The position numbers and the translations under genes are program-made. The notes beneath the pieces are model-generated. The model saw only the letters and a program-made list of their open reading frames with translations. It did no database searches and had not been told where the DNA came from. From positions 287-64,286 of the IMG/VR virus record IMGVR_UViG_3300030329_001359: a stretch of 64,000 bases of DNA; one strand, written 5' to 3'. Position 1 is the stretch's first letter, and every line of letters begins with the position of its first letter. Positions 1-64,000 of this stretch are shown one piece after another. This DNA comes from a virus.

Positions 1-1544
1 TTTCTAAAATACAATGTGCCACCTTCAGAATCTCCTACATGATTAAGGATTCCTATTCTTGGATGCCCACCGCCAGAAGTTGCCGCTACTGATAATTGTT
101 GTTCTGGCGCTTTTGTGCCGATTCCAGTATGTCCTGACTCATTTACATATATTCCGTTGCCGTCATCTGGGTTATCATCAATGCCAAAATACGCAGTATC
201 TGCTGAGTTTAATAATAGCCCCATGTAAGCGGCTTTACTGGAATGACCAACTCGTATTATTGAATGTTCTCCATTAGCATCAATTGCACTTTGAAAATTT
301 GCTACTGTTACATCAGCATCTGCGGCTGATACTGCATTTAAAGCATATCCTGTACTGTCTTGCAAAATCTTTAAACCAGTAGTTCCAGTTGCTGATGCGT
401 GGTCATTATGTATTTCTACTAAATTTCTTGTACCAGTAGATGATGAGTTAGATTTAAGATATAACATCTTACCAGTAGTTAGCGCATCAGATTCTACATA
501 GACACTATAAGATGTAGTATTTTCTGCATCAATAGAAATAGCATTGTGGTTTTCATTGTGGTCTATATATAAGGCGGCTACAGCCGAATCTTCTTGAATG
601 TGCATTTTAGTTGCTGGAGAACTTGTACCAATCCCGACATTGCCATCGGCATCAATTACCATTCGTTGAGCAATGGAAGTTCCACCCGAAGCATTACAAG
701 TCCAGAATTGCAATTCAGTTGGAGCATCATCTACATCGTCTTGATCCCAATGCCCAGCAGATTGACCTACAATCTTTGCACCTGTTGCTGGTTGGACATT
801 TGAACCACTATCATCGTGTCCTTTAAAATATATTACACCAAGATTGCTACCATCTGTTATATTAGAGTCTCCTGTTCTGGATAATGTTAAATCTCCACCA
901 CCACTTGCTCCAATATCTAAATCACTTGTTGGGTCACTCGTACCAATTCCGACATTTCCTGAGCTATCAATAGTTACAGCATCAGCATTATTTGTCCTGA
1001 ATTTCATAGAGTCTGTGTCGTGGTAGTACCTTACAAAACCTCGGTTAGCATCACTTGAATCTGGGAAATATATTCCAGCCGAACTTGATGCTCCTGCCAA
1101 TATAGAAATTCCAGCATGACCACTGCCTTCTATAACAAGTTCATCCCCACTTCCATCTAAGGTACTAATTCCACTATCAGCACTTTTAACATGGAGAGTG
1201 CCTAATGGAACAGTCTCATTAATACCAACAGCACCCCCAGATGTAATTCTCATTCTTTCTGCATTATTAGTAGCAAAAACCATCTGGGTATTTTCTTGAT
1301 TCCAAATAACTGTTTCTTCAGTTGCTCCTAACCCTATTAATGTTCCATCACCAGAACCAGTGCCAGTAGTAGAATTAACATATTGAGTATAAGAAGCTCC
1401 ACTATCAGAAGCTGAAATAACTTCAGTATAATGAAATCCTCCACCGCCAGTTACAGTTAAATCACCTGAAATGGTCAGGTCGCCAGTTATTGTACCTCCT
1501 GAAGATATTGAATCAGCAGTGGTTGTTATAATACTACTTTTCAT
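1..1544 (-). CDS. Trimeric tail/head fibre, cassette copy 1 (partial, C-terminus outside window)
   Basis: The start codon at 1544 follows a good ribosome site (GGAGATAATT then ATG). At least 514 residues are present and the reading frame runs off the left edge. The N-terminus (short leader, then a Gly/Thr-rich beta stretch SGDLTVTGGGG) matches the N-terminus of the 1542-residue fibre at 55444-60072. It contains several copies of the GNVGIG-type segment (around residues 195 and 300) typical of trimeric beta-rich fibres of marine phages. Residues encoded by 106-314 are identical to a stretch of the second fibre. Role inferred: receptor-binding or decorating fibre. The receptor-binding end is not visible. 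Confidence 0.8.
   Translation of the reverse strand, partial: MKSSIITTTADSISSGGTITGDLTISGDLTVTGGGGFHYTEVISASDSGASYTQYVNSTTGTGSGDGTLIGLGATEETVIWNQENTQMVFATNNAERMRITSGGAVGINETVPLGTLHVKSADSGISTLDGSGDELVIEGSGHAGISILAGASSSAGIYFPDSSDANRGFVRYYHDTDSMKFRTNNADAVTIDSSGNVGIGTSDPTSDLDIGASGGGDLTLSRTGDSNITDGSNLGVIYFKGHDDSGSNVQPATGAKIVGQSAGHWDQDDVDDAPTELQFWTCNASGGTSIAQRMVIDADGNVGIGTSSPATKMHIQEDSAVAALYIDHNENHNAISIDAENTTSYSVYVESDALTTGKMLYLKSNSSSTGTRNLVEIHNDHASATGTTGLKILQDSTGYALNAVSAADADVTVANFQSAIDANGEHSIIRVGHSSKAAYMGLLLNSADTAYFGIDDNPDDGNGIYVNESGHTGIGTKAPEQQLSVAATSGGGHPRIGILNHVGDSEGGTLYFR
106..314. repeat. 209-bp near-identical segment shared with the second fibre gene (58121-58329)
   Basis: Read base by base, this segment matches 58121-58329 without gaps, with 10 differences, all of which fall at third codon positions and are silent. 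It encodes the VANFQSAIDANGEHS to HTGIGTK stretch in both fibres. Flanking fibre sequence is much more diverged. This indicates recombination or gene conversion between the two fibre genes. Confidence 0.85.
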
Positions 1545-1554
1545 AATTATCTCC

Positions 1555-1890
1555 TTAAGCTAAAATTACTTTGACAGTTGCATCAGAACCGCCTTTTCTT
1601 TCCATTATTAAATAAATATTATCGCCTAATCCTCTAGGCACTTTTAATGAATATATTGTATCACCACCCATTAAATATAAATCATTAGCAGTCGATACAT
1701 CTGTATCTGTGCCTGTAGTGTTAAATGTAAAGTAAAAGTCATTATCAGATTGTAAATGAATTGTATGATATGAAGTAACATTAACTGCAACTCCATCTGT
1801 ATCAGCGGTAACTGCAGCTTGTACTTGCCAATCAGCAGCTGAATCTGTATTTAAAGATTCGTGCGCTCTGTGTTTTTGAAGGTTTGCCAT
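1555..1890 (-). CDS. Small virion protein upstream of fibre, cassette copy 1
   Basis: 111 residues, no membrane segment. It is a clear paralogue of the 111-residue protein at 60083-60418: 18 of the first 24 residues agree (MANLQKHRAHESLN against MATLQKFRAHESLN), and both carry LKVPRG-(V/L)-GD near the C-terminus. It sits immediately before the fibre gene in both cassettes, so I infer a small structural or fibre-attachment protein. Biochemical function unknown. The ribosome site AAAGGAGATAAG precedes the start, and a conserved 37-nt hairpin lies in its leader. Confidence 0.75.
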   Translation of the reverse strand: MANLQKHRAHESLNTDSAADWQVQAAVTADTDGVAVNVTSYHTIHLQSDNDFYFTFNTTGTDTDVSTANDLYLMGGDTIYSLKVPRGLGDNIYLIMERKGGSDATVKVILA

Positions 1891-1910
1891 CTTATCTCCT
1901 TTAATTGTTT

Positions 1911-1947
1911 AGTTGTCTTGCGAGGCGAGATGTCTCCTTATACAACT
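1911..1947 (-). other. Conserved 37-nt leader hairpin, copy 1
   Basis: Closing stem AGTTGT/ACAACT around a core containing TTGCGAGGCGAGA and CTCCTTATA. The same element with the same length lies at 60441-60477 with closing stem GCTTGT/ACAAGC: two closing pairs changed in a compensatory way while the core is kept. On the transcribed (minus) strand it lies between the 231-residue and 111-residue genes and exposes or hides an AAGGAG. Possible RNA regulatory or processing element. Confidence 0.6.
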
Positions 1948-1955
1948 GTTAATTT

Positions 1956-2651
1956 TTATCTTACAGCGTAGGGTCCAGCAGGAAATGACATTGCCATCTT
2001 CCTTTTGTTGCCTTCGTTGTCTCCTAATTTACTATAAAATTCTCTAATGTAATACTCTTTTGAAGTTAAATCTCCTTGAGATTCTGCTTTCATTGCTTTA
2101 ACATAATCAACTACAGCAAGACAAAGCATTTGATTAACATTTGGATGAGATGTCTCACTTGGAGAAGAATCCTCTAAAGGTATTTGAGTAATTGTAATTC
2201 TTTCACCAGCGGCTTCAGTAGTAAATGAACCACTAGCAAGTGTTAATGTACTTGAACTAACAGTTCCACTAGAAGTTAATGTATAATCACCATCATTGCT
2301 TGCTGAACCCTGAACTCTTATTTTATCTCCCTGAGCAAAAGTAGCCCCAGTCGCAGCAAATCCACTAGCTGAATCGCTTATTGCTGAACCTGAAAAAGAT
2401 ATTGTAATTCCATTTGCATAACCAGTTGTTGATTCTAATGCTTCTTTTACAAATGGCTCATCCAATGCTGTGTATTCAATTCTAAGACCATCTGCAATAT
2501 TCTCATTTGGATACATTAACTCATTATCTCTAGTTCTTAATACACCAGTTTGAGTTATACGTTCATTTGTAGAACCTCCCAATAATTGATATAAGATAAG
2601 TTCTCTACCTCTTAGGTAATAATACCACTCTTCACTTACATTATAACTCAT
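1956..2651 (-). CDS. Head-tail connector-like structural protein, cassette copy 1
   Basis: 231 residues, paralogous to 60490-61176; shared blocks include YPNE(N/D)I.(D/N)GLR(I/V)EYTAL and the C-terminal AVR. The tyrosine- and tryptophan-rich N-terminus followed by a Y-x-P-type block, together with the preceding 96-residue protein (LPxD motif), resembles the two halves of tail-adaptor proteins of short-tailed phages; this is an inference. A Ser/Thr-rich beta insertion occupies residues about 80-150. The start ATG overlaps the stop of the upstream gene (ATGA, 4-nt overlap), suggesting translational coupling. Confidence 0.6.
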   Translation of the reverse strand: MSYNVSEEWYYYLRGRELILYQLLGGSTNERITQTGVLRTRDNELMYPNENIADGLRIEYTALDEPFVKEALESTTGYANGITISFSGSAISDSASGFAATGATFAQGDKIRVQGSASNDGDYTLTSSGTVSSSTLTLASGSFTTEAAGERITITQIPLEDSSPSETSHPNVNQMLCLAVVDYVKAMKAESQGDLTSKEYYIREFYSKLGDNEGNKRKMAMSFPAGPYAVR

Positions 2652-2938
2652 GGTGATGTATCCTCAGCTAAGTAACTAGGTTGATTAATTAGTCTTTTAA
2701 TTCTTTTGTATTTGCTATCACTTGTATCTTTTATAGTTACTCTTTCAAGAGCAATTAAATCTGGAGGTAATTGATATACATTATCATCACTATCAACAGA
2801 TTTTATTATATCTTGTTTTCTTGATTTTACTTTTTGTTTAGAACTAGACTGTATTAAGTGTATAGCATCTTTTACCCAAGCTATTGTTAAAGTTGTTTCT
2901 CTAATCCCAGCTCTTTCCATTATTTCTTGTACTGTCAT
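2648..2938 (-). CDS. Small adaptor-like protein, cassette copy 1
   Basis: 96 residues with an N-terminal helical part (MTVQEIMERAGI) and a YQLPPDLIALERVTIKD segment. Paralogue of 61176-61454 (MTVLEVMERTGG, YHLPNDVIAVKSISVKD). The LPxD plus following hydrophobic strand is the kind of motif seen in head-tail adaptor proteins, so I propose it acts with the 231-residue protein. It overlaps both neighbours by 4 nt. Confidence 0.55.
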   Translation of the reverse strand: MTVQEIMERAGIRETTLTIAWVKDAIHLIQSSSKQKVKSRKQDIIKSVDSDDNVYQLPPDLIALERVTIKDTSDSKYKRIKRLINQPSYLAEDTSP

Positions 2939-3987
2939 TGTTGTGCCTCTGCCTGAGCTTGTTGTTGTTGTGATTGGTATCGAATAGATTTTTCATTCAT
3001 ACCAATATATGTTTGTAATTCTTCTTTAGCCCAAGTATAATATTTTTGAGATTCAGCCATATAAACTTGTTGTTGAGATATTCTTGATGTTATCTCATTT
3101 GCATATCCTTGAGCTTCAGCTAATGCAGAGTTTATTTGTTTTACTCTCATATCTCCTATCGCTACCCATTCTGCTAAGTGAACTTGAGCACGTTCTAATT
3201 CACTCTTTACAATAGATAGATTACCATTCAATAATTCAATATCTTCAGCTTGTAAAAGGTCATAAGCATCATAACCACTTGCTGGTTTATTTGTTTCAAT
3301 TAATAATTGAACTTTATCTACAGCCTCTTTTACTCTTACAAGTTGACTATTAGTAGCATCGTATGTTGATGGGTCTCCAAATATTGAAGCGTCATTACTA
3401 GCCTCAAATCTATCTGCAGCTGTTTCTGCTTGGTCTACAGATGCTTTAAGATATGTCAATGCTGTAGTAATTCCAGAGTTCATACCAGATGCTAACTTAG
3501 CAAATTCAGAAGAAGCCGCCCTAAATATAACAGCACTTCTTAAATCACAATCATCATCTATTTTTGTAAAATCTACATACAAAACTCTAGCGGTTTCAGA
3601 ATCAGTTGGAACTGGCTTAACTGAGACTATTACACCTTTATCAGTAACTGAATTATCAAGATAATATTTTGGATATGTATTTGTTGCTAAATGTAGACTA
3701 TTGCTATTTGCTATAAATCCTTTCATGCTATATGGAACTTCTTCAGCACTAAATCCATTTCTTGAAACATCTAATATGCTATCAGTTGCCCTAGACATAA
3801 CTATGTTAACACCTTGTGATGTATTTCCACCATCGCTACTTGGATTTGTAAGAGTAGCAGCCCATTTCAATAAATTTTTAGGGACACTAGCCACTACAAA
3901 CCTTTGAGCAGAAACTAGAAAACTAGAGTCTGCTGTACCTACACCAGTTATAGCTTCTATTTCGTCTGCAATTGCTGTTGTTGCCAT
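2935..3987 (-). CDS. Virion structural protein with C-terminal coiled coil, cassette copy 1
   Basis: 350 residues. The N-terminal domain (about 1-170) shares with the 585-residue protein at 61946-63703 the blocks MATT, ITGV, PKNLL, the DVSRNGFS/DVQRNGYS pair, KIDDD.DLR.AV and EF.KLAS. Residues 170-350 are largely helical and Ala/Gln-rich, ending in a KYYTWAKEEL segment also kept in the paralogue. Probably a tail or connector component; exact position in the virion unknown. SD AAAGGA precedes the ATG. Confidence 0.65.
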   Translation of the reverse strand: MATTAIADEIEAITGVGTADSSFLVSAQRFVVASVPKNLLKWAATLTNPSSDGGNTSQGVNIVMSRATDSILDVSRNGFSAEEVPYSMKGFIANSNSLHLATNTYPKYYLDNSVTDKGVIVSVKPVPTDSETARVLYVDFTKIDDDCDLRSAVIFRAASSEFAKLASGMNSGITTALTYLKASVDQAETAADRFEASNDASIFGDPSTYDATNSQLVRVKEAVDKVQLLIETNKPASGYDAYDLLQAEDIELLNGNLSIVKSELERAQVHLAEWVAIGDMRVKQINSALAEAQGYANEITSRISQQQVYMAESQKYYTWAKEELQTYIGMNEKSIRYQSQQQQAQAEAQQ

Positions 3988-4004
3988 TTATTTTTCCTTT
4001 AATC

Positions 4005-4057
4005 GAACAAGGCATCTTCCACCAAAAGGAGAACTTCTAAATGAAAGACGCCCGTTC
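4005..4057 (-). other. Late-operon spacer hairpin
   Basis: In the spacer between the 140- and 350-residue genes. On the minus-strand RNA, GAACGGGCGUCUUUC pairs with GGAAGAUGCCUUGUUC to give about 15 pairs with one bulge; several are G-U pairs that exist only on the transcribed strand. A long stem lies at the homologous place in cassette 2 (63719-63787). Not followed by a U-run, so not a standard terminator. Confidence 0.45.
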
Positions 4058-4074
4058 AATTTTATCTTTTCAGA

Positions 4075-4497
4075 TTATGATACTGAAAAGCTAGCGTCAT
4101 GAGAGCCATGTCCACTAACATACCAATAAGTACCATCACTAATTAGTTCGAGCCAATCTCCTACTGCTCCCGCTGCTTCTACTACAATAGTAGTCCCAGC
4201 TAGAGTGAGATAAGCATCTCCACATTCTGCACCACCTTTTAGTAATGCAGTTCCTTCACTAGTTGTGATTGAACTATCTGCAGTCGTGTTAGTAGCTATA
4301 AACTTAAACTTTAAACCAGCTTTAACAGCAGGTAAAGTAATTGTTCTAGCAACTGTGCTTTCTAAGAAATAAGTCTTACCACTATCTTTCATACCTAAAG
4401 AATGAGAAGAAGCAGAAGAATCATCCATAGTAAACATATACGAGTCTGATTGATAACTAGCTCTTGCTTTGTTGTTAGTTCCACTACCATTAGCCAT
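4075..4497 (-). CDS. Decoration-like virion protein, cassette copy 1
   Basis: 140 residues, low in charge and rich in Ser, Thr, Ala and Gly, without a membrane segment. The C-terminal GDWLELISDGTYWYVSG is nearly the same in the partial gene at 63796-64000 (GDWLELISDGTYWFVKG), marking it as part of the duplicated cassette. The GxWLELxxDGTxWxV pattern is common in beta-sandwich phage surface proteins. It follows the capsid gene and the 158-residue protein, so a capsid decoration or head-fibre role is likely. Confidence 0.6.
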   Translation of the reverse strand: MANGSGTNNKARASYQSDSYMFTMDDSSASSHSLGMKDSGKTYFLESTVARTITLPAVKAGLKFKFIATNTTADSSITTSEGTALLKGGAECGDAYLTLAGTTIVVEAAGAVGDWLELISDGTYWYVSGHGSHDASFSVS

Positions 4498-4507
4498 GAT
4501 TTACTCC

Positions 4508-4984
4508 TTAACCGCTAAATGGTGTTGCTGCAGTTCCATTAGTTCCTAATACACTACCCCAAACTATCCAACCAGTATTATATACAGCTCTAAGATTAAC
4601 TTCAGAACCTAATAATCCACCTTGTGTAGTAGCGTTCATAGTAATAATATTGTTTGAACTACCATTAGCAGCAAATCCATCATCAGCATCTACTTGATGA
4701 ACAGCAAGAGTACCTTGATAGTAATCACCAGCTTGGTCTGTTGCTGTGATAGTTATATCACCACCTGCATCATTAGCCATAATGAACTTATATTGAAGTC
4801 CATCTAAGGCTGCTGTGATAGTAGGAAGAACAATAGCACAAGCATCAGAATCAGCTATGTGAATTACTCCACCTTCTGTACCATCAAGAGTTACGCCAGC
4901 TGTTATTTTTAGATAACCACGACTAAGAGCTACGCTGCTTAGAGCATCACCATCTTTGTTTTGTCCATATAAAGGTATACTCAT
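4508..4984 (-). CDS. Capsid decoration-like protein
   Basis: 158 residues; Ala, Gly, Thr and Asp-rich beta protein with the same general pattern as the 140-residue protein next to it (KITAGVTL, VLPTITAALDGLQYKFI against TLPAVKAGLKFKFI, then a closing W-rich strand), so the two are probably distant paralogues. Directly downstream of the capsid gene, a usual place for decoration proteins. Function inferred from composition and position. Confidence 0.5.
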   Translation of the reverse strand: MSIPLYGQNKDGDALSSVALSRGYLKITAGVTLDGTEGGVIHIADSDACAIVLPTITAALDGLQYKFIMANDAGGDITITATDQAGDYYQGTLAVHQVDADDGFAANGSSNNIITMNATTQGGLLGSEVNLRAVYNTGWIVWGSVLGTNGTAATPFSG

Positions 4985-4995
4985 TTTCTACCTCC

Positions 4996-6534
4996 TTATG
5001 ACCAGTAAGCGTGAGCTTCTGGCATTTGCCATTCCATTCCCGCTTCTGTTTGGATTAAGTCAACCCTTCGGTCAACACCACTATTTTCTAAGGTTTGGAC
5101 TCCAACATAGATTGCAGTATCTCGATTCAAGCCATTACCAACAAGAGGTCTGTATGCACAGTACTTCATGTTAACAGCTATCATTTTAATAGCGTGTCCA
5201 TCTAAGTGAACATTGCGAGCTACGTTCATATCACCATAAGGTGTAGAAATTGTAGTAATCTCGACTCCAAATACCTTCTTTTTACCAGTTAATGACATAT
5301 CAGCTCTGAAGTTTGAAGATACTTCAAGATTGTTGCTGAAATAGCCACTTAGTTTATGTAACCAGTTATAAGTAGCAGTATCGCAAAAGAACAACGTAGC
5401 GTTTGCATTATTATAACGTGGGTCTAAGAAGCTAGACATATCATCTAGGAAATCATCTTGAGTTTTACTCGCATGAGTTAAACTAAAAACGTTACCATAA
5501 TTTGATATGTAATCAACAGCACCTTGAGTATACCACTCATCGCCAGAATCATACTGAGCACCAAACAAACAACTTTGTTCAATATCCCATTTATGTTCAA
5601 TTAACTTTTCACGCCAGACTCTAGCCCACTCATTTGGTTCATACTTGAGAACGGTAGCACGAGTTGTGTTATCCATTGCCATAGCTGTTTTCCAAATTTG
5701 AGTACGACCATATCCAGTTGAGAAAGGTTGGTCTTTCCAAGTTTCTGGATAACCAGTTCCTTGACCATGTGCACTACCCACAACATAACATCTTTTAGGT
5801 TCTAGGTATTCTGAAATTGATTTTCCAGATATATCTAAACCATCAAGAGCATTATTATAAGCTGAATAAGAAGAAAGTTCCATAACACTTGTACCACTTC
5901 CTTTTCTTACAACTTTACATTTTAGGTTTGCGCAATTAGATACAGAAGATGTATCAACATCTAATATCTTAACAATTAAGTAATCACTAGCAGATGAAGC
6001 AACACTAGCAGAACTATCATCCCAAGAACCAGCTGTAACGCCAGTCATATAAGGTATTCTTACCATTTGGTCTGCTAAGAAAAACCCAGGTTGGGTATTA
6101 GCGTCTGCTACTGAAATCTCACCAGTTGATTGACCATAAACATTACCAACATTGCCAGTATTTTTATAGTCAGTCGCCATAGTAAAATAATAAATATCAC
6201 CTGCGTCTACATTACCATGAGTCACAGAAGCATCACCACCAGCAGAACTAGCTGGGGCAGTTGTTCCATGATTTACCACATAAGCATATCTCTTATGGAA
6301 AGAGGGTCTGCGTTCTGTGAATTTGAACTCGGGGTCATCAGTTGGTTTCTTCGATAGTTTTGACATTAATCTGAAGAAAGGGTCTTGAGCTATTCCTAGC
6401 TCAGAAACTCTATCGCCAAAATTGTACTTTCTACGAAGAACACCAGTATTGAGGTCTTGCCCATAGGTAGGTTCACCACTAGAACCACCTCGGGAAACAT
6501 CAGCTGTTGACTCGAGCGAAAATAAGTCAGCCAT
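4996..6534 (-). CDS. Major capsid protein (HK97-fold, SU10-like)
   Basis: 512 residues. The C-terminal half has features of SU10/DUF5309-type capsid proteins: a KKVFGVEITTISTPYGDMNVARN stretch resembling the family's F-G-x(2)-V...S-P-(F/Y)-G pattern, then a long beta end. Residues about 105-230 contain a Ser/Gly-rich insertion (I domain or loop). It follows a scaffold-like gene and precedes decoration-like genes, the expected order. No N-terminal prohead peptidase site could be defined. SD TAGGAGAAGG precedes the ATG. Confidence 0.85.
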   Translation of the reverse strand: MADLFSLESTADVSRGGSSGEPTYGQDLNTGVLRRKYNFGDRVSELGIAQDPFFRLMSKLSKKPTDDPEFKFTERRPSFHKRYAYVVNHGTTAPASSAGGDASVTHGNVDAGDIYYFTMATDYKNTGNVGNVYGQSTGEISVADANTQPGFFLADQMVRIPYMTGVTAGSWDDSSASVASSASDYLIVKILDVDTSSVSNCANLKCKVVRKGSGTSVMELSSYSAYNNALDGLDISGKSISEYLEPKRCYVVGSAHGQGTGYPETWKDQPFSTGYGRTQIWKTAMAMDNTTRATVLKYEPNEWARVWREKLIEHKWDIEQSCLFGAQYDSGDEWYTQGAVDYISNYGNVFSLTHASKTQDDFLDDMSSFLDPRYNNANATLFFCDTATYNWLHKLSGYFSNNLEVSSNFRADMSLTGKKKVFGVEITTISTPYGDMNVARNVHLDGHAIKMIAVNMKYCAYRPLVGNGLNRDTAIYVGVQTLENSGVDRRVDLIQTEAGMEWQMPEAHAYWS

Positions 6535-6560
6535 TTTAGCCTTCTCCTATTTTAAGTTAA

Positions 6561-6590
6561 GGCATCTGGCTATTAATTTAACCAAATGCC
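6561..6590 (-). other. Spacer hairpin between scaffold and capsid genes
   Basis: On the minus-strand RNA GGCAUUUGG pairs with CCAGAUGCC (9 pairs, one U-G that is a mismatch on the other strand), loop 12 nt. It spans the scaffold stop codon and the start of the spacer. The AUGCC(UU) arm recurs in the hairpins at 4005-4057 and 63719-63787. May tune scaffold-to-capsid expression or be an RNase site. Confidence 0.45.
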
Positions 6591-7453
6591 GATTCTAAGT
6601 CCTTGTCAATACCTAAAATAGAATTAAACAATTGGTCGTCTTGAGAAGATTCAACTTGCTGACTACCAGTAGTAGCTAGAGATTGTGGACGTTCATTTAC
6701 GTTCTTCATTTGCTGAGCAACTTGAGTACTAGCGTCTTTAGCTATATTTGTTTCCCTAGATTCTCTATTCTTTAGATAATAAATATCATCAAGAGTAAGA
6801 GTTTTCTGTTTGGCAAAACTTCTAAAATCATTCCATTCGTCTTCGTTCATTTCGTAACGTTGGCGAAAATCTGATTCTTGAGATAGTCTCTGATTCTCAG
6901 CTTTTTGTCTACCTAAAGTATCATTCAACCTTTTTTGTACAACTCCATCAATGGTTGATTGAAGTACTCTAGCAGAGTCAGAACCTGGGTCCGAGACAGC
7001 TTCGTCAGGGTCAAATACAAAATCCTCATCTAACTTCAATTGTTCTTTCATATTCTTAGGTGCTTGACCACCACCCTCAAAATAGTTCCTCACATGAGTT
7101 ACTAAATTAGGGTCGTCTTTCATTGCATTAATGATAGGTACATAAGGTTCAAGTTCATTCAGTTTACCACTAAGTCGTTTACCTTCTTTACTTGAATCTG
7201 CATACCTTTGTTTCAAGGTCTCAACTTCGTCTTGACCTTGTGTTTGACCTTCGCCCTTGACGTTCTGAGGCTTGTTATCGCCCGACGCAGATGATACAGA
7301 AGTGTCAGCTTCTTCGAGTATTCCAGAATTTACGCTTCTATCTAAATCAGCAAAAAAGTCATCAGATACAGCTTCTTCTGTCACATTATCTTCGAGGGCA
7401 CCGATGTCCACTTGGTCAACCGATGCGTTGTCTACTTGTTGTTCCATACTCAT
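6578..7453 (-). CDS. Scaffold protein
   Basis: 291 residues, strongly acidic at both ends, no Cys, predicted mostly helical with coiled-coil stretches (about 75-115 and 165-215). Between portal and capsid genes, the usual place for the scaffold. Low sequence conservation is normal for the family; call rests on composition, length and position. SD AAAGGAGAAAA precedes ATG at 7453. Confidence 0.75.
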   Translation of the reverse strand: MSMEQQVDNASVDQVDIGALEDNVTEEAVSDDFFADLDRSVNSGILEEADTSVSSASGDNKPQNVKGEGQTQGQDEVETLKQRYADSSKEGKRLSGKLNELEPYVPIINAMKDDPNLVTHVRNYFEGGGQAPKNMKEQLKLDEDFVFDPDEAVSDPGSDSARVLQSTIDGVVQKRLNDTLGRQKAENQRLSQESDFRQRYEMNEDEWNDFRSFAKQKTLTLDDIYYLKNRESRETNIAKDASTQVAQQMKNVNERPQSLATTGSQQVESSQDDQLFNSILGIDKDLESAFG

Positions 7454-7506
7454 TTTTCTCCTTTTGTGTTATTTGAAATATAATATTACTGGAATGAAAC
7501 ATAAAA

Positions 7507-9789
7507 CTATTTTTCCTTGACATTAGGCATTCTACCTTGCTCGGTTTCTTTAACATCTCTAGCAACTTCTTTCATGTCCATTTGAAGTTGTTTTCTAGCT
7601 GTATCAAATTCACCTTTCATAAGATTTCTTAATAGCTTTTGTTGAGCCTGTGTATCTAATACACTCTTTTGACTTTCCATACTTCCAGTTCTCACTTTGT
7701 CTTTAATACCTGCTTGTACTAATTGACGTTCTAATGTTTCAATAGTTCCGTCTTTATCTTTTAATGATTCTTCCATTTGTTGCAATTGAGATTGTAATTG
7801 AGAATACAATGACTTTCTTTGTAGTAATTGTTTCTTACCTCGTATGTCTGTTTCAGCAACCATAGCCACATCATCAATAAGACCAGATTGAAACCATCTA
7901 AAATATTCTTCAATCAAAGCCCACCTATTAACAGGGAGCGTTGCCCCAGATACAATTCTTACATCAAACTTAGCAGCTGAATAATCCATCCACTTTCCAA
8001 CAGCTTGTCCATAATCATTATAAATTGGGATATTAATTCTTATTTCTTTTTCTTGCTCTTCAGGGCTTTGACCAGCTTCAGGCTGAACAATTCTAAATAC
8101 CTTATCAATTTGATAGGTTTGTTGAGCAATCTCTTTAAATACTTTTCCTAAATGTTCAAGGGCAGGTTCTACAGTATTACCCATCCAAGCTTTAATTCTT
8201 CTTGTTCCATATTCATCGTTAGCTAATAATCCTCGATATGTCTCAGGTTGCGCTCTTGCAATTCCCATCATTGATGAATGGATACCAGCAATATATTCTA
8301 TATCAGATTTACCTTCCTGAGTAACACTATAGAAAGCATTATTAATACTAGCAGGTAAGACAGGAGTTGGAGGTTGAAACCCCTGCCTATATTTCAATAA
8401 AGCACCTGGAGCGGAAGCATATTGCTCCCATTCTCCTTCGGGTACAGAGCCTTCTTCATATAACCATCTCAAGTTAGAGGCAAGGTTGGCATTATGAAGC
8501 ATTATTTGATGTGCCTTATTTATTTCCTGCTGTTTACCTATTAATGGTGTAACAGCACTCATTGGATAAGGAGTGCCTGTGTATGTGTAAGGGATAGGAA
8601 CGATTGGATATTCTTTTTGATTTAATAAAAACTCATATAAGAATGTATCGTCACCAACACTACATACTAGTTTTATTCTTTCTTCATAGAAGTCAATCGC
8701 TTCAACTATGTTAGCAGCAACTGATTCATTCTTAATTAGAATACCATATTCTTTTTTTGTAATAACCTTTTGTTCAATTCTTGTTGCTCTATCTTGAGCC
8801 ATAGACATTAATTCAGCTCTTTTTTCCTGAACTGCTTGTTCAGCCATTTTCTGAGCACGTTCAATTTCAAGCTTTGCTCTTTCCTCTATTATCTCACCAG
8901 CCTGTAATGCTTCCTGTATTTGTTTCTGTTTTTCTAGTAATTCAACTTCAGTCTCTCTTTGGAACTCTTCAAGTTGAATAGAAACAAGCCTTCTTATTTC
9001 TTCTAACTCTTCTTCTTTAGGAGGTATCTTTATAAATACATTGACGTATGGAATTTTTACCTTTTGGTAACATTCGTAGTATGATACAATATCATCATCT
9101 TCACCCTCTATCGTCAAGCCCATTGTAATATCTTCAGGTAGAATACTATCAGATGTAACAGTATCTCTTTGAGAGTAACTTACTGTCTCAGATTCTCCAC
9201 CTGCATTTTTAATCTTAGCTTTGTACTGAGGAAACATATGCATCAATTGTGTCCTAGCAAGATTTTTTCTAACCATGATAAAGTTAGCATCTCTGAACAA
9301 AAAGTCTCTGCTCATTGGGTCTACAAAAACATCTTGAGGGTCAATTCTTTTAAATAAAACTTCACCCTTTCCTCTATCAGCATCTCTATCAACATCTACA
9401 AAAAAGTAGCCAATACCCTTAGTTAAACTATCTAAGACAATTTGACCATATAAAGATTTACCATTTGAATTGTGCCAAGCGTAATCAGCTATGTCAGAAT
9501 GCACTTGAGCAACATCAGTATCACTTCCTTCTACTCCAACTGCCTTCCATCTAGGATTGTTAGCAGTTACAAAGTATTTCATTGTCTCAACAATTGGAGT
9601 TACCCTGTTAATAGTAAACGTAGGCATTCCAGATTCATTAAGAGTATCTTCTTCTTCCTTGCTAAGTTGTTCGTTTAAATAAAAATCATAAGACTTTTGA
9701 CTTAATGAAGCCCATCTACTTCTATGAGCATTATTAGCTCTATCCCATAACTGTTTATTTATTTGTGCTTTTTGTTTTTGAGTAGCCAT
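7507..9789 (-). CDS. Portal protein (P22-like)
   Basis: 760 residues, close to the size of the P22 portal. The N-terminal region FTINRVTPIVETMKYFV, NPRWKAVGVEGSD and the RIDPQDVFVDPMSRD block are typical of P22-type portals. Residues about 265-340 form a long charged Glu/Gln-rich coiled-coil insertion, and the C-terminal 120 residues are again helical (barrel-like). It forms the dodecameric ring through which DNA is packaged and leaves. It lies after the terminase and lysozyme genes and before the scaffold. Confidence 0.85.
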   Translation of the reverse strand: MATQKQKAQINKQLWDRANNAHRSRWASLSQKSYDFYLNEQLSKEEEDTLNESGMPTFTINRVTPIVETMKYFVTANNPRWKAVGVEGSDTDVAQVHSDIADYAWHNSNGKSLYGQIVLDSLTKGIGYFFVDVDRDADRGKGEVLFKRIDPQDVFVDPMSRDFLFRDANFIMVRKNLARTQLMHMFPQYKAKIKNAGGESETVSYSQRDTVTSDSILPEDITMGLTIEGEDDDIVSYYECYQKVKIPYVNVFIKIPPKEEELEEIRRLVSIQLEEFQRETEVELLEKQKQIQEALQAGEIIEERAKLEIERAQKMAEQAVQEKRAELMSMAQDRATRIEQKVITKKEYGILIKNESVAANIVEAIDFYEERIKLVCSVGDDTFLYEFLLNQKEYPIVPIPYTYTGTPYPMSAVTPLIGKQQEINKAHQIMLHNANLASNLRWLYEEGSVPEGEWEQYASAPGALLKYRQGFQPPTPVLPASINNAFYSVTQEGKSDIEYIAGIHSSMMGIARAQPETYRGLLANDEYGTRRIKAWMGNTVEPALEHLGKVFKEIAQQTYQIDKVFRIVQPEAGQSPEEQEKEIRINIPIYNDYGQAVGKWMDYSAAKFDVRIVSGATLPVNRWALIEEYFRWFQSGLIDDVAMVAETDIRGKKQLLQRKSLYSQLQSQLQQMEESLKDKDGTIETLERQLVQAGIKDKVRTGSMESQKSVLDTQAQQKLLRNLMKGEFDTARKQLQMDMKEVARDVKETEQGRMPNVKEK

Positions 9790-10397
9790 TAAAATTTAAC
9801 CCCGTATCCTTTTTCTCTCATAACCTCATACAGCTTTGGAGCGACAATACTATGTGTATATCCTTCGTCTGTTGTTTTATCTAAATACACATCTTCACCA
9901 GCATGAACTCTATGTTGTTCTTTCATTTTTTGTTTAAATAAATCTTTTCTTGTAGAATGGTGAGTCCATTTTTCAGGGTTTTCCCATTGTATAGCATGAG
10001 AAAGTTCTTCAACAAGGTCTCCTCCAGTATCAACACCTCCCCTTACTTCAACTACATCTTTACCAAATTTAGACTTCCATTTAGACCAAAAAGTTTGTTT
10101 TTTACCAGAATGTTCTCTCATTAAATAGTCTACATCTCTAGGAACAAACTTAGGTTGACGAACTCCTTTAGTTTTTATTTTAGGCTTACCTGCCATTCTC
10201 CATAAATCTTTAACGCCTTCCATTTCATAATTCTGACCTTCTCTTATCCCACCTTTCTCAGTTGAGAACATAATGCTTTTACCCAAAGCTTTATTTATAT
10301 TTTCTTCCCTAGATTCATATAAAAGACCTATTAATGGAGCTTCACCAACTTTATCCATTAAGTTTAAAAATTTTTCCCTACTTGATACTTCAGCCAT
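9789..10397 (-). CDS. Putative metal-dependent peptidase-like protein
   Basis: 202 residues. Residues 130-136 read EELSHAI, followed by a DEGYTHS block at 177-183 (E178, H182). I recall a phage family with an ELSHAxQ motif and a later E-(G/x)-x-A-H-S block that looks like a metal site, but here the second motif is altered (YTHS). Not a canonical HExxH. It overlaps the portal and the lysozyme-like gene by 1 nt each, so it is made with the packaging proteins. Role unknown; a maturation or virion protease is possible. Confidence 0.4.
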   Translation of the reverse strand: MAEVSSREKFLNLMDKVGEAPLIGLLYESREENINKALGKSIMFSTEKGGIREGQNYEMEGVKDLWRMAGKPKIKTKGVRQPKFVPRDVDYLMREHSGKKQTFWSKWKSKFGKDVVEVRGGVDTGGDLVEELSHAIQWENPEKWTHHSTRKDLFKQKMKEQHRVHAGEDVYLDKTTDEGYTHSIVAPKLYEVMREKGYGVKF

Positions 10398-11005
10398 TAA
10401 TCTTTAAGCTTTTTAATATTAATATCATTTTCTGAACCAAATACTCTACCAACGATTGATTTTGCGTTTTTTTTTATATCATTCAAAGCAGCTTCAGCTA
10501 TATTCTTACCTTTGTATTTCATCATATGCCTATCCCATTGTTTAGCTTTCTTTTTATAATCCTTGCTACCAATAGGAGCACCAGCCCAATGTTTTTGCAA
10601 CCAAAGATTCTTAGCACTTCCACTTTCTATAGCTTCTATTATAAGAGGGTCTGAGCCTTTTTTATACCAAAAATCTGCCAATAAAACTTCTTCTTGTTGA
10701 TCTCTTGTTAAGGTCATAGCATTATCTGATTTTTTTGCAGAAGCAACCCAATCTGGTGATTCTAAGCCAAGAGCTTTATATCTATTTTTTACTCTATTTA
10801 AAGCCGTTTGAAATGCTCCAGAACCTTTTCCACCACTAATTTTTGGGTCTGTTTCAAACTGAAAATAACCCCTACCTGGACCACCTCCATGCTGAGGTAT
10901 ATTTTGATTATTAGATTCTACAAATCCTATTTGATTTAACATTCCCTCAATTTGTTCATCTGTCGCATTAAATTTTTCAGCAAATGTTTTTCTTAATGGA
11001 CTCAT
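10397..11005 (-). CDS. Lysozyme-like/SLT transglycosylase-type protein
   Basis: 202 residues from the ATG at 11005, chosen because GGAGG lies six bases upstream; an upstream TTG at 11017 is less likely. IGFVESNNQ (E30) followed by GRGYFQFE (44-51) is the catalytic Glu plus GYxQ pattern of soluble lytic transglycosylase/goose-type lysozyme folds. The gene lies between terminase and portal. It may be a virion-associated wall-cutting enzyme or the endolysin; no other lysin was recognised. No signal peptide. Confidence 0.65.
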   Translation of the reverse strand: MSPLRKTFAEKFNATDEQIEGMLNQIGFVESNNQNIPQHGGGPGRGYFQFETDPKISGGKGSGAFQTALNRVKNRYKALGLESPDWVASAKKSDNAMTLTRDQQEEVLLADFWYKKGSDPLIIEAIESGSAKNLWLQKHWAGAPIGSKDYKKKAKQWDRHMMKYKGKNIAEAALNDIKKNAKSIVGRVFGSENDINIKKLKD

Positions 11006-11397
11006 TATTTCCTCCAAAGAGTTATTGGTTTACTTACTTTAACATTCCAATCGTACCCTGTACCGAATGGACTTTTTGATTTTTTATATCTAAAATCTAC
11101 GCCTATGTCTTTAGGGAGATTAAATTTGGCTCTTCCATGAGTACCTACATCTAATGAAAATTTACCACCAGCTACACCAACCTTCATACCAACTAGGTCT
11201 CTAAGGCTTGATTGCATAAATTTCTCAGGTTCAGGTTCAGGTGAAAGTTTTCTTAAGCTTTCTTTTACAGTTTGATATGAATAAGGAGAAAGGTCTGGTT
11301 TCCCACTTGCACCAGAAAGGATTCTTCCAACATTCCAACTTGTATCAAGTTGAGCAGTTGTAGTTGTATCAGTATATGTTTTACTTGGCTCTGCCAC
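11005..11397 (-). CDS. Hypothetical protein
   Basis: 130 residues, not recognised. The N-terminal half is Thr/Ser/Pro-rich and looks disordered; the C-terminal half (about 70-128) has alternating beta-like strands (GVAGGKFSLDVGTHGRAKFNL, FRYKKS, NVKVSKPITLWRK). The stop codon overlaps the start of the lysozyme-like gene (TAATG), so the two are probably translated together. Confidence 0.5.
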   Translation of the reverse strand: MAEPSKTYTDTTTTAQLDTSWNVGRILSGASGKPDLSPYSYQTVKESLRKLSPEPEPEKFMQSSLRDLVGMKVGVAGGKFSLDVGTHGRAKFNLPKDIGVDFRYKKSKSPFGTGYDWNVKVSKPITLWRK

Positions 11398-11420
11398 AAA
11401 ACCTCCTTAAATGTGACTAA

Positions 11421-12992
11421 TTAAGCAACTATCCAGCTCTTAGGCTTTTTCTTTGGCACATACCAATTTTTGGTATTTTCATCCCTTTCGATATTAGGTG
11501 GAAAAGCATGAAGTTGAGAATAATATAGAGTTTCTATAGTATCATCATGTGCCATTCTCGGTCCGAATGTAATAATTTCGTTAATTAAATCAAACATATT
11601 ATCTCGCACATGAATTGTACCCATGCTAAACCTTCCAGATAGACCAGAATAAACCCTATTCATCTTGTTTGTACCCCCAGGTTTTTCTGGAATAACAGAA
11701 ATATCGAACTTATTAAGCCTTCGTCTTTCTTCATTCAATGCTTGAAATACACTTCTATTCATAGCTACATCTTCAACTGTACTTGATATAGCATGGTACT
11801 TTTGGTGCATTTCCATTATATAATCTACAACACCTTTCTTCCCAGTATTCTCACCCTCTAGTGTCTTTTGACCTATTGTTGGTATAGAACGATGTCGTTC
11901 ATATTCTAGTACATAGAGATTATTTTCTTTGTCAATGGCGATAGCCATGATAACAGAAAAGTCAGACTCTTTAGTATTAATATCAGTAGCAGGGTCGCAA
12001 CCAATAAAAGTATTGACTGGAACTTGTTCGCCACCAATGACAATATAGTTTTGATTTGTCTCTGTGTCGTATTCATAATACCCCTTCCAGTATTTTATGT
12101 GATGTCTTGTCCATAAAGCATCTTCAAGACTCTGAACTTCCATCATATATTCTTGATAGAATTTTGAAGGTTGCCCAGAATCTTGATAGAACTTCTTCTT
12201 TTCTTCCAATTTTGAAGAAGGAAACCAACCTTCCCATAGCGGAGAACCATTAGGTAAAACAGCTTTGTAGGTTATTAGTTTCCAAGCAAATTCTTCATTA
12301 TTGCCTTTAGCCCTCTCATGGTTGATAAGAAGATTGTTGATAAAAGAATCGTAATGCACAGGAGTACCGTTAACACGAAGACGACCAGTATGAGGCTCGA
12401 TTGCAGGATAAACGACAGCAGTAACGAGATTCGCATTTTTATCCCTAGCTTCTCTTGTGATTGTGTTTGCTTCGTGTTCAAAGTCATCAAGTACGATGAG
12501 GTCGTATCGTTTGTGGAGTTTTGCTCCTCCCCGTATGCCCGCGACATTGCTTTTCGAAATGAGTTTGCATCCATTAGATAATTCTACGTCCTCCTCTGTC
12601 CATTTAGAACCTTTAAGTTTACCAAAATAATATGTGAACCTATCATTAAACTCCAGATGATGTTTAATATAGTCCATATTCCCAACACTAAGTTTTTGAG
12701 TGGCGGACACCCAAGCATAAAAAAGCATATCATCTTTAGGACAGAATACAAAGTCTTTGAGGATTGATGCTTTTGTTAAGACAGTCTTCCCGTGACCACG
12801 AGGTAAGATAATAGCTAATTGTTTACAATCTTTGTCGTCAATAGAATCAGCAACCTCATAGTGAAAAAAAGGTGTTTCACTCCTCATAAAGTCATCTGGT
12901 AAGAACAGCTTACCAAAAGAGATAAGGTCTTTATAAGCTAATACTAACGCTTCTTCAGCTTTGTTTATGTTCTGACTGTTTATATTCGCCAT
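11421..12992 (-). CDS. terL: Terminase large subunit
   Basis: 523 residues. Walker A LPRGHGKT at 63-70, Walker B YDLIVLDD at 163-170 with the catalytic acid nearby (E173 or D170), and a GTP coupling motif near 209. The C-terminal RNase H-like nuclease has D333 (FIGCDPATD), E407 (STVEDVA) and D483/D484 (RMAHDD). It is the ATP-driven motor and nuclease that packages the genome. Start ATG at 12992 overlaps the end of the 66-residue gene. Confidence 0.93.
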   Translation of the reverse strand: MANINSQNINKAEEALVLAYKDLISFGKLFLPDDFMRSETPFFHYEVADSIDDKDCKQLAIILPRGHGKTVLTKASILKDFVFCPKDDMLFYAWVSATQKLSVGNMDYIKHHLEFNDRFTYYFGKLKGSKWTEEDVELSNGCKLISKSNVAGIRGGAKLHKRYDLIVLDDFEHEANTITREARDKNANLVTAVVYPAIEPHTGRLRVNGTPVHYDSFINNLLINHERAKGNNEEFAWKLITYKAVLPNGSPLWEGWFPSSKLEEKKKFYQDSGQPSKFYQEYMMEVQSLEDALWTRHHIKYWKGYYEYDTETNQNYIVIGGEQVPVNTFIGCDPATDINTKESDFSVIMAIAIDKENNLYVLEYERHRSIPTIGQKTLEGENTGKKGVVDYIMEMHQKYHAISSTVEDVAMNRSVFQALNEERRRLNKFDISVIPEKPGGTNKMNRVYSGLSGRFSMGTIHVRDNMFDLINEIITFGPRMAHDDTIETLYYSQLHAFPPNIERDENTKNWYVPKKKPKSWIVA

Positions 12993-13155
12993 CTAAATAC
13001 TCTTGAAACTTTTCTTCCAATTCTTGCATCCTAAGAAAATCAACAAATGCTTTTTCAATAATAGTAACTCTATCCAACAATTGAAGCATTGACATTTCAT
13101 AACTACCCATACGCTTCATAAGGTCTCTACGACTAGGTTTATTCTTTCTCTTCAA
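12955..13155 (-). CDS. Small helical protein before terminase, TTG start
   Basis: 66 residues. TTG at 13155 is used because AGGAGA lies seven bases upstream; no ATG has as good a site. Basic N-terminus (KRKNKPSRRD), then a heptad-like stretch from residue 15 to 58 suggesting a coiled coil. The end overlaps the start of the large terminase by 38 nt. Function unknown; could be a terminase partner. Confidence 0.5.
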   Translation of the reverse strand: MKRKNKPSRRDLMKRMGSYEMSMLQLLDRVTIIEKAFVDFLRMQELEEKFQEYLDGEYKQSEHKQS

Positions 13156-13303
13156 CTAAATCTCCTATTACCCAATTCATCATTTTGCAATACTCTGTAG
13201 CATCTTTCCTGTTCTTTGCCCAGAACTTATATCCATTAACAGATTGAAATCTTTGGTAGTCATGCTTCATGTGATAAGGTTGTTTTTTATTTTTCTTTTT
13301 CAT
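13139..13303 (-). CDS. Hypothetical 54-residue protein
   Basis: ATG at 13303 to TAA at 13139. Lys-rich start (MKKKNKKQ) then a compact aromatic/basic part (YQRFQSVNGYKFWAKNRKDATEYC). It fills an otherwise empty stretch between two real genes, and its end overlaps the TTG start of the next gene. No clear ribosome site, so moderate doubt. Confidence 0.4.
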   Translation of the reverse strand: MKKKNKKQPYHMKHDYQRFQSVNGYKFWAKNRKDATEYCKMMNWVIGDLVEEKE

Positions 13304-13368
13304 CGTTTGTCCATGAGAATACTATGTTATCATTTACAATGTAATGAAAAGCCCCTGCTACTGAAGTA

Positions 13369-14160
13369 TTACTCTTCCTCAGCGGCAGGTATTTTATCTT
13401 GTGATATACCACCATTCAACATTTTCCTTTCTGCTTTTTCTAGTTGTTCTGGGGAAAAACCTTGAAACATACCAATCACACCAACCTCTTTTTGTTTCAT
13501 TGTCATTCCTGTTGTTCCTATTATCTTGCCAATCTCCTTAGTGGATTGCAATATTATGTTATCATCTTCACTAAAGTCAGCAAGATGTTTGAGTTTCCGT
13601 AGCACATATTCGTGGTCTAAGCCATTTTCCTTAGCTACATCCATTACTCCTTTTTCTATTTCTTTCACTATACGCTCCTGTTTTAAAAGCACTACAGCCT
13701 TCTTTCTAGCTGTTTTATCGTTATCTTCATTAAAAGCATCCATATAAGCTTTGACTGGTCCGTGTCCAGCAACAACACTTGTTGTAAATAATTTTTCTTT
13801 CTTAGTAGGATTCTTCCTTGTTTTAATATTTGTTTTCTTTCCAATGGTCTTTGAGAATGTATATCTATTCTTATGAGAGCTAAAGTCTGTATCCATCTTT
13901 GTTTTTTCATTTATCAAGAATGTACCAACAATCGTTCTACACCATCCTTTAGAATGTTTATAATTCTTCCTGTCATTTGGATGTGTTATTCCTCCAACCT
14001 TTAATAACTGTACAATTCCTCCGTCATCTGCTTTTACCCAGTCTCCTTCTTTAGCATCTTTCCAGTATTTCACATAAATAGCATCACCACCATTCAGCTT
14101 ATATTCATCTATGTTTTCATACACATAATGCTTTTTTCCTCTTATTGTTCTATATTCCAA
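13369..14160 (-). CDS. terS: Terminase small subunit
   Basis: 263 residues. The C-terminal two thirds (about 110-235) match the small-terminase pattern: T-x-(R/K)-K-x-T-x-K-E, a stretch with AYMDAF, then L-K-x-E-R-I, LRKLKHLADFSED and IGKIIGTTG. The N-terminal 95 residues (KEGDWVKADDGGIVQLL, RTIVGTF, NRYTFSK) form a separate beta-rich domain which I associate with similar proteins of marine phages. It recognises the genome for packaging with TerL. Confidence 0.75.
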   Translation of the reverse strand: MEYRTIRGKKHYVYENIDEYKLNGGDAIYVKYWKDAKEGDWVKADDGGIVQLLKVGGITHPNDRKNYKHSKGWCRTIVGTFLINEKTKMDTDFSSHKNRYTFSKTIGKKTNIKTRKNPTKKEKLFTTSVVAGHGPVKAYMDAFNEDNDKTARKKAVVLLKQERIVKEIEKGVMDVAKENGLDHEYVLRKLKHLADFSEDDNIILQSTKEIGKIIGTTGMTMKQKEVGVIGMFQGFSPEQLEKAERKMLNGGISQDKIPAAEEE

Positions 14161-14374
14161 CTTTCTTCCTCAATTTGCTATTAAGTTTCTCTAGTAACTC
14201 CAACTGCAATACAAGACCATCTATCAAATCAAGTACTGCTTTGTGAGCTTTATACATTTTACCATCAATCTCTATATCTTCTAAGCTTGAACTCTTATTA
14301 ATAGATAACTCTTCTAATACTTTTTCTTGTAACTCTTGTGGTAATAATTCTAAAAATTTTAATGACCTTGCCAT
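14150..14374 (-). CDS. Small helical hypothetical protein
   Basis: 74 residues, Leu/Glu/Lys-rich with heptad spacing, likely a short coiled coil. It overlaps the terminase small subunit start by 11 nt and the upstream zinc-ribbon gene end. AAGGATATT precedes the ATG. Function not recognised; part of the packaging transcript. Confidence 0.5.
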   Translation of the reverse strand: MARSLKFLELLPQELQEKVLEELSINKSSSLEDIEIDGKMYKAHKAVLDLIDGLVLQLELLEKLNSKLRKKVGI

Positions 14375-14562
14375 AATATCCTTGACATCACTTTCTTTAA
14401 CATATATTTTATATTATATATATATATATTATATATACTATATATATCCATTTTTCTTTCTTTGGTTCTTTCTTTCTTTTTGCAGTTCGCACATACTGCC
14501 TTAAATCCAAATTCACTAGTGATAGGCTTATCACAATCTGTACAATGAAATGGCATTGGCAT
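14359..14562 (-). CDS. Small zinc-ribbon protein
   Basis: 67 residues. Residues 7-10 (CTDC) and 24-27 (CANC) make a four-Cys zinc ribbon, followed by KKKERTKERK. The last ~30 residues (IYSIYNIYIYNIKYML) are encoded by an AT microsatellite and are low complexity, so the natural end may be variable. First gene of the minus-strand late block and closest to the divergent control region; could be a transcription or packaging co-factor. Confidence 0.5.
   Translation of the reverse strand: MPMPFHCTDCDKPITSEFGFKAVCANCKKKERTKERKMDIYSIYNIYIYNIKYMLKKVMSRILWQGH
14402..14448. repeat. AT microsatellite
   Basis: An almost pure (AT)n tract of about 47 bases. It lies inside the 3' part of the zinc-ribbon reading frame, 120-160 bases from the divergent control region. 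Easily melted DNA at this place could serve unwinding or promoter opening; no iterons were seen. Confidence 0.7.
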
Positions 14563-14683
14563 ACCCTTAAAATAATGCTATGCCCAGGTGTTTCCAAATA
14601 AAATATTACAAAATGTTATAGGGCTATAAACTCGACCCCAATACCCTAAAATGGATTTTTCACTAAACAAAAAGAGGTTAAAA
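14563..14683. promoter_or_regulatory. Divergent control region between late and early blocks
   Basis: The only head-to-head gap in the window: late genes leave to the left, early genes to the right. It holds a dyad TTATAG-GG-CTATAA at 14616-14629, a possible operator. TATAAA/TATAAC boxes occur on both strands but no convincing -35/-10 pair at correct spacing was found. A TACCCTAAAA sits just upstream of the early side. Promoter assignment is by position. Confidence 0.45.
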
Positions 14684-14887
14684 ATGAATCAACTTATTCA
14701 AATTTTCTTACCAACTGAATGGCGTGGTATTCCTAATGTTCAGCAACCATTTACACTTAACTTGGTTGAGAATGGCGACATGATTGATGTCTACTTTTGG
14801 AAACCATCTGTTGAAGAGAATGGTAAACATTTCTTAAGAGTTCCCAAGAAATCTAAGAAAGCTTTTATTAAGGCTTGCGAGGTGTAA
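14684..14887 (+). CDS. First early gene, hypothetical 67-residue protein
   Basis: The ATG at 14684 is chosen over an in-frame ATG at 14651 because AAAGAGG stands eight bases upstream. Beta-rich start (IQIFLPTEWRG, FTLNLVENGDMIDVYFW) and a basic end (RVPKKSKKAFIKACEV). Not recognised. As the first gene of the early block it is likely to be made soon after entry and could act on the host. Confidence 0.6.
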   Translation: MNQLIQIFLPTEWRGIPNVQQPFTLNLVENGDMIDVYFWKPSVEENGKHFLRVPKKSKKAFIKACEV

Positions 14888-14931
14888 ACCTCGTAGCTGA
14901 GCACGCATAAGAGCAAGTTATTAACAAACAA

Positions 14932-15010
14932 GTGAAGAAGTGAACATAATGTAAGGCATTTACTGATTGCAATCCGTAGATGTCAATACTATTATTAGTA
15001 GCTTCTTCAC
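14932..15010 (+). ncRNA. Structured intergenic element E1 (three-way junction)
   Basis: Closed by GTGAAGAAG/CTTCTTCAC (9 perfect pairs, plus T-G inside). Inside are two hairpins: GTAA-GGCAT-TTAC (14951-14963) and TACTA-TTAT-TAGTA (14987-15000). This makes a three-way junction of 79 nt in a 266-nt spacer. No tRNA T-loop or CCA. No coding sequence seen in it. Confidence 0.4.
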
Positions 15011-15064
15011 ATCACATGGGCAAACACATATATTTGTACAATACAAACAATAAAACTATCTATG

Positions 15065-15118
15065 CTATGGTTTCTCCTAGGACGAGATATAACCAAATTA
15101 GCGGGAGCTATACCATAG
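15065..15118 (+). ncRNA. Structured intergenic element E2
   Basis: Outer stem CTATGGT/ACCATAG (7 pairs) and inner stem CTCC/GGAG (15074-15077 with 15104-15107), 54 nt. It lies in the same spacer as E1, upstream of the 77-residue gene, and is followed by AGGGTAGATAAATAAGGG. Could be an RNA or DNA element. Confidence 0.35.
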
Positions 15119-15153
15119 GGTAGATAAATAAGGGAAATAGCAAGGAAAATAAC

Positions 15154-15387
15154 ATGAGTATTAAAAAAATAAGAGAAGATAAAAATACTATGACTTTTCT
15201 TGAAGATGGCAAAGAAACAACTTACAAAAAAGATTGGACAGATAAAGATGAAGAAGACTATAATGAACACGATAAGTTTGAAAAATCTGTTTCAGTTATA
15301 GTAGATGATTGGGATTCACTACCAAAATGGAAACAAAAATTATACAATAACCAAATGAATAATTACTACAAAGAAAAAAATAAATAG
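15154..15387 (+). CDS. Hypothetical acidic 77-residue protein
   Basis: Start ATG at 15154 with AAGGAAAATAAC upstream. Strongly charged, Asp/Glu/Lys-rich, no Cys and no membrane segment. A short beta start (MTFLEDGKETTYKKDW) is followed by a helical half. Not recognised; small charged early proteins often bind host proteins, but nothing here shows a target. Confidence 0.55.
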   Translation: MSIKKIREDKNTMTFLEDGKETTYKKDWTDKDEEDYNEHDKFEKSVSVIVDDWDSLPKWKQKLYNNQMNNYYKEKNK

Positions 15388-15397
15388 GGAGATAACA

Positions 15398-15541
15398 ATG
15401 GAAATACTACATCACATCAACGTTTATGCAACAGCATTATTCATAATGCAAATGCTAACAATATACATGATGTTCTCACTCTTCAGCTCAGATGGAAAGA
15501 AAGAAGGACACATGAAGAGCTATCTTAAAGGAGATAGATAA
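15398..15541 (+). CDS. Small membrane protein, 47 residues
   Basis: ATG at 15398 after GGGAGATAACA, stop TAA at 15539-15541. One hydrophobic stretch (VYATALFIMQMLTIYMMFSLF, residues 8-28) then a charged tail (SSDGKKEGHMKSYLKGDR). Predicted single-pass inner-membrane protein with a cytoplasmic tail. The ribosome site and absence of a competing frame support it. Confidence 0.5.
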   Translation: MEILHHINVYATALFIMQMLTIYMMFSLFSSDGKKEGHMKSYLKGDR

Positions 15542-15551
15542 CAACTAACAG

Positions 15552-15581
15552 CACAGGGGAATCTTAATTGATTCCCTTGTG
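15552..15581 (+). other. 12-bp hairpin E3
   Basis: CACAGGGGAATC/GATTCCCTTGTG, 12 pairs with one G-U, loop TTAATT. Fills a 67-nt spacer between two small early genes. Not followed by a T-run, so an RNase III-type site or mRNA stabiliser is more likely than a terminator. Confidence 0.5.
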
Positions 15582-15608
15582 TAATCACAATAGTGAAGGG
15601 AAATAAAA

Positions 15609-15794
15609 ATGAATAACAAAGAAATATTGAGCTTATATCCACAATATATTAATACACCTTTATCTGTAATCAGAGAAGGTGGCGAAACTATTATAGAATG
15701 GACAACCACTAAGGTAAAAAATAAAGAAGAAGAAAAAGATATTATAGAATCATCAATAGATTTTCTCATGAAAAATAATATAAAACTGTATTAA
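15609..15794 (+). CDS. Hypothetical 61-residue protein
   Basis: ATG at 15609 after GAAGGGAAATAAA. N-terminal beta part (YPQYINTPLSVIREGGETIIEWTTTKV) and Lys/Glu-rich helical end. Not recognised. Its start is supported by the ribosome site, and the next gene follows after a GGGGG-containing 18-nt spacer. Confidence 0.5.
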   Translation: MNNKEILSLYPQYINTPLSVIREGGETIIEWTTTKVKNKEEEKDIIESSIDFLMKNNIKLY

Positions 15795-15812
15795 AACAAT
15801 AGGGGGATAACA

Positions 15813-16067
15813 ATGATACAATTAACATTAGACTTGCAGATTGAACATTACACACCAATATGTAGTTGCGAAGGATGCTTCAGGGATTCTACACACACTA
15901 CATATCTAGGCAGAGAGTCATTCGACACTTGTGAATATCACTATCATGAGCTTATGATGATAGATGATTGGGATACGGAAAGAATAGATGCACAAATTAT
16001 GATGACACCACTAGCAAAAGCATTAGAATATCGCGAAGAGATGTTCCAATACAACAATAGACAATAG
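15813..16067 (+). CDS. Cys/His-rich small protein
   Basis: 84 residues. C18, C20 and C23 (CSCEGC), then CEYHYH at 40-45, form a plausible zinc site. The rest is acidic and helical. Start is preceded by AGGGGGATAACA. Could be a small regulator or host-takeover protein; no family recognised. Confidence 0.5.
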   Translation: MIQLTLDLQIEHYTPICSCEGCFRDSTHTTYLGRESFDTCEYHYHELMMIDDWDTERIDAQIMMTPLAKALEYREEMFQYNNRQ

Positions 16068-16102
16068 TAAACAACAAACAAACAAAAAGGAGATAGGACA
16101 AA

Positions 16103-16648
16103 ATGAACAGCCTATTAAAACACACACTTGCAGTATTTTCAATAGTTGGCTCAATGGTAGCCCTATTAAATCTACAGGCATGTCAAAATGAGCAACCGAT
16201 TGCTAAGGTTGAAGAAGTGGATACTGATACATACTCAGCAACAGAGAGTGAGCAGTATAAGGAACTATCAGAGTACCTTGACTCTGTATCAATTGCATAT
16301 GAAGTACACGCAAGCGTCGAAGACTTCAAAGACTCACTTGAAACACTAAGTGATGAAGAAGTTGAAGAACTATACTTAGATGTAGTATCAACAACAGAAG
16401 GGAATATTGAATATGCAGAAGTCATAAGGATTGAAGCAAGTACATTTGGCGAAGCATTTGCATCAGCAAGGTATCAACTCGGTCCAAATCAAGAGTTCAT
16501 ATGGGAAGCAAATGGTGTAACATACACTACTAACTTCGCTGAAGAAGAAAAAGAAGAAGGTAGCACATCTCACACACCAGACCATTATTGGACTGATGCT
16601 GAGATAAATAGTGGAACAGTCATAGATACCACACAAGCACCTTATTAA
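16103..16648 (+). CDS. Predicted lipoprotein
   Basis: 181 residues. Signal peptide of 26 residues ends in a lipobox LQAC with C27 as the lipidation site. The mature part is very acidic: helical 35-110, then TFGEAFASARYQLGPNQEFIWEANGVTYTT (about 118-147). This last module (F-x-x-A-x-x-x-G...F-x-W-x-G-x-x-Y-x-T) recalls a short domain of Bacteroidetes and phage proteins of unknown role. An early-expressed phage lipoprotein suggests superinfection exclusion or cell-surface change; this is inference. Start has GGAGATAGGACAAA upstream. Confidence 0.75.
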   Translation: MNSLLKHTLAVFSIVGSMVALLNLQACQNEQPIAKVEEVDTDTYSATESEQYKELSEYLDSVSIAYEVHASVEDFKDSLETLSDEEVEELYLDVVSTTEGNIEYAEVIRIEASTFGEAFASARYQLGPNQEFIWEANGVTYTTNFAEEEKEEGSTSHTPDHYWTDAEINSGTVIDTTQAPY

Positions 16649-16651
16649 ATA

Positions 16652-16721
16652 GGTATCTCCCTATACCATAATAGGTTGGTGAAAGCATTATTGTTAGGCA
16701 AATGTTAGTAGCCAACCTATT
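16652..16721 (+). ncRNA. Structured intergenic element E4
   Basis: Directly after the lipoprotein stop: a small hairpin GGTAT-ctccct-ATACC (16652-16667), then AATAGGTTGG/CCAACCTATT (16670-16679 with 16712-16721, 10 perfect pairs plus T-G) enclosing 32 nt, in which GCATT/AATGT can pair. Followed by TTTTAATTG, so a weak terminator is possible for the second stem. Confidence 0.4.
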
Positions 16722-16817
16722 TTAATTGCAGGATACAACTAATGAATAACATAGAAGCAACTCAATTAGTACATTCAATAGACATTTATATACAAAACAA
16801 AATAAAGGACAATAAAT

Positions 16818-16970
16818 ATGTCAACAATATTAACAATCATATCCATAGCAGTATTTTCACTAGCAATGGGACATATAGTAAGCAAAGAACAAAAACAATT
16901 AAGCGAAGAAAGCATATTCTTAAACAAACTTAGAGAAAAAAACTTAAAAAAACTTAGGGAAATGAAATAA
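16818..16970 (+). CDS. Small membrane protein, 50 residues
   Basis: ATG at 16818 after AAAGGACAATAAAT; stop overlaps the next ATG (TAATG at 16968-16972). Hydrophobic residues 4-22 (ILTIISIAVFSLAMGHIV) then a Lys/Glu-rich helix (KEQKQLSEES...LREKNLKKLREMK). This frame explains the DNA better than the overlapping 16742-16933 frame. Single-pass protein with coiled-coil tail; function unknown. Confidence 0.55.
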   Translation: MSTILTIISIAVFSLAMGHIVSKEQKQLSEESIFLNKLREKNLKKLREMK

Positions 16971-17230
16971 TGGACTTAACTCAATATTTAAACCAATTTA
17001 GTATATCAACAGAGATAAAAATGTGGATACAATCATCACTTGCTCTTGGAATAAAATTAAATAAATTACTTGAAATTGCAAAAAGCGACGACGCATCTAT
17101 TGACATAAGAGTTCAAGATACAATAGAATTAATTATGGCAACAAGTAGAATAAAGAGTCTTGAGTTTAGATACGGTTCTCAGAATTATAGAATAAAGGAT
17201 TGTATATTATATGATGATGGGAAGGATTAA
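16970..17230 (+). CDS. Hypothetical 86-residue protein
   Basis: Mainly helical with no Cys-rich or catalytic pattern (WIQSSLALGIKLNKLLEIAKSD, VQDTIELIMATSRIKSLEFR). Start coupled to the upstream membrane protein by TAATG. Not recognised. Confidence 0.5.
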   Translation: MDLTQYLNQFSISTEIKMWIQSSLALGIKLNKLLEIAKSDDASIDIRVQDTIELIMATSRIKSLEFRYGSQNYRIKDCILYDDGKD

Positions 17231-17235
17231 AAATT

Positions 17236-17367
17236 ATGAAAAGACGTAGAAGTAAATTTATTCATTGGTTTAATACAACTGATGAAGGACAAATATTCGC
17301 ATATTGGATAGCGTTTATGTTTGTATTAATGATAGCTGGAATAATATTAAAAATATTGGAGGCGTAA
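17236..17367 (+). CDS. Small membrane protein, 43 residues
   Basis: ATG at 17236, stop at 17365-17367. Basic start (MKRRRSKFIHW), then a hydrophobic segment (IFAYWIAFMFVLMIAGIILKIL, about residues 20-41). The positive N-terminus predicts N-in topology. The next start overlaps its stop. Confidence 0.5.
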   Translation: MKRRRSKFIHWFNTTDEGQIFAYWIAFMFVLMIAGIILKILEA

Positions 17368-17471
17368 TGAGTAAACTAAAGAAACATCCAACAAGAAAGT
17401 ATGAATCTCTTGAAGAATATATAAGAAGAACTGTTGGTGACTATAGAATTATAAAAAAAGTAGGTAAATAA
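17367..17471 (+). CDS. Basic mini-protein, 34 residues
   Basis: ATG overlaps the previous stop (TAATG) and its stop overlaps the next start (TAATG at 17469-17473); GGAGG lies just upstream. Sequence is Lys/Arg/Tyr-rich (SKLKKHPTRKYESLEEY, RIIKKVGK). Chained overlaps make it credible despite its size. Function unknown. Confidence 0.45.
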   Translation: MSKLKKHPTRKYESLEEYIRRTVGDYRIIKKVGK

Positions 17472-17719
17472 TGAGCAAGCAACAAATATTTGTAAAACAC
17501 AAAGATGAGATAATGCTTGAAATACTGAGATTGCACAGATTAAAATTTTGTGATGACGAACATAGACCTAAGATAGAAGCAGAAGCAGTAAATCATGGTA
17601 AAATACAAGGCTTAATGTGGGCTGTAGGATTATTTGATATTAAAAAGGATAAAGATATTGACCCGTTTGACCAATGGGATAATGAAGAAGAGAATAATAA
17701 TGTTTTTGAAGGAGAATGA
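17471..17719 (+). CDS. Hypothetical 82-residue protein
   Basis: Helical, with HKDEIMLEILRLHRLKFCDDEHRPKIEAEAVNHGKIQGLMWAVG and an acidic tail. The pattern of a helix, then H-G-x-I-Q-G-L, resembles small phage proteins of unknown role. Start coupled to the 34-residue gene. Confidence 0.5.
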   Translation: MSKQQIFVKHKDEIMLEILRLHRLKFCDDEHRPKIEAEAVNHGKIQGLMWAVGLFDIKKDKDIDPFDQWDNEEENNNVFEGE

Positions 17720-17722
17720 ATA

Positions 17723-17944
17723 ATGCCAATACATTTAGATGAAGCAATACTTAGGTCGAAGACTGGAACTCATATAATAAATGTGTTACTATCAGTAGAT
17801 GTATTGCTTAAATTATATAAGGCAGGTGATGTCCCTAGCCAAGATAGAATAGAAATACTTGATAAGAGAGTAAGAGAAATTGAGGCTAAAAGGATAAAAG
17901 CAGTAACTAAGAAAGATAGTTTTCATTATCTTAGAAAAAGTTAA
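17723..17944 (+). CDS. Hypothetical 73-residue protein
   Basis: Begins 4 nt after the previous stop, with AAGGAGAATGAATA upstream. Charged and helical (LSVDVLLKLYKAGDVPSQDRIEILDKRVREIEAKR). No recognised domain. It ends right where structured element E5 begins. Confidence 0.5.
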   Translation: MPIHLDEAILRSKTGTHIINVLLSVDVLLKLYKAGDVPSQDRIEILDKRVREIEAKRIKAVTKKDSFHYLRKS

Positions 17945-18019
17945 TATGTAGGCGAGTTATAATATATAATGGTTTGTTTCTACCCTATATCCACAACTAC
18001 AAAACGACTCGCCTATATA
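17945..18019 (+). ncRNA. Structured intergenic element E5
   Basis: Long closing stem from TATGTAGGCGAGT (17945-17957) with ACTCGCCTATATA (18007-18019): 13 pairs with one G-U. Inside, ATATA-at-GGT can pair with ACC-c-TATAT. First half of a 174-nt non-coding spacer whose second half is E6. Confidence 0.45.
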
Positions 18020-18024
18020 ATTTA

Positions 18025-18092
18025 AAAGCCTAGCGATTTATATCACAATAAGAACTCCGCAGTTTTTGATCACGATTCAATTGCTAGGCTTT
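18025..18092 (+). ncRNA. Structured intergenic element E6
   Basis: AAAGCCTAGCGATT (18025-18038) pairs with AATTGCTAGGCTTT (18079-18092): 14 pairs with one G-U. An inner hairpin AACT-CCGC-AGTT sits at the tip. It follows E5 after five bases. Next gene starts at 18119 with AAGGAGAGAG. Confidence 0.45.
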
Positions 18093-18118
18093 AACATTAA
18101 TAAGTATAAGGAGAGAGA

Positions 18119-18478
18119 ATGGTAAGATTAAAGAATCTCAAGAGCATTGTTGAACGTCAACTGAGAGATAAGCCAGAACTCAGAGATAGCGACAGCAAGT
18201 TAGTTGCTAGAATATGGTATAATCATATACAAAGCAAGAGTCCTATCCCTGTTGAGAATATGTCAGCAGTTGATTTACTTATAGCAGTAGGCAATGGTGA
18301 GCTAATAGGATGGTCATCTATAACAAGAGTACGAAGAAAGATACAGGAAATGAATCCAGATTTAAGAGGTAAGAAATATCAAAAAAGACAGGAATCTCGT
18401 AAAGTATATATTAAAGAGATAAAAGAGTTTGAACTATCAGAACTAAGAAAAAAAGTAAATGGAGAAAAGAAATGTTAG
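18119..18478 (+). CDS. Hypothetical phage protein with HTH-like C-terminal half
   Basis: 119 residues, basic. The layout (KSIVERQLRDKPELRDSDSKLVARIWYN, a short P-x-P linker, then SSITRVRRKIQEMNPDLRGKKYQKRQ) matches a small phage family I recall, in which a predicted DNA-binding helix ends in an RRKIQE segment. DNA binding is therefore likely but not shown. Start has AAGGAGAGAGA upstream. Confidence 0.55.
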   Translation: MVRLKNLKSIVERQLRDKPELRDSDSKLVARIWYNHIQSKSPIPVENMSAVDLLIAVGNGELIGWSSITRVRRKIQEMNPDLRGKKYQKRQESRKVYIKEIKEFELSELRKKVNGEKKC

Positions 18479-18573
18479 AACTTTGGTGTTTTATTATAGC
18501 TTCATTGTATCTCTTTTTTGGAATACTTGTATTCAATCTTTGGAAAGATAGAGACATTTGGAGGAATAAATGA
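18472..18573 (+). CDS. Small membrane protein, 33 residues
   Basis: ATG at 18472 overlaps the end of the previous gene; GGAGAAAAGA precedes it. Nearly all of residues 3-25 is hydrophobic (LWCFIIASLYLFFGILVFNLW), tail KDRDIWRNK. Its stop overlaps the next ATG (ATGA). Function unknown. Confidence 0.5.
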   Translation: MLELWCFIIASLYLFFGILVFNLWKDRDIWRNK

Positions 18574-18713
18574 AAGAAATTAAAAGCTTACCAGAAGATA
18601 TACTTGAAGACATTATAATATATGTACATGAACATACTGAAAATAATGAAGAATTTTATAAAGCATTTTATGAAGAGATAATGAATCACTTTAACAAGGG
18701 TTTATTGCTATGA
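18570..18713 (+). CDS. Acidic helical mini-protein, 47 residues
   Basis: ATG at 18570 in an ATGA overlap with the previous stop; TGGAGGAATAA gives a good ribosome site. Acidic and helical (LPEDILEDIIIYVHEHTENNEEFYKAFYEEIMNHF). Not recognised. Confidence 0.5.
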   Translation: MKEIKSLPEDILEDIIIYVHEHTENNEEFYKAFYEEIMNHFNKGLLL

Positions 18714-18761
18714 ATAAATACTTATTTTTATTAAATTTACAGCCCTTATAGGAGAGAAAAT

Positions 18762-19598
18762 ATGCAAATTGAGAGAATGTATAGTGAATTTCTTGACTCT
18801 AAAAATGAAGACTATAAAAAGAAATATAAAGGATTAGAGAAATCATTTTCAGCATCATCAGCAGGACATTGTTATAAGAAACATATGTTTAAGGTAACTG
18901 AAGCACCACAAAAAGAAATAGAAGCAAGAAGTCAAAGAATACTAAGACTTGGAACTTTAGTACATCAAGACTTTGAAGATGCTGTTAAACACTACATAAA
19001 TACTGGAACAGATTTATATGCTACATCAACAAGTGGCGAAGGAAAATCCACAGTATACTATACTAAGGTTTCTGGTGAGCAAGATAAAAGATTCTATGTT
19101 GAGCATAGGATAGAGATACCAGAATATAATGTGGTAGGTCATCTTGATTTTGCAGTTGCTGATAAAAATAATAAAGATGTATATGTTTATGATTACAAGA
19201 CTGCAGCCTCATATAAATGGAGTCTAAAGTTTGGAAGAAAGTATAAAGATAATAATCCAAATTTTAATTATGAGATGCAACTATCTACATATCTATTAGG
19301 ATTGCAAAAGCACTTTGAAGAAATAGATTTCCAAGCAGAGTCTGTACAGATGTCAATCATATGGTACAATAAAGATACGAGTAGGATGAGAGAAGAGATA
19401 ATACAGTTAGACTATATTGATATGGCAAAATCTTATTGGGAAGAATTAAATGAATGGAGAAAAGAAGTAGAGAAACAAGACCCTGAACTAAAAAATCATG
19501 AGTCTGTAAATCTAACAATACCAAGATTTAGGGAAGTTGGAGTACCATTCCAAGATTGGGAATGTAAGTATTGTCCATATGACCACATATGTAAATAA
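18762..19598 (+). CDS. RecB/Cas4-like PD-(D/E)XK exonuclease with Fe-S cluster motif
   Basis: 278 residues. H68 (LVHQDFE), D129 (GHLDFAV), D144 and K146 (YDYKTA) and a QLSTYLLGL motif fit the RecB-type nuclease core. C37 (GHC) with C268, C271 and C277 (CKYCPYDHIC) gives the four Cys of a Cas4/AddB-type 4Fe-4S cluster. Likely a 5'-3' exonuclease working with the Rad52-like annealase and SSB-like protein encoded just downstream. SD TAGGAGAGAA. Confidence 0.85.
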   Translation: MQIERMYSEFLDSKNEDYKKKYKGLEKSFSASSAGHCYKKHMFKVTEAPQKEIEARSQRILRLGTLVHQDFEDAVKHYINTGTDLYATSTSGEGKSTVYYTKVSGEQDKRFYVEHRIEIPEYNVVGHLDFAVADKNNKDVYVYDYKTAASYKWSLKFGRKYKDNNPNFNYEMQLSTYLLGLQKHFEEIDFQAESVQMSIIWYNKDTSRMREEIIQLDYIDMAKSYWEELNEWRKEVEKQDPELKNHESVNLTIPRFREVGVPFQDWECKYCPYDHICK

Positions 19599-19603
19599 CA
19601 AAA

Positions 19604-19701
19604 TTGGATAGTTTCTCGGGCTTCCAATAGAGAACAGTAGATTGCAATGTGTGCATATGTACAACTAAGGCTGGGGCTGAAAAAATAGGCTCACTATCCA
19701 A
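19604..19701 (+). ncRNA. Structured intergenic element E7
   Basis: Closing stem TTGGATAGT/ACTATCCAA (9 pairs; can extend past a bulge with AAA/TTT). Inside, TTCTC/GAGAA (19613-19617 with 19630-19634) stacks on it and TGTGC-ATAT-GTACA (19650-19663) forms a second hairpin: a three-way junction of 98 nt. The 3' flank is AATTTTTTAAA, so terminator activity after this element is possible. Confidence 0.42.
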
Positions 19702-19734
19702 ATTTTTTAAAAAAATAACAAAAAGGAGAGAGAA

Positions 19735-20346
19735 ATGGGATACGATGTATATGGATTAAATCCAAAAATAAACACAGATGTTCCTAGTATAATAACTGAC
19801 TTTCAAAAAAAAGAATGGTCAAATACTACAGAAGAAGAACAAAAAGAATACTTTGCAATGCAAGATGTTTATCGTGAAGAAAACCCTGGAGAATATTTTA
19901 GAGCTAACGTATGGTACTGGAGACCAATATGGAATTTTGTATGCGCAGCTTGTGATGATTTCTTATCTGATGCAGATATAGAAGCAGGATATAGTAATAG
20001 TGGAGATAGGATAAGTAAGACTAAATCTAAGAGAATAGCGTCGAGATTAAGAAGTTTAGACAAGCAAGGTATCATACAAAACTGGGAAGATGAAATGATG
20101 GCTCATTACAACAAGGCAAAGAAACATAATAAAAAAGTCGAAGAAGAATTGGAAGAACTTCGAAAAGAAATGAAAGAAAAACATGGTAAAGATATTGTAC
20201 CAGCTGATTATCCTAAAGAAGACTATGCAAAATGGAATGAAATATATTCTAAAAGAGATTGGTCTGGTAGTTATCCCCCCAGTAGAGAGCATATAGTTAG
20301 ATTTTCTAGGTTCTGTGAAGAATCTGGAGGATTTGAAATTTGCTAA
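19735..20346 (+). CDS. Conserved phage hypothetical protein (GYDVYGLNP type)
   Basis: 203 residues. The start MGYDVYGLNP and GEYFRANVWYWRPIWNFV are typical of a phage family I recognise by pattern but whose role is unknown. Residues about 85-145 are a charged coiled coil; the C-terminus has an SREHIVRFSRFCEESGGF block. It sits between the exonuclease and annealase genes, so a recombination or replication role is possible. SD AAGGAGAGAGAA. Confidence 0.6.
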   Translation: MGYDVYGLNPKINTDVPSIITDFQKKEWSNTTEEEQKEYFAMQDVYREENPGEYFRANVWYWRPIWNFVCAACDDFLSDADIEAGYSNSGDRISKTKSKRIASRLRSLDKQGIIQNWEDEMMAHYNKAKKHNKKVEEELEELRKEMKEKHGKDIVPADYPKEDYAKWNEIYSKRDWSGSYPPSREHIVRFSRFCEESGGFEIC

Positions 20347-20789
20347 TTAAACACGAAGAAAAAGGATTATTTTGGCGAACAATGGAGGGTTATATACTTC
20401 ATACAAGCCAAATGGAAACAAGTCATCTGTTTAATTCTGTCAAGATGATATATAATCATATGGCACAACTAATAGGATTCCCAACATTTTGGTTTAATAA
20501 GGAATATGAAAAATGGAACAAGGTATGGATAAAAGAACCAGAACAAACACTCGAGTATCTTAAAATAATGATTGAAGAACTAGAGACTCGAACGGATTGG
20601 GATGAAGATCAAAAAAGTACCTATATGAAGATAAGACTAACTCTAAGTGGTGGATTTCATAAGATTCTTTTTGATGAACTAGAAAAAAGAGGATTTGACA
20701 GAGACTTAATACAAATACAAGAACCTATAAAACTATTAATGGAGGCAAAAGAAAAGTATGAGCGAAAACAACTCACTAACGGTGATTGA
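20340..20789 (+). CDS. Hypothetical protein, TTG start
   Basis: 149 residues from TTG at 20340, which has GGAGG nine bases upstream and overlaps the preceding stop; the ATG at 20382 is the alternative. Aromatic-rich N-terminal half (LIGFPTFWFNKEYEKWNKVWI) and helical C-terminal half. The end overlaps the annealase start by 32 nt. Not recognised. Confidence 0.5.
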   Translation: MLIKHEEKGLFWRTMEGYILHTSQMETSHLFNSVKMIYNHMAQLIGFPTFWFNKEYEKWNKVWIKEPEQTLEYLKIMIEELETRTDWDEDQKSTYMKIRLTLSGGFHKILFDELEKRGFDRDLIQIQEPIKLLMEAKEKYERKQLTNGD

Positions 20790-21372
20790 TAAGAAAACAG
20801 TCACTAATGCTCAACAGATATTAAAAGGTGTTACAGAACAACACACTAAAGTATCACAGATTGAGACACCAAAAGCATATGTCTATAAAAAGCAAGGATT
20901 TGACTATGTTAAACTTGAGTATATGAGAGCAATAGCCGATAAGAATTTCCCAGGCTGGAGTTGGACTATAATCAACACAGAAGTATTAGGCTCTGAGGCT
21001 TATGTAGTTCATGGCAGATTAAAATGGTTTGACAATGGAATATGGAGAGAAGGTGATATGGTTGCTGCTCACAGAATACAAAAGAAACAAGGTTCTAGTG
21101 TATTTGTAGACATAGGTAATGATATTAAATCAGCAAACACAGACACAATGAAAAAAGCATTTAACACTTATTTGAATATTGCAGATGATGTTTATAGAAA
21201 GCAATACGAAGAAGCTGAATTGACAGATGAACAAAAAGATAAGTTGTTAAAATTGGCTGAAAAAACAAATAGATATGACGATATACAGAATGGAATAGAA
21301 GATGGAAACATACATGGATTAAACTACAAAGCATCACTAGCAAAACTAGAAAGACTAGCAGGAGGAAAATAA
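20758..21372 (+). CDS. Rad52-like single-strand annealing protein
   Basis: 204 residues. The core GWSWTIINTEVLGSEAYVVHGRLKWFDNG...REG...AHR followed by GNDIKSANTDTMKKAFNTYLNI matches the Rad52/Sak beta-beta-beta-alpha pattern, including the closing helix equivalent to K-x-A-x-T-D-A-x-K-R-A. The C-terminal 40 residues are helical. It pairs complementary single strands; the partner exonuclease and SSB-like genes are neighbours. Family assignment is from pattern only. Confidence 0.7.
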   Translation: MSENNSLTVIDKKTVTNAQQILKGVTEQHTKVSQIETPKAYVYKKQGFDYVKLEYMRAIADKNFPGWSWTIINTEVLGSEAYVVHGRLKWFDNGIWREGDMVAAHRIQKKQGSSVFVDIGNDIKSANTDTMKKAFNTYLNIADDVYRKQYEEAELTDEQKDKLLKLAEKTNRYDDIQNGIEDGNIHGLNYKASLAKLERLAGGK

Positions 21373-21373
21373 C

Positions 21374-21646
21374 ATGACATCATATGATGACAAACTTCAT
21401 ACAATTGGAGCAGAATATATGGTTGGATTAAACGATGGAACTGTATTGAACAAGATAATATTTGAAGGATATAAAATGTTCAATGGAAAACAAATAATGT
21501 GTTTTAGGACATTAGATAAGGATTCAATCGTTACTGTAAATCCAAGTTATCATAGCTTTACAATAGAAAACTGTGGTATAGAAATGAATGAAGTCTTATA
21601 TAGAGAAATGAATGAATCAATAAACAAAACCCAAAAGGAGAACTAA
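21374..21646 (+). CDS. Hypothetical 90-residue protein
   Basis: Begins one base after the annealase stop, with AGGAGGAAAATAAC upstream. Beta-rich, compact (KLHTIGAEYMVGLNDGTVLNKIIFEGYKMFNGKQIMCF); no catalytic pattern. Its stop overlaps the next ATG (TAATG). Confidence 0.5.
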   Translation: MTSYDDKLHTIGAEYMVGLNDGTVLNKIIFEGYKMFNGKQIMCFRTLDKDSIVTVNPSYHSFTIENCGIEMNEVLYREMNESINKTQKEN

Positions 21647-21906
21647 TGGGAAACATAACACATAAAGAGTCTGAAGAGCTTGAAGCAAAGTATCCAGGAA
21701 TTACTGAAACTTTGCAAAGTGAAGGCATTGTTGGCAAAAGAAAACGTAATAAGCCAAGATATATGCTAAACGCAGAAAAGAAAAAGGTTCAACCCACTCT
21801 TTACTTTAAAGGTCATAATCAAGGAAATGATAGTAAGAAAATGACTGAATTAAGAGAAAAATGGACTGAATTAGTAACACAATACACAAAGGAAGATAAT
21901 AAATAA
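21646..21906 (+). CDS. Hypothetical basic 86-residue protein
   Basis: Coupled by TAATG to both neighbours. The central part is strongly basic (GKRKRNKPRYMLNAEKKKVQPTLYF), which suggests nucleic-acid binding. Located between annealase and SSB-like genes. No family recognised. Confidence 0.5.
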   Translation: MGNITHKESEELEAKYPGITETLQSEGIVGKRKRNKPRYMLNAEKKKVQPTLYFKGHNQGNDSKKMTELREKWTELVTQYTKEDNK

Positions 21907-22502
21907 TGAAAACACTAGAAAACACTACATTCGATTCAGCAGTTGATGGAGGTTTTACACCAGTTCCAGCAGGGACATATCCAGCTCATGTATCAGAAGT
22001 TGTAATCAACACTTTTGAAGACAGCGGTAAAAGTGTATATAACCTATCTTTTAAAGTAGCTGATGAGGTAAAGAATCTGGAAGTTCCTAAGCTATCAAGT
22101 GATGGCAATGGTGGATATGTAGAAGACACAGATTCTGATGGAAACACAGTAACCGTGTCTGCTGAATTTATAGCAGGAAAAACATTCCGTCTTGACAAAG
22201 GTATGTGGTTGACTCCTAATCCAGAACAAGGAAAAGGATGGCAGAATAAGACATATGTCAAATACTGTCAATCTTTAGGTGTCCAATTTCCCGAGACAGA
22301 AGATGGAAAACTTCAATTAGCTGAAATAGAGGATGCTGATATTCTTGGACATCCTTGTTTTATCAAAGTTGAAGAAGTGGCTTGGGAAAATAAGAAAACT
22401 GGAGACTCAGGTAAATCAGTAAAAGCAGTTGATATTACAGCTTGGCAAGAAGGTTCTAAACTTTCTGCTGACGAATTATCAAGTGACGATTTGCCATTCT
22501 AG
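21906..22502 (+). CDS. SSB-like single-stranded DNA-binding protein (DUF669-like)
   Basis: 198 residues. An N-terminal GGFTPVPAGTYPAHVSEVVI segment and an OB-fold-like beta core resemble DUF669 proteins found beside phage recombinases. The C-terminus ends in an acidic tail finishing SSDDLPF, very like the SSB tip (DDDIPF) that recruits repair proteins. Likely coats single strands for the annealase and helicase. SD present in the upstream gene's end; start coupled by TAATG. Confidence 0.7.
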   Translation: MKTLENTTFDSAVDGGFTPVPAGTYPAHVSEVVINTFEDSGKSVYNLSFKVADEVKNLEVPKLSSDGNGGYVEDTDSDGNTVTVSAEFIAGKTFRLDKGMWLTPNPEQGKGWQNKTYVKYCQSLGVQFPETEDGKLQLAEIEDADILGHPCFIKVEEVAWENKKTGDSGKSVKAVDITAWQEGSKLSADELSSDDLPF

Positions 22503-22515
22503 TTAACTAACAATA

Positions 22516-22575
22516 TAGTAAAAGTATCAAGTTATGTGCATTAGGCTTGTGAAAAAGTTCAGAACTCTTTTACTA
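22516..22575 (+). ncRNA. Structured intergenic element E8
   Basis: Closing stem TAGTAAAAG/CTTTTACTA (9 perfect pairs) enclosing CAAG/CTTG and AGTT/AACT hairpins: another possible three-way junction, 60 nt. First of three elements in the 261-nt spacer after the SSB-like gene. Confidence 0.42.
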
Positions 22576-22581
22576 ATAATA

Positions 22582-22618
22582 TATAGGGTAAGGTGGGTAT
22601 GTCTCACTTTACCCTATA
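22582..22618 (+). other. Strong 14-bp hairpin E9
   Basis: TATAGGGTAAGGTG pairs with CACTTTACCCTATA (14 pairs, one G-U), loop of 9 nt. Followed by AAAAAATAGGG, not a T-run, so it is not a normal plus-strand terminator. It shares the AGGGTA word with E2, E10 and the spacer before the first early gene. Confidence 0.55.
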
Positions 22619-22623
22619 AAAAA

Positions 22624-22737
22624 TAGGGTAGTTACGGATAAAACCACCGTACCGTTAATGTTTCAGAGCTTGTCAATCCGATGATGCAGTCAAACTCCGA
22701 GATACAAGAACTTATAGCATAAGTGTGGTCTACCCTA
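22624..22737 (+). ncRNA. Structured intergenic element E10 (multi-branched)
   Basis: Closing stem TAGGGTAG/CTACCCTA (8 pairs) around three hairpins: TACGG/CCGTA (22633-22651), CTTGT/ACAAG (22669-22708) and ACTTAT-AGC-ATAAGT (22710-22724). 114 nt with no reading frame of note. The most branched of the early elements. Confidence 0.42.
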
Positions 22738-22763
22738 CAAAACTTTATTAAAAAGGAGATTAA

Positions 22764-22943
22764 ATGAAAAGTATGCGAGTACCAGTACTAGTGTTTGAAA
22801 ACAATGAAGATGTGGATATTTTAATAGCAGCGTTGTATAATTGGAATGAAACACAAACAAAGTATGATAAAAATAAGGTACAGGAGAGACTAAATGAAAT
22901 CTACAAAATCAAAACAATCTTCGAGAAGACGAATAACAATTAG
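22764..22943 (+). CDS. Hypothetical 59-residue protein
   Basis: ATG at 22764 with AAAAAGGAGATTAA upstream; stop TAG at 22941-22943. Contains FENNEDVDILIAALYNWNETQTKYDKNKVQERLNEIYKI, likely helical. The end overlaps the next gene by 50 nt. The ribosome site is among the best in the area. Not recognised. Confidence 0.5.
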   Translation: MKSMRVPVLVFENNEDVDILIAALYNWNETQTKYDKNKVQERLNEIYKIKTIFEKTNNN

Positions 22944-23196
22944 AAGAATAAATAATCTAGTAAAAAAAGCATTAGCCGATACCCCAGATTGGAAACCAGC
23001 GAAAGGGTATAAGTATTTAAAGGATACTGAACAAGGCTCATTGTTTGAAACAGGGACAGGAATGAGGGGAGTGTATCTTAACAGCACTCCCACATCAGCA
23101 AAAGTAATAGTAACTTCTTGTAATCTAGCAGAAGAAGACCAACCATATTACTTAGGCAAACAAAACATAGCAAATAAAACGGAGGTTAAAAAATGA
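22894..23196 (+). CDS. Hypothetical basic 100-residue protein
   Basis: N-terminal 30 residues are very basic (KSTKSKQSSRRRITIRRINN), suggesting nucleic-acid binding; the rest is a mixed fold (KYLKDTEQGSLFETGTGMRGVYLN). CAGGAGAGACTAA precedes the ATG. Not recognised. Confidence 0.5.
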   Translation: MKSTKSKQSSRRRITIRRINNLVKKALADTPDWKPAKGYKYLKDTEQGSLFETGTGMRGVYLNSTPTSAKVIVTSCNLAEEDQPYYLGKQNIANKTEVKK

Positions 23197-23411
23197 GTGT
23201 AATGAAAAAAATATCTATGCTCTGTGAAAATGAAGACAAAGAGGGTCTCATTAACTACTTAAATATGGTAGATTTAACAAGTTTGACTGGTAAATCATCA
23301 GAAACCATAGCGAATGACTTCATAAAGGCACATAAAAAGATGAGAAAAGAGAGGGATAAAGACCCTTTTAAACAGTTAAATAAGATACATGACGAGTTGC
23401 AAAATGACTGA
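23193..23411 (+). CDS. Hypothetical 72-residue protein
   Basis: Overlaps the previous stop (ATGA) after GGAGGTTAAAAA. Helical, with an ANDFIKAHKKMRKERDKDPFKQLNKIHDELQ tail. No recognised domain. Confidence 0.5.
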   Translation: MSVMKKISMLCENEDKEGLINYLNMVDLTSLTGKSSETIANDFIKAHKKMRKERDKDPFKQLNKIHDELQND

Positions 23412-23649
23412 AAAAGAACATACAAAGATTGCTAAAGATTTACTTGTTGGCAAGAAAATAAAAGAAGTTATCTATTTAAGCAGCTTTGATGCTGACCAAA
23501 TGTTATGGGATAGAAGGTCAATAATGATAATATTTGAAGATGGTTCTAGTATAATACCAATGTCTGACGATGAAGGGAATAACGGTGGAGCATTGCATTA
23601 CCATGACCACGGCAAAACTGAAACTATAGGAGTACTTTGGAATGATTAA
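23389..23649 (+). CDS. Hypothetical 86-residue protein
   Basis: Overlaps the previous gene by 23 nt; a second in-frame ATG at 23404 is a possible start. Beta-rich with YLSSFDADQMLWDRRSIMIIFEDGSSIIPMSDDEGNNGGALHYHDH; the pattern of strand, acidic loop and strand resembles small phage proteins that read as DUF-type, role unknown. Confidence 0.5.
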   Translation: MTSCKMTEKEHTKIAKDLLVGKKIKEVIYLSSFDADQMLWDRRSIMIIFEDGSSIIPMSDDEGNNGGALHYHDHGKTETIGVLWND

Positions 23650-23863
23650 TGAACAAGACATCATATTTGATGAAATAAGTAATGAAGTGTTTTTATATTT
23701 AGAAGAACTTCGTGAAAGTGGTGTAACAAATATGTTTGGAGCACATCAATATGTAATGGAAGACTTTGAAATAAGTAAGACACTTGCAATTAAACTAGTT
23801 AAAACTTGGATGGATAGCTATAATGAAGAAAAAACAATGGTTGAATCAAAAAGTAATGGTTGA
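23642..23863 (+). CDS. Hypothetical 73-residue protein
   Basis: Overlaps the previous gene's end by 8 nt. Acidic and helical (FDEISNEVFLYLEELRESG...YVMEDFEISKTLAIKLVKTWM), possibly a small HTH-like fold. It overlaps the next gene by 41 nt. Confidence 0.5.
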   Translation: MINEQDIIFDEISNEVFLYLEELRESGVTNMFGAHQYVMEDFEISKTLAIKLVKTWMDSYNEEKTMVESKSNG

Positions 23864-24077
23864 TGAATGGGGAAGACCTCCTTCATTAGCAGACGTTCCA
23901 TTAACTTTTATGACTAGAGCTGAAACATTTAAAAAAAGAAATATGGACAAAGAAGAAATAGATAGAATATGGAATGTAATGAAAGAATATGGTTCAGATA
24001 AAACAGATTTTAATAAAGACCTACTTTTTGATAGAAAAAAAGGTACTTATTATTACAAAAAGGAGAATAAAAAATGA
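23823..24077 (+). CDS. Hypothetical 84-residue protein
   Basis: Contains DEWGRPPSLADVPLTFMTRAETFKKRNMDKEEIDRIW; the C-terminus is Lys-rich. The start overlaps the previous gene strongly, so the real start may be a later ATG (for example at 23851, before VDEWG). No recognised function. Confidence 0.45.
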   Translation: MKKKQWLNQKVMVDEWGRPPSLADVPLTFMTRAETFKKRNMDKEEIDRIWNVMKEYGSDKTDFNKDLLFDRKKGTYYYKKENKK

Positions 24078-24265
24078 AATATTGGCTAGAATCATTAGCA
24101 GAAAATGGATTTGATGTCTTTACAGTTGTTTACATAGCAATTTTAGGAATCTTATACCATTATTTAATGAGATGGTTTATTGATTTAAGACTTAAAAAAC
24201 TTGAAGATAAGCTCGAAATACAAAATGAATTACTACATCATATAATTGATGAAGTAGAAGAATGA
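24074..24265 (+). CDS. Small membrane protein with coiled coil, 63 residues
   Basis: Start overlaps the previous stop (ATGA) after AAAAGGAGAATAAAA. One membrane segment (VFTVVYIAILGILYHYLMRWFI, about 15-36) followed by a heptad helix (LRLKKLEDKLEIQNELLHHIIDEVEE). Its stop overlaps the next ATG. Function unknown. Confidence 0.55.
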   Translation: MKYWLESLAENGFDVFTVVYIAILGILYHYLMRWFIDLRLKKLEDKLEIQNELLHHIIDEVEE

Positions 24266-24687
24266 AATGTCCTGCTTGTGGATTTAATGGTGGCAAAAAC
24301 TATAATTACAGTAAAGAAATAATAAGGATTCTTGCTACTAAACCAGAGAGAACAATAAAATACATAAAAAAGTTAGTATCTGAGGTGCAACAAAATGTTC
24401 CATCAGAATATAACTCCAAGTCCTATTTCTATTTTTTGAAAGGAATAGATAAGGCAGATAACAGAATAGTTGAAAGAGCAATCGAGCATTATCTTAGAAG
24501 TGGATACCATCTTCAAGGTAAAGGCTTTGCTTACATTAAGGCTATGATCAATAACGAAAAACTCAATTCTAGAAAGAAATTACAGAATGAGTACAAACGT
24601 CTTGGAAGAACACCCAAGATAGTAAAAATAAAAGGAAATGAAAATGAAAAAGAAGAGAGGAAGACCAAGAAAAAACATACCAAATAA
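24262..24687 (+). CDS. Zinc-motif protein near the helicase, possible helicase loader or initiator
   Basis: 141 residues. Starts MKCPACGFNGG, a half zinc ribbon. The central part (IIRILATKPERTIKYIKKLV, VERAIEHYLRSGYHLQGKGFAYIKAMINN) is helical and reminds me of DnaD-like or loader domains; the C-terminus is highly basic. It lies two genes upstream of the DnaB-type helicase. The loader role is a suggestion only. Confidence 0.45.
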   Translation: MKCPACGFNGGKNYNYSKEIIRILATKPERTIKYIKKLVSEVQQNVPSEYNSKSYFYFLKGIDKADNRIVERAIEHYLRSGYHLQGKGFAYIKAMINNEKLNSRKKLQNEYKRLGRTPKIVKIKGNENEKEERKTKKKHTK

Positions 24688-24766
24688 CTTTAGAGGCAAA
24701 GAAGATAGGTTCTGGTCTAAAATAGTTAAAGGTTTGAAGAAATTTTTAGAATCACCATTTAAATAG
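24638..24766 (+). CDS. AT-hook mini-protein (early)
   Basis: 42 residues from ATG at 24638 (AAAGGA upstream; alternative ATG 24644), in another frame over the end of the previous gene. Residues 6-12 read KRGRPRK, the AT-hook core that binds the minor groove of AT-rich DNA; then a helical tail (DRFWSKIVKGLKKFLESPF). It matches in style the late mini-protein at 51797-51889. Confidence 0.5.
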   Translation: MKMKKKRGRPRKNIPNNFRGKEDRFWSKIVKGLKKFLESPFK

Positions 24767-24774
24767 GAGGATAA

Positions 24775-25584
24775 ATGAAAAGTAATTTTGAACAAACATT
24801 ATTTCCAGTAAAAGAAATACCAGCAGTTGGTAGACACTTGGATAAAATTGATAACAATGAATTGTATCCAACAATACTAGATAATACTGGATATAAATTC
24901 ATAGTAAGAGAAGACACTAATGAGGTTCTTAGTTGCATGACGAATGAATATAAGTTGATTAAGAATGAAGAGATAATAGATAAAGCAATGCCAATTATAA
25001 AAGATAGAGGTGGTGTATTGGTAGAAGAAAATCTATTTGGAGATGGAGCTAGAGCAAGTTGGCAATGGAAATTCCCAGAGGTAGAAGTGGATGTTGGAGA
25101 AGGAGACTTAATGAATCCTACTATCAATATAAGTAACAGTTATGATGGTTCTTCTGAAGCCAGCGCAATAGCTGGTGCTTTTAGATTGATATGTTCTAAT
25201 GGATTAATAATAGGTGTCACATTTGGAAAAGGAAGCACTAGACATAGTATTTGGTCAAAGAAAAATAAGTTTGATGAAATAATAAGTGGCGTTATTAATA
25301 GTGTTGAGAATATATTCAAGACAGACTTTCGTGACTTAATTGATACGAAGATAAATAAGAACGATATAGTTAAATTGATTAAACTATTTCCAGAAACACA
25401 CACAGAATCATTATTCCAATACATACTTACACACGAACCAAAGACATATTGGGAATTGTTGAATGCTGCTACTTGGGTTGCTACTCATCAGATGAAGAGA
25501 AACGTAGAAGCAACACATAAGTTTGAATCAAAGTTGTATTCAACAGTACATGAACTAGCTAAAAAAGAAATAGCTAGAGCTTAA
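24775..25584 (+). CDS. DUF932 family protein
   Basis: 269 residues. The NSYDGSSEASAIAGAFRLICSNGLI block (about 121-145) is the hallmark of DUF932 phage/plasmid proteins, with the usual N-terminal FIVREDT...LSCMTNEYKLIKNEE part. The molecular role of the family is unknown; members commonly sit beside replication genes, as here, directly before the helicase. SD AGGAGGATAA. Confidence 0.8.
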   Translation: MKSNFEQTLFPVKEIPAVGRHLDKIDNNELYPTILDNTGYKFIVREDTNEVLSCMTNEYKLIKNEEIIDKAMPIIKDRGGVLVEENLFGDGARASWQWKFPEVEVDVGEGDLMNPTINISNSYDGSSEASAIAGAFRLICSNGLIIGVTFGKGSTRHSIWSKKNKFDEIISGVINSVENIFKTDFRDLIDTKINKNDIVKLIKLFPETHTESLFQYILTHEPKTYWELLNAATWVATHQMKRNVEATHKFESKLYSTVHELAKKEIARA

Positions 25585-25593
25585 AAACAATAA

Positions 25594-25683
25594 TATTAAG
25601 GGCTAAAGTGGTAATTATCTAAAAAAGATGGCATCTGTTCTTTTTTAGTGGTTGGCTAGGCGGTACCTGCCTTGCCCTTAATA
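25594..25683 (+). ncRNA. Structured intergenic element E11 (three-way junction before dnaB)
   Basis: Closing stem TATTAAGGGC/GCCCTTAATA (10 pairs), hairpin CTAAAAAAGA/TCTTTTTTAG (10 perfect pairs, 25619-25648) and hairpin AGGCGG-TAC-CTGCCT (25658-25672, one G-U). All three arms are strong, giving the clearest three-way junction in the window. 90 nt, ends 15 bases before the helicase start codon. No tRNA T-loop. Confidence 0.55.
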
Positions 25684-25697
25684 AATAAGGGAGTTAT

Positions 25698-27050
25698 ATG
25701 GAAAATAAAATAAAAGAAATGCCTTCAAGTCAAGAGGCTGAGAACTCTGTATTAGGCTGTATACTGTTAGATGGTGAACAATCTTTTGATAAAGTAATCC
25801 CGTGGATAAGAAATGATAACGCATTTTATACAACAGATAATAAGAAGATATGGAAGGCAATTAAGATATTAAGAAGAAAAAAAGAACCAATAGACCTAGT
25901 AACTGTATCAAATACATTAAGAGAAGATGGAGAAGACAATATAAGTTATTATCTTACTGGTCTAACTGATGTTATAGCTACTACATCCAATATAGAAAGT
26001 CATGCAAAAATAGTTTGGGAAAAATATGTACAAAGAGAAGTAAGAACTGCATCCTACAAAATGAATAAAATCAGTTTCGATAAATACGAAAAGACAATGC
26101 CATTAATAAATCAACAATTAAAGTGGCTAGAAGAACTAAGAGACCTACAACCAGATAGAGTAAATAACTTAGATGCAATGATAGAAGATGCTGTAGAGTA
26201 TATAAAAAGTGGAGAGAATGTAATAAAATTTGGTATGTATGCCCTTGATAAACCAGCAGGAGGTATGACTAGAAAAGAAGTGACTGTATTAGGAGGAAGA
26301 CCAGGTCATGGCAAGACAACTCTTATGATTAATGTGTTAAAGTCTTTAATAGAGCAAGGCTATAAGGTTATGTTATTTAATCGAGAAATGAGCAACACAG
26401 AAATGTTAAGAAAACTTATAGTCTTGGAAAGTAAAAGCCTTTTATATGGTAATATAAGACGAGGAGAGATAGATGGTTTAGAAGATGAAATAGATAAAGC
26501 TGAACAAACCATAAAAGAAAAATACAAAAATCTAATAATGTATGATGACATAAGAACTCTTCAAGATGGAATAGCAGAAATATCTAAACATAAACCAGAC
26601 GTAGTAATAGATGATTATATTCAATTGATAACAATGAATGACAATAAAGATAGAAGATTTCAAATAGAAACAATTATGCAAGAATATAAATGGGTAGCAA
26701 AGAAAGAGAATTGTTCAGCATTATTAATAAGCCAATTAAACAGAGAAATTGAAAGAAGAATAGACCCTTATCCAAGAATGAGTGACTATGCAGAAAGTGG
26801 AGTAATAGAACAAACAGTTGAAAATGCTTTATTTGTTTTCTATGGATACAATTTTGACCATGAAAATTACGATATGTATGAGAGTGAAATAATATCTTGT
26901 AAGACTAGGTATGGAATGGTAGGAGGATATAAAGTAGGATTTGCAGGTAATAGATGTAGCTTTTATCCAACAAGAGAACAAGCAGTAAAAGACTTAAAGA
27001 ATACAAATCAAGATGAACAACCAAAAACAGAATGGCTCGAAGGAGACTGA
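25698..27050 (+). CDS. dnaB: DnaB-type replicative helicase
   Basis: 450 residues. N-terminal domain begins PSSQEAENSVLGCILLDG, as in DnaB. RecA-like domain: Walker A GGRPGHGKTT (199-208), Walker B DVVIDDYIQL (301-310), then LISQLNREIERR with the expected Gln and Arg and a SDYAESGVIEQ block. It unwinds DNA at the fork. No primase domain. It is the only helicase in the window and no polymerase accompanies it, so it must load host replication enzymes. Confidence 0.93.
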   Translation: MENKIKEMPSSQEAENSVLGCILLDGEQSFDKVIPWIRNDNAFYTTDNKKIWKAIKILRRKKEPIDLVTVSNTLREDGEDNISYYLTGLTDVIATTSNIESHAKIVWEKYVQREVRTASYKMNKISFDKYEKTMPLINQQLKWLEELRDLQPDRVNNLDAMIEDAVEYIKSGENVIKFGMYALDKPAGGMTRKEVTVLGGRPGHGKTTLMINVLKSLIEQGYKVMLFNREMSNTEMLRKLIVLESKSLLYGNIRRGEIDGLEDEIDKAEQTIKEKYKNLIMYDDIRTLQDGIAEISKHKPDVVIDDYIQLITMNDNKDRRFQIETIMQEYKWVAKKENCSALLISQLNREIERRIDPYPRMSDYAESGVIEQTVENALFVFYGYNFDHENYDMYESEIISCKTRYGMVGGYKVGFAGNRCSFYPTREQAVKDLKNTNQDEQPKTEWLEGD

Positions 27051-27279
27051 AGAGAAGTATAAACTAATATCCAAGTACGCAATAGCTCAATATGAATTTG
27101 AAAAGATAATCGGATTTAAAAGAGCTATAAGATTGACAGTAGATACAAAAAAACAAATAATAGGGCATGGGTATCTGAGTGATGCACCGAAATCCAAATT
27201 GCTTAACCTCTTAGCAAAGCTTAGATACCTATATGCCCAGGTGGTAAAAAATAATCAACGATTTCCCACAAAGGAGTAA
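27013..27279 (+). CDS. Hypothetical 88-residue protein
   Basis: Overlaps the helicase end by 38 nt; the start is uncertain because the ribosome site before 27013 is weak. Core is KYAIAQYEFEKIIGFKRAIRLTVDTKKQIIGHG then a helical, basic tail. Not recognised. Confidence 0.45.
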   Translation: MNNQKQNGSKETEEKYKLISKYAIAQYEFEKIIGFKRAIRLTVDTKKQIIGHGYLSDAPKSKLLNLLAKLRYLYAQVVKNNQRFPTKE

Positions 27280-27281
27280 CG

Positions 27282-27746
27282 ATGAATGGAATCATAGCAA
27301 TTGACCCTGGGGCAAGCGGTGGGTTAGCTTTTGTAACAGACGACTATTGCAGGGCATCTAAGTGTCCAAAGACAACAAGAGAAATGTTTGCAATCTATAA
27401 TCATTGTATGTCATCCTGTTACATAGATGGATACAATCCTGTAGTTGCAATAGAAAAAGTATGGGCGTTCCCAACAGATGCAAGAAGTAATGCATTTAAT
27501 TTTGGAGTGAACTATGGAAAATGGTTGGGAATAATATCCTCATCTAACATCAAACCAATACTTGTAACACCAAAGAAATGGCAAGACTCATATCAACCAC
27601 TATCAAAAGAAAAGAAAAAAAGAAAAAAAGAATTGAAGGAAATAGCTGAAGAAATGTTTCCCGATATTAGAGTAACTCTTTATAACTGCGATGCTCTATT
27701 AATAGGAGCATGGGCAAAAACAATGGGAGAAGTAAATGAAAGCTGA
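27282..27746 (+). CDS. RuvC-like Holliday junction resolvase
   Basis: 154 residues. RNase H-like acidic residues are in place: D8 (IIAIDPGASGG), E58 (VVAIEKVWAF) and D137 (NCDALLIGAW). The SNAFNFGVNYGKWLGII helix and KPILVTPKKWQ strand match phage RuvC-type resolvases. Role: resolving recombination or packaging junctions made by the annealase pathway. Start coupled to the upstream gene (AAAGGAGTAACG). Confidence 0.82.
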   Translation: MNGIIAIDPGASGGLAFVTDDYCRASKCPKTTREMFAIYNHCMSSCYIDGYNPVVAIEKVWAFPTDARSNAFNFGVNYGKWLGIISSSNIKPILVTPKKWQDSYQPLSKEKKKRKKELKEIAEEMFPDIRVTLYNCDALLIGAWAKTMGEVNES

Positions 27747-27972
27747 AAAAATATTTAACTACAGCAAACATCCATTTGAGTTTCAATCGTTTGCACTTAC
27801 AATGGAGACTGGAGTTAAAGCAATGCCAAGAAAAACAGTATGTCTTTACATTGGAATAAGACCAATCATATTAGCAGTAAGCACAGCAACAGACTATAGT
27901 ATAACAATTGAATTGAAAGTATGGAAAACATCATTGGCTTTTAATTTAAAACTATGGTCTAATCATGAATGA
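27736..27972 (+). CDS. Hypothetical 78-residue protein
   Basis: Overlaps the resolvase by 11 nt. Predicted mixed fold with a hydrophobic central part (VCLYIGIRPIILAVSTATDYSITIELKVW). Might be membrane-associated. Not recognised. Confidence 0.5.
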   Translation: MKAEKIFNYSKHPFEFQSFALTMETGVKAMPRKTVCLYIGIRPIILAVSTATDYSITIELKVWKTSLAFNLKLWSNHE

Positions 27973-28075
27973 TAAGGAACTGATAAGAGAAATAATAAAA
28001 AAACTTGAAGATATTTCAACAGCTTTAAGTTCTTTACTTTGGATGATAAAAGACATAAACAACAGAAAAAAATAA
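27965..28075 (+). CDS. Helical mini-protein, 36 residues
   Basis: ATG at 27965 overlaps the previous gene's end; stop TAA at 28073-28075. Sequence is one amphipathic helix (KELIREIIKKLEDISTALSSLLWMIKDI). Small and without a strong ribosome site, so moderate doubt. Confidence 0.4.
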   Translation: MNDKELIREIIKKLEDISTALSSLLWMIKDINNRKK

Positions 28076-28088
28076 AAGGAGGTATAAC

Positions 28089-28175
28089 ATGGAATTATAC
28101 ATTTTTGGATTGTTGTTTTTAACTATAATTACTTTAGGATATATTATTTTCTACGAAGAAGATAAAAGGAGCTAA
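28089..28175 (+). CDS. Membrane mini-protein, 28 residues
   Basis: ATG at 28089 after AAAAGGAGGTATAAC, a near-perfect ribosome site; stop TAA at 28173-28175. Residues 3-20 are hydrophobic (LYIFGLLFLTIITLGYIIF) with tail YEEDKRS. The strength of the ribosome site makes translation likely despite the size. Confidence 0.5.
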   Translation: MELYIFGLLFLTIITLGYIIFYEEDKRS

Positions 28176-28177
28176 GT

Positions 28178-28993
28178 ATGGATACAGATTGTCCAGTTGT
28201 CATACCTTATTATGGTGGCAAGTTCACTATGAGTAAACAGTTGCTACAGTATATTCCTGAGCATCTTAGATACTTCGAACCTTTCTTCGGGGGCGGCTCG
28301 ATGTTTTTTAGAAAAAAGAAAGCAAATTGGAATATATTAAATGATATTGATAATGACCTAGTAAATCTATACTTATGTATATTAAATAAATTCGATGAAC
28401 TATCAGAAAAGATATATTGGTATCCAAGAAGTAGAAAATTACATGATGACTTTAGAGCAGACATTAAAGCAACACAAGAAATAGACATACCAGATACAGC
28501 CAGAGCATCTAAATATTATTACATAGTAAGAAATGCATTTAATAATAAACCATTAAATAGTTTTTCAAAGGATACATACTGGAGTACTCAGATGGTAGAG
28601 GAACTCAAGCAATCAAAAGAAAAATTAAATGGTTCAACGATAGAAAACTTAGACTTTGCAGAATTAATAGACAGATATGTAATGAGGGAAGGAGACTTTG
28701 TATACCTTGACCCTCCATATGTTGTAGCAGATAACAGAGATTACTATAGAAATAGGTTTGATGAAAGTATGCATCTTAAACTAAAAGAGACTATAGACAA
28801 TATATCTTTAAATAATGGTAAATTCATGTTAAGTTATGACGATAGAGTAGAGCTTAGAGAGATGTATAAAGACTATAATATACTTACAATAAAAACAAAG
28901 TATTCTGGGGCGAACCCAGACATCAGAGGTGAAGAAAAAACAGAACTTCTAATACTTAACTACGAAATTAATAAACAGGGGGTATTATTTTGA
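28178..28993 (+). CDS. Dam-type adenine-N6 DNA methyltransferase (D12 class)
   Basis: 271 residues. Motif I FEPFFGGGS (33-41), N-terminal PYYGGK (10-15), IV motif YLDPPY (176-181) and a final RGEEKTELLI block match D12-class Dam methylases. Likely methylates GATC-like sites in phage DNA to avoid host cleavage or mark replication; target not readable. AAAGGAGCTAAGT precedes the ATG. The 3' end overlaps the next gene by 4 nt. Confidence 0.88.
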   Translation: MDTDCPVVIPYYGGKFTMSKQLLQYIPEHLRYFEPFFGGGSMFFRKKKANWNILNDIDNDLVNLYLCILNKFDELSEKIYWYPRSRKLHDDFRADIKATQEIDIPDTARASKYYYIVRNAFNNKPLNSFSKDTYWSTQMVEELKQSKEKLNGSTIENLDFAELIDRYVMREGDFVYLDPPYVVADNRDYYRNRFDESMHLKLKETIDNISLNNGKFMLSYDDRVELREMYKDYNILTIKTKYSGANPDIRGEEKTELLILNYEINKQGVLF

Positions 28994-30057
28994 GCTTAGG
29001 AGATGATATTAGAAAAGATGATGATGGCAATGTAATCGGCTGTCCTCATTGCGGAGCTAGGTCTGTACATAAAAGTGGTTTTGTATACAGAGCCAATTCA
29101 AAAAAACAACAATGGCTGTGTACTGCTTGCGGAAGAAAGACAGTTAAGCCAACAATAATAGAAAAAAGTCCATTTAAAGTAGAAGATATAGACCCTGACC
29201 ACATACCAATAGAAGAATTAATAACACATAGAAAAAAACAGTACAAACAAAAGAAGATAGCAAAAGAAAGTAAGAAATTAGTAAGGATAGATATTAATGT
29301 TGATGGACCGATAGGCATTGCTCACTTTGGAGACCCTCATGTTGATGATGATGGAACTGATTTATCTCAAATTCTACATTTCATGAACGTCTTAAACAAT
29401 ACAGATGGAATGTTTGCTGGGAATCTAGGAGACATACAAAACAATTGGATAGGTAGACTGTCTTATTTGTATGGTCAACAGTCTACATCAGCAAAGGAAT
29501 CTTGGAGATTGACTGAGTATTTTGTAAACAAAATGAATTGGTTATATCTCGTAGCAGGTAATCACGATGTATGGAGTGGTGATGGCGACCCTTTAGATTT
29601 TATTATGAGAGACCACAAAGGACTCTATGAAAAATGGGGAGCTAGAATGAGATTGGTATTTCCAAATGGAAAAGAAATAACAGTCAATGCAAGACACACA
29701 TTCAAAGGTAATAGTATATGGAATACTGCTCATGGTGTAGCTAGGGCTGCTCAAACGGGATGGGCTGACCATATTCTTACTTGTGGTCACACTCATGTTT
29801 CGGGCTATCAAGTATTGAAAAACCCTGCTAGTGGATTAATAAGTCATGCATTGCAAGTTGCTTCATTTAAAATAATGGACAGCTATGCAGATAAACTAGG
29901 ACTAGACGATAAAAATATATTTAATTGTCCAGTCACAATCATAGACCCACAGTATGATGATGACGATAATAGATTGATTACTACTATTTTTAATCCAATT
30001 GAAGGTGCTAACTTTCTGTCTTGGAAAAGGGCAGAATGGAAAGCAAAACATAAATAA
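28990..30057 (+). CDS. Metallophosphoesterase with N-terminal zinc ribbon
   Basis: 355 residues; TTG start at 28990 following GGGGGTATTAT. Zinc ribbon C18, C21, C44, C47 (transposase/IS1 InsA-like pattern), a basic linker, then a calcineurin-like domain: D115-x-H117 (HFGDPHVD), GNLGD (D148), AGNHD (N191, H192) and CGHTHVSGY (around 260). All metal-binding motifs are present. Likely a nuclease or phosphatase directed to nucleic acid by the ribbon; substrate unknown. Confidence 0.8.
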   Translation: MSLGDDIRKDDDGNVIGCPHCGARSVHKSGFVYRANSKKQQWLCTACGRKTVKPTIIEKSPFKVEDIDPDHIPIEELITHRKKQYKQKKIAKESKKLVRIDINVDGPIGIAHFGDPHVDDDGTDLSQILHFMNVLNNTDGMFAGNLGDIQNNWIGRLSYLYGQQSTSAKESWRLTEYFVNKMNWLYLVAGNHDVWSGDGDPLDFIMRDHKGLYEKWGARMRLVFPNGKEITVNARHTFKGNSIWNTAHGVARAAQTGWADHILTCGHTHVSGYQVLKNPASGLISHALQVASFKIMDSYADKLGLDDKNIFNCPVTIIDPQYDDDDNRLITTIFNPIEGANFLSWKRAEWKAKHK

Positions 30058-30063
30058 CAACTA

Positions 30064-30125
30064 GTCAGGTTGGGGGCGTATATCCTCCCTATCTCTCTCT
30101 TCGCATCCCCGCGTCCTCACCTGAC
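30064..30125 (+). other. Stem element E12
   Basis: Outer stem GTCAGGT/ACCTGAC (7 pairs) and inner GGGG-GCG pairing CGC-at-CCCC (7 pairs); loop rich in pyrimidines (TATATCCTCCCTATCTCTCTCT). 62 nt between the phosphoesterase and the last early gene. GC-rich for this genome. No T-run follows. Confidence 0.45.
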
Positions 30126-30143
30126 ATATCTATAAGGTAAACA

Positions 30144-30374
30144 ATGAAAGAATTAAAAGAACGTATTAAATGGTTAGAGCATGGTCTTCAAACAATAGCT
30201 TCAACAACCACAGATGAGTCATCAAAAGAAAGAGCTATAGCATTTTTAGATGGAGAGCCTACAACAGCAGACGAATTTAATGAAGATTGTATGATTACTT
30301 ATGTAAATGAGGGAGATGATATAGAATATAAATACAAAGAAGTAGGTAGAAGAATTACATTTGATACAATATAA
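30144..30374 (+). CDS. Hypothetical acidic 76-residue protein, last early gene
   Basis: Helical N-terminus (MKELKERIKWLEHGLQTIA) and beta-like acidic C-terminus (DCMITYVNEGDDIEYKYKEVGRRITF). Stop codon at 30372-30374 is directly abutted by the stop codon of the opposing late gene at 30375-30377, with no terminator in between. Confidence 0.55.
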   Translation: MKELKERIKWLEHGLQTIASTTTDESSKERAIAFLDGEPTTADEFNEDCMITYVNEGDDIEYKYKEVGRRITFDTI

Positions 30375-33300
30375 TTAATCTTCTCCCCACCATTCCACAC
30401 CTCTGTAAGCATCCCTTCCTAACATACCAATAAATACAGGCAGGAATATAAATGAGAAATCATTAACTACTTCTGCTAATGCACTATCTGTATCGTCATC
30501 GTCAGAACCCATACTAGCTAGTGTACCCCAAAAAGCCATTCTCATAGCCACACCTAAAGCTGGGTTTTCAAAACTTCTTAGTATACTAAATGATTGAAAT
30601 CCATATTTCCTTATCATCCAACCAACAATAGGCATTACTGATACAGTACTAGCTATTACAGATGCCATAACCCTAGAAAACACAAGCCTCAATACAGCCC
30701 TAGCTTCTTGGTCAATGGAAGTATCTGATGGGTCGTAAGTTTTTCCTTCAGCTGTGTCTCTAATTGCTTTTACAGCTTCTGTTATTAGCCTATTCATATT
30801 GTCAAATTGACTGTATCCACCTTCACTAAACTTTTTCCATACATTATAATCATGAGCCATTTGTTGAGCCGCATATATTTTATATTGATATATACTCCTA
30901 CCCAATCCATTAAATCCTTCCCCAACATACTGAGGAGTCATGCCAAACTGTGTATTATATACAGCATCTCTAGCTATCTTACGAGCTTTATCTGTTTTAA
31001 ATATACTTAAATCTCCTTGAGAACCATCAATATCTATATCCCCACCTAAACTTCCTCTCTTTTCAGCATCTAATAAAGCCATAATTGCAGTTGTCTTACG
31101 AAGTCTTTCTTCTGTACCAGTAAATGTAAATCCTTTAAATGGTGTGAAGTGCCAAGACAATTTCCAAGATACCATTTGCCTTATTTTCTGGTCAGATATA
31201 TCACCTATCAATGTTTTGAACCTACTCATTATAAGAGCTTCTCTATTATTATCTTGTTCTGCTGCAAAAGCATCAAAGAACTCTCCCCTTTTTCTTGAAA
31301 GTATTGATTTTCTTTCCTTACTTAACTCCCTTAAGCTTGTAACATCATCCCTTAGTATACCTCTTGAACGAGCTTCAAGATTCATTAGGAATTTATCTAC
31401 ATCTTTATCACCATTTAATATAAAATTATTTCTACCTTTTGAAAGCAACCGAACAAAATCTCTCATGTTCTTTCCAGGGATTCCAAATATCGGTCCGAAA
31501 CCAAAGTCATTCCATTCGACATCTCCACCTTGTAACATAATGTCATTGAACATTGACAATATATTTAATACACCAGTACCATTGACAATTGATTCCCATT
31601 TTTGTTTGCTATACTCATCTCCCAATAGCTTTTCTGCTTCCATAAATGTACCAAATCCGTTGGCTATTATCTGGTTCATAATCTGAGTCATGTTTCCCAA
31701 AGCAGAAGTAGTATCGAGGTATCTCATAGAAGGGAATGAGTTCACCCATTTAATAAGTTTCTCAGCACTTTGAGATGTGAACTTGACACCACCTCTTATA
31801 AGTGGGGGAAGATTATTTAACTGTGTAGCTACATTACTATACCCTCCTGTCTTCCCTGTGATGAATGATGTAGACCTTGTATCTGAATCACCAACAGACA
31901 TCTTAATTCTATTCACTAAGTAATCAACTACACCTTCAGGGACAACTTGCTGTTTTTCCATTTGCATTAACTTATCTACAGCCTCAACTGTGTCATTCAT
32001 TAAATCGTTTCTATGTAATGAAGCAAATATGTTCTTTAAATAATCAGCGTGTACATCAGAATCAGTCCTCATAAAAGAAGCATCAGTCCAAGAAGTAATA
32101 TGTTTTAAGTTTGGATTAGCTTGAGCTAAGACCATCCTACTCATAGATTCTATATCATCATCTGTTGTTCTTCCAGATAACCTAGCGTTCATATCTTGTA
32201 AATGTTCTAAGCCTTTTTGCATGAGTTTATATTCGTCACTATTTTCATCACCTTGAAACTCTGCAATCTGTTCTTCAAGTCTATCAACAGCGTTATCAAG
32301 CATTGTCCATAGGTCTTGCTTTCTAAATATATGAGGGAAATAATTATCTTTCTTTAAAGAGAAAAACGAATCTGGTGTACTGATAGAACCATCTTCATCT
32401 GGAGAAGTAGGAGCACTATAGTTTACTTTAGACCTCATACCCCCTATTGAAAATAGGTTATTCATGAAGTCTTCCATCTCTACTGCATCCATACCAAGTT
32501 TCTTTAATCTATTTTCAACTTTAGTTTTTAAACTGTCTAGTTTTTCTCTGTTAGATTTCTCAAAATCTTTAACAGCAGTACCCACAGCTTGATATGTATC
32601 TCTCATTTCTCCTAGTGCTTGCCAAAAATTATTATAACCAACCTCTGTCGCAGCTTCACCAGTTGTAGTCTCTTCAATTAATTCTTGAGGAGGTTGTTTT
32701 TCTACATACTGAAACTGATGCCAAGCTTTTCTTGCGCTACCAGCAAGCATCTCTTTGGTCTCAGGGTCTCTCAATCTGCCATAATATTTTTCTTCTTGCG
32801 CTCTATACCAACCTTCAGCCATATCAATGTTATCCCACTCTGCCATATCATATTCACCATCAGCAAAATTAGTTCTCTTAGCAGGGTCTTCATTTTTATA
32901 TGGTTCTTTGCTTAAAAGGATAGCAGTATAAGTTTCTCTACCTCCTACCTCAGTATCTTTAAATAAAGCATACTTATACTGACTACCATCCTTGCCTCTA
33001 ACAAAATGAACATTGGGAGTAGACCTTTTTTCATCATTAGTCTCTCCATATTCATAATCTTCTTTCATTTCCTCTAATAAATATGAAACTCTTTTCTTAT
33101 ATTTCTTTTCATATTCTCTTCTTTCTTTTGATTCATTTTTTATTGTTCTTTTTATTCCCCTATCCTCATATAAATCAAACTCTGGAGGAATGATTCCAAA
33201 TTGTACATACCTAACTCTACCATCCATTACTTCGTTAATAAAATCTCCAACATAGAATCCAACCATACGATTTCTGACTTCAGTTGCATTAGCATTTAAA

Positions 33301-34154
33301 TGGTCTTTATTTAATGCAGATACTTCATCGTTTATAGTTCCATCTTCGTTATAATATTTAACAAGATATACAGGGACTCCCTGTTGAACATCTTCACCTA
33401 CCAACACAACTCTTTCACTTGGATTTGGAGCTTCTACTTTGGTAATAAATCCTTCTATACCCCAAGCACTTGCATTATTTAAATTAAATACTGACCTTAT
33501 TTTAGGGTTGTCCATTAGATTGTTTTTAAATTTCTCTAATGTGCTTCTTATTCTATTAGCATAACCCTCATAAGATGAGATTTCATTATCACTAAGTCTC
33601 AATCCTTTTCTTATTGCTTTCATCATAACACCAAATCTATCTGCCTTGATAGATATAACTTCTGGTGTAAAGGCTGCAACTTCTCTAGGACTTAGCTTAC
33701 CTTTCTTTAAAATCTTTTCTCTTTTTTCAGTAATCTCTCTTACTCTTGTTAAAGTAGACTTTACTAATCTTGGACTTTGGAGTATTGTTATTGGGTCTAG
33801 ATTTAAATTAAATCTTTTAGAAAAGTATACCCTCCAAGCATCAACAGCATCAATTGGATTGCTATCAAAATTTAATTCTTGAGCTGAACTAAATATATCA
33901 GCAGACATCATATCAAATAATGTGTTATGGTCTGCATACTTAGCTTCTTCACTTCTTAATAACTTAGTAGCTTTCTTTCTTTCTGACCTAGTTACAGCAT
34001 TATCTAATCTTGCTTGTGCATTTTTTATTCCAGACTTACTAGGGTATCCAATAAAACTAGCAACAGCAGATATAACATCATTCTTAAATGTGTTTATATC
34101 TTGTTGAACTTGAGTTTCTATACCATCTATAACTGTTTTACAATCTGAAGCCAT
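30375..34154 (-). CDS. Large ejection/internal virion protein
   Basis: 1259 residues. No catalytic motif seen. Long helical stretches with a central FDMMSADIFSSAQ and a region TTSALGNMTQIMNQIIANGFGTF that resembles internal virion proteins of T7-like and related short-tailed phages. The last 150 residues hold three hydrophobic segments (VMASVIASTVSVMPIVGWMI, GVAMRMAFWGTLASMG, FIFLPVFIGMLG), fitting a membrane-crossing part of an ejected channel. Directly follows the giant 2855-residue gene. Confidence 0.65.
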   Translation of the reverse strand: MASDCKTVIDGIETQVQQDINTFKNDVISAVASFIGYPSKSGIKNAQARLDNAVTRSERKKATKLLRSEEAKYADHNTLFDMMSADIFSSAQELNFDSNPIDAVDAWRVYFSKRFNLNLDPITILQSPRLVKSTLTRVREITEKREKILKKGKLSPREVAAFTPEVISIKADRFGVMMKAIRKGLRLSDNEISSYEGYANRIRSTLEKFKNNLMDNPKIRSVFNLNNASAWGIEGFITKVEAPNPSERVVLVGEDVQQGVPVYLVKYYNEDGTINDEVSALNKDHLNANATEVRNRMVGFYVGDFINEVMDGRVRYVQFGIIPPEFDLYEDRGIKRTIKNESKERREYEKKYKKRVSYLLEEMKEDYEYGETNDEKRSTPNVHFVRGKDGSQYKYALFKDTEVGGRETYTAILLSKEPYKNEDPAKRTNFADGEYDMAEWDNIDMAEGWYRAQEEKYYGRLRDPETKEMLAGSARKAWHQFQYVEKQPPQELIEETTTGEAATEVGYNNFWQALGEMRDTYQAVGTAVKDFEKSNREKLDSLKTKVENRLKKLGMDAVEMEDFMNNLFSIGGMRSKVNYSAPTSPDEDGSISTPDSFFSLKKDNYFPHIFRKQDLWTMLDNAVDRLEEQIAEFQGDENSDEYKLMQKGLEHLQDMNARLSGRTTDDDIESMSRMVLAQANPNLKHITSWTDASFMRTDSDVHADYLKNIFASLHRNDLMNDTVEAVDKLMQMEKQQVVPEGVVDYLVNRIKMSVGDSDTRSTSFITGKTGGYSNVATQLNNLPPLIRGGVKFTSQSAEKLIKWVNSFPSMRYLDTTSALGNMTQIMNQIIANGFGTFMEAEKLLGDEYSKQKWESIVNGTGVLNILSMFNDIMLQGGDVEWNDFGFGPIFGIPGKNMRDFVRLLSKGRNNFILNGDKDVDKFLMNLEARSRGILRDDVTSLRELSKERKSILSRKRGEFFDAFAAEQDNNREALIMSRFKTLIGDISDQKIRQMVSWKLSWHFTPFKGFTFTGTEERLRKTTAIMALLDAEKRGSLGGDIDIDGSQGDLSIFKTDKARKIARDAVYNTQFGMTPQYVGEGFNGLGRSIYQYKIYAAQQMAHDYNVWKKFSEGGYSQFDNMNRLITEAVKAIRDTAEGKTYDPSDTSIDQEARAVLRLVFSRVMASVIASTVSVMPIVGWMIRKYGFQSFSILRSFENPALGVAMRMAFWGTLASMGSDDDDTDSALAEVVNDFSFIFLPVFIGMLGRDAYRGVEWWGED

Positions 34155-37100
34155 TACTTACACCTCGGTTGAATTTGTTGACCAGCTTTCTTATATGCTT
34201 TACTACCTTGTATGCTAAGTTGTGAAAGTTTTTTATACCCAGCCATTGCTTTTTTATTCCCAGTTTGGGCTGAGAAATCAGACTCTTTTAATGCTTTTAA
34301 ATTCTTTTCAAATAAAGGTAAAAACTTTGTAAGAACTCTATGACTCATTAAATCAATAGGCATAAGAGTTAATACATTAGTTCTTTTTCCAATCCCTTTT
34401 AAAAATAAAGAAGTCACTAAATCTTGTACACTATCTGGTAATGATAACCAATCTTCTACATGGTCTTCAACAAATTTATTAAGAAATTCATTGTAATCAG
34501 CAGATATATGTAAAGGAACATCATCAGTAGACTCTCTTTGGGCTTCGTGATATATATTCCAAAAAGTTTCATTGAAAGATGTTTTCTTTGTAACCTCACC
34601 TTTTTCATTTAAAACATCTATTCTATTAGAAACTAAAAATTCGTAAGCCAAAGATAAATCATTGCTACTCCATTTATCTGCATCAAAAGATGGGTCATTA
34701 CCTAATTCATCTACTGTAATACTATGAGCTGCTTGATATGCTTCTTCAGACCAGTCAAGAAAATGGGAACCAGCTTTTTCTACATCTTGTATATCACCTA
34801 CCATATCATTGTAAGCAATACCAACACTTGCTATGAGAGATTCACCTGGCGTTATCTTACCATTTGTTTGTATTAAGGCAGGTCTTTCTAGGTTCTTAGG
34901 TTTAAACCTCATTCTTTCTACCATTTTTTGAAATTCTTTTATCATCTGAATACCTAATTCTTCTTTAGGTGCTTTCTTATTTTCATCTGTAAAGAATCTT
35001 GATGTAAGGTCTCGACTATCCTCTATAATCCTAGACATACTTGCTACATTTCTAGCTGTAGTTAAACCAGATCTTTGCCCACTAAAATTTTGAACTTTAA
35101 ATACTAGTCTCATAGTTTTTATATTACCTTTAGTAAGCTCTTCTCCATCACTTCTTTTAAATATTCTTCTAATTACAAAATCATTATTCCAACCAATCTT
35201 ACTTAATAATCCAAACTTCTTATTATCAACAGCCATTTGCAATAGTATTGCTAGCTCACCTTCAACTGTTGTTTTAAGATACATTGGTTCGCCTTTATTA
35301 TCTATAGATAGACTTCCAGCCACTTCTCTTTCTTCAATTGGAGCATCTCTAGTTGGAATATCAGATATAATATTAACTTCGTTTCCATCAGCATCAACTA
35401 TTGTATCTCCATTTCTATAAATAAGGTCTATTAAATCTCCATTATCTTTATTTAATTGATTTTCATCTAACTCTATATAATCCATAACAACAGAATCACT
35501 AGGATTTTTAGCAGATATAAAACCACCTTCCATACTATTAAGATAAATCTTAGCTTCTTTATAAGCTAACTGAGTCATAACAACTTTAGCATTTGTAGCC
35601 CTACCTTGAGCACCACTTACAGCGGCTTCACCTAGTATAGCTGCGTCCCTAGAGTCTTTACTTACATAGGAAGTATTTGAATCTTCTACATCTTCAAGTT
35701 TTTCTCCAAACATAGGAAGAGCAACAACTGTATTTCTATCTTCAAAGGTTTCACTATTTTGCCAATCTTGATATGCTTGTAAAAATTCACCACTAATAAA
35801 CTCAGCAAATCCGTGGTCTCCATCCCAGTCACCATCAAGTACCTCAACGACATCACTATTCTTTAGAAACATGGTGTCTCCATGACCACCTTCTACCAAA
35901 AATTGTACACGCCTTGTAACTACACCAGTAACTTTAGCAATAGGTTGACGATGAAGTATAACATTGACACCATCTCCTTGCATCAATGCTTCATTAAGAG
36001 CATCTAACTTCTCTTTTTCATCCATGTTTTTTGAAAAATGTTTCCAAAGACCATTAGCATCCCAGTCTTTTGCATATGGAATAGCATTTACAATAGAGTC
36101 TCTATTTAATGAAGCCCAATGTTCTATAGCTTTAAATCTTACAGTTGAGTTATCATAACTAACAGCTACATTACCATCATCTATAAGATTATTAAGATGC
36201 CTTGCTGGTTTTAGATATGCATGAGTAGCATTTCCTTTAGCTAATTGTCTACCTTTATAGATACCATCAGTAAAATATCTATTCTTTAAATAAGATACGA
36301 ATAAATTTGTAATATACTTATGAGCTACTCCCTCACCACCAGTTTCTTCAAGTAAGTCCATCCACTTTTCAGCATCTGTTGGTATTCTTCCTTCTTCCCT
36401 AGTCCTTTTAACTGCATTTAAAAATGTCTTAGGATTCTTTCTCATTGATTTAAGCATAGATAAATAATCTTTAGCAACATCACCATAATGTTTCATTATA
36501 GCTTTTGCTAAATTCATAGCTTCTGGAGTGTCAGGGTTTTCAATAATAGAAGGGTCTAACAATATCTCACCGAGAGCTATAGGATGAGCTGCAGTATTAG
36601 ATGAACCTACTGGATTCATAATGATTTTAACATCACTTTCAAGTAGGTCATGTATAACATAGTCATCTCTAAACTTCCCAGCCCTTTGTTTACTTTCATT
36701 ATTGGTATTCAAGTGGTCAAATTCACCAGTTACATTACCATTTTCATCTAGTGCTTCAAAATATGTACCATCAGCACCCTCGATAACCCTAGCAAATGGA
36801 AAGTTTTCCCCAGGTCTATAGTATTCTTCACCTTTAAACGGAACCATTTGAAGATGCTTCATTGCTATATAGTCATCTTCTTTATTTTCATTAAATGTTT
36901 TATGTCTTATAACAGTTTTAATAGCTGATAATTCTGGAGTTCCAATATTTTCTCCAAGTCTATTAAACCACCTAGAGCCACTTTGAGTATGTCCATCTCC
37001 ATCTCCAAGAACACCACTTTCTAATACTGTACCATCATCCATAGTTTTTCTAACTATAGTACCTCTTGGAACAATCATAACTTTAGAATTTAAACTACCA

Positions 37101-40100
37101 TCTCCTGTATGTGGATTATAACCATTGGTAAGGTCAAGCCTTAGCCTATTATAAGTATCAAGAATATGTTTTTCATCCATAGCATAAGTATCATACTTGA
37201 TTGCTTTCATATATTCATGTATACCTATAGCTTGTTGTATTCTCATATTTTTAACATATGGAACAATTTCTCTTGCTACTCTTATTTTAGAATCTTTTAA
37301 AGTTTCTCCCTCCAATAGTTCAGGAGTATAAGTTTTTATAAAATCAACAATCCATTTCTTAACAGCTTTATCTTTTCTCAGCCAATCTTCAAGCATTACT
37401 TCAACATGGTCTTTTCTTAACCTACCTGCTGCAACTTCAGCGTTCAAGTAATTCTCGAAGTCAGCCTCTGTAAAGTCAGCATATTGGTTATCTGCCTTAC
37501 CCATTAAAATAGAATTATCATTTCCACCTTTCATTCCAATAATAAATAATAAATTAGCATCATCTTTGCCATGCTTTATAACTTGTCTTATATAGCTTTT
37601 ATGTTCAGAATCTTCTATACTGTTTAACACTTCCTCTGTAAGTTTTGTACTTGCTTGCCAATATATATATTCACCTTCATCATTCAACCATTCATTCATT
37701 ATATCTTTCGTTCTAAAATGAATAATTTTTTTATTATGCTTTCCAAGTCTTAAATCTTCTTCAAAGAAATTTGTAGTTTCGTACTGAGATTCTTTTGTTT
37801 TAGTGTCCAATCTTTCTACTGGGGAAACCCTAACTCTTCTTTTTGTCTTTGTTTTTTTCCCTGTTGGTAGTATCAAAGACCTATAAACCCTAGTAAACAA
37901 CCCTTCTTGTTGCTTTGGAACATATCTAGGTATCTTATTTCTATCTTTAAGATATGTTATTTTTAAATCATTTAAATCATCTTGATTATATTCTGTTTTT
38001 ATATTAACTCTATATGATTTTTCTTTAGCTTGTTCTTTAGCCCAATCTTTAATAGCCTCAATATATTCTTCAAATGTATCATTCTGTTGAGCCATTTCAG
38101 AAAGAATTGGTACTTGAGCTTTTGATATATGTACACCAAATACTCTATGAAAAAATTCTGATTGATGTAAATCTGAAGGAATGTCACTAGAGCTATGCCT
38201 ACTGCTATTCACACCAGTATCATTGCCATCCTCATCAGTAGCTCCTTGTTCTTGAAACTTTGCATAAGGGTCATACTCTAATCCTACCTTACCTGCCCAT
38301 CTACCTTGATAAAACTCTTCAGCAACAAAGTCGCCAAGAGCATCGTCAGGTACTTCCCTGAATATATTTCTTAATCTATTAGCAAATTGTTTTAACCATA
38401 TTTTAATCCTGTTAAGAATGCTCCTGTTTTGTATCCTATTGGCATAATACTCGCCTATGTATTGTACAAGTTTCTCTTCACTTCCAAATTGATTAATAGC
38501 TCTTTTAATTAAATCTGTATCTTTAAGTAATCCTACATATATATGAGCATATTCGTGTGGCATAGTATCTAAAGTAGCATCTGTACTCGACCATAAGGCT
38601 ACATTACTTATAGCAACACCAACAGCTCTCTTACCATTCTCTTCCAGTACTCCTTCAAATGTAGCATCTGTTATGTAATTACCAAAATGTCTACGAAGTC
38701 TTGATACAATTTTTTCAGCAAGTTCAGCATTAGAAGTTATTTTAGGTAATGGAGATACTTTAACCTCTTGGAACATATTTATATTTTCATCATCATCCTG
38801 TTCAATATCCCCTGTATTAGTATCACCAGTTTCTTCTTCTGTATTACTAGCCATATTACCAAGAACTGTATCTAGGAAATTACCTATTGTTTCATCATCT
38901 GGCTCTTCTCCAAGACCTATTGGAGTTTCATCCTTTTTTTCTTTTACTTCTTCTTTTGGAGGAAGTTCTTGAGGTATGTTTTCTGAAAGTTTATTAGGCT
39001 CTATAATTGAATCAACAAAAGCTTTATCAAAATCTAAAGATACACCAGATTCAGGTGTTAAAGATGTTATCTTACCTCTCTTATTATATTTAACTTGGAA
39101 TGGAAATATTGCTATCTTCTCAACTCTAACACCATATTGATTCTCAACTAATCGTTTATAAGCACTTAATTGAGCTTCATGTTGTTGTTTTTTACTTCTT
39201 TCTATTCCATTGCCCTTCCATACTTTAGTGTAAGCCCCTGTTTTTGTAGATGCTTTACTTGTTTTGACATCCCATATTTGTATATTACCAGTTTTAGGAT
39301 TCAAAACAAACAAGTCTACTTCCCCAGCTACACCACTTCCATCATCCCAAACAATAATATTATTAGCGAGTACCCTAAGACCTTTGGCATCTATTTTTTT
39401 CTTAACTTCTCCTAAAGCTCTCATTAAGTCATCAAATGCATCTTTAGACATATCTATGTCTGTATGTACTGGTACCTCACCATCTGTAAAGAAAGCACGA
39501 ACAAGACCATCAACTGTATTACCTGCTTTGATTGCACTTTTGTCTGGTTCTCCACTATATGTAGTACCTATAACATTTGAAACCCTTTGGTAACTAACTC
39601 CATCAATTAAATAATCTTTAGTTCTTTGTTCAGCTCTAAATTGATTTTCATTTACTTCAGATTCTAATTCTTCTATTGATTCTGGAGCTGTAGCTACGTC
39701 AGGAGCACCTTCAGGTAATTCAGGTTTACCTTCTATATCTGCTGTTGTAACATCATCTTTAGATTTTAAAGTTGCTCTAGGTCTTGCATATCTTACACCC
39801 CCAACTATTCTTCCTTTAATAGCAGATATAAGATTAGACCTTTCATCTGAAGTCATATCATCTATGTTTCTTTTACCAGTAACATTTTCAGAAAAATCCA
39901 TAAACTCTTTATTATCATCCCAAGCTATGCCCTTAGCTTCGGCTTCTCTATGTACATCTTCAGCAGTAACTTCAGCAGGAGTTGTTAAAGTTTCAACTTT
40001 TCCTTGTGAAGCTTCTATATTTGATAACATTCCCTGCAATACCTTTACATTAGCAATCTGGTCTTCCCCAATTTTCCTATTCATTGCTGATGTTCCAACT

Positions 40101-42721
40101 TCACGATTAATATAATTAAGAATTGCACCTCGCCTACCTCTTTGTACTTCGAGAGAATATTCAATACCTTTTTTAATATCAACTCCATTACCTTGAATAT
40201 CAACAGTCGAAATAAACTTTGCTGGTAAGCTTTTAAATACTTCTTGTGATTCTGGAGAAGTAAGTTCTTTTGGTATTTCAACTTCTGCTAAAGTTTCAAC
40301 TTCTCCTTTTAAAGCTTTCTTAAGCATTTCTCTTTCATTAGGGAGCATTTTAGAAATTGAATCTGTTCCTATAAGTTTCTTAGCAAAATCTTTAAATTCT
40401 TTACTATCAATACCTCCTTCAAATTTATTTTTTGCTAATTCGGCTATAGATTCTGTTGGTGAATCTGGTGCTTTATCTGGCTCTCCAAATATATCAGCTT
40501 CAGTTACTTCATCTGTAGTAACTTTAGGTTCAGGCTTAGGTGTTACCTTTTCTCTAAGAAGAGCTTCTACTTCTTGATTTTTATCTTGCCTAACCATCTC
40601 CTCATTTTTAGTTAAAGGCTTACCTTCTGCTATCTTATTAGCTATATTTACAAGTACACCTTGAGGAACTTCACCAGTTTGTACAAATTTCTTTCTTATA
40701 GATTTAGTTATAACTTGAGGTTTTACTTCTTTAGGAGCTTTTGTTTCAACATCTGGAGTAGTTTGTTCTTGTATTTGAGAAGGTGTAACATATTTAATCG
40801 GTCCAGTTAGTTTACCATCTTCTCCAACTTCTCTTATCTTATACATTTTTGGACCAGCACCAAGAACAGCAACTTGTTTACCTTCAAAGCCTTGTATATT
40901 TTTACCTTCAAGCTTGTCAGGAAGAGTAATTGTTTTACCTTTTAATGTTTTGTCTGGTACATTTACTTTAGGTTTTTCTTCTGCAACATCAGCACCAGTA
41001 ATCTTTTTAATTATAGCCCTCTGAGCTGCTTCAATATCTTCTGGTTCTTCTTCTAATTGTACACCTATATCTTTATCTGAAGGTTCTTCTTTGGGAACAA
41101 ATAAAGATTCATCTACTGGCTCTTCTAACCAAGCTGGGGAAAAGTTAATATCTGGAGCTTCAGGTGACTGAGTTAAATCTGCTGGAGCTTCTTTCTCTAC
41201 AATGCTACCCTTTTGAGCAAATGCTTTAAGAGCATTAATCATCTCTTGAGTATCTTCTGTATTTATCTGTCTTTGATTTGGATTTTGTTGGTTTAACTTT
41301 TCAGTAGCTAACCTTAATATTGAATCTCTATCTGGATGATTTTCTATTGCAGATATAACAGTAGGGTCATCAACAATTAATGAAAGAATTGCATTTGAAG
41401 AAGACTGTGCTTGTTTATTTTTTGCAATAGACTTAGAAGTTTTATCATCTCCCTCTTTAAAATCATCCCAAAATTCACCCATTCTTTCTCTTGGGTTAGC
41501 AAGAGCAGATAAATAATCATCTACAACATCAGCACTTGGTGGTCTAGCATCTGGATCATCTGGGTCAAATGGTTCAAAAGCATTAGCTGCAGCTTTATTC
41601 TTAACAGACTCTAGTATTCTTTCTGATTGCCTTTGAGATACAGCTTTACCCCGCCCAGGTAAAAATATTCCAAATGGAACACCCATGACACCACCACCAT
41701 AAGCTTCTTCTAATACACCTTCTGTTTTAGCTATTTCTGTTAGTGTCTTTAAGAACTCTCTATTGTTTTCAAATCCATGCTCTGTTGCATATAAACTTGT
41801 TTGTTCTAATGTAGCTTGAGACCATTCAGTTCCACCTTCAATCATAGCTTTTTCTACCATATTGGTCAATCTAGCTACGTTATTCATACCCATTCTTGCG
41901 ATTGTTCCCTTATTAGCCCCAGACTCTACAAGAGATTCAGTAATTTTTCTCATCATGGCTTTCTCTGGAATCATTTCTTTAAACCCAGGGACGCCTTTCA
42001 TCAATGACCTAGCACCAGTTCTTTCAAGCATTGAAGCTAAGATACCATATGTAGTAGCCGCTAACCCAGCGTATTCCCTAGCTTCTTCTGGCTCCATACC
42101 CATATCATCAACCATTAAATTCATTTGTTCTATATAATTACTAGAGCTTTCTAATAAGAACATAGGAGCAAGAGAGGCAACTGTTGCTGTCAAAGACGTA
42201 CCACCAGTAGAAGGAGCAAGTGCGATACCCATAGCAGTGCCAGCAACACTAGTTGCCAAAGAAGGAATAACTTCAGACATAGCCCTCATAGTCGTGTCAA
42301 ATCCAGTCCAAGAAGGCTCATCTTCTTTCCATGAATAATAAGCTTGAAGTTCAGGGTCTCTAGCTACGCTTTCAGCTACAGACTCATTAGCCCATTTTCT
42401 TAAATCTTCAGATGCTTTTACTGCCCATTCAGAACTTGAAAGAGCTAAAGCATTTCCAACAGAACCAGCCACCAAGTTATGACCCATAGTATCTGCTGTA
42501 TGTATCATTCTTTTTAAGAAACCAGCAGAATCTTTCTTCCCTTCCATTTCATACCTAGCAACACCAGAAGGCAAAGAACGAAGATGTTGTCTTCGTATCT
42601 CAGCCATCGTTTCATCTGTGGCTTGTATTACTTGTTGTGGACTAGGTGTTTCTCCAAGCTCTTGAAACCTTTGAAGAACTTGAAGCTTAACGGTCATTCT
42701 ATCTGGCAGACGTTCAGCCAT
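34154..42721 (-). CDS. Giant virion protein: nuclease, peptidase motif and double-psi beta-barrel RNA polymerase
   Basis: 2855 residues. N-terminal 350: Ala/Gly-rich hydrophobic stretches like ejection proteins. PD-(D/E)XK nuclease: E1134/D1136, D1151, K1153 and later QLSAY. Metallopeptidase-like HEYAH at 1389-1393. RNA polymerase signatures: K2011 and K2016, then VKIIMNPVG (2031-2039) and IALGEIL, matching the beta-subunit K..K and DIVLNPLGVPSRMNIGQIL region; then LHRQP (2256-2260) and DWDGD (2298-2302), matching beta-prime RAPTLHR and NADFDGD with similar spacing (38 against 33 residues). Order beta then beta-prime in one chain. The neighbours are ejection proteins, so a virion-delivered RNA polymerase is inferred, as in crAss-like phi14:2 gp66. 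Confidence 0.72.
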   Translation of the reverse strand: MAERLPDRMTVKLQVLQRFQELGETPSPQQVIQATDETMAEIRRQHLRSLPSGVARYEMEGKKDSAGFLKRMIHTADTMGHNLVAGSVGNALALSSSEWAVKASEDLRKWANESVAESVARDPELQAYYSWKEDEPSWTGFDTTMRAMSEVIPSLATSVAGTAMGIALAPSTGGTSLTATVASLAPMFLLESSSNYIEQMNLMVDDMGMEPEEAREYAGLAATTYGILASMLERTGARSLMKGVPGFKEMIPEKAMMRKITESLVESGANKGTIARMGMNNVARLTNMVEKAMIEGGTEWSQATLEQTSLYATEHGFENNREFLKTLTEIAKTEGVLEEAYGGGVMGVPFGIFLPGRGKAVSQRQSERILESVKNKAAANAFEPFDPDDPDARPPSADVVDDYLSALANPRERMGEFWDDFKEGDDKTSKSIAKNKQAQSSSNAILSLIVDDPTVISAIENHPDRDSILRLATEKLNQQNPNQRQINTEDTQEMINALKAFAQKGSIVEKEAPADLTQSPEAPDINFSPAWLEEPVDESLFVPKEEPSDKDIGVQLEEEPEDIEAAQRAIIKKITGADVAEEKPKVNVPDKTLKGKTITLPDKLEGKNIQGFEGKQVAVLGAGPKMYKIREVGEDGKLTGPIKYVTPSQIQEQTTPDVETKAPKEVKPQVITKSIRKKFVQTGEVPQGVLVNIANKIAEGKPLTKNEEMVRQDKNQEVEALLREKVTPKPEPKVTTDEVTEADIFGEPDKAPDSPTESIAELAKNKFEGGIDSKEFKDFAKKLIGTDSISKMLPNEREMLKKALKGEVETLAEVEIPKELTSPESQEVFKSLPAKFISTVDIQGNGVDIKKGIEYSLEVQRGRRGAILNYINREVGTSAMNRKIGEDQIANVKVLQGMLSNIEASQGKVETLTTPAEVTAEDVHREAEAKGIAWDDNKEFMDFSENVTGKRNIDDMTSDERSNLISAIKGRIVGGVRYARPRATLKSKDDVTTADIEGKPELPEGAPDVATAPESIEELESEVNENQFRAEQRTKDYLIDGVSYQRVSNVIGTTYSGEPDKSAIKAGNTVDGLVRAFFTDGEVPVHTDIDMSKDAFDDLMRALGEVKKKIDAKGLRVLANNIIVWDDGSGVAGEVDLFVLNPKTGNIQIWDVKTSKASTKTGAYTKVWKGNGIERSKKQQHEAQLSAYKRLVENQYGVRVEKIAIFPFQVKYNKRGKITSLTPESGVSLDFDKAFVDSIIEPNKLSENIPQELPPKEEVKEKKDETPIGLGEEPDDETIGNFLDTVLGNMASNTEEETGDTNTGDIEQDDDENINMFQEVKVSPLPKITSNAELAEKIVSRLRRHFGNYITDATFEGVLEENGKRAVGVAISNVALWSSTDATLDTMPHEYAHIYVGLLKDTDLIKRAINQFGSEEKLVQYIGEYYANRIQNRSILNRIKIWLKQFANRLRNIFREVPDDALGDFVAEEFYQGRWAGKVGLEYDPYAKFQEQGATDEDGNDTGVNSSRHSSSDIPSDLHQSEFFHRVFGVHISKAQVPILSEMAQQNDTFEEYIEAIKDWAKEQAKEKSYRVNIKTEYNQDDLNDLKITYLKDRNKIPRYVPKQQEGLFTRVYRSLILPTGKKTKTKRRVRVSPVERLDTKTKESQYETTNFFEEDLRLGKHNKKIIHFRTKDIMNEWLNDEGEYIYWQASTKLTEEVLNSIEDSEHKSYIRQVIKHGKDDANLLFIIGMKGGNDNSILMGKADNQYADFTEADFENYLNAEVAAGRLRKDHVEVMLEDWLRKDKAVKKWIVDFIKTYTPELLEGETLKDSKIRVAREIVPYVKNMRIQQAIGIHEYMKAIKYDTYAMDEKHILDTYNRLRLDLTNGYNPHTGDGSLNSKVMIVPRGTIVRKTMDDGTVLESGVLGDGDGHTQSGSRWFNRLGENIGTPELSAIKTVIRHKTFNENKEDDYIAMKHLQMVPFKGEEYYRPGENFPFARVIEGADGTYFEALDENGNVTGEFDHLNTNNESKQRAGKFRDDYVIHDLLESDVKIIMNPVGSSNTAAHPIALGEILLDPSIIENPDTPEAMNLAKAIMKHYGDVAKDYLSMLKSMRKNPKTFLNAVKRTREEGRIPTDAEKWMDLLEETGGEGVAHKYITNLFVSYLKNRYFTDGIYKGRQLAKGNATHAYLKPARHLNNLIDDGNVAVSYDNSTVRFKAIEHWASLNRDSIVNAIPYAKDWDANGLWKHFSKNMDEKEKLDALNEALMQGDGVNVILHRQPIAKVTGVVTRRVQFLVEGGHGDTMFLKNSDVVEVLDGDWDGDHGFAEFISGEFLQAYQDWQNSETFEDRNTVVALPMFGEKLEDVEDSNTSYVSKDSRDAAILGEAAVSGAQGRATNAKVVMTQLAYKEAKIYLNSMEGGFISAKNPSDSVVMDYIELDENQLNKDNGDLIDLIYRNGDTIVDADGNEVNIISDIPTRDAPIEEREVAGSLSIDNKGEPMYLKTTVEGELAILLQMAVDNKKFGLLSKIGWNNDFVIRRIFKRSDGEELTKGNIKTMRLVFKVQNFSGQRSGLTTARNVASMSRIIEDSRDLTSRFFTDENKKAPKEELGIQMIKEFQKMVERMRFKPKNLERPALIQTNGKITPGESLIASVGIAYNDMVGDIQDVEKAGSHFLDWSEEAYQAAHSITVDELGNDPSFDADKWSSNDLSLAYEFLVSNRIDVLNEKGEVTKKTSFNETFWNIYHEAQRESTDDVPLHISADYNEFLNKFVEDHVEDWLSLPDSVQDLVTSLFLKGIGKRTNVLTLMPIDLMSHRVLTKFLPLFEKNLKALKESDFSAQTGNKKAMAGYKKLSQLSIQGSKAYKKAGQQIQPRCK

Positions 42722-42730
42722 ATATTACCT

Positions 42731-44818
42731 TTATCGTAACTCTTCTATTCTATCGAATTGAGACCTATGTTTAAATCGTGACCCTATACCTTCTGAAAAT
42801 CTAATTTGAGGAGCTTCGTCTAAACCTATCATTAAAGGCTCTCTACCACTTCCATATATATAATAATCCCAAAGACCAGAATCTCCTATTTTCGCAGCTA
42901 CATCTCTTATTTCTTTTAACTCATCTACTAAATCAGCACCTTCTTCATGTAGAGTTTCCCAACCTTCTCCCATATATGAATAAGAATCGAAATAACCTTT
43001 ACGATAATATTGCAATTGGTCATCGCCTTCAGCCTCTAACCATTCTGAAAACTCATCTTTCTTATCTCTTTCTATTTGCTCAAGCCTTGCTATAATCTCA
43101 ACAGCCCTTTCAGACGCAGGAGTACCATCTCCTTCCATACCAGTTTCATAATAAGCAGTACGAGCTTGTTCATCTGTCCAATTAAATGAAGGTCTCATTG
43201 CTTTTCCTCTGTACTCATTCATGTATCCAATGACATCGTTACCATAACCAGCATCTCTAGCATTTTTATATATAGCTCCATACTCCATATTAAATTCATC
43301 ATTGAATTGTTGCATTGCTATTAGCTCATCTACTTCTTCTTGGTTATTTACATTATCTACAATTTCATTGCCAAGTCTATCTGTTCTTGCACCAACATTA
43401 CGACCTCCACTAACAGGGTCTGCATTAACACCAATAGAATTTAATAATAAACCTTTTTGGTCATTAATCCCACTATACAATTCTTTAGCTTTACTATATT
43501 CTCTAAAAAATGATATAGCTCCATTAATAACAACTTCAGGATTGGCTAATGGAATTTCTATTCCTAATATTGTACCACCATCTAAATCTAATTCATCTAT
43601 TCTCTCAGCTGCATATTTAAGCTGACTATCTTCATGTGGCACAAACATAAACTTCTCACCATCTTTTCTTACAAAATCAGCTTTACTTGATTTGTATTCA
43701 GGATTATCTTTTACAAATTTATCCATTTCAACTATTTGACCACTATACCATAAAGCTAATGACTCGTAATCATTACGAAAACCAGAGTCAATATCTTGCA
43801 ATCCAATTTCATACTTATCAAGTTCTCTAATAGCACTAGTCATTCTTTGTTCTAGCTTAGACATATATTGTTTTGAACCAGCAAGACCAGACCTATCTGG
43901 TATTGTATCTCCTTGAAAAAATTCTAATACTGGATTGTCCTCTATTTGTTTAGCTGTAAAATCAGAACCCATTTGAGTAACAACCCCATTAAATTCTTTA
44001 ACATTTGCATCAAGTTGTTTCTGCATAGCCTTTGCAGTTACTTGAGCTGCAGGAGGAAGTAATCCTATTTCTTGTTGTCTCTTTATTACATTTGCTCTAT
44101 TTGCTTGAACAGCGTATACATCATTAAGAACTTGCATTTGTTCTTTTGTATATTGACCAAAGTGACTTCTTAATCTACGTTGTACTTCAGCTTCATTTCC
44201 TCCAAACTGTTGAACAGTAGCGTTATAATCTTCTTCATTAATACCTATGAAGCCAGCCATTTCCCTTTCATCTACAACCCAATCTCCCATCACACCTTGA
44301 GCCATTTCTGATTCATAGAACTGTTTAGACATTTCTTTTAATGAATTATCTACAGCGTCGTATTCTCTTTTATGTTGATTTAATACAGCAATCCTTTCTT
44401 CTAAATCTTCATTTTGACCAGTAACTGCACTAATTTTCTCACCAACACTAGCACTTGCTAATTGATTAAAATCAAGTTTAGCTATATTGTCTTCATATAC
44501 AAGGTCTAATATTCCCCTAGCGTCATCTGTTTGGTCTTCAGCTTTTAATTGACTTTGTTCTTGAATAGAAATTCCTAATCCTTCTAAACCAGTTTCAAGA
44601 ACTTTAACTTCTTTTTCCAAAGCTCTTTGGTCTTGTAAAGCAGAATTAAGAAGATACATATTAGCTTGATGTTTCCTAGCTAAAGCTGTTTCGTGAGCAC
44701 GAGCTTCTTCTCTTCTTGTTTCAAGATTGGTCGCCAAAGTAAGCTTCATGTCAGCATCGACTTCAGCTTTCTTTTGTCTTTCTAAAGACGCTAATAATTG
44801 TAAAAATTGACCAGCCAT
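42731..44818 (-). CDS. Ejection/internal virion protein (gp15-like position)
   Basis: 695 residues, almost fully helical and Gln/Glu/Ala-rich (e.g. residues 10-100 and 215-270). No enzymatic motif. Lies between a gp14-like gene and two giant genes, the order of T7-type internal virion proteins gp14, gp15, gp16; assigned by order and composition. Overlaps the upstream gene by 1 nt. Confidence 0.55.
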   Translation of the reverse strand: MAGQFLQLLASLERQKKAEVDADMKLTLATNLETRREEARAHETALARKHQANMYLLNSALQDQRALEKEVKVLETGLEGLGISIQEQSQLKAEDQTDDARGILDLVYEDNIAKLDFNQLASASVGEKISAVTGQNEDLEERIAVLNQHKREYDAVDNSLKEMSKQFYESEMAQGVMGDWVVDEREMAGFIGINEEDYNATVQQFGGNEAEVQRRLRSHFGQYTKEQMQVLNDVYAVQANRANVIKRQQEIGLLPPAAQVTAKAMQKQLDANVKEFNGVVTQMGSDFTAKQIEDNPVLEFFQGDTIPDRSGLAGSKQYMSKLEQRMTSAIRELDKYEIGLQDIDSGFRNDYESLALWYSGQIVEMDKFVKDNPEYKSSKADFVRKDGEKFMFVPHEDSQLKYAAERIDELDLDGGTILGIEIPLANPEVVINGAISFFREYSKAKELYSGINDQKGLLLNSIGVNADPVSGGRNVGARTDRLGNEIVDNVNNQEEVDELIAMQQFNDEFNMEYGAIYKNARDAGYGNDVIGYMNEYRGKAMRPSFNWTDEQARTAYYETGMEGDGTPASERAVEIIARLEQIERDKKDEFSEWLEAEGDDQLQYYRKGYFDSYSYMGEGWETLHEEGADLVDELKEIRDVAAKIGDSGLWDYYIYGSGREPLMIGLDEAPQIRFSEGIGSRFKHRSQFDRIEELR

Positions 44819-45336
44819 TATAACATCGCCAATAGTTCTTCTCGTTGAGCTTCAAGACCACCCATAATTTCTTCATGTCTAAGAAATGCTGACCTTTCAG
44901 CTTCTTTATCTCTTAATGTTATTTCTTCCATGCTCATATCGTAAGACTCTTTTAAGTCTCCCATAGTTTCTTCATACTTTGCTTCAACATCTACCTTAGC
45001 TCTTTCAGATGCTCCTCCCCCGTATCTGCTTTTTCCAACTAATTGGGTAAGGGCAGTTCCAACTTCCTCTTCTAATCCTTCTGCTTTTTGCCCAGTTCCT
45101 AGCTGAAGTTTCTCAGTAGCAAGAGCAGTTTGTTGTTTAATCATATCCAACTCATCTTTATAAACAAGTTTTTCAGCATTTAGTTGAGCTAGTATATCTT
45201 GAGCTTGTCTTTGTCTTAAATTTCTAATTTTCGTTTGTTCTTCTTTACCAGCCACAGCAGATTGATGAGACCTATAGCCTGAATAAACAGCCGAACCTGC
45301 TGAAACTGCTCCAGCTATTGCTGTTACACCAGCCAT
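44818..45336 (-). CDS. Internal virion protein (gp14-like)
   Basis: 172 residues. Ala/Gly-rich hydrophobic N-terminus (VTAIAGAVSAGSAVYSG) followed by a long Gln/Glu/Ala helix, as in T7 gp14-type ejection proteins that insert in the outer membrane. The stop of the 129-residue gene overlaps its start by 1 nt. Confidence 0.6.
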   Translation of the reverse strand: MAGVTAIAGAVSAGSAVYSGYRSHQSAVAGKEEQTKIRNLRQRQAQDILAQLNAEKLVYKDELDMIKQQTALATEKLQLGTGQKAEGLEEEVGTALTQLVGKSRYGGGASERAKVDVEAKYEETMGDLKESYDMSMEEITLRDKEAERSAFLRHEEIMGGLEAQREELLAML

Positions 45337-45725
45337 TATAAAGCCTTCACATAGGTATCTAAACCTATGTCTCCACTTTCATATTTTCTACGTTTCATAA
45401 ATTTTTTTAATTTATTATTTTCTAAAAATGTTAATACCATTTTATATCCATCTCCTTTAGCTAAATCTTCTATTGTTTCACACAATAAAGATAAAGCTTT
45501 AATAAATTGTTTAGGCTTTGCTTCAGGATTCTTTACAATCCATTCTACTAAAGCTGTTAATCCATTTGTCTTTACATACCAACCAGCCACAATTGGCAAG
45601 TCTTCATCCATTATTAGAAAGCCAGAGTTTGTCAATAAGTATGGATGTACTGGTTCCCAATCGTGAGATTTCCACCATTCACTTATTGTTTCATAATCGT
45701 CTGAGTCTATCAATTTAATTTTCAT
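45336..45725 (-). CDS. GNAT-like acetyltransferase-type protein
   Basis: 129 residues. The order of strands and helices (MKIKLIDSDDYETISEWWKSHDW, GFLIMDEDLPIVAGWYVKTNG, ALVEWIVKNP, ALSLLCETIEDLAKGDGYKMVLTFLENNKLKKFMKRRKYESG) matches the short GNAT-type proteins found in the structural modules of many short-tailed phages (T7 gp13-like position). No clear acetyl-CoA loop (Q-x-x-G-x-G), so it may be inactive. Overlaps both neighbours. Confidence 0.6.
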   Translation of the reverse strand: MKIKLIDSDDYETISEWWKSHDWEPVHPYLLTNSGFLIMDEDLPIVAGWYVKTNGLTALVEWIVKNPEAKPKQFIKALSLLCETIEDLAKGDGYKMVLTFLENNKLKKFMKRRKYESGDIGLDTYVKAL

Positions 45726-46684
45726 TTTAAATCTTCATATCGATGATAATCAAAATCTTTAGGGTTTAACTTCATATCCCTTAATCTTTGATTAAACTCA
45801 GTAAAACTTTCTCCTTCCATTGGAGATGCTACATCTTTTTCTGTAACATATTCAGCTTTTTGTTTATTTAATTGTTCAAGATGGTCTAACTCTGCTGCTT
45901 TTTCAGCTTTTGTTTTAAAGTTTTTTAAATATTCTTTATGTTCAGGACTTCCAGTTTTGACAACTGTTCCATCTGGTAATTTAAAATCTATTGGTTCTGG
46001 TGGCTGACCACCAGTAGCATTTTGTTTTTGTTCTTGTTGATTATTATTTTCAATAACTGTAGTTCCATCTAAACCAGCAGAATCAGATTGTTCCATTCCA
46101 GCAGCTTTCATAGCTTCTTTTTCTGCCATTGCAAGTTGGTCTGAAGTTATTCCACCTACTGCAGTTTCTGTATCTGTACCAATACTTTCATATAAACTCT
46201 TGTATCCAGTAATTGTACCAGATTCATCTCTTATAGCTGTTCCCATCCTAGTAGCAGCAACAGAATCTGCTCTACCAACATTCATTAAGTCAGCAACAGA
46301 AAATTCTTTACCCCCTATAGTTTGAGTTTCAACTTCTTCACCAGCACTCTTAAACCATCTATCCATCCAATTATCAGCTCCTTGATAACCAGATTCTTCA
46401 AATGTTCCCCCCAAACCAGAACCTTCAAATACAGTTCTAGCTCCTTCTTCAGCTTGTTCCCAAGACTTTATATTCTCTCCTATCGCTGATGATAGTTGAG
46501 CGACTCCACCAGCAATGCCCTGAACTAAACCTAAACCAGATTGTACAACAGCTTCTTCAGCAAGCCTTTCTTGCCTATCAGCCCTTACTCCAGCTGTATA
46601 GTCCCTACGAACCATTGAACGACCTCTTATAGCCGAACCTAAACCTGAAGGTGCTTTATAACCATTTGACATAATCGAATCCAT
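45722..46684 (-). CDS. Virion-associated hypothetical protein
   Basis: 320 residues; a second ATG 12 bases downstream could be the start. Gly/Ala/Gln-rich, with a hydrophobic stretch VVQSGLGLVQGIAGGVAQLSSAIG (about 45-68) and a charged, disordered C-terminal half (NNNQQEQKQNATGG). By position a tail or ejection component. Not recognised. Confidence 0.5.
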   Translation of the reverse strand: MDSIMSNGYKAPSGLGSAIRGRSMVRRDYTAGVRADRQERLAEEAVVQSGLGLVQGIAGGVAQLSSAIGENIKSWEQAEEGARTVFEGSGLGGTFEESGYQGADNWMDRWFKSAGEEVETQTIGGKEFSVADLMNVGRADSVAATRMGTAIRDESGTITGYKSLYESIGTDTETAVGGITSDQLAMAEKEAMKAAGMEQSDSAGLDGTTVIENNNQQEQKQNATGGQPPEPIDFKLPDGTVVKTGSPEHKEYLKNFKTKAEKAAELDHLEQLNKQKAEYVTEKDVASPMEGESFTEFNQRLRDMKLNPKDFDYHRYEDLK

Positions 46685-46718
46685 TTAAATTTAATGCTTG
46701 TAATTTATATTTCATAGT

Positions 46719-47390
46719 TTAACTTAGGTCTACTTCTACTTTCCAAACTGATGTCGCTAACCAATATGTAGTCCCAGAAGGGTCTGTATTTGCTTGAATA
46801 CTTATACCAGTTTTCTGTCCAATGTCTACAGTTAAGCTATCATAGGGAGAGTTAATAAGAAAATCAGAACCATTTACCACAAAATACTTTCTATCATCTG
46901 TTGATAAAACATTTCTATGTGTATAACTACCCAATTCATTTATCGCAGTATCACCATCTTTTACAAAATCTATAGTAAATGTAAAGTCAGCATTTGCTGT
47001 TACCGATACTGGTCTAACTAGAATTTTGTGAAATGTCATTTTAAAAGGAGGAAGGTATGCATCAAAATATCTCATATTAGTATTTTCTTCATGTGCTCCC
47101 CACGGAAAATAATGTTTATCAGTTCCTATATCATCTTGAAAACTATGCTGAAATGTTCTGTAGTCTGTAAATTTAGTATAGCTTAAATCTCCAGCTTCAA
47201 CACTTCTAGGAGTTATTTTATTAAGAGACTTATCAATATTAGCTGAAGAATTGAACTGAGTATGAAATAATTGACTTCCTTGTTTTGTATACATAGCAAC
47301 GCCTTTAGAGTTTCTAGCAAATACTATTTGTCCATCTCTCATTGAAGATGCTGAAGGAGGGCTATTTCTAAATGTAATATTTTGTTGCAC
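46719..47390 (-). CDS. Hypothetical tail structural protein
   Basis: 223 residues, beta-rich. N-terminus RNSPPSASSMRDGQIVFARNSKGVAMY resembles the adapter strand of fibre-type proteins (SxxxMRDGQ), and the C-terminal part (YFDAYLPPFKMTFHKILVRPVSV...FTFTIDFV) looks like a jelly-roll domain. May be a small tail fibre or a head spike. Overlaps the preceding gene by 1 nt. Confidence 0.5.
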   Translation of the reverse strand: MQQNITFRNSPPSASSMRDGQIVFARNSKGVAMYTKQGSQLFHTQFNSSANIDKSLNKITPRSVEAGDLSYTKFTDYRTFQHSFQDDIGTDKHYFPWGAHEENTNMRYFDAYLPPFKMTFHKILVRPVSVTANADFTFTIDFVKDGDTAINELGSYTHRNVLSTDDRKYFVVNGSDFLINSPYDSLTVDIGQKTGISIQANTDPSGTTYWLATSVWKVEVDLS

Positions 47391-50300
47391 TATGATACTC
47401 TTTTATGTATAGTTCTATATTCAAAACTAATATCATTAATAGAAACTCCATTTGCAGTACCTCCATCATTGAAATATAAAGCTATACTTTGACAAGGAAA
47501 TGGATTGTCAAAACTAAAAACAGCTACATTCCATTTAGATTGACTAGCAAGAAATGAACCAGTTAATGCATAAGTGGAAGCAGAATGAGGAGTTGAAATA
47601 CTCGTTTGAGCAAATGTTGTATTTCCATCTGCTGCTACTTTTATTAAGTTATCTAATTGACTACCAGCTGAGTTCATATATGTTATATATATTTTATATA
47701 TCTTTTTAACTCTACTAGGGTCATCAAAATCATAATCTTTTGTTATAAATGATGGTGCTGCAGTCGCAACAGAAGTTGGACTTAATTGTTTAAATGCTGC
47801 CTTGTATGCATATATAGACCTACTAGAACTATGAGCAATGCTAGATGTGGAATTATACCCAGGTTCTACAACAACTTTATCTGATATTACATTTTTAACA
47901 AAAAATTCTTCATTTCCGTCTCCAACTTCAGGAACAGAGTCGTCACTAGAATCTGCTGCTACAAGCCTATCTCCAACTTGAATATTATTTGCTGCAGATG
48001 CGTTCAAATCAAGAGTTATATTTTTTATAGAAACTTCATTTATATACCAAGCTGTTTCTACTGCTGTTCCTGTACCATCACTACCATCGTGATATATCAT
48101 AATACAGGGGTCTGCGCTCGCAGAAGAACATTCTACATCAAGGGTATACTCAGTAGAAACATTTGTTATTGTTCCTATGTCAACAATATTACTAAAAAAA
48201 TTAAGTTTAAAAACTATATTTTCAATATTATCACCAGCACTACCAGCGTGTTGCAAATTAATAGTAACTCTATAAAAAGAAGATGCAATTATAGCAGCAC
48301 TCGTTAATTTATTAAGAGCCAATTGAGCACCTTCTTTATTACCATTATTGTTAGTATGGTCTAATTCAAGTCTATCATTAGCAGTACTATGAGAAAAAGC
48401 AGGGGCTACTCCATCTGGGGAATACTCAGTCCAATCTTGACTACCAGAGTTAAATCTTATATTTTTAGTATCAGTTATAACATCAACATCAAAATCTGGA
48501 AAATCTGTTCCTAAATTTAGACCAGTATCAACATAACCTTCATGAGCTATTACAACATTATCATTCCAATCCTTAATTGGATTTGTATAAGCAACCCCAT
48601 CAGTAAATATACTATCATTATAAGTCCAAGATTTAGTCATGAAATTATATATATAGCATATATCTTCAGTACTTCCACCCTTAGTAGGGTCTTTCATTAT
48701 GTATATTTGTTTTTCTTTTGGAGCAAACATTATTAATGGATTTACAGTATAAACAGCAGATTGAATAAATGACTCCCAACTAGGAGGAAGAGTTGCCCCA
48801 TGATAAGAATTTTCTGTATCTTTTATTTTTTGCTCTGTCAAGTCAGTAACATTTTTACCATCGTAATAAAAACAACCGCTTCTATTAGCCCAAACTATTC
48901 CATAAGGAGTATCTATAGCACTAGCTGGATGCTGTAAACCATTATTTTTCATTGTTTGCTCTGGAAACCAGTTAATAGGTTCTGGTTGAGCCACATTCCA
49001 AATGTGTACACTATTTGATTTAAACACAAAAAGTTTATTTGTAAAAAATTTTATTTGAACAATATCATCCGAATCTCCTTCAGATACATTAATATAATTA
49101 AACCCAGGGATAACATCATATTTTCTATATTCGCTATACATAACTCTATCACCAAACCTAGTTAAAGAACCAGAAGAGTTTTCTCTTAATTTAACATTTC
49201 CATACCAAGCTCTTTCCCCTCCAACAGTAGAACATTTATAACTTTCACCTAAATGACCTATGCTATTTCTAATCATATCTGGATAATAATTATTAATATC
49301 TTCATATTTATATGGAGATACTTCTTCAGAAATTAAGTTTTTAGATACATCACCACCCCCAGGTACTGGATGAGATTGTATTTCTCCAAGATAAAAACAA
49401 TCATTTGGAACAACTCCACTTGCCCATATTTGGTCTGCGTCTGTAGCATCTCCATCAGTTTCAGTACCAGTTACTTTTCTCCAAGTGACATAATCACCAG
49501 TTAAACTAGTTCGACCACCTTTTGCTAAATCAATATCAACTAATAAAGACCAATTCTCATCTCCAATTTTTTTAATATAAATTCTACCACCAGTTACTCT
49601 TGCTGGGTACGGTCCGAAAGCCGCTACCCTTATTCTTAATCTCATGCCTTCATTGTTCTGAGGAATAGTAAATTTTTTAATTGTATCTGTGTTTACATAA
49701 TCTTTTTTAGTTCTTAATAAAGATTCTTGGTCTCCATCATATATAAAAGATTGAGCAAATTCATAATCTCCAGATTCATAACCTAAATAACCTTCACCAT
49801 CAGTATCATATTGAACAGTAAAGTTAAAACCACATCCATATTGAACTATATTTGGATAAGCATCTGTATCTATAGTTGTAGGATTAGTAGTCCCATATCC
49901 TCTATAAACATACATTCTATTATTTTCTATATCTAAATTTCTAACAACCATCCTTTCAGCGTAAAATGTAACCCCAGAATCAATTCTTCCATTTGTATTT
50001 GATAAACCAATAACAGCTCCAATAGGGATTTTACTGATAGAAGAATTTCTTACTTCTATATAAGTTTGAGTTGCAGTTGGATTTTTGTTTGCATCTGATT
50101 TTATTTGACAAGCACCTTGAGGGTCTGTTTCGTATACACCAGTTGTACTTGAAAGAATATTATTTAAAGACCTAACTAAATGATAATCAGTATTAACTTT
50201 TTGGCGTTCCCCTGCTGTGGTTGTAGTATCTGAAAAACCATAAAATTTTGTATCATCAGCTCCCCCAAGAACAATACCATCTAAATACCAATTGTCATTT

Positions 50301-50950
50301 GAAAATCCCCCAGCTGATGAAGAACCTATTGTCAATAATCCTCCACTAGAGGGCTTTGGTAAAGTATTTATAGATTCTTGCCAGCCTAAAAAACTCCCAG
50401 TTCCATGTGTACTAGCAAAAGAACCAGAGCTATTAAATTGTACAGTTTCATAAAATTTATAATGTTTTATTAATGAGGTATTAGTATCATTAGAATCGCA
50501 AACTCTTAATGAACCTTGACCAGCGGTAAATACAAATTCAGCATTACTACCAGACATAACTGGACTTATTGCATTTGCAGTCCAACCACTTGTCCCAACT
50601 TCAACTCCTGGGGTTCCAGATTCTATTACAGTCCCAGTGCTAGAATTGGTAGAGCCATTATAAGACCAAATATTTACAGTACCAGAATCTTCATCTCCTA
50701 ATGCTACTAATTTATCGCCAGTTGTTCCTACTGGAATAATATCTACATCAGTTTGGTCTAATTCTTGTGTAATTGGAGGACCAGTCAATCCCATATAGGA
50801 ATGACTTCCATCTGTTGTTATTGCATTTACTGTATATATACCATCATTATCATCAGTATTTTTAACAATTACAGTATCCCCAACTGAAAAATTTGAAAAT
50901 CCAGTTTCTGTATTTAGTTTTTTTACAAATTGACCAACTGGGAGAGCCAT
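47390..50950 (-). CDS. Tail hub/beta-propeller protein (gp10-like), large part
   Basis: 1186 residues, beta-rich. Repeated blade-like segments: FTNKLFVFKSNSVHIWNV, GIVWANRSGCFYYDGKNV, ICYIYNFMTKSWTYND. This is the pattern of P22 gp10/T7 gp12-type tail hub proteins that attach the tail to the portal. An N-terminal region (about 1-80) and a C-terminal carbohydrate-binding-like beta region (about 820-1060) are extra. It pairs with the short gene upstream, which carries the usual N-terminal strand; see that entry. Confidence 0.65.
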   Translation of the reverse strand: MALPVGQFVKKLNTETGFSNFSVGDTVIVKNTDDNDGIYTVNAITTDGSHSYMGLTGPPITQELDQTDVDIIPVGTTGDKLVALGDEDSGTVNIWSYNGSTNSSTGTVIESGTPGVEVGTSGWTANAISPVMSGSNAEFVFTAGQGSLRVCDSNDTNTSLIKHYKFYETVQFNSSGSFASTHGTGSFLGWQESINTLPKPSSGGLLTIGSSSAGGFSNDNWYLDGIVLGGADDTKFYGFSDTTTTAGERQKVNTDYHLVRSLNNILSSTTGVYETDPQGACQIKSDANKNPTATQTYIEVRNSSISKIPIGAVIGLSNTNGRIDSGVTFYAERMVVRNLDIENNRMYVYRGYGTTNPTTIDTDAYPNIVQYGCGFNFTVQYDTDGEGYLGYESGDYEFAQSFIYDGDQESLLRTKKDYVNTDTIKKFTIPQNNEGMRLRIRVAAFGPYPARVTGGRIYIKKIGDENWSLLVDIDLAKGGRTSLTGDYVTWRKVTGTETDGDATDADQIWASGVVPNDCFYLGEIQSHPVPGGGDVSKNLISEEVSPYKYEDINNYYPDMIRNSIGHLGESYKCSTVGGERAWYGNVKLRENSSGSLTRFGDRVMYSEYRKYDVIPGFNYINVSEGDSDDIVQIKFFTNKLFVFKSNSVHIWNVAQPEPINWFPEQTMKNNGLQHPASAIDTPYGIVWANRSGCFYYDGKNVTDLTEQKIKDTENSYHGATLPPSWESFIQSAVYTVNPLIMFAPKEKQIYIMKDPTKGGSTEDICYIYNFMTKSWTYNDSIFTDGVAYTNPIKDWNDNVVIAHEGYVDTGLNLGTDFPDFDVDVITDTKNIRFNSGSQDWTEYSPDGVAPAFSHSTANDRLELDHTNNNGNKEGAQLALNKLTSAAIIASSFYRVTINLQHAGSAGDNIENIVFKLNFFSNIVDIGTITNVSTEYTLDVECSSASADPCIMIYHDGSDGTGTAVETAWYINEVSIKNITLDLNASAANNIQVGDRLVAADSSDDSVPEVGDGNEEFFVKNVISDKVVVEPGYNSTSSIAHSSSRSIYAYKAAFKQLSPTSVATAAPSFITKDYDFDDPSRVKKIYKIYITYMNSAGSQLDNLIKVAADGNTTFAQTSISTPHSASTYALTGSFLASQSKWNVAVFSFDNPFPCQSIALYFNDGGTANGVSINDISFEYRTIHKRVS

Positions 50951-51327
50951 TATAAACCTGAAGGTGGTGTAGGAGCAGTAGGACTACTTAAATTAGCCTC
51001 AGTTCCACCAGTATGAAATTCAACAGTAGCACCAGTAAGACCAGTTCCACCAGAGACATCATGGTCGCTTTCAAAATAAAACAGATTTCTACCCCCAGAA
51101 TTCCCAATAATAAAAGAACTTTTACTAGAAATACTTTTATTTGATACTAGACCATTATGGGCTATCAAGCTACCAGAAGGTCTTAAAGCTCCAAGTTGGT
51201 CTACATAAAAGTTGTTTAAGTAAGCAAACTCTCTTTTATCAATATCTCTAGGGTCTTGTACTGAATTAATCCCACCAGAAAAATCTCTAACAGTAAATAT
51301 TTTCTTAGGCATATCACGAGCCACCAT
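50950..51327 (-). CDS. N-terminal part of a tail beta-propeller protein, encoded separately
   Basis: 125 residues; the ATG at 51312 (before PKKIFTVRDFSGGIN) is an equally likely start. FSGGINSVQDPRDIDKREFAYLNNFYVDQLGALRPSGS is the typical N-terminal block of phage tail hub/stabilisation proteins, usually the start of one long polypeptide. Here it ends after 125 residues and the 1186-residue gene starts in a TAATG overlap. Suggests a gene split into two co-translated parts. Confidence 0.6.
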   Translation of the reverse strand: MVARDMPKKIFTVRDFSGGINSVQDPRDIDKREFAYLNNFYVDQLGALRPSGSLIAHNGLVSNKSISSKSSFIIGNSGGRNLFYFESDHDVSGGTGLTGATVEFHTGGTEANLSSPTAPTPPSGL

Positions 51328-51793
51328 CTGCTAATATTGCAGCAACATGGCAATTTACAGTACCACTATGAGTCCCACTAGGTTTACCAGATGCTCCAGT
51401 CATTGTAACTGGTATAACATGGACAGAGCCAATTGGAGTTAAACGACATTTCATAACTAACATCTCCCCAGCTCCTATAAACATATTACCAGCACTATTC
51501 CAAGCGGCTGTACCAGCGTCTATTCTTACAGCTATTCCATCTGTTGCTGTTCCAGATATATTTTTTATAGCTATCCATTCTACATCATCATCAGCTACTA
51601 CGATTGCAGTTGTTGTACCAAGAAAATTTGTTGTTCCAAGTAAATCACCACTACTACCAGTAACTCCTACTTCAGCAAATACCCATTTATCACCAGAATC
51701 TGCAGGTGTATAATCACATATACCAGATATTTTAGAACGTATTTCATCTAAAAATATTTCAGTAGATATATTTGAAGTTCCAGCGTCAGCCAT
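51314..51793 (-). CDS. Hypothetical virion protein
   Basis: 159 residues; Ala/Thr/Gly-rich beta protein (VEWIAIKNISGTATDGIAVRI, GAGEMLVMKC, VHVIPVTMTGAS). The EWIAIKN..G block also occurs in the protein at 53784-54104 (NWIAIQALG), so the two may share a fold. Likely a small head or tail decoration. Its end overlaps the next gene's start by 14 nt. Confidence 0.5.
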   Translation of the reverse strand: MADAGTSNISTEIFLDEIRSKISGICDYTPADSGDKWVFAEVGVTGSSGDLLGTTNFLGTTTAIVVADDDVEWIAIKNISGTATDGIAVRIDAGTAAWNSAGNMFIGAGEMLVMKCRLTPIGSVHVIPVTMTGASGKPSGTHSGTVNCHVAAILADGGS

Positions 51794-51796
51794 TTA

Positions 51797-51889
51797 TTAA
51801 TACCTTTTCTTCATTTTTTTAGATGATTTCTTACCTTTCTTAGGTGGTCTACCACGCTTTGAACCATAAGTTCCTTTTCCTTTAGGCAT
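51797..51889 (-). CDS. AT-hook mini-protein (late)
   Basis: 30 residues: ATG at 51889 after AAGGAGTTAATT, stop TAA at 51797. MPKGKGTYGSKRGRPPKKGK is a sequence type I recall in many marine phages; KRGRPPKK is an AT-hook-like core and the rest is Lys-rich. It could condense or bind phage DNA. Excellent ribosome site. Confidence 0.65.
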   Translation of the reverse strand: MPKGKGTYGSKRGRPPKKGKKSSKKMKKRY

Positions 51890-51891
51890 AA

Positions 51892-52050
51892 TTAACTCCT
51901 TATTCCCATTCTTGTTTCTAGTTTAGTCAATCTTGACTCAATAATTTCTAACTTAGAAAGAACTTTTAAAAACCTTTTTTGAGAATTAGATAATTCTTTC
52001 TTTGGTTTAGTTTCTTCTTTTTTAGAAAAAGCATTAGTAATTGATTGCAT
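51892..52050 (-). CDS. Small coiled-coil protein
   Basis: 52 residues from ATG at 52050 (AAAGG eight bases upstream); a start at 52098 would need a heavy overlap with the next gene. Lys/Glu-rich N-terminal half and heptads in FLKVLSKLEIIESRLTKLETRMG. Function unknown. Confidence 0.5.
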   Translation of the reverse strand: MQSITNAFSKKEETKPKKELSNSQKRFLKVLSKLEIIESRLTKLETRMGIRS

Positions 52051-52051
52051 A

Positions 52052-52279
52052 TTACTTACCTTTAAAAACGCCTTCAAGAACATCTGTAACCACGTCAACT
52101 ACTTTTTCAAAGAATATTTGCTCTTTATCTTCAGAAACAAATGGGATGTCGATTCTTTTATTGATTGCACTAGCAATCTTTTCAGTCATCTCATCTGAGC
52201 CTAGATGCTTTACAGCCTCTTCTTGCATTTTCTCTGCTTGCTGTTCAGCAAGTTTAATTAACATTGATTTAATATCCAT
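52052..52279 (-). CDS. Hypothetical 75-residue helical protein
   Basis: Amphipathic helices (MLIKLAEQQAEKMQEEAVKHLGSDEMTEKIASAINKRI; FFEKVVDVVTDVLEGVFKG). AAAGGAGAAAAC precedes the ATG. No recognised domain; part of the small membrane/coiled-coil cluster. Confidence 0.5.
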   Translation of the reverse strand: MDIKSMLIKLAEQQAEKMQEEAVKHLGSDEMTEKIASAINKRIDIPFVSEDKEQIFFEKVVDVVTDVLEGVFKGK

Positions 52280-52290
52280 GTTTTCTCCTT

Positions 52291-52494
52291 TTATTTTAAA
52301 GCTCCAAGTAAAACAGTTAACAAAGCCATTCCTCCTAGCATATAATTACGCCAGTTTTCAAGAGACCTTGTTCTACCATTTGACAATCTGAGCTGTTCTT
52401 TTATGTCAGGTAGCTCCCTATGTAGAATAGTTTCTATTCTAGTAAGTCTTTCTTTTATATCAAGTCTATACTTATCAATCGGTTCGTAGTCCAT
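52291..52494 (-). CDS. Holin-like coiled-coil/membrane protein
   Basis: 67 residues: coiled coil (YRLDIKERLTRIETILHRELPDIKEQLR) then one C-terminal membrane segment (NYMLGGMALLTVLLGALK). This build resembles XhlA-type lysis accessory proteins. Overlaps the upstream gene by 20 nt. Lysis role inferred from topology and neighbours. Confidence 0.5.
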   Translation of the reverse strand: MDYEPIDKYRLDIKERLTRIETILHRELPDIKEQLRLSNGRTRSLENWRNYMLGGMALLTVLLGALK

Positions 52495-52672
52495 TTTCTT
52501 TGCTCTTTATTTCCATTATTTCGTCTCGAAGTAAAGCCATCTTTTCATTATGTTCTATTTTCATTTCTAAAGCCTGAACTCTTAACTCCATTTGATACCA
52601 GCCCCAAGCGACTGCTCCAAGTACGCTAATAATATTAAAGATAAATTTTGCATCTAGTTTAATGCCGCCCAT
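52475..52672 (-). CDS. Small membrane/coiled-coil protein
   Basis: 65 residues: N-terminal membrane segment (FIFNIISVLGAVAWGWYQM, about 10-28), then a coiled coil (LRVQALEMKIEHNEKMALLRDEIMEIKSK). Reverse order to the downstream protein. Possible spanin- or holin-like partner. Confidence 0.5.
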   Translation of the reverse strand: MGGIKLDAKFIFNIISVLGAVAWGWYQMELRVQALEMKIEHNEKMALLRDEIMEIKSKENGLRTD

Positions 52673-52976
52673 TTATTCTGCTCATTGAGCCTTTTAATTC
52701 TGATACTTGATTATCAAGGTCATTTATTTCTTTTGTAATAGCGTCGAACTTTCTATCTAATTTATCATCAGATGTATTCCATCTGCCAATTAATTTAATA
52801 ATCATGCCTTCCATGTTCTCAAGTGTTTCTGATTGACCTCTGTTTTCAACTTTTAATTTTTCTAATGCTTCTTGCTGAGTTTCAGATTTTTTAGATAAAG
52901 ACATAACTAGATATACAAACATAACTCCAACAACTCCAATCATTCCAGCTTCGCCATATACTGCCATGAAATCCAT
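52659..52976 (-). CDS. BhlA/UviB-like holin candidate
   Basis: 105 residues. Short periplasmic start, membrane segment (MIGVVGVMFVYLVMSLSKK, about 12-30), then a long coiled coil (SETQQEALEKLKVENRGQSETLENMEGMIIKLIG). BhlA/UviB-type proteins have this build. Its ATG directly follows the TAA of the 37-residue gene. Confidence 0.5.
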   Translation of the reverse strand: MDFMAVYGEAGMIGVVGVMFVYLVMSLSKKSETQQEALEKLKVENRGQSETLENMEGMIIKLIGRWNTSDDKLDRKFDAITKEINDLDNQVSELKGSMSRINGRH

Positions 52977-53090
52977 TTAAGCCTCTGCCATTTTTATAGT
53001 TGGATTATACATCCTATTTTCCCAAAAAAGAACTGTTAATTCCTGCATTTCTTTTAAATCATATCCCATAAGATAAAATATTGTATTCAC
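52977..53090 (-). CDS. Hidden 37-residue protein, GTG start
   Basis: GTG at 53088-53090 overlaps the TGA stop of the preceding gene (GTGA); stop TAA at 52977-52979 is immediately followed by the next ATG. Sequence: NTIFYLMGYDLKEMQELTV then LFWENRMYNPTIKMAEA. An internal ATG at 53069 would give 30 residues. Filling a gap exactly between two genes supports it. Confidence 0.5.
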   Translation of the reverse strand: MNTIFYLMGYDLKEMQELTVLFWENRMYNPTIKMAEA

Positions 53091-53410
53091 TTTTTCTTCT
53101 TTTTTGCAAAAGGATTTATATTTTTTTCGTACCATTTTAGTTCTGCTTCCATTTCTTGATAACGTTGTTGTTCTTCTTCTATATGTTTTTCAACTAATTC
53201 TGTAATTGTATTATTTGCATCTGACATTTCTCTTTCTAACTCAGTAATTCTCTGAATGACTGAATAATATGAATACACCAATCCCGCAATAACGACAGCT
53301 GACTGAAGTAACCATTTAATATTAATAGATATAATGGCGTTATCATCAACGACTGAACCTCTATAACTTCGTGCTGTTTCAGGTTTTCCACTCAAAGCAC
53401 CATCCACCAA
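53087..53410 (-). CDS. Membrane protein with long coiled coil and Lys tail
   Basis: 107 residues: membrane segment (IKWLLQSAVVIAGLVYSYYSVI, about 31-52), coiled coil (QRITELEREMSDANNTITELVEKHIEEEQQRYQEME), ending in KKKKK. Third protein of this build in a row. Overlaps the upstream gene by 19 nt. Confidence 0.55.
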   Translation of the reverse strand: MVDGALSGKPETARSYRGSVVDDNAIISINIKWLLQSAVVIAGLVYSYYSVIQRITELEREMSDANNTITELVEKHIEEEQQRYQEMEAELKWYEKNINPFAKKKKK

Positions 53411-53805
53411 GCCATAGCTGTTTCAACTATTAAATCTGAAGCTGTATTATAAGCCCATTTCTTTTTAGAACCATAAGGTCTCCAATCTTCAATTATCCAT
53501 TCAAATATTTCCCATAATACACCAATAATAAAGACACCCATTACACACCAAAAATCACTCCAATGTAGCCATTGAAATATCTTGCATAAAAACGCACCTG
53601 CAGCAATATGATACGCTGTCCAACCATCAAGTTGACCAGTTCTTTGTTGCCATGATACTAATTTTGCTATTGGATTATTCATAATAGCTTTTTCCTTTAT
53701 ATTTTTAAAGTCACATTTAAATTCATTTTCTACATCTCTATGAGGAAATTTTTTCCCCAATCTAGCTAAACGAGTTCTTCTGCTCACCCTCTGTAAGCTA
53801 TGCAC
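53392..53805 (-). CDS. Multi-pass membrane protein
   Basis: 137 residues from ATG at 53805; an internal ATG at 53682 with AAAGG upstream could give a 96-residue form. The N-terminal 40 residues are basic (RVSRRTRLARLGKKFPHRD); then four hydrophobic or aromatic stretches, including GVFIIGVLWEIFEWIIEDWRP and ETAMAWWMVL. It resembles small phage membrane proteins with a WEIFEW motif; function unknown. Confidence 0.55.
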   Translation of the reverse strand: MHSLQRVSRRTRLARLGKKFPHRDVENEFKCDFKNIKEKAIMNNPIAKLVSWQQRTGQLDGWTAYHIAAGAFLCKIFQWLHWSDFWCVMGVFIIGVLWEIFEWIIEDWRPYGSKKKWAYNTASDLIVETAMAWWMVL

Positions 53806-54104
53806 GTTGCTGTGGAATTTGTATGATTAATGATGCCACTAAAATTACCATAAAATATCTCACCTGGCACCATATAAAACCAACTTGTAATGCTATCTCC
53901 AATGTTTGAATTAACTTTTAATTGTAAAAATTCAACAGCCGCGTCACCACCACCTTTACCAAGTGCTTGTATTGCTATCCAATTGCCACTATCGGGTTCT
54001 GATGTATTTGTATCATGTTCTGCAATTACGTCAAATCCTAACTGCCCTATAGCTAAAGAAGTAGCTTCTGCTGCTGTATACTTTCTCATTCCTTTTTGAG
54101 CCAT
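53784..54104 (-). CDS. Small virion protein, beta-rich
   Basis: 106 residues: SGNWIAIQALGKGGGDAAVEFLQLKV, then MVPGEIFYGNFSGIINHTNSTATCIAYRG. The pattern W-x-A-I-Q...G-E-x-x-Y-G-x-F is typical of small decoration or fibre proteins in marine phages. Overlaps the next gene by 22 nt. Confidence 0.5.
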   Translation of the reverse strand: MAQKGMRKYTAAEATSLAIGQLGFDVIAEHDTNTSEPDSGNWIAIQALGKGGGDAAVEFLQLKVNSNIGDSITSWFYMVPGEIFYGNFSGIINHTNSTATCIAYRG

Positions 54105-54105
54105 A

Positions 54106-54555
54106 TTAAACCTTTATATGTTTAGACACTTCTTCAGTACCTTTATATTTAGGAACTATCCTTGACAATAATTCCGATTTAGTTTCACTAGAACTATAAG
54201 AAATTCCTCGTTTATCATAAAAATCTTTTATTTTTGCTTTAGTATTATCCATAGTAGGATAATCTGATTGACTTGTAGCTACTCCATTAATCAAATGATG
54301 ACCTCCTACTACTAACCTACCATGTCCATCATCATGCTTTTTTTTACATTCTGATACATAGTATTCTTCTGCAACTTTAAAGCTATTACTTTTCTTTGCT
54401 ACAGTTCCATCTACATCTACAAAATAATCATAAGACGAAGGGTAAGCCAGAGTCTCTTTCGTTCCATCTGGATATGTTTTTACTCGGGTTGCTCCTGGGG
54501 TTGTATTTTTATGGAGTCTTACTCGATGACCCTGACTACACCTTCTTACAATCAT
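54106..54555 (-). CDS. Hypothetical protein with C-terminal HeH-like domain
   Basis: 149 residues. Residues about 103-137 (NTKAKIKDFYDKRGISYSSSETKSELLSRI) match the HeH/LEM-like helix-extension-helix motif that binds DNA. The N-terminal 100 residues contain C6 with H10 and further His/Cys, not a standard zinc finger. Overlaps the next gene by 4 nt. Confidence 0.55.
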   Translation of the reverse strand: MIVRRCSQGHRVRLHKNTTPGATRVKTYPDGTKETLAYPSSYDYFVDVDGTVAKKSNSFKVAEEYYVSECKKKHDDGHGRLVVGGHHLINGVATSQSDYPTMDNTKAKIKDFYDKRGISYSSSETKSELLSRIVPKYKGTEEVSKHIKV

Positions 54556-54821
54556 GCTTCTGCTTCTACCTCTTCAGGTTCTAAAGCTTTTTTAAGATCT
54601 GCAAAACCTTTTTGAAACTTCTCTACAAATACTTTTTCACATTCAACTAATTGTTGTCTCATGAAAGCATTTGTATTCAGCTTATTTTGTATGTCTCTTA
54701 CATGGTCTTGGTCTAATGCAACCTGACCTGCAAGTTTTTTTTGTGAATCAGTCATATCATCGATAAAAAAGTCTTCTCCATCGAGTTTTAAGACTGGCTT
54801 TTCTTTTTGTTCTTTAGCCAT
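54552..54821 (-). CDS. Small coiled-coil protein of marine-phage type
   Basis: 89 residues: short acidic start (LKLDGEDFFIDDMTDSQKKLAGQVALDQDHVRDIQNKL), then a helix and an acidic tail. Similar small proteins with D-(L/M)-(T/S)-x-x-Q followed by a helix are common next to fibre genes in marine phages. Function unknown. Confidence 0.55.
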   Translation of the reverse strand: MAKEQKEKPVLKLDGEDFFIDDMTDSQKKLAGQVALDQDHVRDIQNKLNTNAFMRQQLVECEKVFVEKFQKGFADLKKALEPEEVEAEA

Positions 54822-54843
54822 TTCGTGACTCCTTGTTAGTTAA

Positions 54844-55128
54844 TTAAAGTTTTTTGAAATCTGCTATTGCTTTTGCTAATTCATCACTTTCTGCTTTTGC
54901 TCTTGCCATATCTTTATCATAACGAGCCTTTTCTCCTTCTAAATCAGATAGAGACCATTCTCGTTTTGAATCATCTAAGGCTTCGCCAGTTTCACTATCA
55001 AAGCGTTTCTGAGCTAAGACAACATGAGCTTGTTTTGTTACATTGTCATCGCTATCTTTTTCTTCAGCAACCTTTTCAAATGCAACCTTCTTTGCAGTTT
55101 TTAGTGTACTATATTTAGACCATCTCAT
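54844..55128 (-). CDS. Hypothetical 94-residue protein of marine-phage type
   Basis: Charged: MRWSKYSTLKTAKKVAFEKVAE, middle VLAQKRFDSETGEALDDSKREWSL, then a Lys/Asp/Ala helix. The FDS-x-T-G-E-A segment and helical tail recall marine phage proteins that always accompany the adjacent 79- and 89-residue ones. Function unknown. Confidence 0.5.
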   Translation of the reverse strand: MRWSKYSTLKTAKKVAFEKVAEEKDSDDNVTKQAHVVLAQKRFDSETGEALDDSKREWSLSDLEGEKARYDKDMARAKAESDELAKAIADFKKL

Positions 55129-55130
55129 TA

Positions 55131-55370
55131 TTAATCCTTTTTACTATCTTCATACGCTTTTTTAACTGCATCTGTCCATAGACTATTTGCCAATGCTTTT
55201 AATTCATCAGATTCACCACTTACATCAGCATCTGGCATAAATGATGTTCGGTTATATGAAAATGATATTTCTTTACCATCTTCTTCAATCGCAGTTCTTT
55301 TTCGTTGCTGAATAATTTTGTACTCACCACGAACTTCATAATCGTATGTTACTTTCTTTTCTAAAGCCAT
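55131..55370 (-). CDS. Hypothetical 79-residue protein of marine-phage type
   Basis: MALEKKVTYDYEVRGEYKIIQQRKRTAIEEDGKEI is a pattern I recognise from small proteins next to tail fibre genes in many uncultured marine phages; family role unknown, perhaps a fibre-assembly factor. Beta-rich N-terminus, helical end. Directly downstream of the fibre in transcription order; the 73-nt gap before the fibre stop holds only a weak CTATATA/TATATAG dyad. Confidence 0.55.
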   Translation of the reverse strand: MALEKKVTYDYEVRGEYKIIQQRKRTAIEEDGKEISFSYNRTSFMPDADVSGESDELKALANSLWTDAVKKAYEDSKKD

Positions 55371-55443
55371 TCTAACTCCTTGTTGTTATTCGTTTCCAAC
55401 TATATATCTATATAGTATTGAATTATAAATCTTTGATAGTTTA

Positions 55444-58400
55444 TTATACAGTATAAGTAACATCAACAGCAACCGCCCAAGCCCCATCTACATCTGACTC
55501 ATCTAAATAATTTCTATCTCCATTATCTTCAATTTCTACTAAAGTAAAAAATGCTTCACCTTCTTCAATCGAAACCATCACAGTTCCATCTATCGTTCCT
55601 CCGTGATTATACAATACACAGCTTCCATACGACCTTGCTCCTAACCCAGTTGCATTTCCTGATGTAAACGGCAACGAAACTCGAATTGTTCCCGATGAAG
55701 AGTTGTCTGAATCAATACTAAGAAGTCCTTGCACATGAACAAGCCTACCTATTTTTGTATATCGAAAAATATCATTTGTACTATTTACAACAAAATTGCC
55801 AGAGGTTGTTCCAGTCACAGTAGCCGTGTGTTCACCTTCTTCATAATCGTCTTGCACATTTGCTCCACCGCTTGCTGATTGAGTTGCTGGAAATGATACA
55901 CCAGAACAATGAACATGAGCACCACCATCTGAACCTGCATAAACATTCAATATAGATGCATTACCAAGTGTTACTGAGTTGTCTCCAACGCCTTGTGCAT
56001 CTCTACCAATGACAACTTGATTTGTAGAGTCAGCGGCAGATGTTCTTGCATTATCTCCTATGACTATATTTTGAGTACCACTTGTCAACTGTACTGTATC
56101 GTGTCCTGCTTGATGCCCAATTAAAATATTTAAAGCCCCTGTAACTCCATAACCAGCCCTATATCCTACCGCCACATTCCCATTGCCACAATTTGCAGAT
56201 AAGGATTGATAGCCAACGGCAGTATTAAGTCCTCCATCATCAGTTGCATCTAAACATTGATACCCCACAGCAGTGTTCCCAGCACCAGAAGTAATCGCAT
56301 TTCCTGCCGCATATCCCACTGCAACTGTCCCATCAGCGGCAGAAGTCAGGTTTGCTCCACCAGCATCTCTCCCAATTATGACTGCATTATCTACGTCTGT
56401 TGTGGCACTTCCTGCGGCTTGTCCGATGATGACATTGCCCCCTCCAGAAGTAACTGCTACTCCTGCACTTGCACCAAGTGCTACATTATTATCGCCTGTA
56501 GTCAATGCACCTAAAGAATGTCTCCCTATTGCGACATTGTAATTTGCCCCATCAAGAGCCGCATCCATAGTATAATTTCCAATAGCAACATTATAACTTG
56601 ATGCTGTATCAGCCCATGTACCACCACCAGAATCAACTCCAATAAATATATTTTCGGTGCTACCTAATGAATTATTACCAGCATTGGTATCATCCATTGC
56701 ACCATAGCCGATAGCCATATTGTATCCACCAGTCGTATGAACTAAACCAGCGTTGTGACCAATAAAAGTTGAGTATCCAGCGGTTGTGAGAGCATTCATA
56801 GCCGCATATCCAAGTGCTGTATTACCAATTCCAGATGTTAAACTTTCACCAGCATCACGCCCCACAATAGTTGTTCCATTAGCATTGTTGTGATTGATGG
56901 CTGTTCCAGCATTGCGACCTATAAGCACACAATCAGATGTTGTAGTTATCGCATCTCCTGCGTTTACTCCAATAACTGTATTTGAACCGCCTGTACTAAG
57001 AGATAACAAAGCATTTGTTCCGAGGGCTATATTATTATCACCTTGAGTCAATGCATTTAAGGTTGCATATCCAACGGCTGTATTATTAGTAGCATCATCT
57101 AAGGTTGCACCACCAGCAGAAACATAACCTATAAAAGTATTATAATTTGTACCTGCATCTATGTTTAAACCTGCGGAATGCCCGAAGACTGTATTCTGTG
57201 TACCAGCATCATTATTAGATAGTGAGATTCGGGAGTTGATGTCAAATTTTGCAACAGATGTGAAAGTAAAAGTACCAGTACCAGTTGCGGCACTTCCAAA
57301 TGTATGAACTCCACCTGCTTGGATATATTCACTTGCTTCATCATCACTTATTTTTGTCCAAGCAGAACCACTATGATAAGCATTTTGTAATATTTTTAAT
57401 TCGCCACTTGCACCAGCAGATGTTGTTGCTTCGATTGCTCCATTACCACCAATTTGGACAGCAGACATAGCACTATTCCAAGTTTGTGGCGTAACTCCAA
57501 TTCCGACATTGCCTGAACTATCAATTCTCATTCTTTCAGTCCAACTACCAGAACCATCAGCAGTGGTCAGGAATCTAATCCTACCCGGCATATCATTTGC
57601 TCCGGGTGTACCATCTACCTGTATTTGAATACCACCAGCAAATGAATTAAAATCCCCATCTCCGTCATAACCATATGCTTGAGCTTGCCACAAAGTGTCT
57701 CCATCCTGAACAATCGCTGGAGAAGCCTTTGAACCACGGGCATGTCTTCCCGCAAAATTAGGTTGACCAGCATCATTTCTATACGATGTAACAAATATTT
57801 CTGATGGCCCCCCATCCTTTACTAATTCCAGTTCAGCCGCTGGAGAATTTGTATTAATTCCAATGTTGCCATCAGCAGTAATTCTCATTTTTTCAGTTTC
57901 AGTATCATCCTTAGATGTTTTAAAACTTATAAAAGCAGACCTTGTGCTTGAGCCTGAAAAATTCTCTTCTCTTCCAACTTGTATTTTAGCGGCTGTTCCA
58001 CCATTATGTCTAAATCTAAACCCAACTAATTCATCTGTTGAATCTCCAGCGGCACTATTATCAAGAATTATTTCTGTAGCACCACCATCTGATGCACTTA
58101 CGATATGAAGAATATCACCTGGTGCTTTTGTGCCGATTCCAGTATGTCCCGACTCATTTACATATATTCCATTACCATCATCTGGGTTATCATCAATACC
58201 AAAATACGCAGTATCTGCTGAGTTTAATAATAGCCCCATGTAAGCGGCTTTACTGGAGTGACCAACTCGTATTATTGAATGTTCTCCATTAGCATCTATC
58301 GCACTTTGAAAATTCGCTACTGTTACATCTGAATTTGCTGTAGTTTCGACATCTAATTTAAAATCGGGGCTTGTATCGCCAATTCCGACATTGCCCAATG

Positions 58401-60072
58401 CATCGAAGCGTACCCTCTCAATTAAACTTCCACCTTTAGACCTTCTTCCTGCGGGGTCGGTTGTTCCTCCGGGTTGAGTATAAAAAGCAAGACCACCAGC
58501 ATATGAAACATTACCTGAATTAGTATACATATCAACGCCTGCGATATATCCTTGAGTCCAGTAATCAGAACCATTGTAGGTACGAAACTCAAGTAACCCT
58601 CCAGGATTATCCGTAGCACTTTGTTGGTTTATAATCAATCCAGGTTTTTCTGAGCCATATGTTGTAACAGTTCCTTGTGCTACGCCAACTATATCAAGGC
58701 TACCCTCTGGATCATTGATACCAATACCGACATTGCCATTAGAACCAATTCTCATCCTTTCACTTGGAGTTGCAGAACCATCAGGCGAGGTTTTAAAAAC
58801 CAAATCTGCTGGCATATCTGTGCCTGTTGATGATGTTGCTATACTAACAGCAGTTATTTCAGCCCCGAACCTATCGTTTGAACCATCAAAACCAGAAAAG
58901 TATAATGTACCTAATAGGTCTCCACCAGCAGTATTAATTGCTGACCTACTACCAACCGAACCTCTGGCTTTTGCAAAATGTAAGACCGGTCCTGTTACAG
59001 TATTTCCAGACATTTCCATTGTAATATTTCCTGCAACGGCAGCAACACCAGTTGCAACGTGAAGCCCTGTTGCTTGTATTGCAGATGCCGCTGAACCAAT
59101 ATTGACATTACCATTATGGTCAATGGTCATTCTCGCATCAAGTGTAGCACTACTATTATCTGTTGTATGAAAAACTAACTTAGTACCTTCAGCACTACCC
59201 TCAGTCCACGCTTCAGTTGTTAATGCTTCTATTCTTGCACCATATCCAAAGTTTGAATGAGCATTCTCTGTTCCTACAAATGAAATTTGCCCTAACCTTT
59301 CTCCAGATGTTATCGTACTATCATTTCTAATTATATTTATACCAGCACCAGAAGTTGAAGATAAGGATAAGGTGTCTTGTGGATTTGAATGTCCGACACC
59401 TATATTTGCCCCAGTAAAATAAAAAGAACCAGCACCAGTATAAAATTGCATTCCATTAGCATTATTATAACTATTAAAGTACCCCCAACCATTATCATCG
59501 TAACATCCAGTCAGTATGTAATTATCACCAGAACCATGAATTTTCAACCTTTTAGTTGTTCCCTCACTTGTAAGACCGACTCCATCAATATCAATAGCAT
59601 ATCCTGTACTATCTTGTGTAATCTTTAATGCTGTAGCACCAGTTGCACTTGCATGGTCATTATGTACAAGCATCACATTTCGAGTATTAGTATCAGATGA
59701 ATTACTTGCAACTCTTAAAGCATTTGCAGTAGTTAAACTATCTGCATCTATGTTGACAGCATCTCCAGAGGTATTAGTTGCACTTACATTAATAGCCTGT
59801 TGATTTGTTCCTTCGTGGTCTATATTTAAGGCTATAGCATTCGCATTTTGGTCAATCAAAACAGCAGTACCAGCACCTGTATTTTGTTCTACCTCAAAAG
59901 CAGTACTTGCGGCAGTATTAGTAATCTTCATATCTCCAGTTAATACTTCTGAATATGAAAATCCTCCACCACCATTTACAGTTAAATCACCATCAATGGT
60001 AACATCACCAGATATTGTACCCCCTGCCGAGCCTATGTCATGTGTAATTGCGTCTGCGAAACCTCTATTCAT
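55444..60072 (-). CDS. Large trimeric tail/head fibre, cassette copy 2
   Basis: 1542 residues. Region 1 (about 1-990): beta-rich with repeated (R)-(M)-R-(I)-x-x-x-G-N-V-G-I-G blocks. Region 2 (about 1010-1370): YadA-head-like short repeats (NTAVGYATLNAL, NNIALGTNAL, NTVIGVNAG). Region 3 (about 1400-1542): YEEGEHTATVTGTTSG then a jelly-roll-like end, probably the receptor-binding tip. N-terminus matches that of the partial fibre at 1-1544. Extended fibre for host binding. SD AAGGAGTAAATA. Confidence 0.85.
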   Translation of the reverse strand: MNRGFADAITHDIGSAGGTISGDVTIDGDLTVNGGGGFSYSEVLTGDMKITNTAASTAFEVEQNTGAGTAVLIDQNANAIALNIDHEGTNQQAINVSATNTSGDAVNIDADSLTTANALRVASNSSDTNTRNVMLVHNDHASATGATALKITQDSTGYAIDIDGVGLTSEGTTKRLKIHGSGDNYILTGCYDDNGWGYFNSYNNANGMQFYTGAGSFYFTGANIGVGHSNPQDTLSLSSTSGAGINIIRNDSTITSGERLGQISFVGTENAHSNFGYGARIEALTTEAWTEGSAEGTKLVFHTTDNSSATLDARMTIDHNGNVNIGSAASAIQATGLHVATGVAAVAGNITMEMSGNTVTGPVLHFAKARGSVGSRSAINTAGGDLLGTLYFSGFDGSNDRFGAEITAVSIATSSTGTDMPADLVFKTSPDGSATPSERMRIGSNGNVGIGINDPEGSLDIVGVAQGTVTTYGSEKPGLIINQQSATDNPGGLLEFRTYNGSDYWTQGYIAGVDMYTNSGNVSYAGGLAFYTQPGGTTDPAGRRSKGGSLIERVRFDALGNVGIGDTSPDFKLDVETTANSDVTVANFQSAIDANGEHSIIRVGHSSKAAYMGLLLNSADTAYFGIDDNPDDGNGIYVNESGHTGIGTKAPGDILHIVSASDGGATEIILDNSAAGDSTDELVGFRFRHNGGTAAKIQVGREENFSGSSTRSAFISFKTSKDDTETEKMRITADGNIGINTNSPAAELELVKDGGPSEIFVTSYRNDAGQPNFAGRHARGSKASPAIVQDGDTLWQAQAYGYDGDGDFNSFAGGIQIQVDGTPGANDMPGRIRFLTTADGSGSWTERMRIDSSGNVGIGVTPQTWNSAMSAVQIGGNGAIEATTSAGASGELKILQNAYHSGSAWTKISDDEASEYIQAGGVHTFGSAATGTGTFTFTSVAKFDINSRISLSNNDAGTQNTVFGHSAGLNIDAGTNYNTFIGYVSAGGATLDDATNNTAVGYATLNALTQGDNNIALGTNALLSLSTGGSNTVIGVNAGDAITTTSDCVLIGRNAGTAINHNNANGTTIVGRDAGESLTSGIGNTALGYAAMNALTTAGYSTFIGHNAGLVHTTGGYNMAIGYGAMDDTNAGNNSLGSTENIFIGVDSGGGTWADTASSYNVAIGNYTMDAALDGANYNVAIGRHSLGALTTGDNNVALGASAGVAVTSGGGNVIIGQAAGSATTDVDNAVIIGRDAGGANLTSAADGTVAVGYAAGNAITSGAGNTAVGYQCLDATDDGGLNTAVGYQSLSANCGNGNVAVGYRAGYGVTGALNILIGHQAGHDTVQLTSGTQNIVIGDNARTSAADSTNQVVIGRDAQGVGDNSVTLGNASILNVYAGSDGGAHVHCSGVSFPATQSASGGANVQDDYEEGEHTATVTGTTSGNFVVNSTNDIFRYTKIGRLVHVQGLLSIDSDNSSSGTIRVSLPFTSGNATGLGARSYGSCVLYNHGGTIDGTVMVSIEEGEAFFTLVEIEDNGDRNYLDESDVDGAWAVAVDVTYTV
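58121..58329. repeat. 209-bp near-identical segment shared with the first fibre gene (106-314)
   Basis: Partner of the segment at 106-314: gap-free alignment, 10 silent differences. Encodes about residues 581-650 of this fibre. Flanks differ in content and order between the two fibres. Confidence 0.85.
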
Positions 60073-60082
60073 TATTTACTCC

Positions 60083-60418
60083 TTACATATGTACAATTTT
60101 TAAATATTTAGCAGAAGCTGATGTTGCTTGTTTTGCATGGAATATTATTGTATCACCAACACCTCTAGGGACTTTTAGAAATACTAATGTATTAGCTGGT
60201 ATTGTTGGGTCGTTATTAGCTGAGATAGTATCAGACGTTGATGAATCAAATCTAAATAAAATTTCTGATTCACTTTCAATGCATATTTGATTTGCGGCAC
60301 TAACATCTGAAGTTACATGAGCAGCTGAACTAATTGTTAATCTATCTTGAACGTCCCACCCTGCTGCTGTATCTACATTTAAAGATTCGTGGGCCCTGAA
60401 TTTTTGAAGTGTTGCCAT
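60083..60418 (-). CDS. Small virion protein upstream of fibre, cassette copy 2
   Basis: 111 residues, same length as its paralogue at 1555-1890; shares MA-x-LQK-x-RAHESLN at the start and the LKVPRG block. Central regions differ strongly (SSAAHVTSDVSAANQICIESESE). Probably fibre-attachment or small structural protein. SD AAAAGGAGAAGTAA. Confidence 0.75.
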   Translation of the reverse strand: MATLQKFRAHESLNVDTAAGWDVQDRLTISSAAHVTSDVSAANQICIESESEILFRFDSSTSDTISANNDPTIPANTLVFLKVPRGVGDTIIFHAKQATSASAKYLKIVHM

Positions 60419-60440
60419 TTACTTCTCCTTTTAATTTAAT

Positions 60441-60477
60441 GCTTGTCTTGCGAGGCGAGAATGCTCCTTATACAAGC
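60441..60477 (-). other. Conserved 37-nt leader hairpin, copy 2
   Basis: Closing stem GCTTGT/ACAAGC (extendable by one T-A) around the same TTGCGAGGCGAGA...CTCCTTATA core as the hairpin at 1911-1947. 30 of 37 bases are the same; the four stem differences form two compensated pairs and the other three lie in the loop. Located between the 228- and 111-residue genes. Confidence 0.6.
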
Positions 60478-60489
60478 ACATTAATTTAA

Positions 60490-61176
60490 TTACCTTACTG
60501 CAAAATTACTAACAGGAAATGTTATTGATATTTTCCTTCTATTACTTTGGTCATCTGCAATCTTTTTATAAAAATCTCTCATAAAATATTCTTTCATATT
60601 AATATCACCTTGCTCTAATGCTACTTGAGCTTTAATATAATCTATAACAGCTAATGATAATAATCTGTTTAAATTCATATGTGATGTTTCGTCAACACTT
60701 GAATCTGCTACAGGTTTAGGTATTTGATATACAGTAATACTTTCTCCAGCTGATTCTGCTGTAAATGTAGAAGATGCAAAAACAAGAGTGTTGCTACCTG
60801 AGCTTATTGATGTATAAACACCATCATTGCTAGCTGAACCTATAATTCTTACTTTATCACCAGTAGCAAATCCATCGCTAGTACCAGCTCCTGTAATAGT
60901 AGTTGTAGAAAATGATATATCAGTCCCAGATGCTCTTTTAGTTGTATCTTCTAATGACTCAGATATAAATGGCTCATATAAAGCTGTGTATTCAACTCTA
61001 AGACCATTAGTTATATCCTCATTAGGATAAATAAGTTGACTACCGTAAAACTCAGAAGGAAGCTTTACTCTATAATTAGCTACTGTATCGCTAGCCGCTG
61101 TTTCAACCCATTGCCATAAATGTACTTTTCTACCATACAACTCATAGAACCAATTTCTATCTGTATCGTAACTCAT
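60490..61176 (-). CDS. Head-tail connector-like structural protein, cassette copy 2
   Basis: 228 residues, paralogue of 1956-2651: WFYELYGRK, IYPNEDITNGLRVEYTALYEPF, GSASNDGVYT, ETSHMNLNRLLSLAVIDYIKA, FAVR. Divergence is spread over the whole length, so the duplication is old. The start overlaps the upstream stop by 1 nt. Confidence 0.6.
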   Translation of the reverse strand: MSYDTDRNWFYELYGRKVHLWQWVETAASDTVANYRVKLPSEFYGSQLIYPNEDITNGLRVEYTALYEPFISESLEDTTKRASGTDISFSTTTITGAGTSDGFATGDKVRIIGSASNDGVYTSISSGSNTLVFASSTFTAESAGESITVYQIPKPVADSSVDETSHMNLNRLLSLAVIDYIKAQVALEQGDINMKEYFMRDFYKKIADDQSNRRKISITFPVSNFAVR

Positions 61177-61454
61177 TATTCAGGGTCTGTATCTTCTCTC
61201 ATAACAGATTCAGAACCTAGTCTTCTGATTCTTTTATATTTTTTATCATTAGTATCTTTTACAGATATTGATTTTACAGCAATAACGTCATTAGGAAGAT
61301 GATACTCTCTTTGACCATCTATGATATTTTGTTTGTCTTCTACTAATTCTTCAAAATTACCAGATTTAATTATATTAATAGCGTCTTCTATCCATGACTT
61401 AACCAATAAAGTATTTTTACCGCCAGTACGTTCCATTACTTCTAATACAGTCAT
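61176..61454 (-). CDS. Small adaptor-like protein, cassette copy 2
   Basis: 92 residues, paralogue of 2648-2938: MTVLEVMERTG, YHLPNDVIAVKSISVKDTNDKKYKRIRRL. Keeps the LPxD motif and the basic YKRI-(R/K)-RL end. Overlaps both neighbours by 1 nt. Confidence 0.55.
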   Translation of the reverse strand: MTVLEVMERTGGKNTLLVKSWIEDAINIIKSGNFEELVEDKQNIIDGQREYHLPNDVIAVKSISVKDTNDKKYKRIRRLGSESVMREDTDPE

Positions 61455-61942
61455 TATTGACCAGCTATCATTACGTTAACAGTTGCTTCTCTTGACCCAT
61501 TGCTATAATTAGCGTCATGAATTCCAACAGAACCTACAGCTTCTCCCATATGCATAGGTATAACTACTGATTCACCAGGTGTCAAAGCTGCGAATATCTC
61601 ACCACTAACTGTTACATTAACAACACTATCAGAACCTAATTGAGATACATATTCAACAGCTACTACATATGCAGTTGCAGGAATTGTACCATCAGTCACA
61701 TCAGACGCTTCTGTCCATCCACTATCATTTAAGTAATCTACTGATGTTGCTGACACAACAACATTTTTCCAATAACATACATCATCATCATTATAAGCTG
61801 TTGATATATTATAATTTCCTCCCCATGTCCTTGAATCTGCGTTCCCATCTAATATTTTATGAGTATAAGATATTCCTTGTACTGTTACATCATTATCTTG
61901 AACCACTTCACAAGATGTATGAATTCTTATTTGGTTTGCCAT
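61454..61942 (-). CDS. Hypothetical virion protein found only in cassette copy 2
   Basis: 162 residues; beta-rich, with two Cys (C12, C56) and a C-terminal VNVTVSGEIFAALTPGESVVIPMHMGEAVG. No counterpart between the homologous genes of cassette 1 (2935-3987 and 2648-2938 overlap there), so it was gained in copy 2 or lost in copy 1. Function unknown; decoration or fibre-base protein possible. Confidence 0.55.
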   Translation of the reverse strand: MANQIRIHTSCEVVQDNDVTVQGISYTHKILDGNADSRTWGGNYNISTAYNDDDVCYWKNVVVSATSVDYLNDSGWTEASDVTDGTIPATAYVVAVEYVSQLGSDSVVNVTVSGEIFAALTPGESVVIPMHMGEAVGSVGIHDANYSNGSREATVNVMIAGQ

Positions 61943-61945
61943 ATT

Positions 61946-63703
61946 TTACGTCCCTTCTCCAGCAGCTATTTTAGTTGCCATTGCTTGTCTAATCATTTTA
62001 GAATTATTTTGCATATAAGAATTTACCTCCAATTTTGCCCAATTATAATATTTTTCAGCTTCTTTTGCATAGTAAGCTGCGTTCTGTGTTGCAAATGTAG
62101 ATTTTTGAGCTTTCTCACCAACTTCAGATGCGTACTTTTGAACATTTGAATTATATAATGCTAATTTACTTTCATATTCTTTCATATTCTTTTGTAGAGA
62201 ATTAGCATAATTTTGTACTGTCTTATCTATATCATCCTTATATGACTGTAATTCAGTAGAATATTTTTGAATTTTTTGAGCATCATCTTGAGAACTTAAC
62301 TGAGCATCTTGTATAGATATTTGTAATTGGGCCTGATATTCAGAATTCTCTTTATTAAAACTATTTAAACTATCTTGCAATTTAGACTGATATATCGCCA
62401 TCTTTTGAGATTCTTCATTTTGCCAAGCTTGTACAGATGTAGATAACTCAAGTTGATACTGGGCCATTTTTTGTTGATATTGCTGTACTTCTTTAGATAC
62501 ATCAGATTGATAAGTTTGAACTTCAGCTGAGTATTTTTGAAGACTTGCTGCGTATTCTTGATTCTCTTTTTGTAACAACAAGTTAGTTTCTTGCTGAGCT
62601 TCTTGAGCATTTATCTGAGCTTGCTGTATAGCTTCTTGTAACTTACCTTGGTATTCTGCGTTTTCTTTATTAAACTCATTTAGTTTATTTTGCATTGCTT
62701 GAGTATAAGCATTTATATATGTAGAAATCTTTTGTATTTGAGCCGCTGCTAATTCTGTATCTTCTTCATCTTCTATTAAATGAGCAGCTGTAGACCACCA
62801 TTGGTCAAATTCTATAGCATTACCATCAAAATCATCAATAGTATTTTGTGCATCTAATTGAGTTATCGCAGTTAATTCTATAGTACTGTCACTAGCTACA
62901 AGTGGAGCTGTATAAGTAGGTGGAATACCTAAATTAGATATATTAATTGAATCTACATCAGGCGTAGTAAAACTTGGAGCTGCAGGAGCTGAAGGTGATA
63001 TAGATGATATTGAAAATGTTCCAGGGTCGCTTTCACTAAGTCCACTAGAATAATATTTAAAAGCTGTCCTAGATTCTAATATTGGAGCAACATATGTAGG
63101 AGCTGTAGTACTAAAAGAAACAGAACTACTAGATAAGCTAGGAGCTGTAGGAGGAATTGATGATATATTCAAATCAGAACCAAAACTTGGATTAGATAAC
63201 GGGATTGGTACTGTAATATCTGACCAATCTAAAATCTTTGAAGATGCTAATTTTGAAAATTCTTTTGAAGCTGCGTGATAAACAACAGCATTTCTTAAAT
63301 CACTATCATCATCTATTTTTGAATAATCTATATAATACACATATCCAGCATTGCTTCCATCTGTAACTGGAGCAAAATGTACAGCTCCTTGTTTATGATA
63401 CCAAACTGGATGTCTAGCTGTAGCGTATTTTAAACTTGATGAATCTAATGCCCATGCAGCATCAGACATCGGTATTTCTCTGCAACTATATCCATTTCTT
63501 TGTACATCTATTATTGAATCGTTTACTGAAAATGTTATAGCAGTTCCATCAGTAGAAGCAGATGAAACTTTTTGTGCAAAACTTAATAAATTTTTTGGAA
63601 TACTAGATACTATAGATTTTTGCGCAGATATTATAAACTGGTCATTAGCATCAGATACACCAGTTATATTTTCAATATCTAGTTCTATGTTTGTTGTAGC
63701 CAT
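61946..63703 (-). CDS. Virion structural protein with long coiled coil, cassette copy 2
   Basis: 585 residues, paralogue of the 350-residue protein at 2935-3987. Shared N-terminal domain (about 1-160). Residues 160-290 are Ser/Pro-rich low complexity (ISSIPPTAPSLSSSSVSFS). Residues 325-540 are a long Gln/Glu/Tyr-rich coiled coil with irregular repeats (EYQ-x-KLQ, KYSAEVQTYQSDV). C-terminal EKYYNWAKLEVNSYMQNNSKMIR is kept. Probably a tail or connector fibre base with a variable rod. Confidence 0.65.
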   Translation of the reverse strand: MATTNIELDIENITGVSDANDQFIISAQKSIVSSIPKNLLSFAQKVSSASTDGTAITFSVNDSIIDVQRNGYSCREIPMSDAAWALDSSSLKYATARHPVWYHKQGAVHFAPVTDGSNAGYVYYIDYSKIDDDSDLRNAVVYHAASKEFSKLASSKILDWSDITVPIPLSNPSFGSDLNISSIPPTAPSLSSSSVSFSTTAPTYVAPILESRTAFKYYSSGLSESDPGTFSISSISPSAPAAPSFTTPDVDSINISNLGIPPTYTAPLVASDSTIELTAITQLDAQNTIDDFDGNAIEFDQWWSTAAHLIEDEEDTELAAAQIQKISTYINAYTQAMQNKLNEFNKENAEYQGKLQEAIQQAQINAQEAQQETNLLLQKENQEYAASLQKYSAEVQTYQSDVSKEVQQYQQKMAQYQLELSTSVQAWQNEESQKMAIYQSKLQDSLNSFNKENSEYQAQLQISIQDAQLSSQDDAQKIQKYSTELQSYKDDIDKTVQNYANSLQKNMKEYESKLALYNSNVQKYASEVGEKAQKSTFATQNAAYYAKEAEKYYNWAKLEVNSYMQNNSKMIRQAMATKIAAGEGT

Positions 63704-63718
63704 TTAATCTTATCTTTA

Positions 63719-63787
63719 AATAAGGCTATGCTGTAACTCAATATTAGAAAGGAAGCTAAAAAATACCGAGAAACAGCATGCCTTATT
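63719..63787 (-). other. Late-operon spacer hairpin, cassette copy 2
   Basis: AATAAGGC-t-ATGCTGT pairs with ACAGCAT-GCCTTATT: 15 perfect pairs with one bulged T, loop 38 nt. Same position as the hairpin at 4005-4057 relative to the flanking genes, and both carry an AAGGC(T)AT arm. No U-run follows on the transcribed strand. Confidence 0.5.
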
Positions 63788-63795
63788 ATTTTGTT

Positions 63796-64000
63796 TTAGG
63801 ATACTGTGAATCCTGCACTAGCGTGTTGACATTGACCTTTAACAAACCAATATGTACCATCGCTAATTAATTCAAGCCAATCACCAGCTGCAGCACTTGT
63901 ACCAATGGTAACTGTAGTGCTTCCTGATACATTAGTTGAATCATTATCATCTGTAAATACACCATACAACTGTGTACTTTCAGCATTAATAGTACTAGCG
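63796..64000 (-). CDS. Decoration-like virion protein, cassette copy 2 (partial)
   Basis: C-terminal 67 residues; frame continues past the right edge. GDWLELISDGTYWFVKG then a TVS end match the 140-residue protein at 4075-4497 (GDWLELISDGTYWYVSG, SVS). Confirms that the second cassette begins with the same gene type. Confidence 0.65.
   Translation of the reverse strand, partial: ASTINAESTQLYGVFTDDNDSTNVSGSTTVTIGTSAAAGDWLELISDGTYWFVKGQCQHASAGFTVS

Follow-up and report, generated by a model that had tools for sequence, protein, structure and literature searches.

Exchangeable families of structured RNAs occupy the early-gene spacers of an uncultured marine phage

Structured RNAs located between the genes of phages and their satellites have been described in several forms. 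In the early RNA of phage T7, RNase III hairpins separate the early genes of one long message. The DicF sRNA is a single RNA from one prophage operon, dicBF of the Qin prophage, while GOLLD and ROOL are structured phage RNAs of several hundred nucleotides that are often encoded near tRNAs and are represented in Rfam. The C4 antisense RNA of P1/P7-like phages (RF01695) is among the RNAs listed by Weinberg 2010, and C4 and related small RNAs of N15, P4 and phiR73 are complementary to gene leaders (PMC7567579). The PLE IIR transcript and abundant ICP1 ncRNAs provide examples of inverted-repeat-bounded non-coding RNA with antisense matches to leaders (PMC7567579). Finally, the STAXI motif is structured and often located near SSB genes (PMC2864571).

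Here, we analysed a 64,000-nucleotide stretch of DNA from an uncultured marine phage (hereafter the window), in which many unrelated RNA families, with putative processing, fill nearly every early spacer, in contrast to the single DicF RNA. As in T7, hairpins stand between early genes, but the T7 sites lack the unique, conserved cores that here occur beside different genes. The elements resemble C4 in being small structured phage RNAs; however, no complementarity to phage leaders was found for the B and C loops of the BC family described below, and the C4 model had no match at the gathering threshold in the window or in 14 relatives, nor at E ≤ 5 over positions 14600-30400. Compared to PLE IIR, with one transcript per PLE, we find several covarying families in a clade of uncultured phages. 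With lengths of about 30-140 nt and no Rfam match, the elements also differ from GOLLD and ROOL, whose models were without match in the window; GOLLD was matched in one relative only (L006, 926-1330). STAXI consists of tandem pseudoknot repeats, unlike the elements described here, and no match to an Rfam model of it was detected in the window or the relatives searched. More generally, Rfam yielded nothing at gathering in the window and nothing credible at the permissive E ≤ 5 over 14600-30400, and neither ARAGORN nor Rfam detected a tRNA or tmRNA in the window.

A sequence-only reading had proposed that every sizeable spacer of the early block (14.7-30.4 kb) holds long inverted-repeat elements. 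An inverted repeat or hairpin indeed begins at every coordinate it listed (Table 1), and a long-stem element is present in each non-coding gap longer than about 60 nt. The two apparent exceptions, 18479-18569 and 27973-28177, are not true gaps, as they are occupied by small ORFs (18472-18570, read off the sequence, and 27965-28075 plus 28089-28175, respectively). Two small ORFs with weak calls, 14967-15053 and 14980-15123, overlap element E1. Where that reading gave stems of 7-14 bp, the hairpin at 16652 has 5 bp and that at 22582 has 16 bp. Likewise, a shared architecture of a closing stem with two inner hairpins describes the BC family but not the set in general, which includes the plain hairpins E3, E4a and E9.

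Table 1 Structured elements of the early block and the SSB-like and DnaB-like genes. Positions refer to the window; p-values are those of the best stem and z-scores those of the folding energy in the surrounding gap.
Feature	Position	Strand	Longest perfect stem (bp)	Description
E1	14932..15010	+	10	10-bp closing stem, ~59-nt structured interior; gap z -4.0, stem p 0.065
E2	15057..15126	+		closing stem 7+7 bp with one mismatch; interior CUCC
E3	15551..15582	+	13	plain 13-bp hairpin, loop 6 nt, without T run; z -6.4, stem p 0.005
E4a	16652..16667	+		weak 5-bp hairpin; loop CTCCCT
E4b	16670..16721	+	11	closing stem 11 bp; stem p 0.010, gap z -1.3
E5	17945..18019	+	14	closing stem 14 bp; first BC signature CCACAACTAC at 17991-18000
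E6	18025..18092	+	14	closing stem 14 bp; second BC signature ACTCCGCA at 18054-18061, a hairpin with loop TCCGCA
E7	19604..19701	+	9	closing stem 9 bp, interior 80 nt; stem p 0.065, z -0.8
E8	22516..22575	+		closing stem 9 bp; slot behind SSB gene
E9	22582..22618	+	16	plain 16-bp hairpin; stem p 0.005; kept in relative L188
E10	22624..22737	+	8	closing stem 8 bp, interior ~98 nt
E11	25594..25683	+	10	family A RNA ahead of dnaB start; TGGTTGGCTA at 25649-25658
E12	30064..30125	+	9, or 7+8 with single bulge	family H RNA (probable); pyrimidine loop CTATCTCTCTC, closing stem 7+8 bp
SSB-like gene	21906..22502	+		phrog_378; precedes conserved RNA slot
DnaB-like replicative helicase	25698..27050	+		served to gather relatives

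To assess significance, the best stem of each gap was compared with 200 dinucleotide shuffles of the same gap. Shuffled spacers did not reproduce the stems: these clearly exceeded the shuffles in most gaps, though not in all. The p-value was 0.005 for gaps 15542-15608, 17945-18118 and 22503-22763, 0.010 for 16649-16817, 0.040 for 25585-25697, 0.065 for both 14888-15153 and 19599-19734, and 0.139 for 30058-30143. Of the eight gaps that carry elements, six had folding-energy z-scores of -6.4, -5.2, -4.0, -3.1, -2.9 and -2.5; the other two stood at -1.3 (16649-16817) and -0.8 (19599-19734). E7 is the weakest element of the set. Two strong elements were also detected in the late block on the minus strand (3988-4074, z -5.1; 63704-63795, z -8.5).

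For comparative analysis we assembled about 190 related viral loci. Searches by DNA, DnaB, metallophosphatase and terminase revealed no close isolate relatives, and the metallophosphatase was unusable as bait for syntenic spacers because this gene is widely exchanged among unrelated contexts. Related DnaB proteins are encoded on two short MAG contigs (Roseobacter and Flavobacteriales), which is too weak a basis for naming a host.

At least five conserved families, distinct from one another, recur in these loci (A, BC, D, H and K), none of which has a match in Rfam. The window carries A (E11) and both BC halves (E5 and E6), and probably H (E12), which has a counterpart at 14260 in relative L003. 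E1-E4 and E7-E10 were placed in none of the families. The signatures of E5, E6, E11 and E12 each occur in one copy in the 64 kb. Since the inner BC helices were overlooked by MAFFT and RNAalifold alone, a structure-based model was used. In BC, 95.5% of cells were paired compared to 34-51% in slid controls, and none of 500 shuffles reached the observed value; of the 24 pairs, 20 had substitutions in both partners. Covariation was likewise found in an A subfamily (97.1% paired, 9 of 14 pairs changed), in K (95.8%, 14 of 16) and in D, where 81.7% were paired and 0 of 500 shuffles matched the covariation score. The cores are conserved, while the surrounding closing stems are free to change sequence; in D, about 35 invariant nucleotides are flanked by two covarying helices. 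When A, B, C and H elements were chosen by loop motif only, the stems around them reached scores of 25-29.5, where the median of the null was 15. The covariance model of BC (R1) reaches neither E5 nor E6, so the BC membership of both rests on motif and stem. Among BC pattern matches in IMG/VR, about 60 of 90 were without a strong closing stem; these look like chance matches in coding sequence and were rejected. Covariation in four families documents a design of zipped ends around a conserved core; for the elements as a whole, the asymmetry between strands and the conserved motifs do so.

The elements are almost always flanked by genes on their own strand (BC: upstream 49/49, downstream 47/49; A: 32/35 and 33/35; H: 13/14 on either side). 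As in operon-embedded sRNAs of the DicF type, structured RNAs are thereby positioned between co-directional genes, presumably within a common transcription unit. Nearly every locus carries one copy per family, as counted on partial contigs that span about 21 kb of a locus at most, and the genes flanking a given family differ between phages. The family A RNA, for instance, precedes dnaB in one genome, whereas in the record's second phage a homologue with 79% identity to E11 follows the SSB gene. E8 and E10 are gained or lost as units: in the close relative L188, E8 and the whole E10 cassette (~22619-22742) are missing. The flanks beside E8 are partly repeated.

The gap behind the SSB gene is a hotspot for these RNAs. 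It measures at least 60 nt in 72 of 74 genomes compared to 17% of other junctions, which mostly offer almost no space (median 0 nt), and it is favoured by H (12/14) and A (14/35). Only two tRNAs were detected in the approximately 95 loci scanned; both are located in this slot, at a distance of 5 nt upstream of a family A element and of an element that contains CTCCGCA. It is as entire cassettes that the RNAs are acquired, lost and relocated, with a preference for the slot behind SSB.

We consider it somewhat probable that the spacers constitute a repertoire of small-RNA genes, cut from early polycistronic messages and acting in trans. Intrinsic terminators (short GC-rich hairpin plus T run) showed no excess (7 sites versus 5.2 in shuffles), and none of the listed plus-strand sites coincided with an element; terminators and sigma-70 promoter clusters were rejected as an explanation. 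Lacking own terminators and any evident promoter excess, and having co-directional early neighbours, the RNAs are most likely transcribed inside long early messages. Each would comprise about 30-140 nt, with the closing stem zipping the ends and the interior exposing the conserved core. Host RNases would release them beside the closing stem, and the freed RNAs would act in trans. For some of them, for example H, which has a CUAUCUCUCUC loop, the targets could be ribosome-binding sites; for others, among them D and K, whose internal loops are long and invariant, binding of a protein or of the ribosome would be more likely.

Several observations bear on such pairing. No reverse complement of a B or C loop was present near phage starts, and an anti-SD role of these loops was rejected as to phage targets. 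The H loop matches GGAGAGA-type sites, but those are simply the phage SD. Across all leaders in the window, only E9 paired with the dnaB leader strongly above the null, a complementarity without counterpart by eye in L003. Enrichment of CTCC was modest (117 versus 74). Support for an anti-ribosome-binding-site role is weak.

That the elements are structured RNAs, rather than chance or DNA palindromes, is well supported by the strand on which they fold. Among stems of at least 10 Watson-Crick pairs, single mismatches were G-T in 21 cases and A-C in 1, compared to 0 and 1.3 in shuffles, which identifies the coding strand as the folding strand. An earlier count of 165 G-U versus 5 A-C was discarded as biased, since those stems had been pre-selected with G-U allowed. 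Long inverted repeats close to replication genes might suggest DNA-level cruciforms or single-strand hairpins, serving as origins, packaging or recombination sites or hairpin promoters, the last of which the sequence-only reading had listed. The strand-specific mismatch signal and the almost constant orientation with the flanking genes make DNA structures of this kind extremely unlikely. Neither outcome named in that reading as refuting it occurred, as shuffled spacers did not yield such stems and the relatives do covary. Of its four options, regulatory RNAs or a novel small RNA family fits best, although there are several families rather than one; RNase processing signals fit poorly with loop motifs conserved once per genome, but RNase processing is probably the route of release.

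The elements could instead act in cis, as structured leaders or processing sites that determine how stable and how well translated the following gene of each early message is, comparable to the T7 RNase III sites. In many spacers 10-30 nt separate the end of the last element from the next start codon, and both the preference of H and A for the slot behind SSB and the scarcity of space elsewhere would agree with this. We nevertheless regard it as rather unlikely, given that the same family adjoins unrelated genes, that the conserved cores occur once per genome and not at every junction, and that the ribosome-binding site itself falls outside the elements. Presence or absence of whole units, changes of position between genomes and the repeated flanks at E8 are also what mobile or selfish non-coding cassettes, similar to miniature elements and without dedicated phage function, would produce. 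This seems improbable, because each family is essentially single-copy in a genome and its cores and helices are strongly conserved among divergent phages, which indicates selection on function. Even smaller is the probability we assign to transcription antitermination or pausing, with the elements working in cis on RNA polymerase as HK022 put does: structured RNA in early operons without terminator excess would be compatible with them, but there are several unrelated families rather than one, elements also occur late in operons and ahead of the last early gene, and there are no downstream terminators to overcome.

While single phage small RNAs are already known, we found in the literature searched no description of a large clade with interchangeable non-Rfam RNA families in nearly every early spacer. 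The result is a defined set of RNA families, supported by covariation, to search for in marine metatranscriptomes, and it suggests a way in which RNA genes are collected and exchanged by phages. It may tentatively be speculated that this clade devotes nearly all of its early non-coding space to at least five exchangeable RNA families, traded between fixed slots, chiefly behind SSB and together with tRNAs, as an RNA-based programme of host takeover, in which D could represent a new functional class, for instance a protein-binding RNA or a ribozyme. If the RNAs do act in trans, they would add a considerable and so far unexplored layer to the control that phages exert over host or phage translation.

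The virus record (111,116 bases, of which the window covers positions 287-64286) comprises two phage genomes that are related, each ~55 kb long and arranged head to tail; their proteins are 28-89% identical at offsets of mostly 55-61 kb. This arrangement is probably an assembly join. The last ~8 kb of the window belong to the second phage, whose genome in the second half of the record was used as an independent comparison. About 110 further loci, all partial contigs, were retrieved from IMG/VR via DnaB and SSB searches, and others via the metallophosphatase; a close isolate relative was not found.

The early genes are encoded on the plus strand between 14.7 and 30.4 kb and include a Cas4-like exonuclease, SSB, DnaB, a Holliday junction resolvase, a DNA methyltransferase and a DNA repair exonuclease. 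With genes called by a home-made caller as borders, every non-coding gap of more than 60 nt in this block contained at least one long inverted repeat, located where the sequence-only reading had placed it; two seeming exceptions were small ORFs. Compared with 200 dinucleotide shuffles per gap, the majority of gaps were significant by stem score, folding energy or both, with 19599-19734 being the least significant. The median energy z was −2.1 across 94 spacers on the plus strand, taken from the window and its relatives, and the best stem reached p ≤ 0.05 in 51%. Two late spacers are strongly folded as well (see table), and therefore the phenomenon extends beyond the early block. Two other late minus-strand spacers, 1891-1955 and 60419-60489 (one per phage), have TTGTATAAGGAG..TCTCGCCTCGCAAGACAA in common, which is a hairpin whose interior is conserved.

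The spacer elements are RNA. In 271 non-redundant spacers we counted helices that had 10 or more Watson-Crick pairs and a single mismatch, a search that favours no mismatch type. This revealed 21 G-T, 1 A-C and 3 other mismatches, compared to 0 G-T and 1.3 A-C in shuffled sequences. G-T is tolerated only if the elements fold as RNA from the coding strand. The elements are also co-directional with their upstream and downstream genes in 49/49 and 47/49 cases for family BC, 32/35 and 33/35 for A, and 13/14 each for H.

Spacers are enriched in short words such as ACTCCGCA (12 spacers, 0.2 expected) and GGTTGGC (22 spacers, 2.0 expected). For A, B, C and H, elements chosen by word alone had strong enclosing stems, with median scores of 25-29.5 versus 15 (G-U permitted), while the difference was not significant for D (18.0 versus 16.5, n = 5). 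Pair counts were made on sets of 10-26 sequences each. BC comprises a closing stem and two hairpins with the loops CCACAACUACA and CUCCGCA; 95.5% of cells were paired compared to 34-51% in slid controls, and 20 of 24 pairs had changed on both sides (0/500 shuffles), in an alignment fitted to the covariance model, which biases these counts in its favour. An A subfamily, consisting of a closing stem plus a GAUA hairpin that adjoins GGUUGGC, was 97.1% paired with both-side changes in 9/14 pairs. D and K were counted with their variable loops removed. D (CATATCTCCTGCGAC, a variable hairpin, GCGTATACAGTTAAGATTAAATG), matched by a 30-base pattern in 18 IMG/VR stretches, holds an invariant core between two covarying helices, and in K (GCTGACCGAAGTATGA ... 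ATAGTAGGAG; 16 stretches, at least one a chance coding match) both closing stem and inner helix covary. H carries a pyrimidine loop around CUCUCUC, with closing stems such as GAGGGCGG/CCGCCCTC. Six H-like spacers (see table) could adopt two mutually exclusive folds, as the loop CTCTCTCGGC can pair within the GAGGGTGG/CACCCTC element or, alternatively, with GCCGAGAG further upstream, which is possibly a switch. Other recurrent elements are TAGGAGTAGC...GCTACTCCTA and GGCGGTGATGGATTAGCCAGTAGACTCTAGAGTTTATAAGCCGCC (L014 7186, L017 7534, L020 7164 and 7403, L037 7110). An Rfam scan of 14 relatives, among them carriers of all families, matched only two tRNAs and one GOLLD RNA, the latter above the gathering score in a member of the same phage clade. 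No description of the five families was found in the literature searched, which mostly excluded subscription journals.

Coordinates of individual features (window positions, or positions in related viral loci, L)
Feature	Locus	Positions	Strand	Remark
E11	window	25594-25683		A element
Late spacer	window	3988-4074	minus	z −5.1
Late spacer	window	63704-63795	minus	z −8.5
H-like spacer	L054	2802-2947		two folds
H-like spacer	L057	3494-3639		two folds
H-like spacer	L069	3476-3616		two folds
H-like spacer	L071	1446-1584		two folds
H-like spacer	L284	4720-4843		two folds
H-like spacer	L090	3204-3351		two folds
tRNA Tyr	L122	7054-7137		after SSB, 5 nt before A element
tRNA Asn	L143	6271-6343		after SSB, 5 nt before CTCCGCA-bearing element
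GOLLD RNA	L006	926-1330		

Of the window elements E1-E12, E5, E6, E11 and E12 were placed in families, and each signature is present exactly once in the 64 kb. The adjacent E5 and E6 have 14-bp closing stems and one BC signature apiece, whereas relatives usually hold both within a single RNA. E12 probably belongs to H and has a counterpart in the related locus L003. The counterpart of E11 in the second phage, a 79%-identical RNA, is located after SSB instead of before dnaB, and homology ends at the element. E9 is kept in the close relative L188, from which E8 and E10 are missing, each as a whole unit. E9 (22582-22618) could form ~15 bp, including G-U, with the tail of E11 ahead of the dnaB start (within the 35 nt preceding 25698), a pairing with a score of 32, the 95th percentile of the null being 25; no corresponding match was seen by eye in L003. 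The first early spacer contains a palindrome, TTGTACAATACAA / TTGTATAATACAA (window 15034-15046; L003 825-1121), with similar sequences in other relatives; it resembles an operator placed over a −10 box.

In the regions examined on these partial contigs, nearly every locus has a single copy of each family present in it, and the genes neighbouring a given family differ between phages. The junction directly downstream of SSB is at least 60 nt long in 72/74 genomes (median 174), compared to 17% of the remaining same-strand junctions (n = 3,213; median 0), and has z < −2 in 51/73. The only two tRNAs detected among ~95 related loci scanned are both located there.

As regards function, the evidence does not establish an antisense mode of action. 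No reverse complements of the B and C loops were found close to phage starts, and matches between the H loop and GGAGAGA-type sites arise only because these are the phage's own Shine-Dalgarno sequence; CTCC is 1.6-fold enriched in spacers. Neither an excess of intrinsic terminators nor a clear excess of promoters was found, and therefore the simplest view of the RNAs is that they belong to long early transcripts. They would be transcribed within these and might then be freed by host RNases, similar to DicF, which is released from its transcript in this way (PMC10448788). Between cis signals specific to a junction and RNAs acting in trans, we favour the latter, because each family has one copy amid changing neighbours, elements are gained and lost as units, and their conserved cores are exposed.
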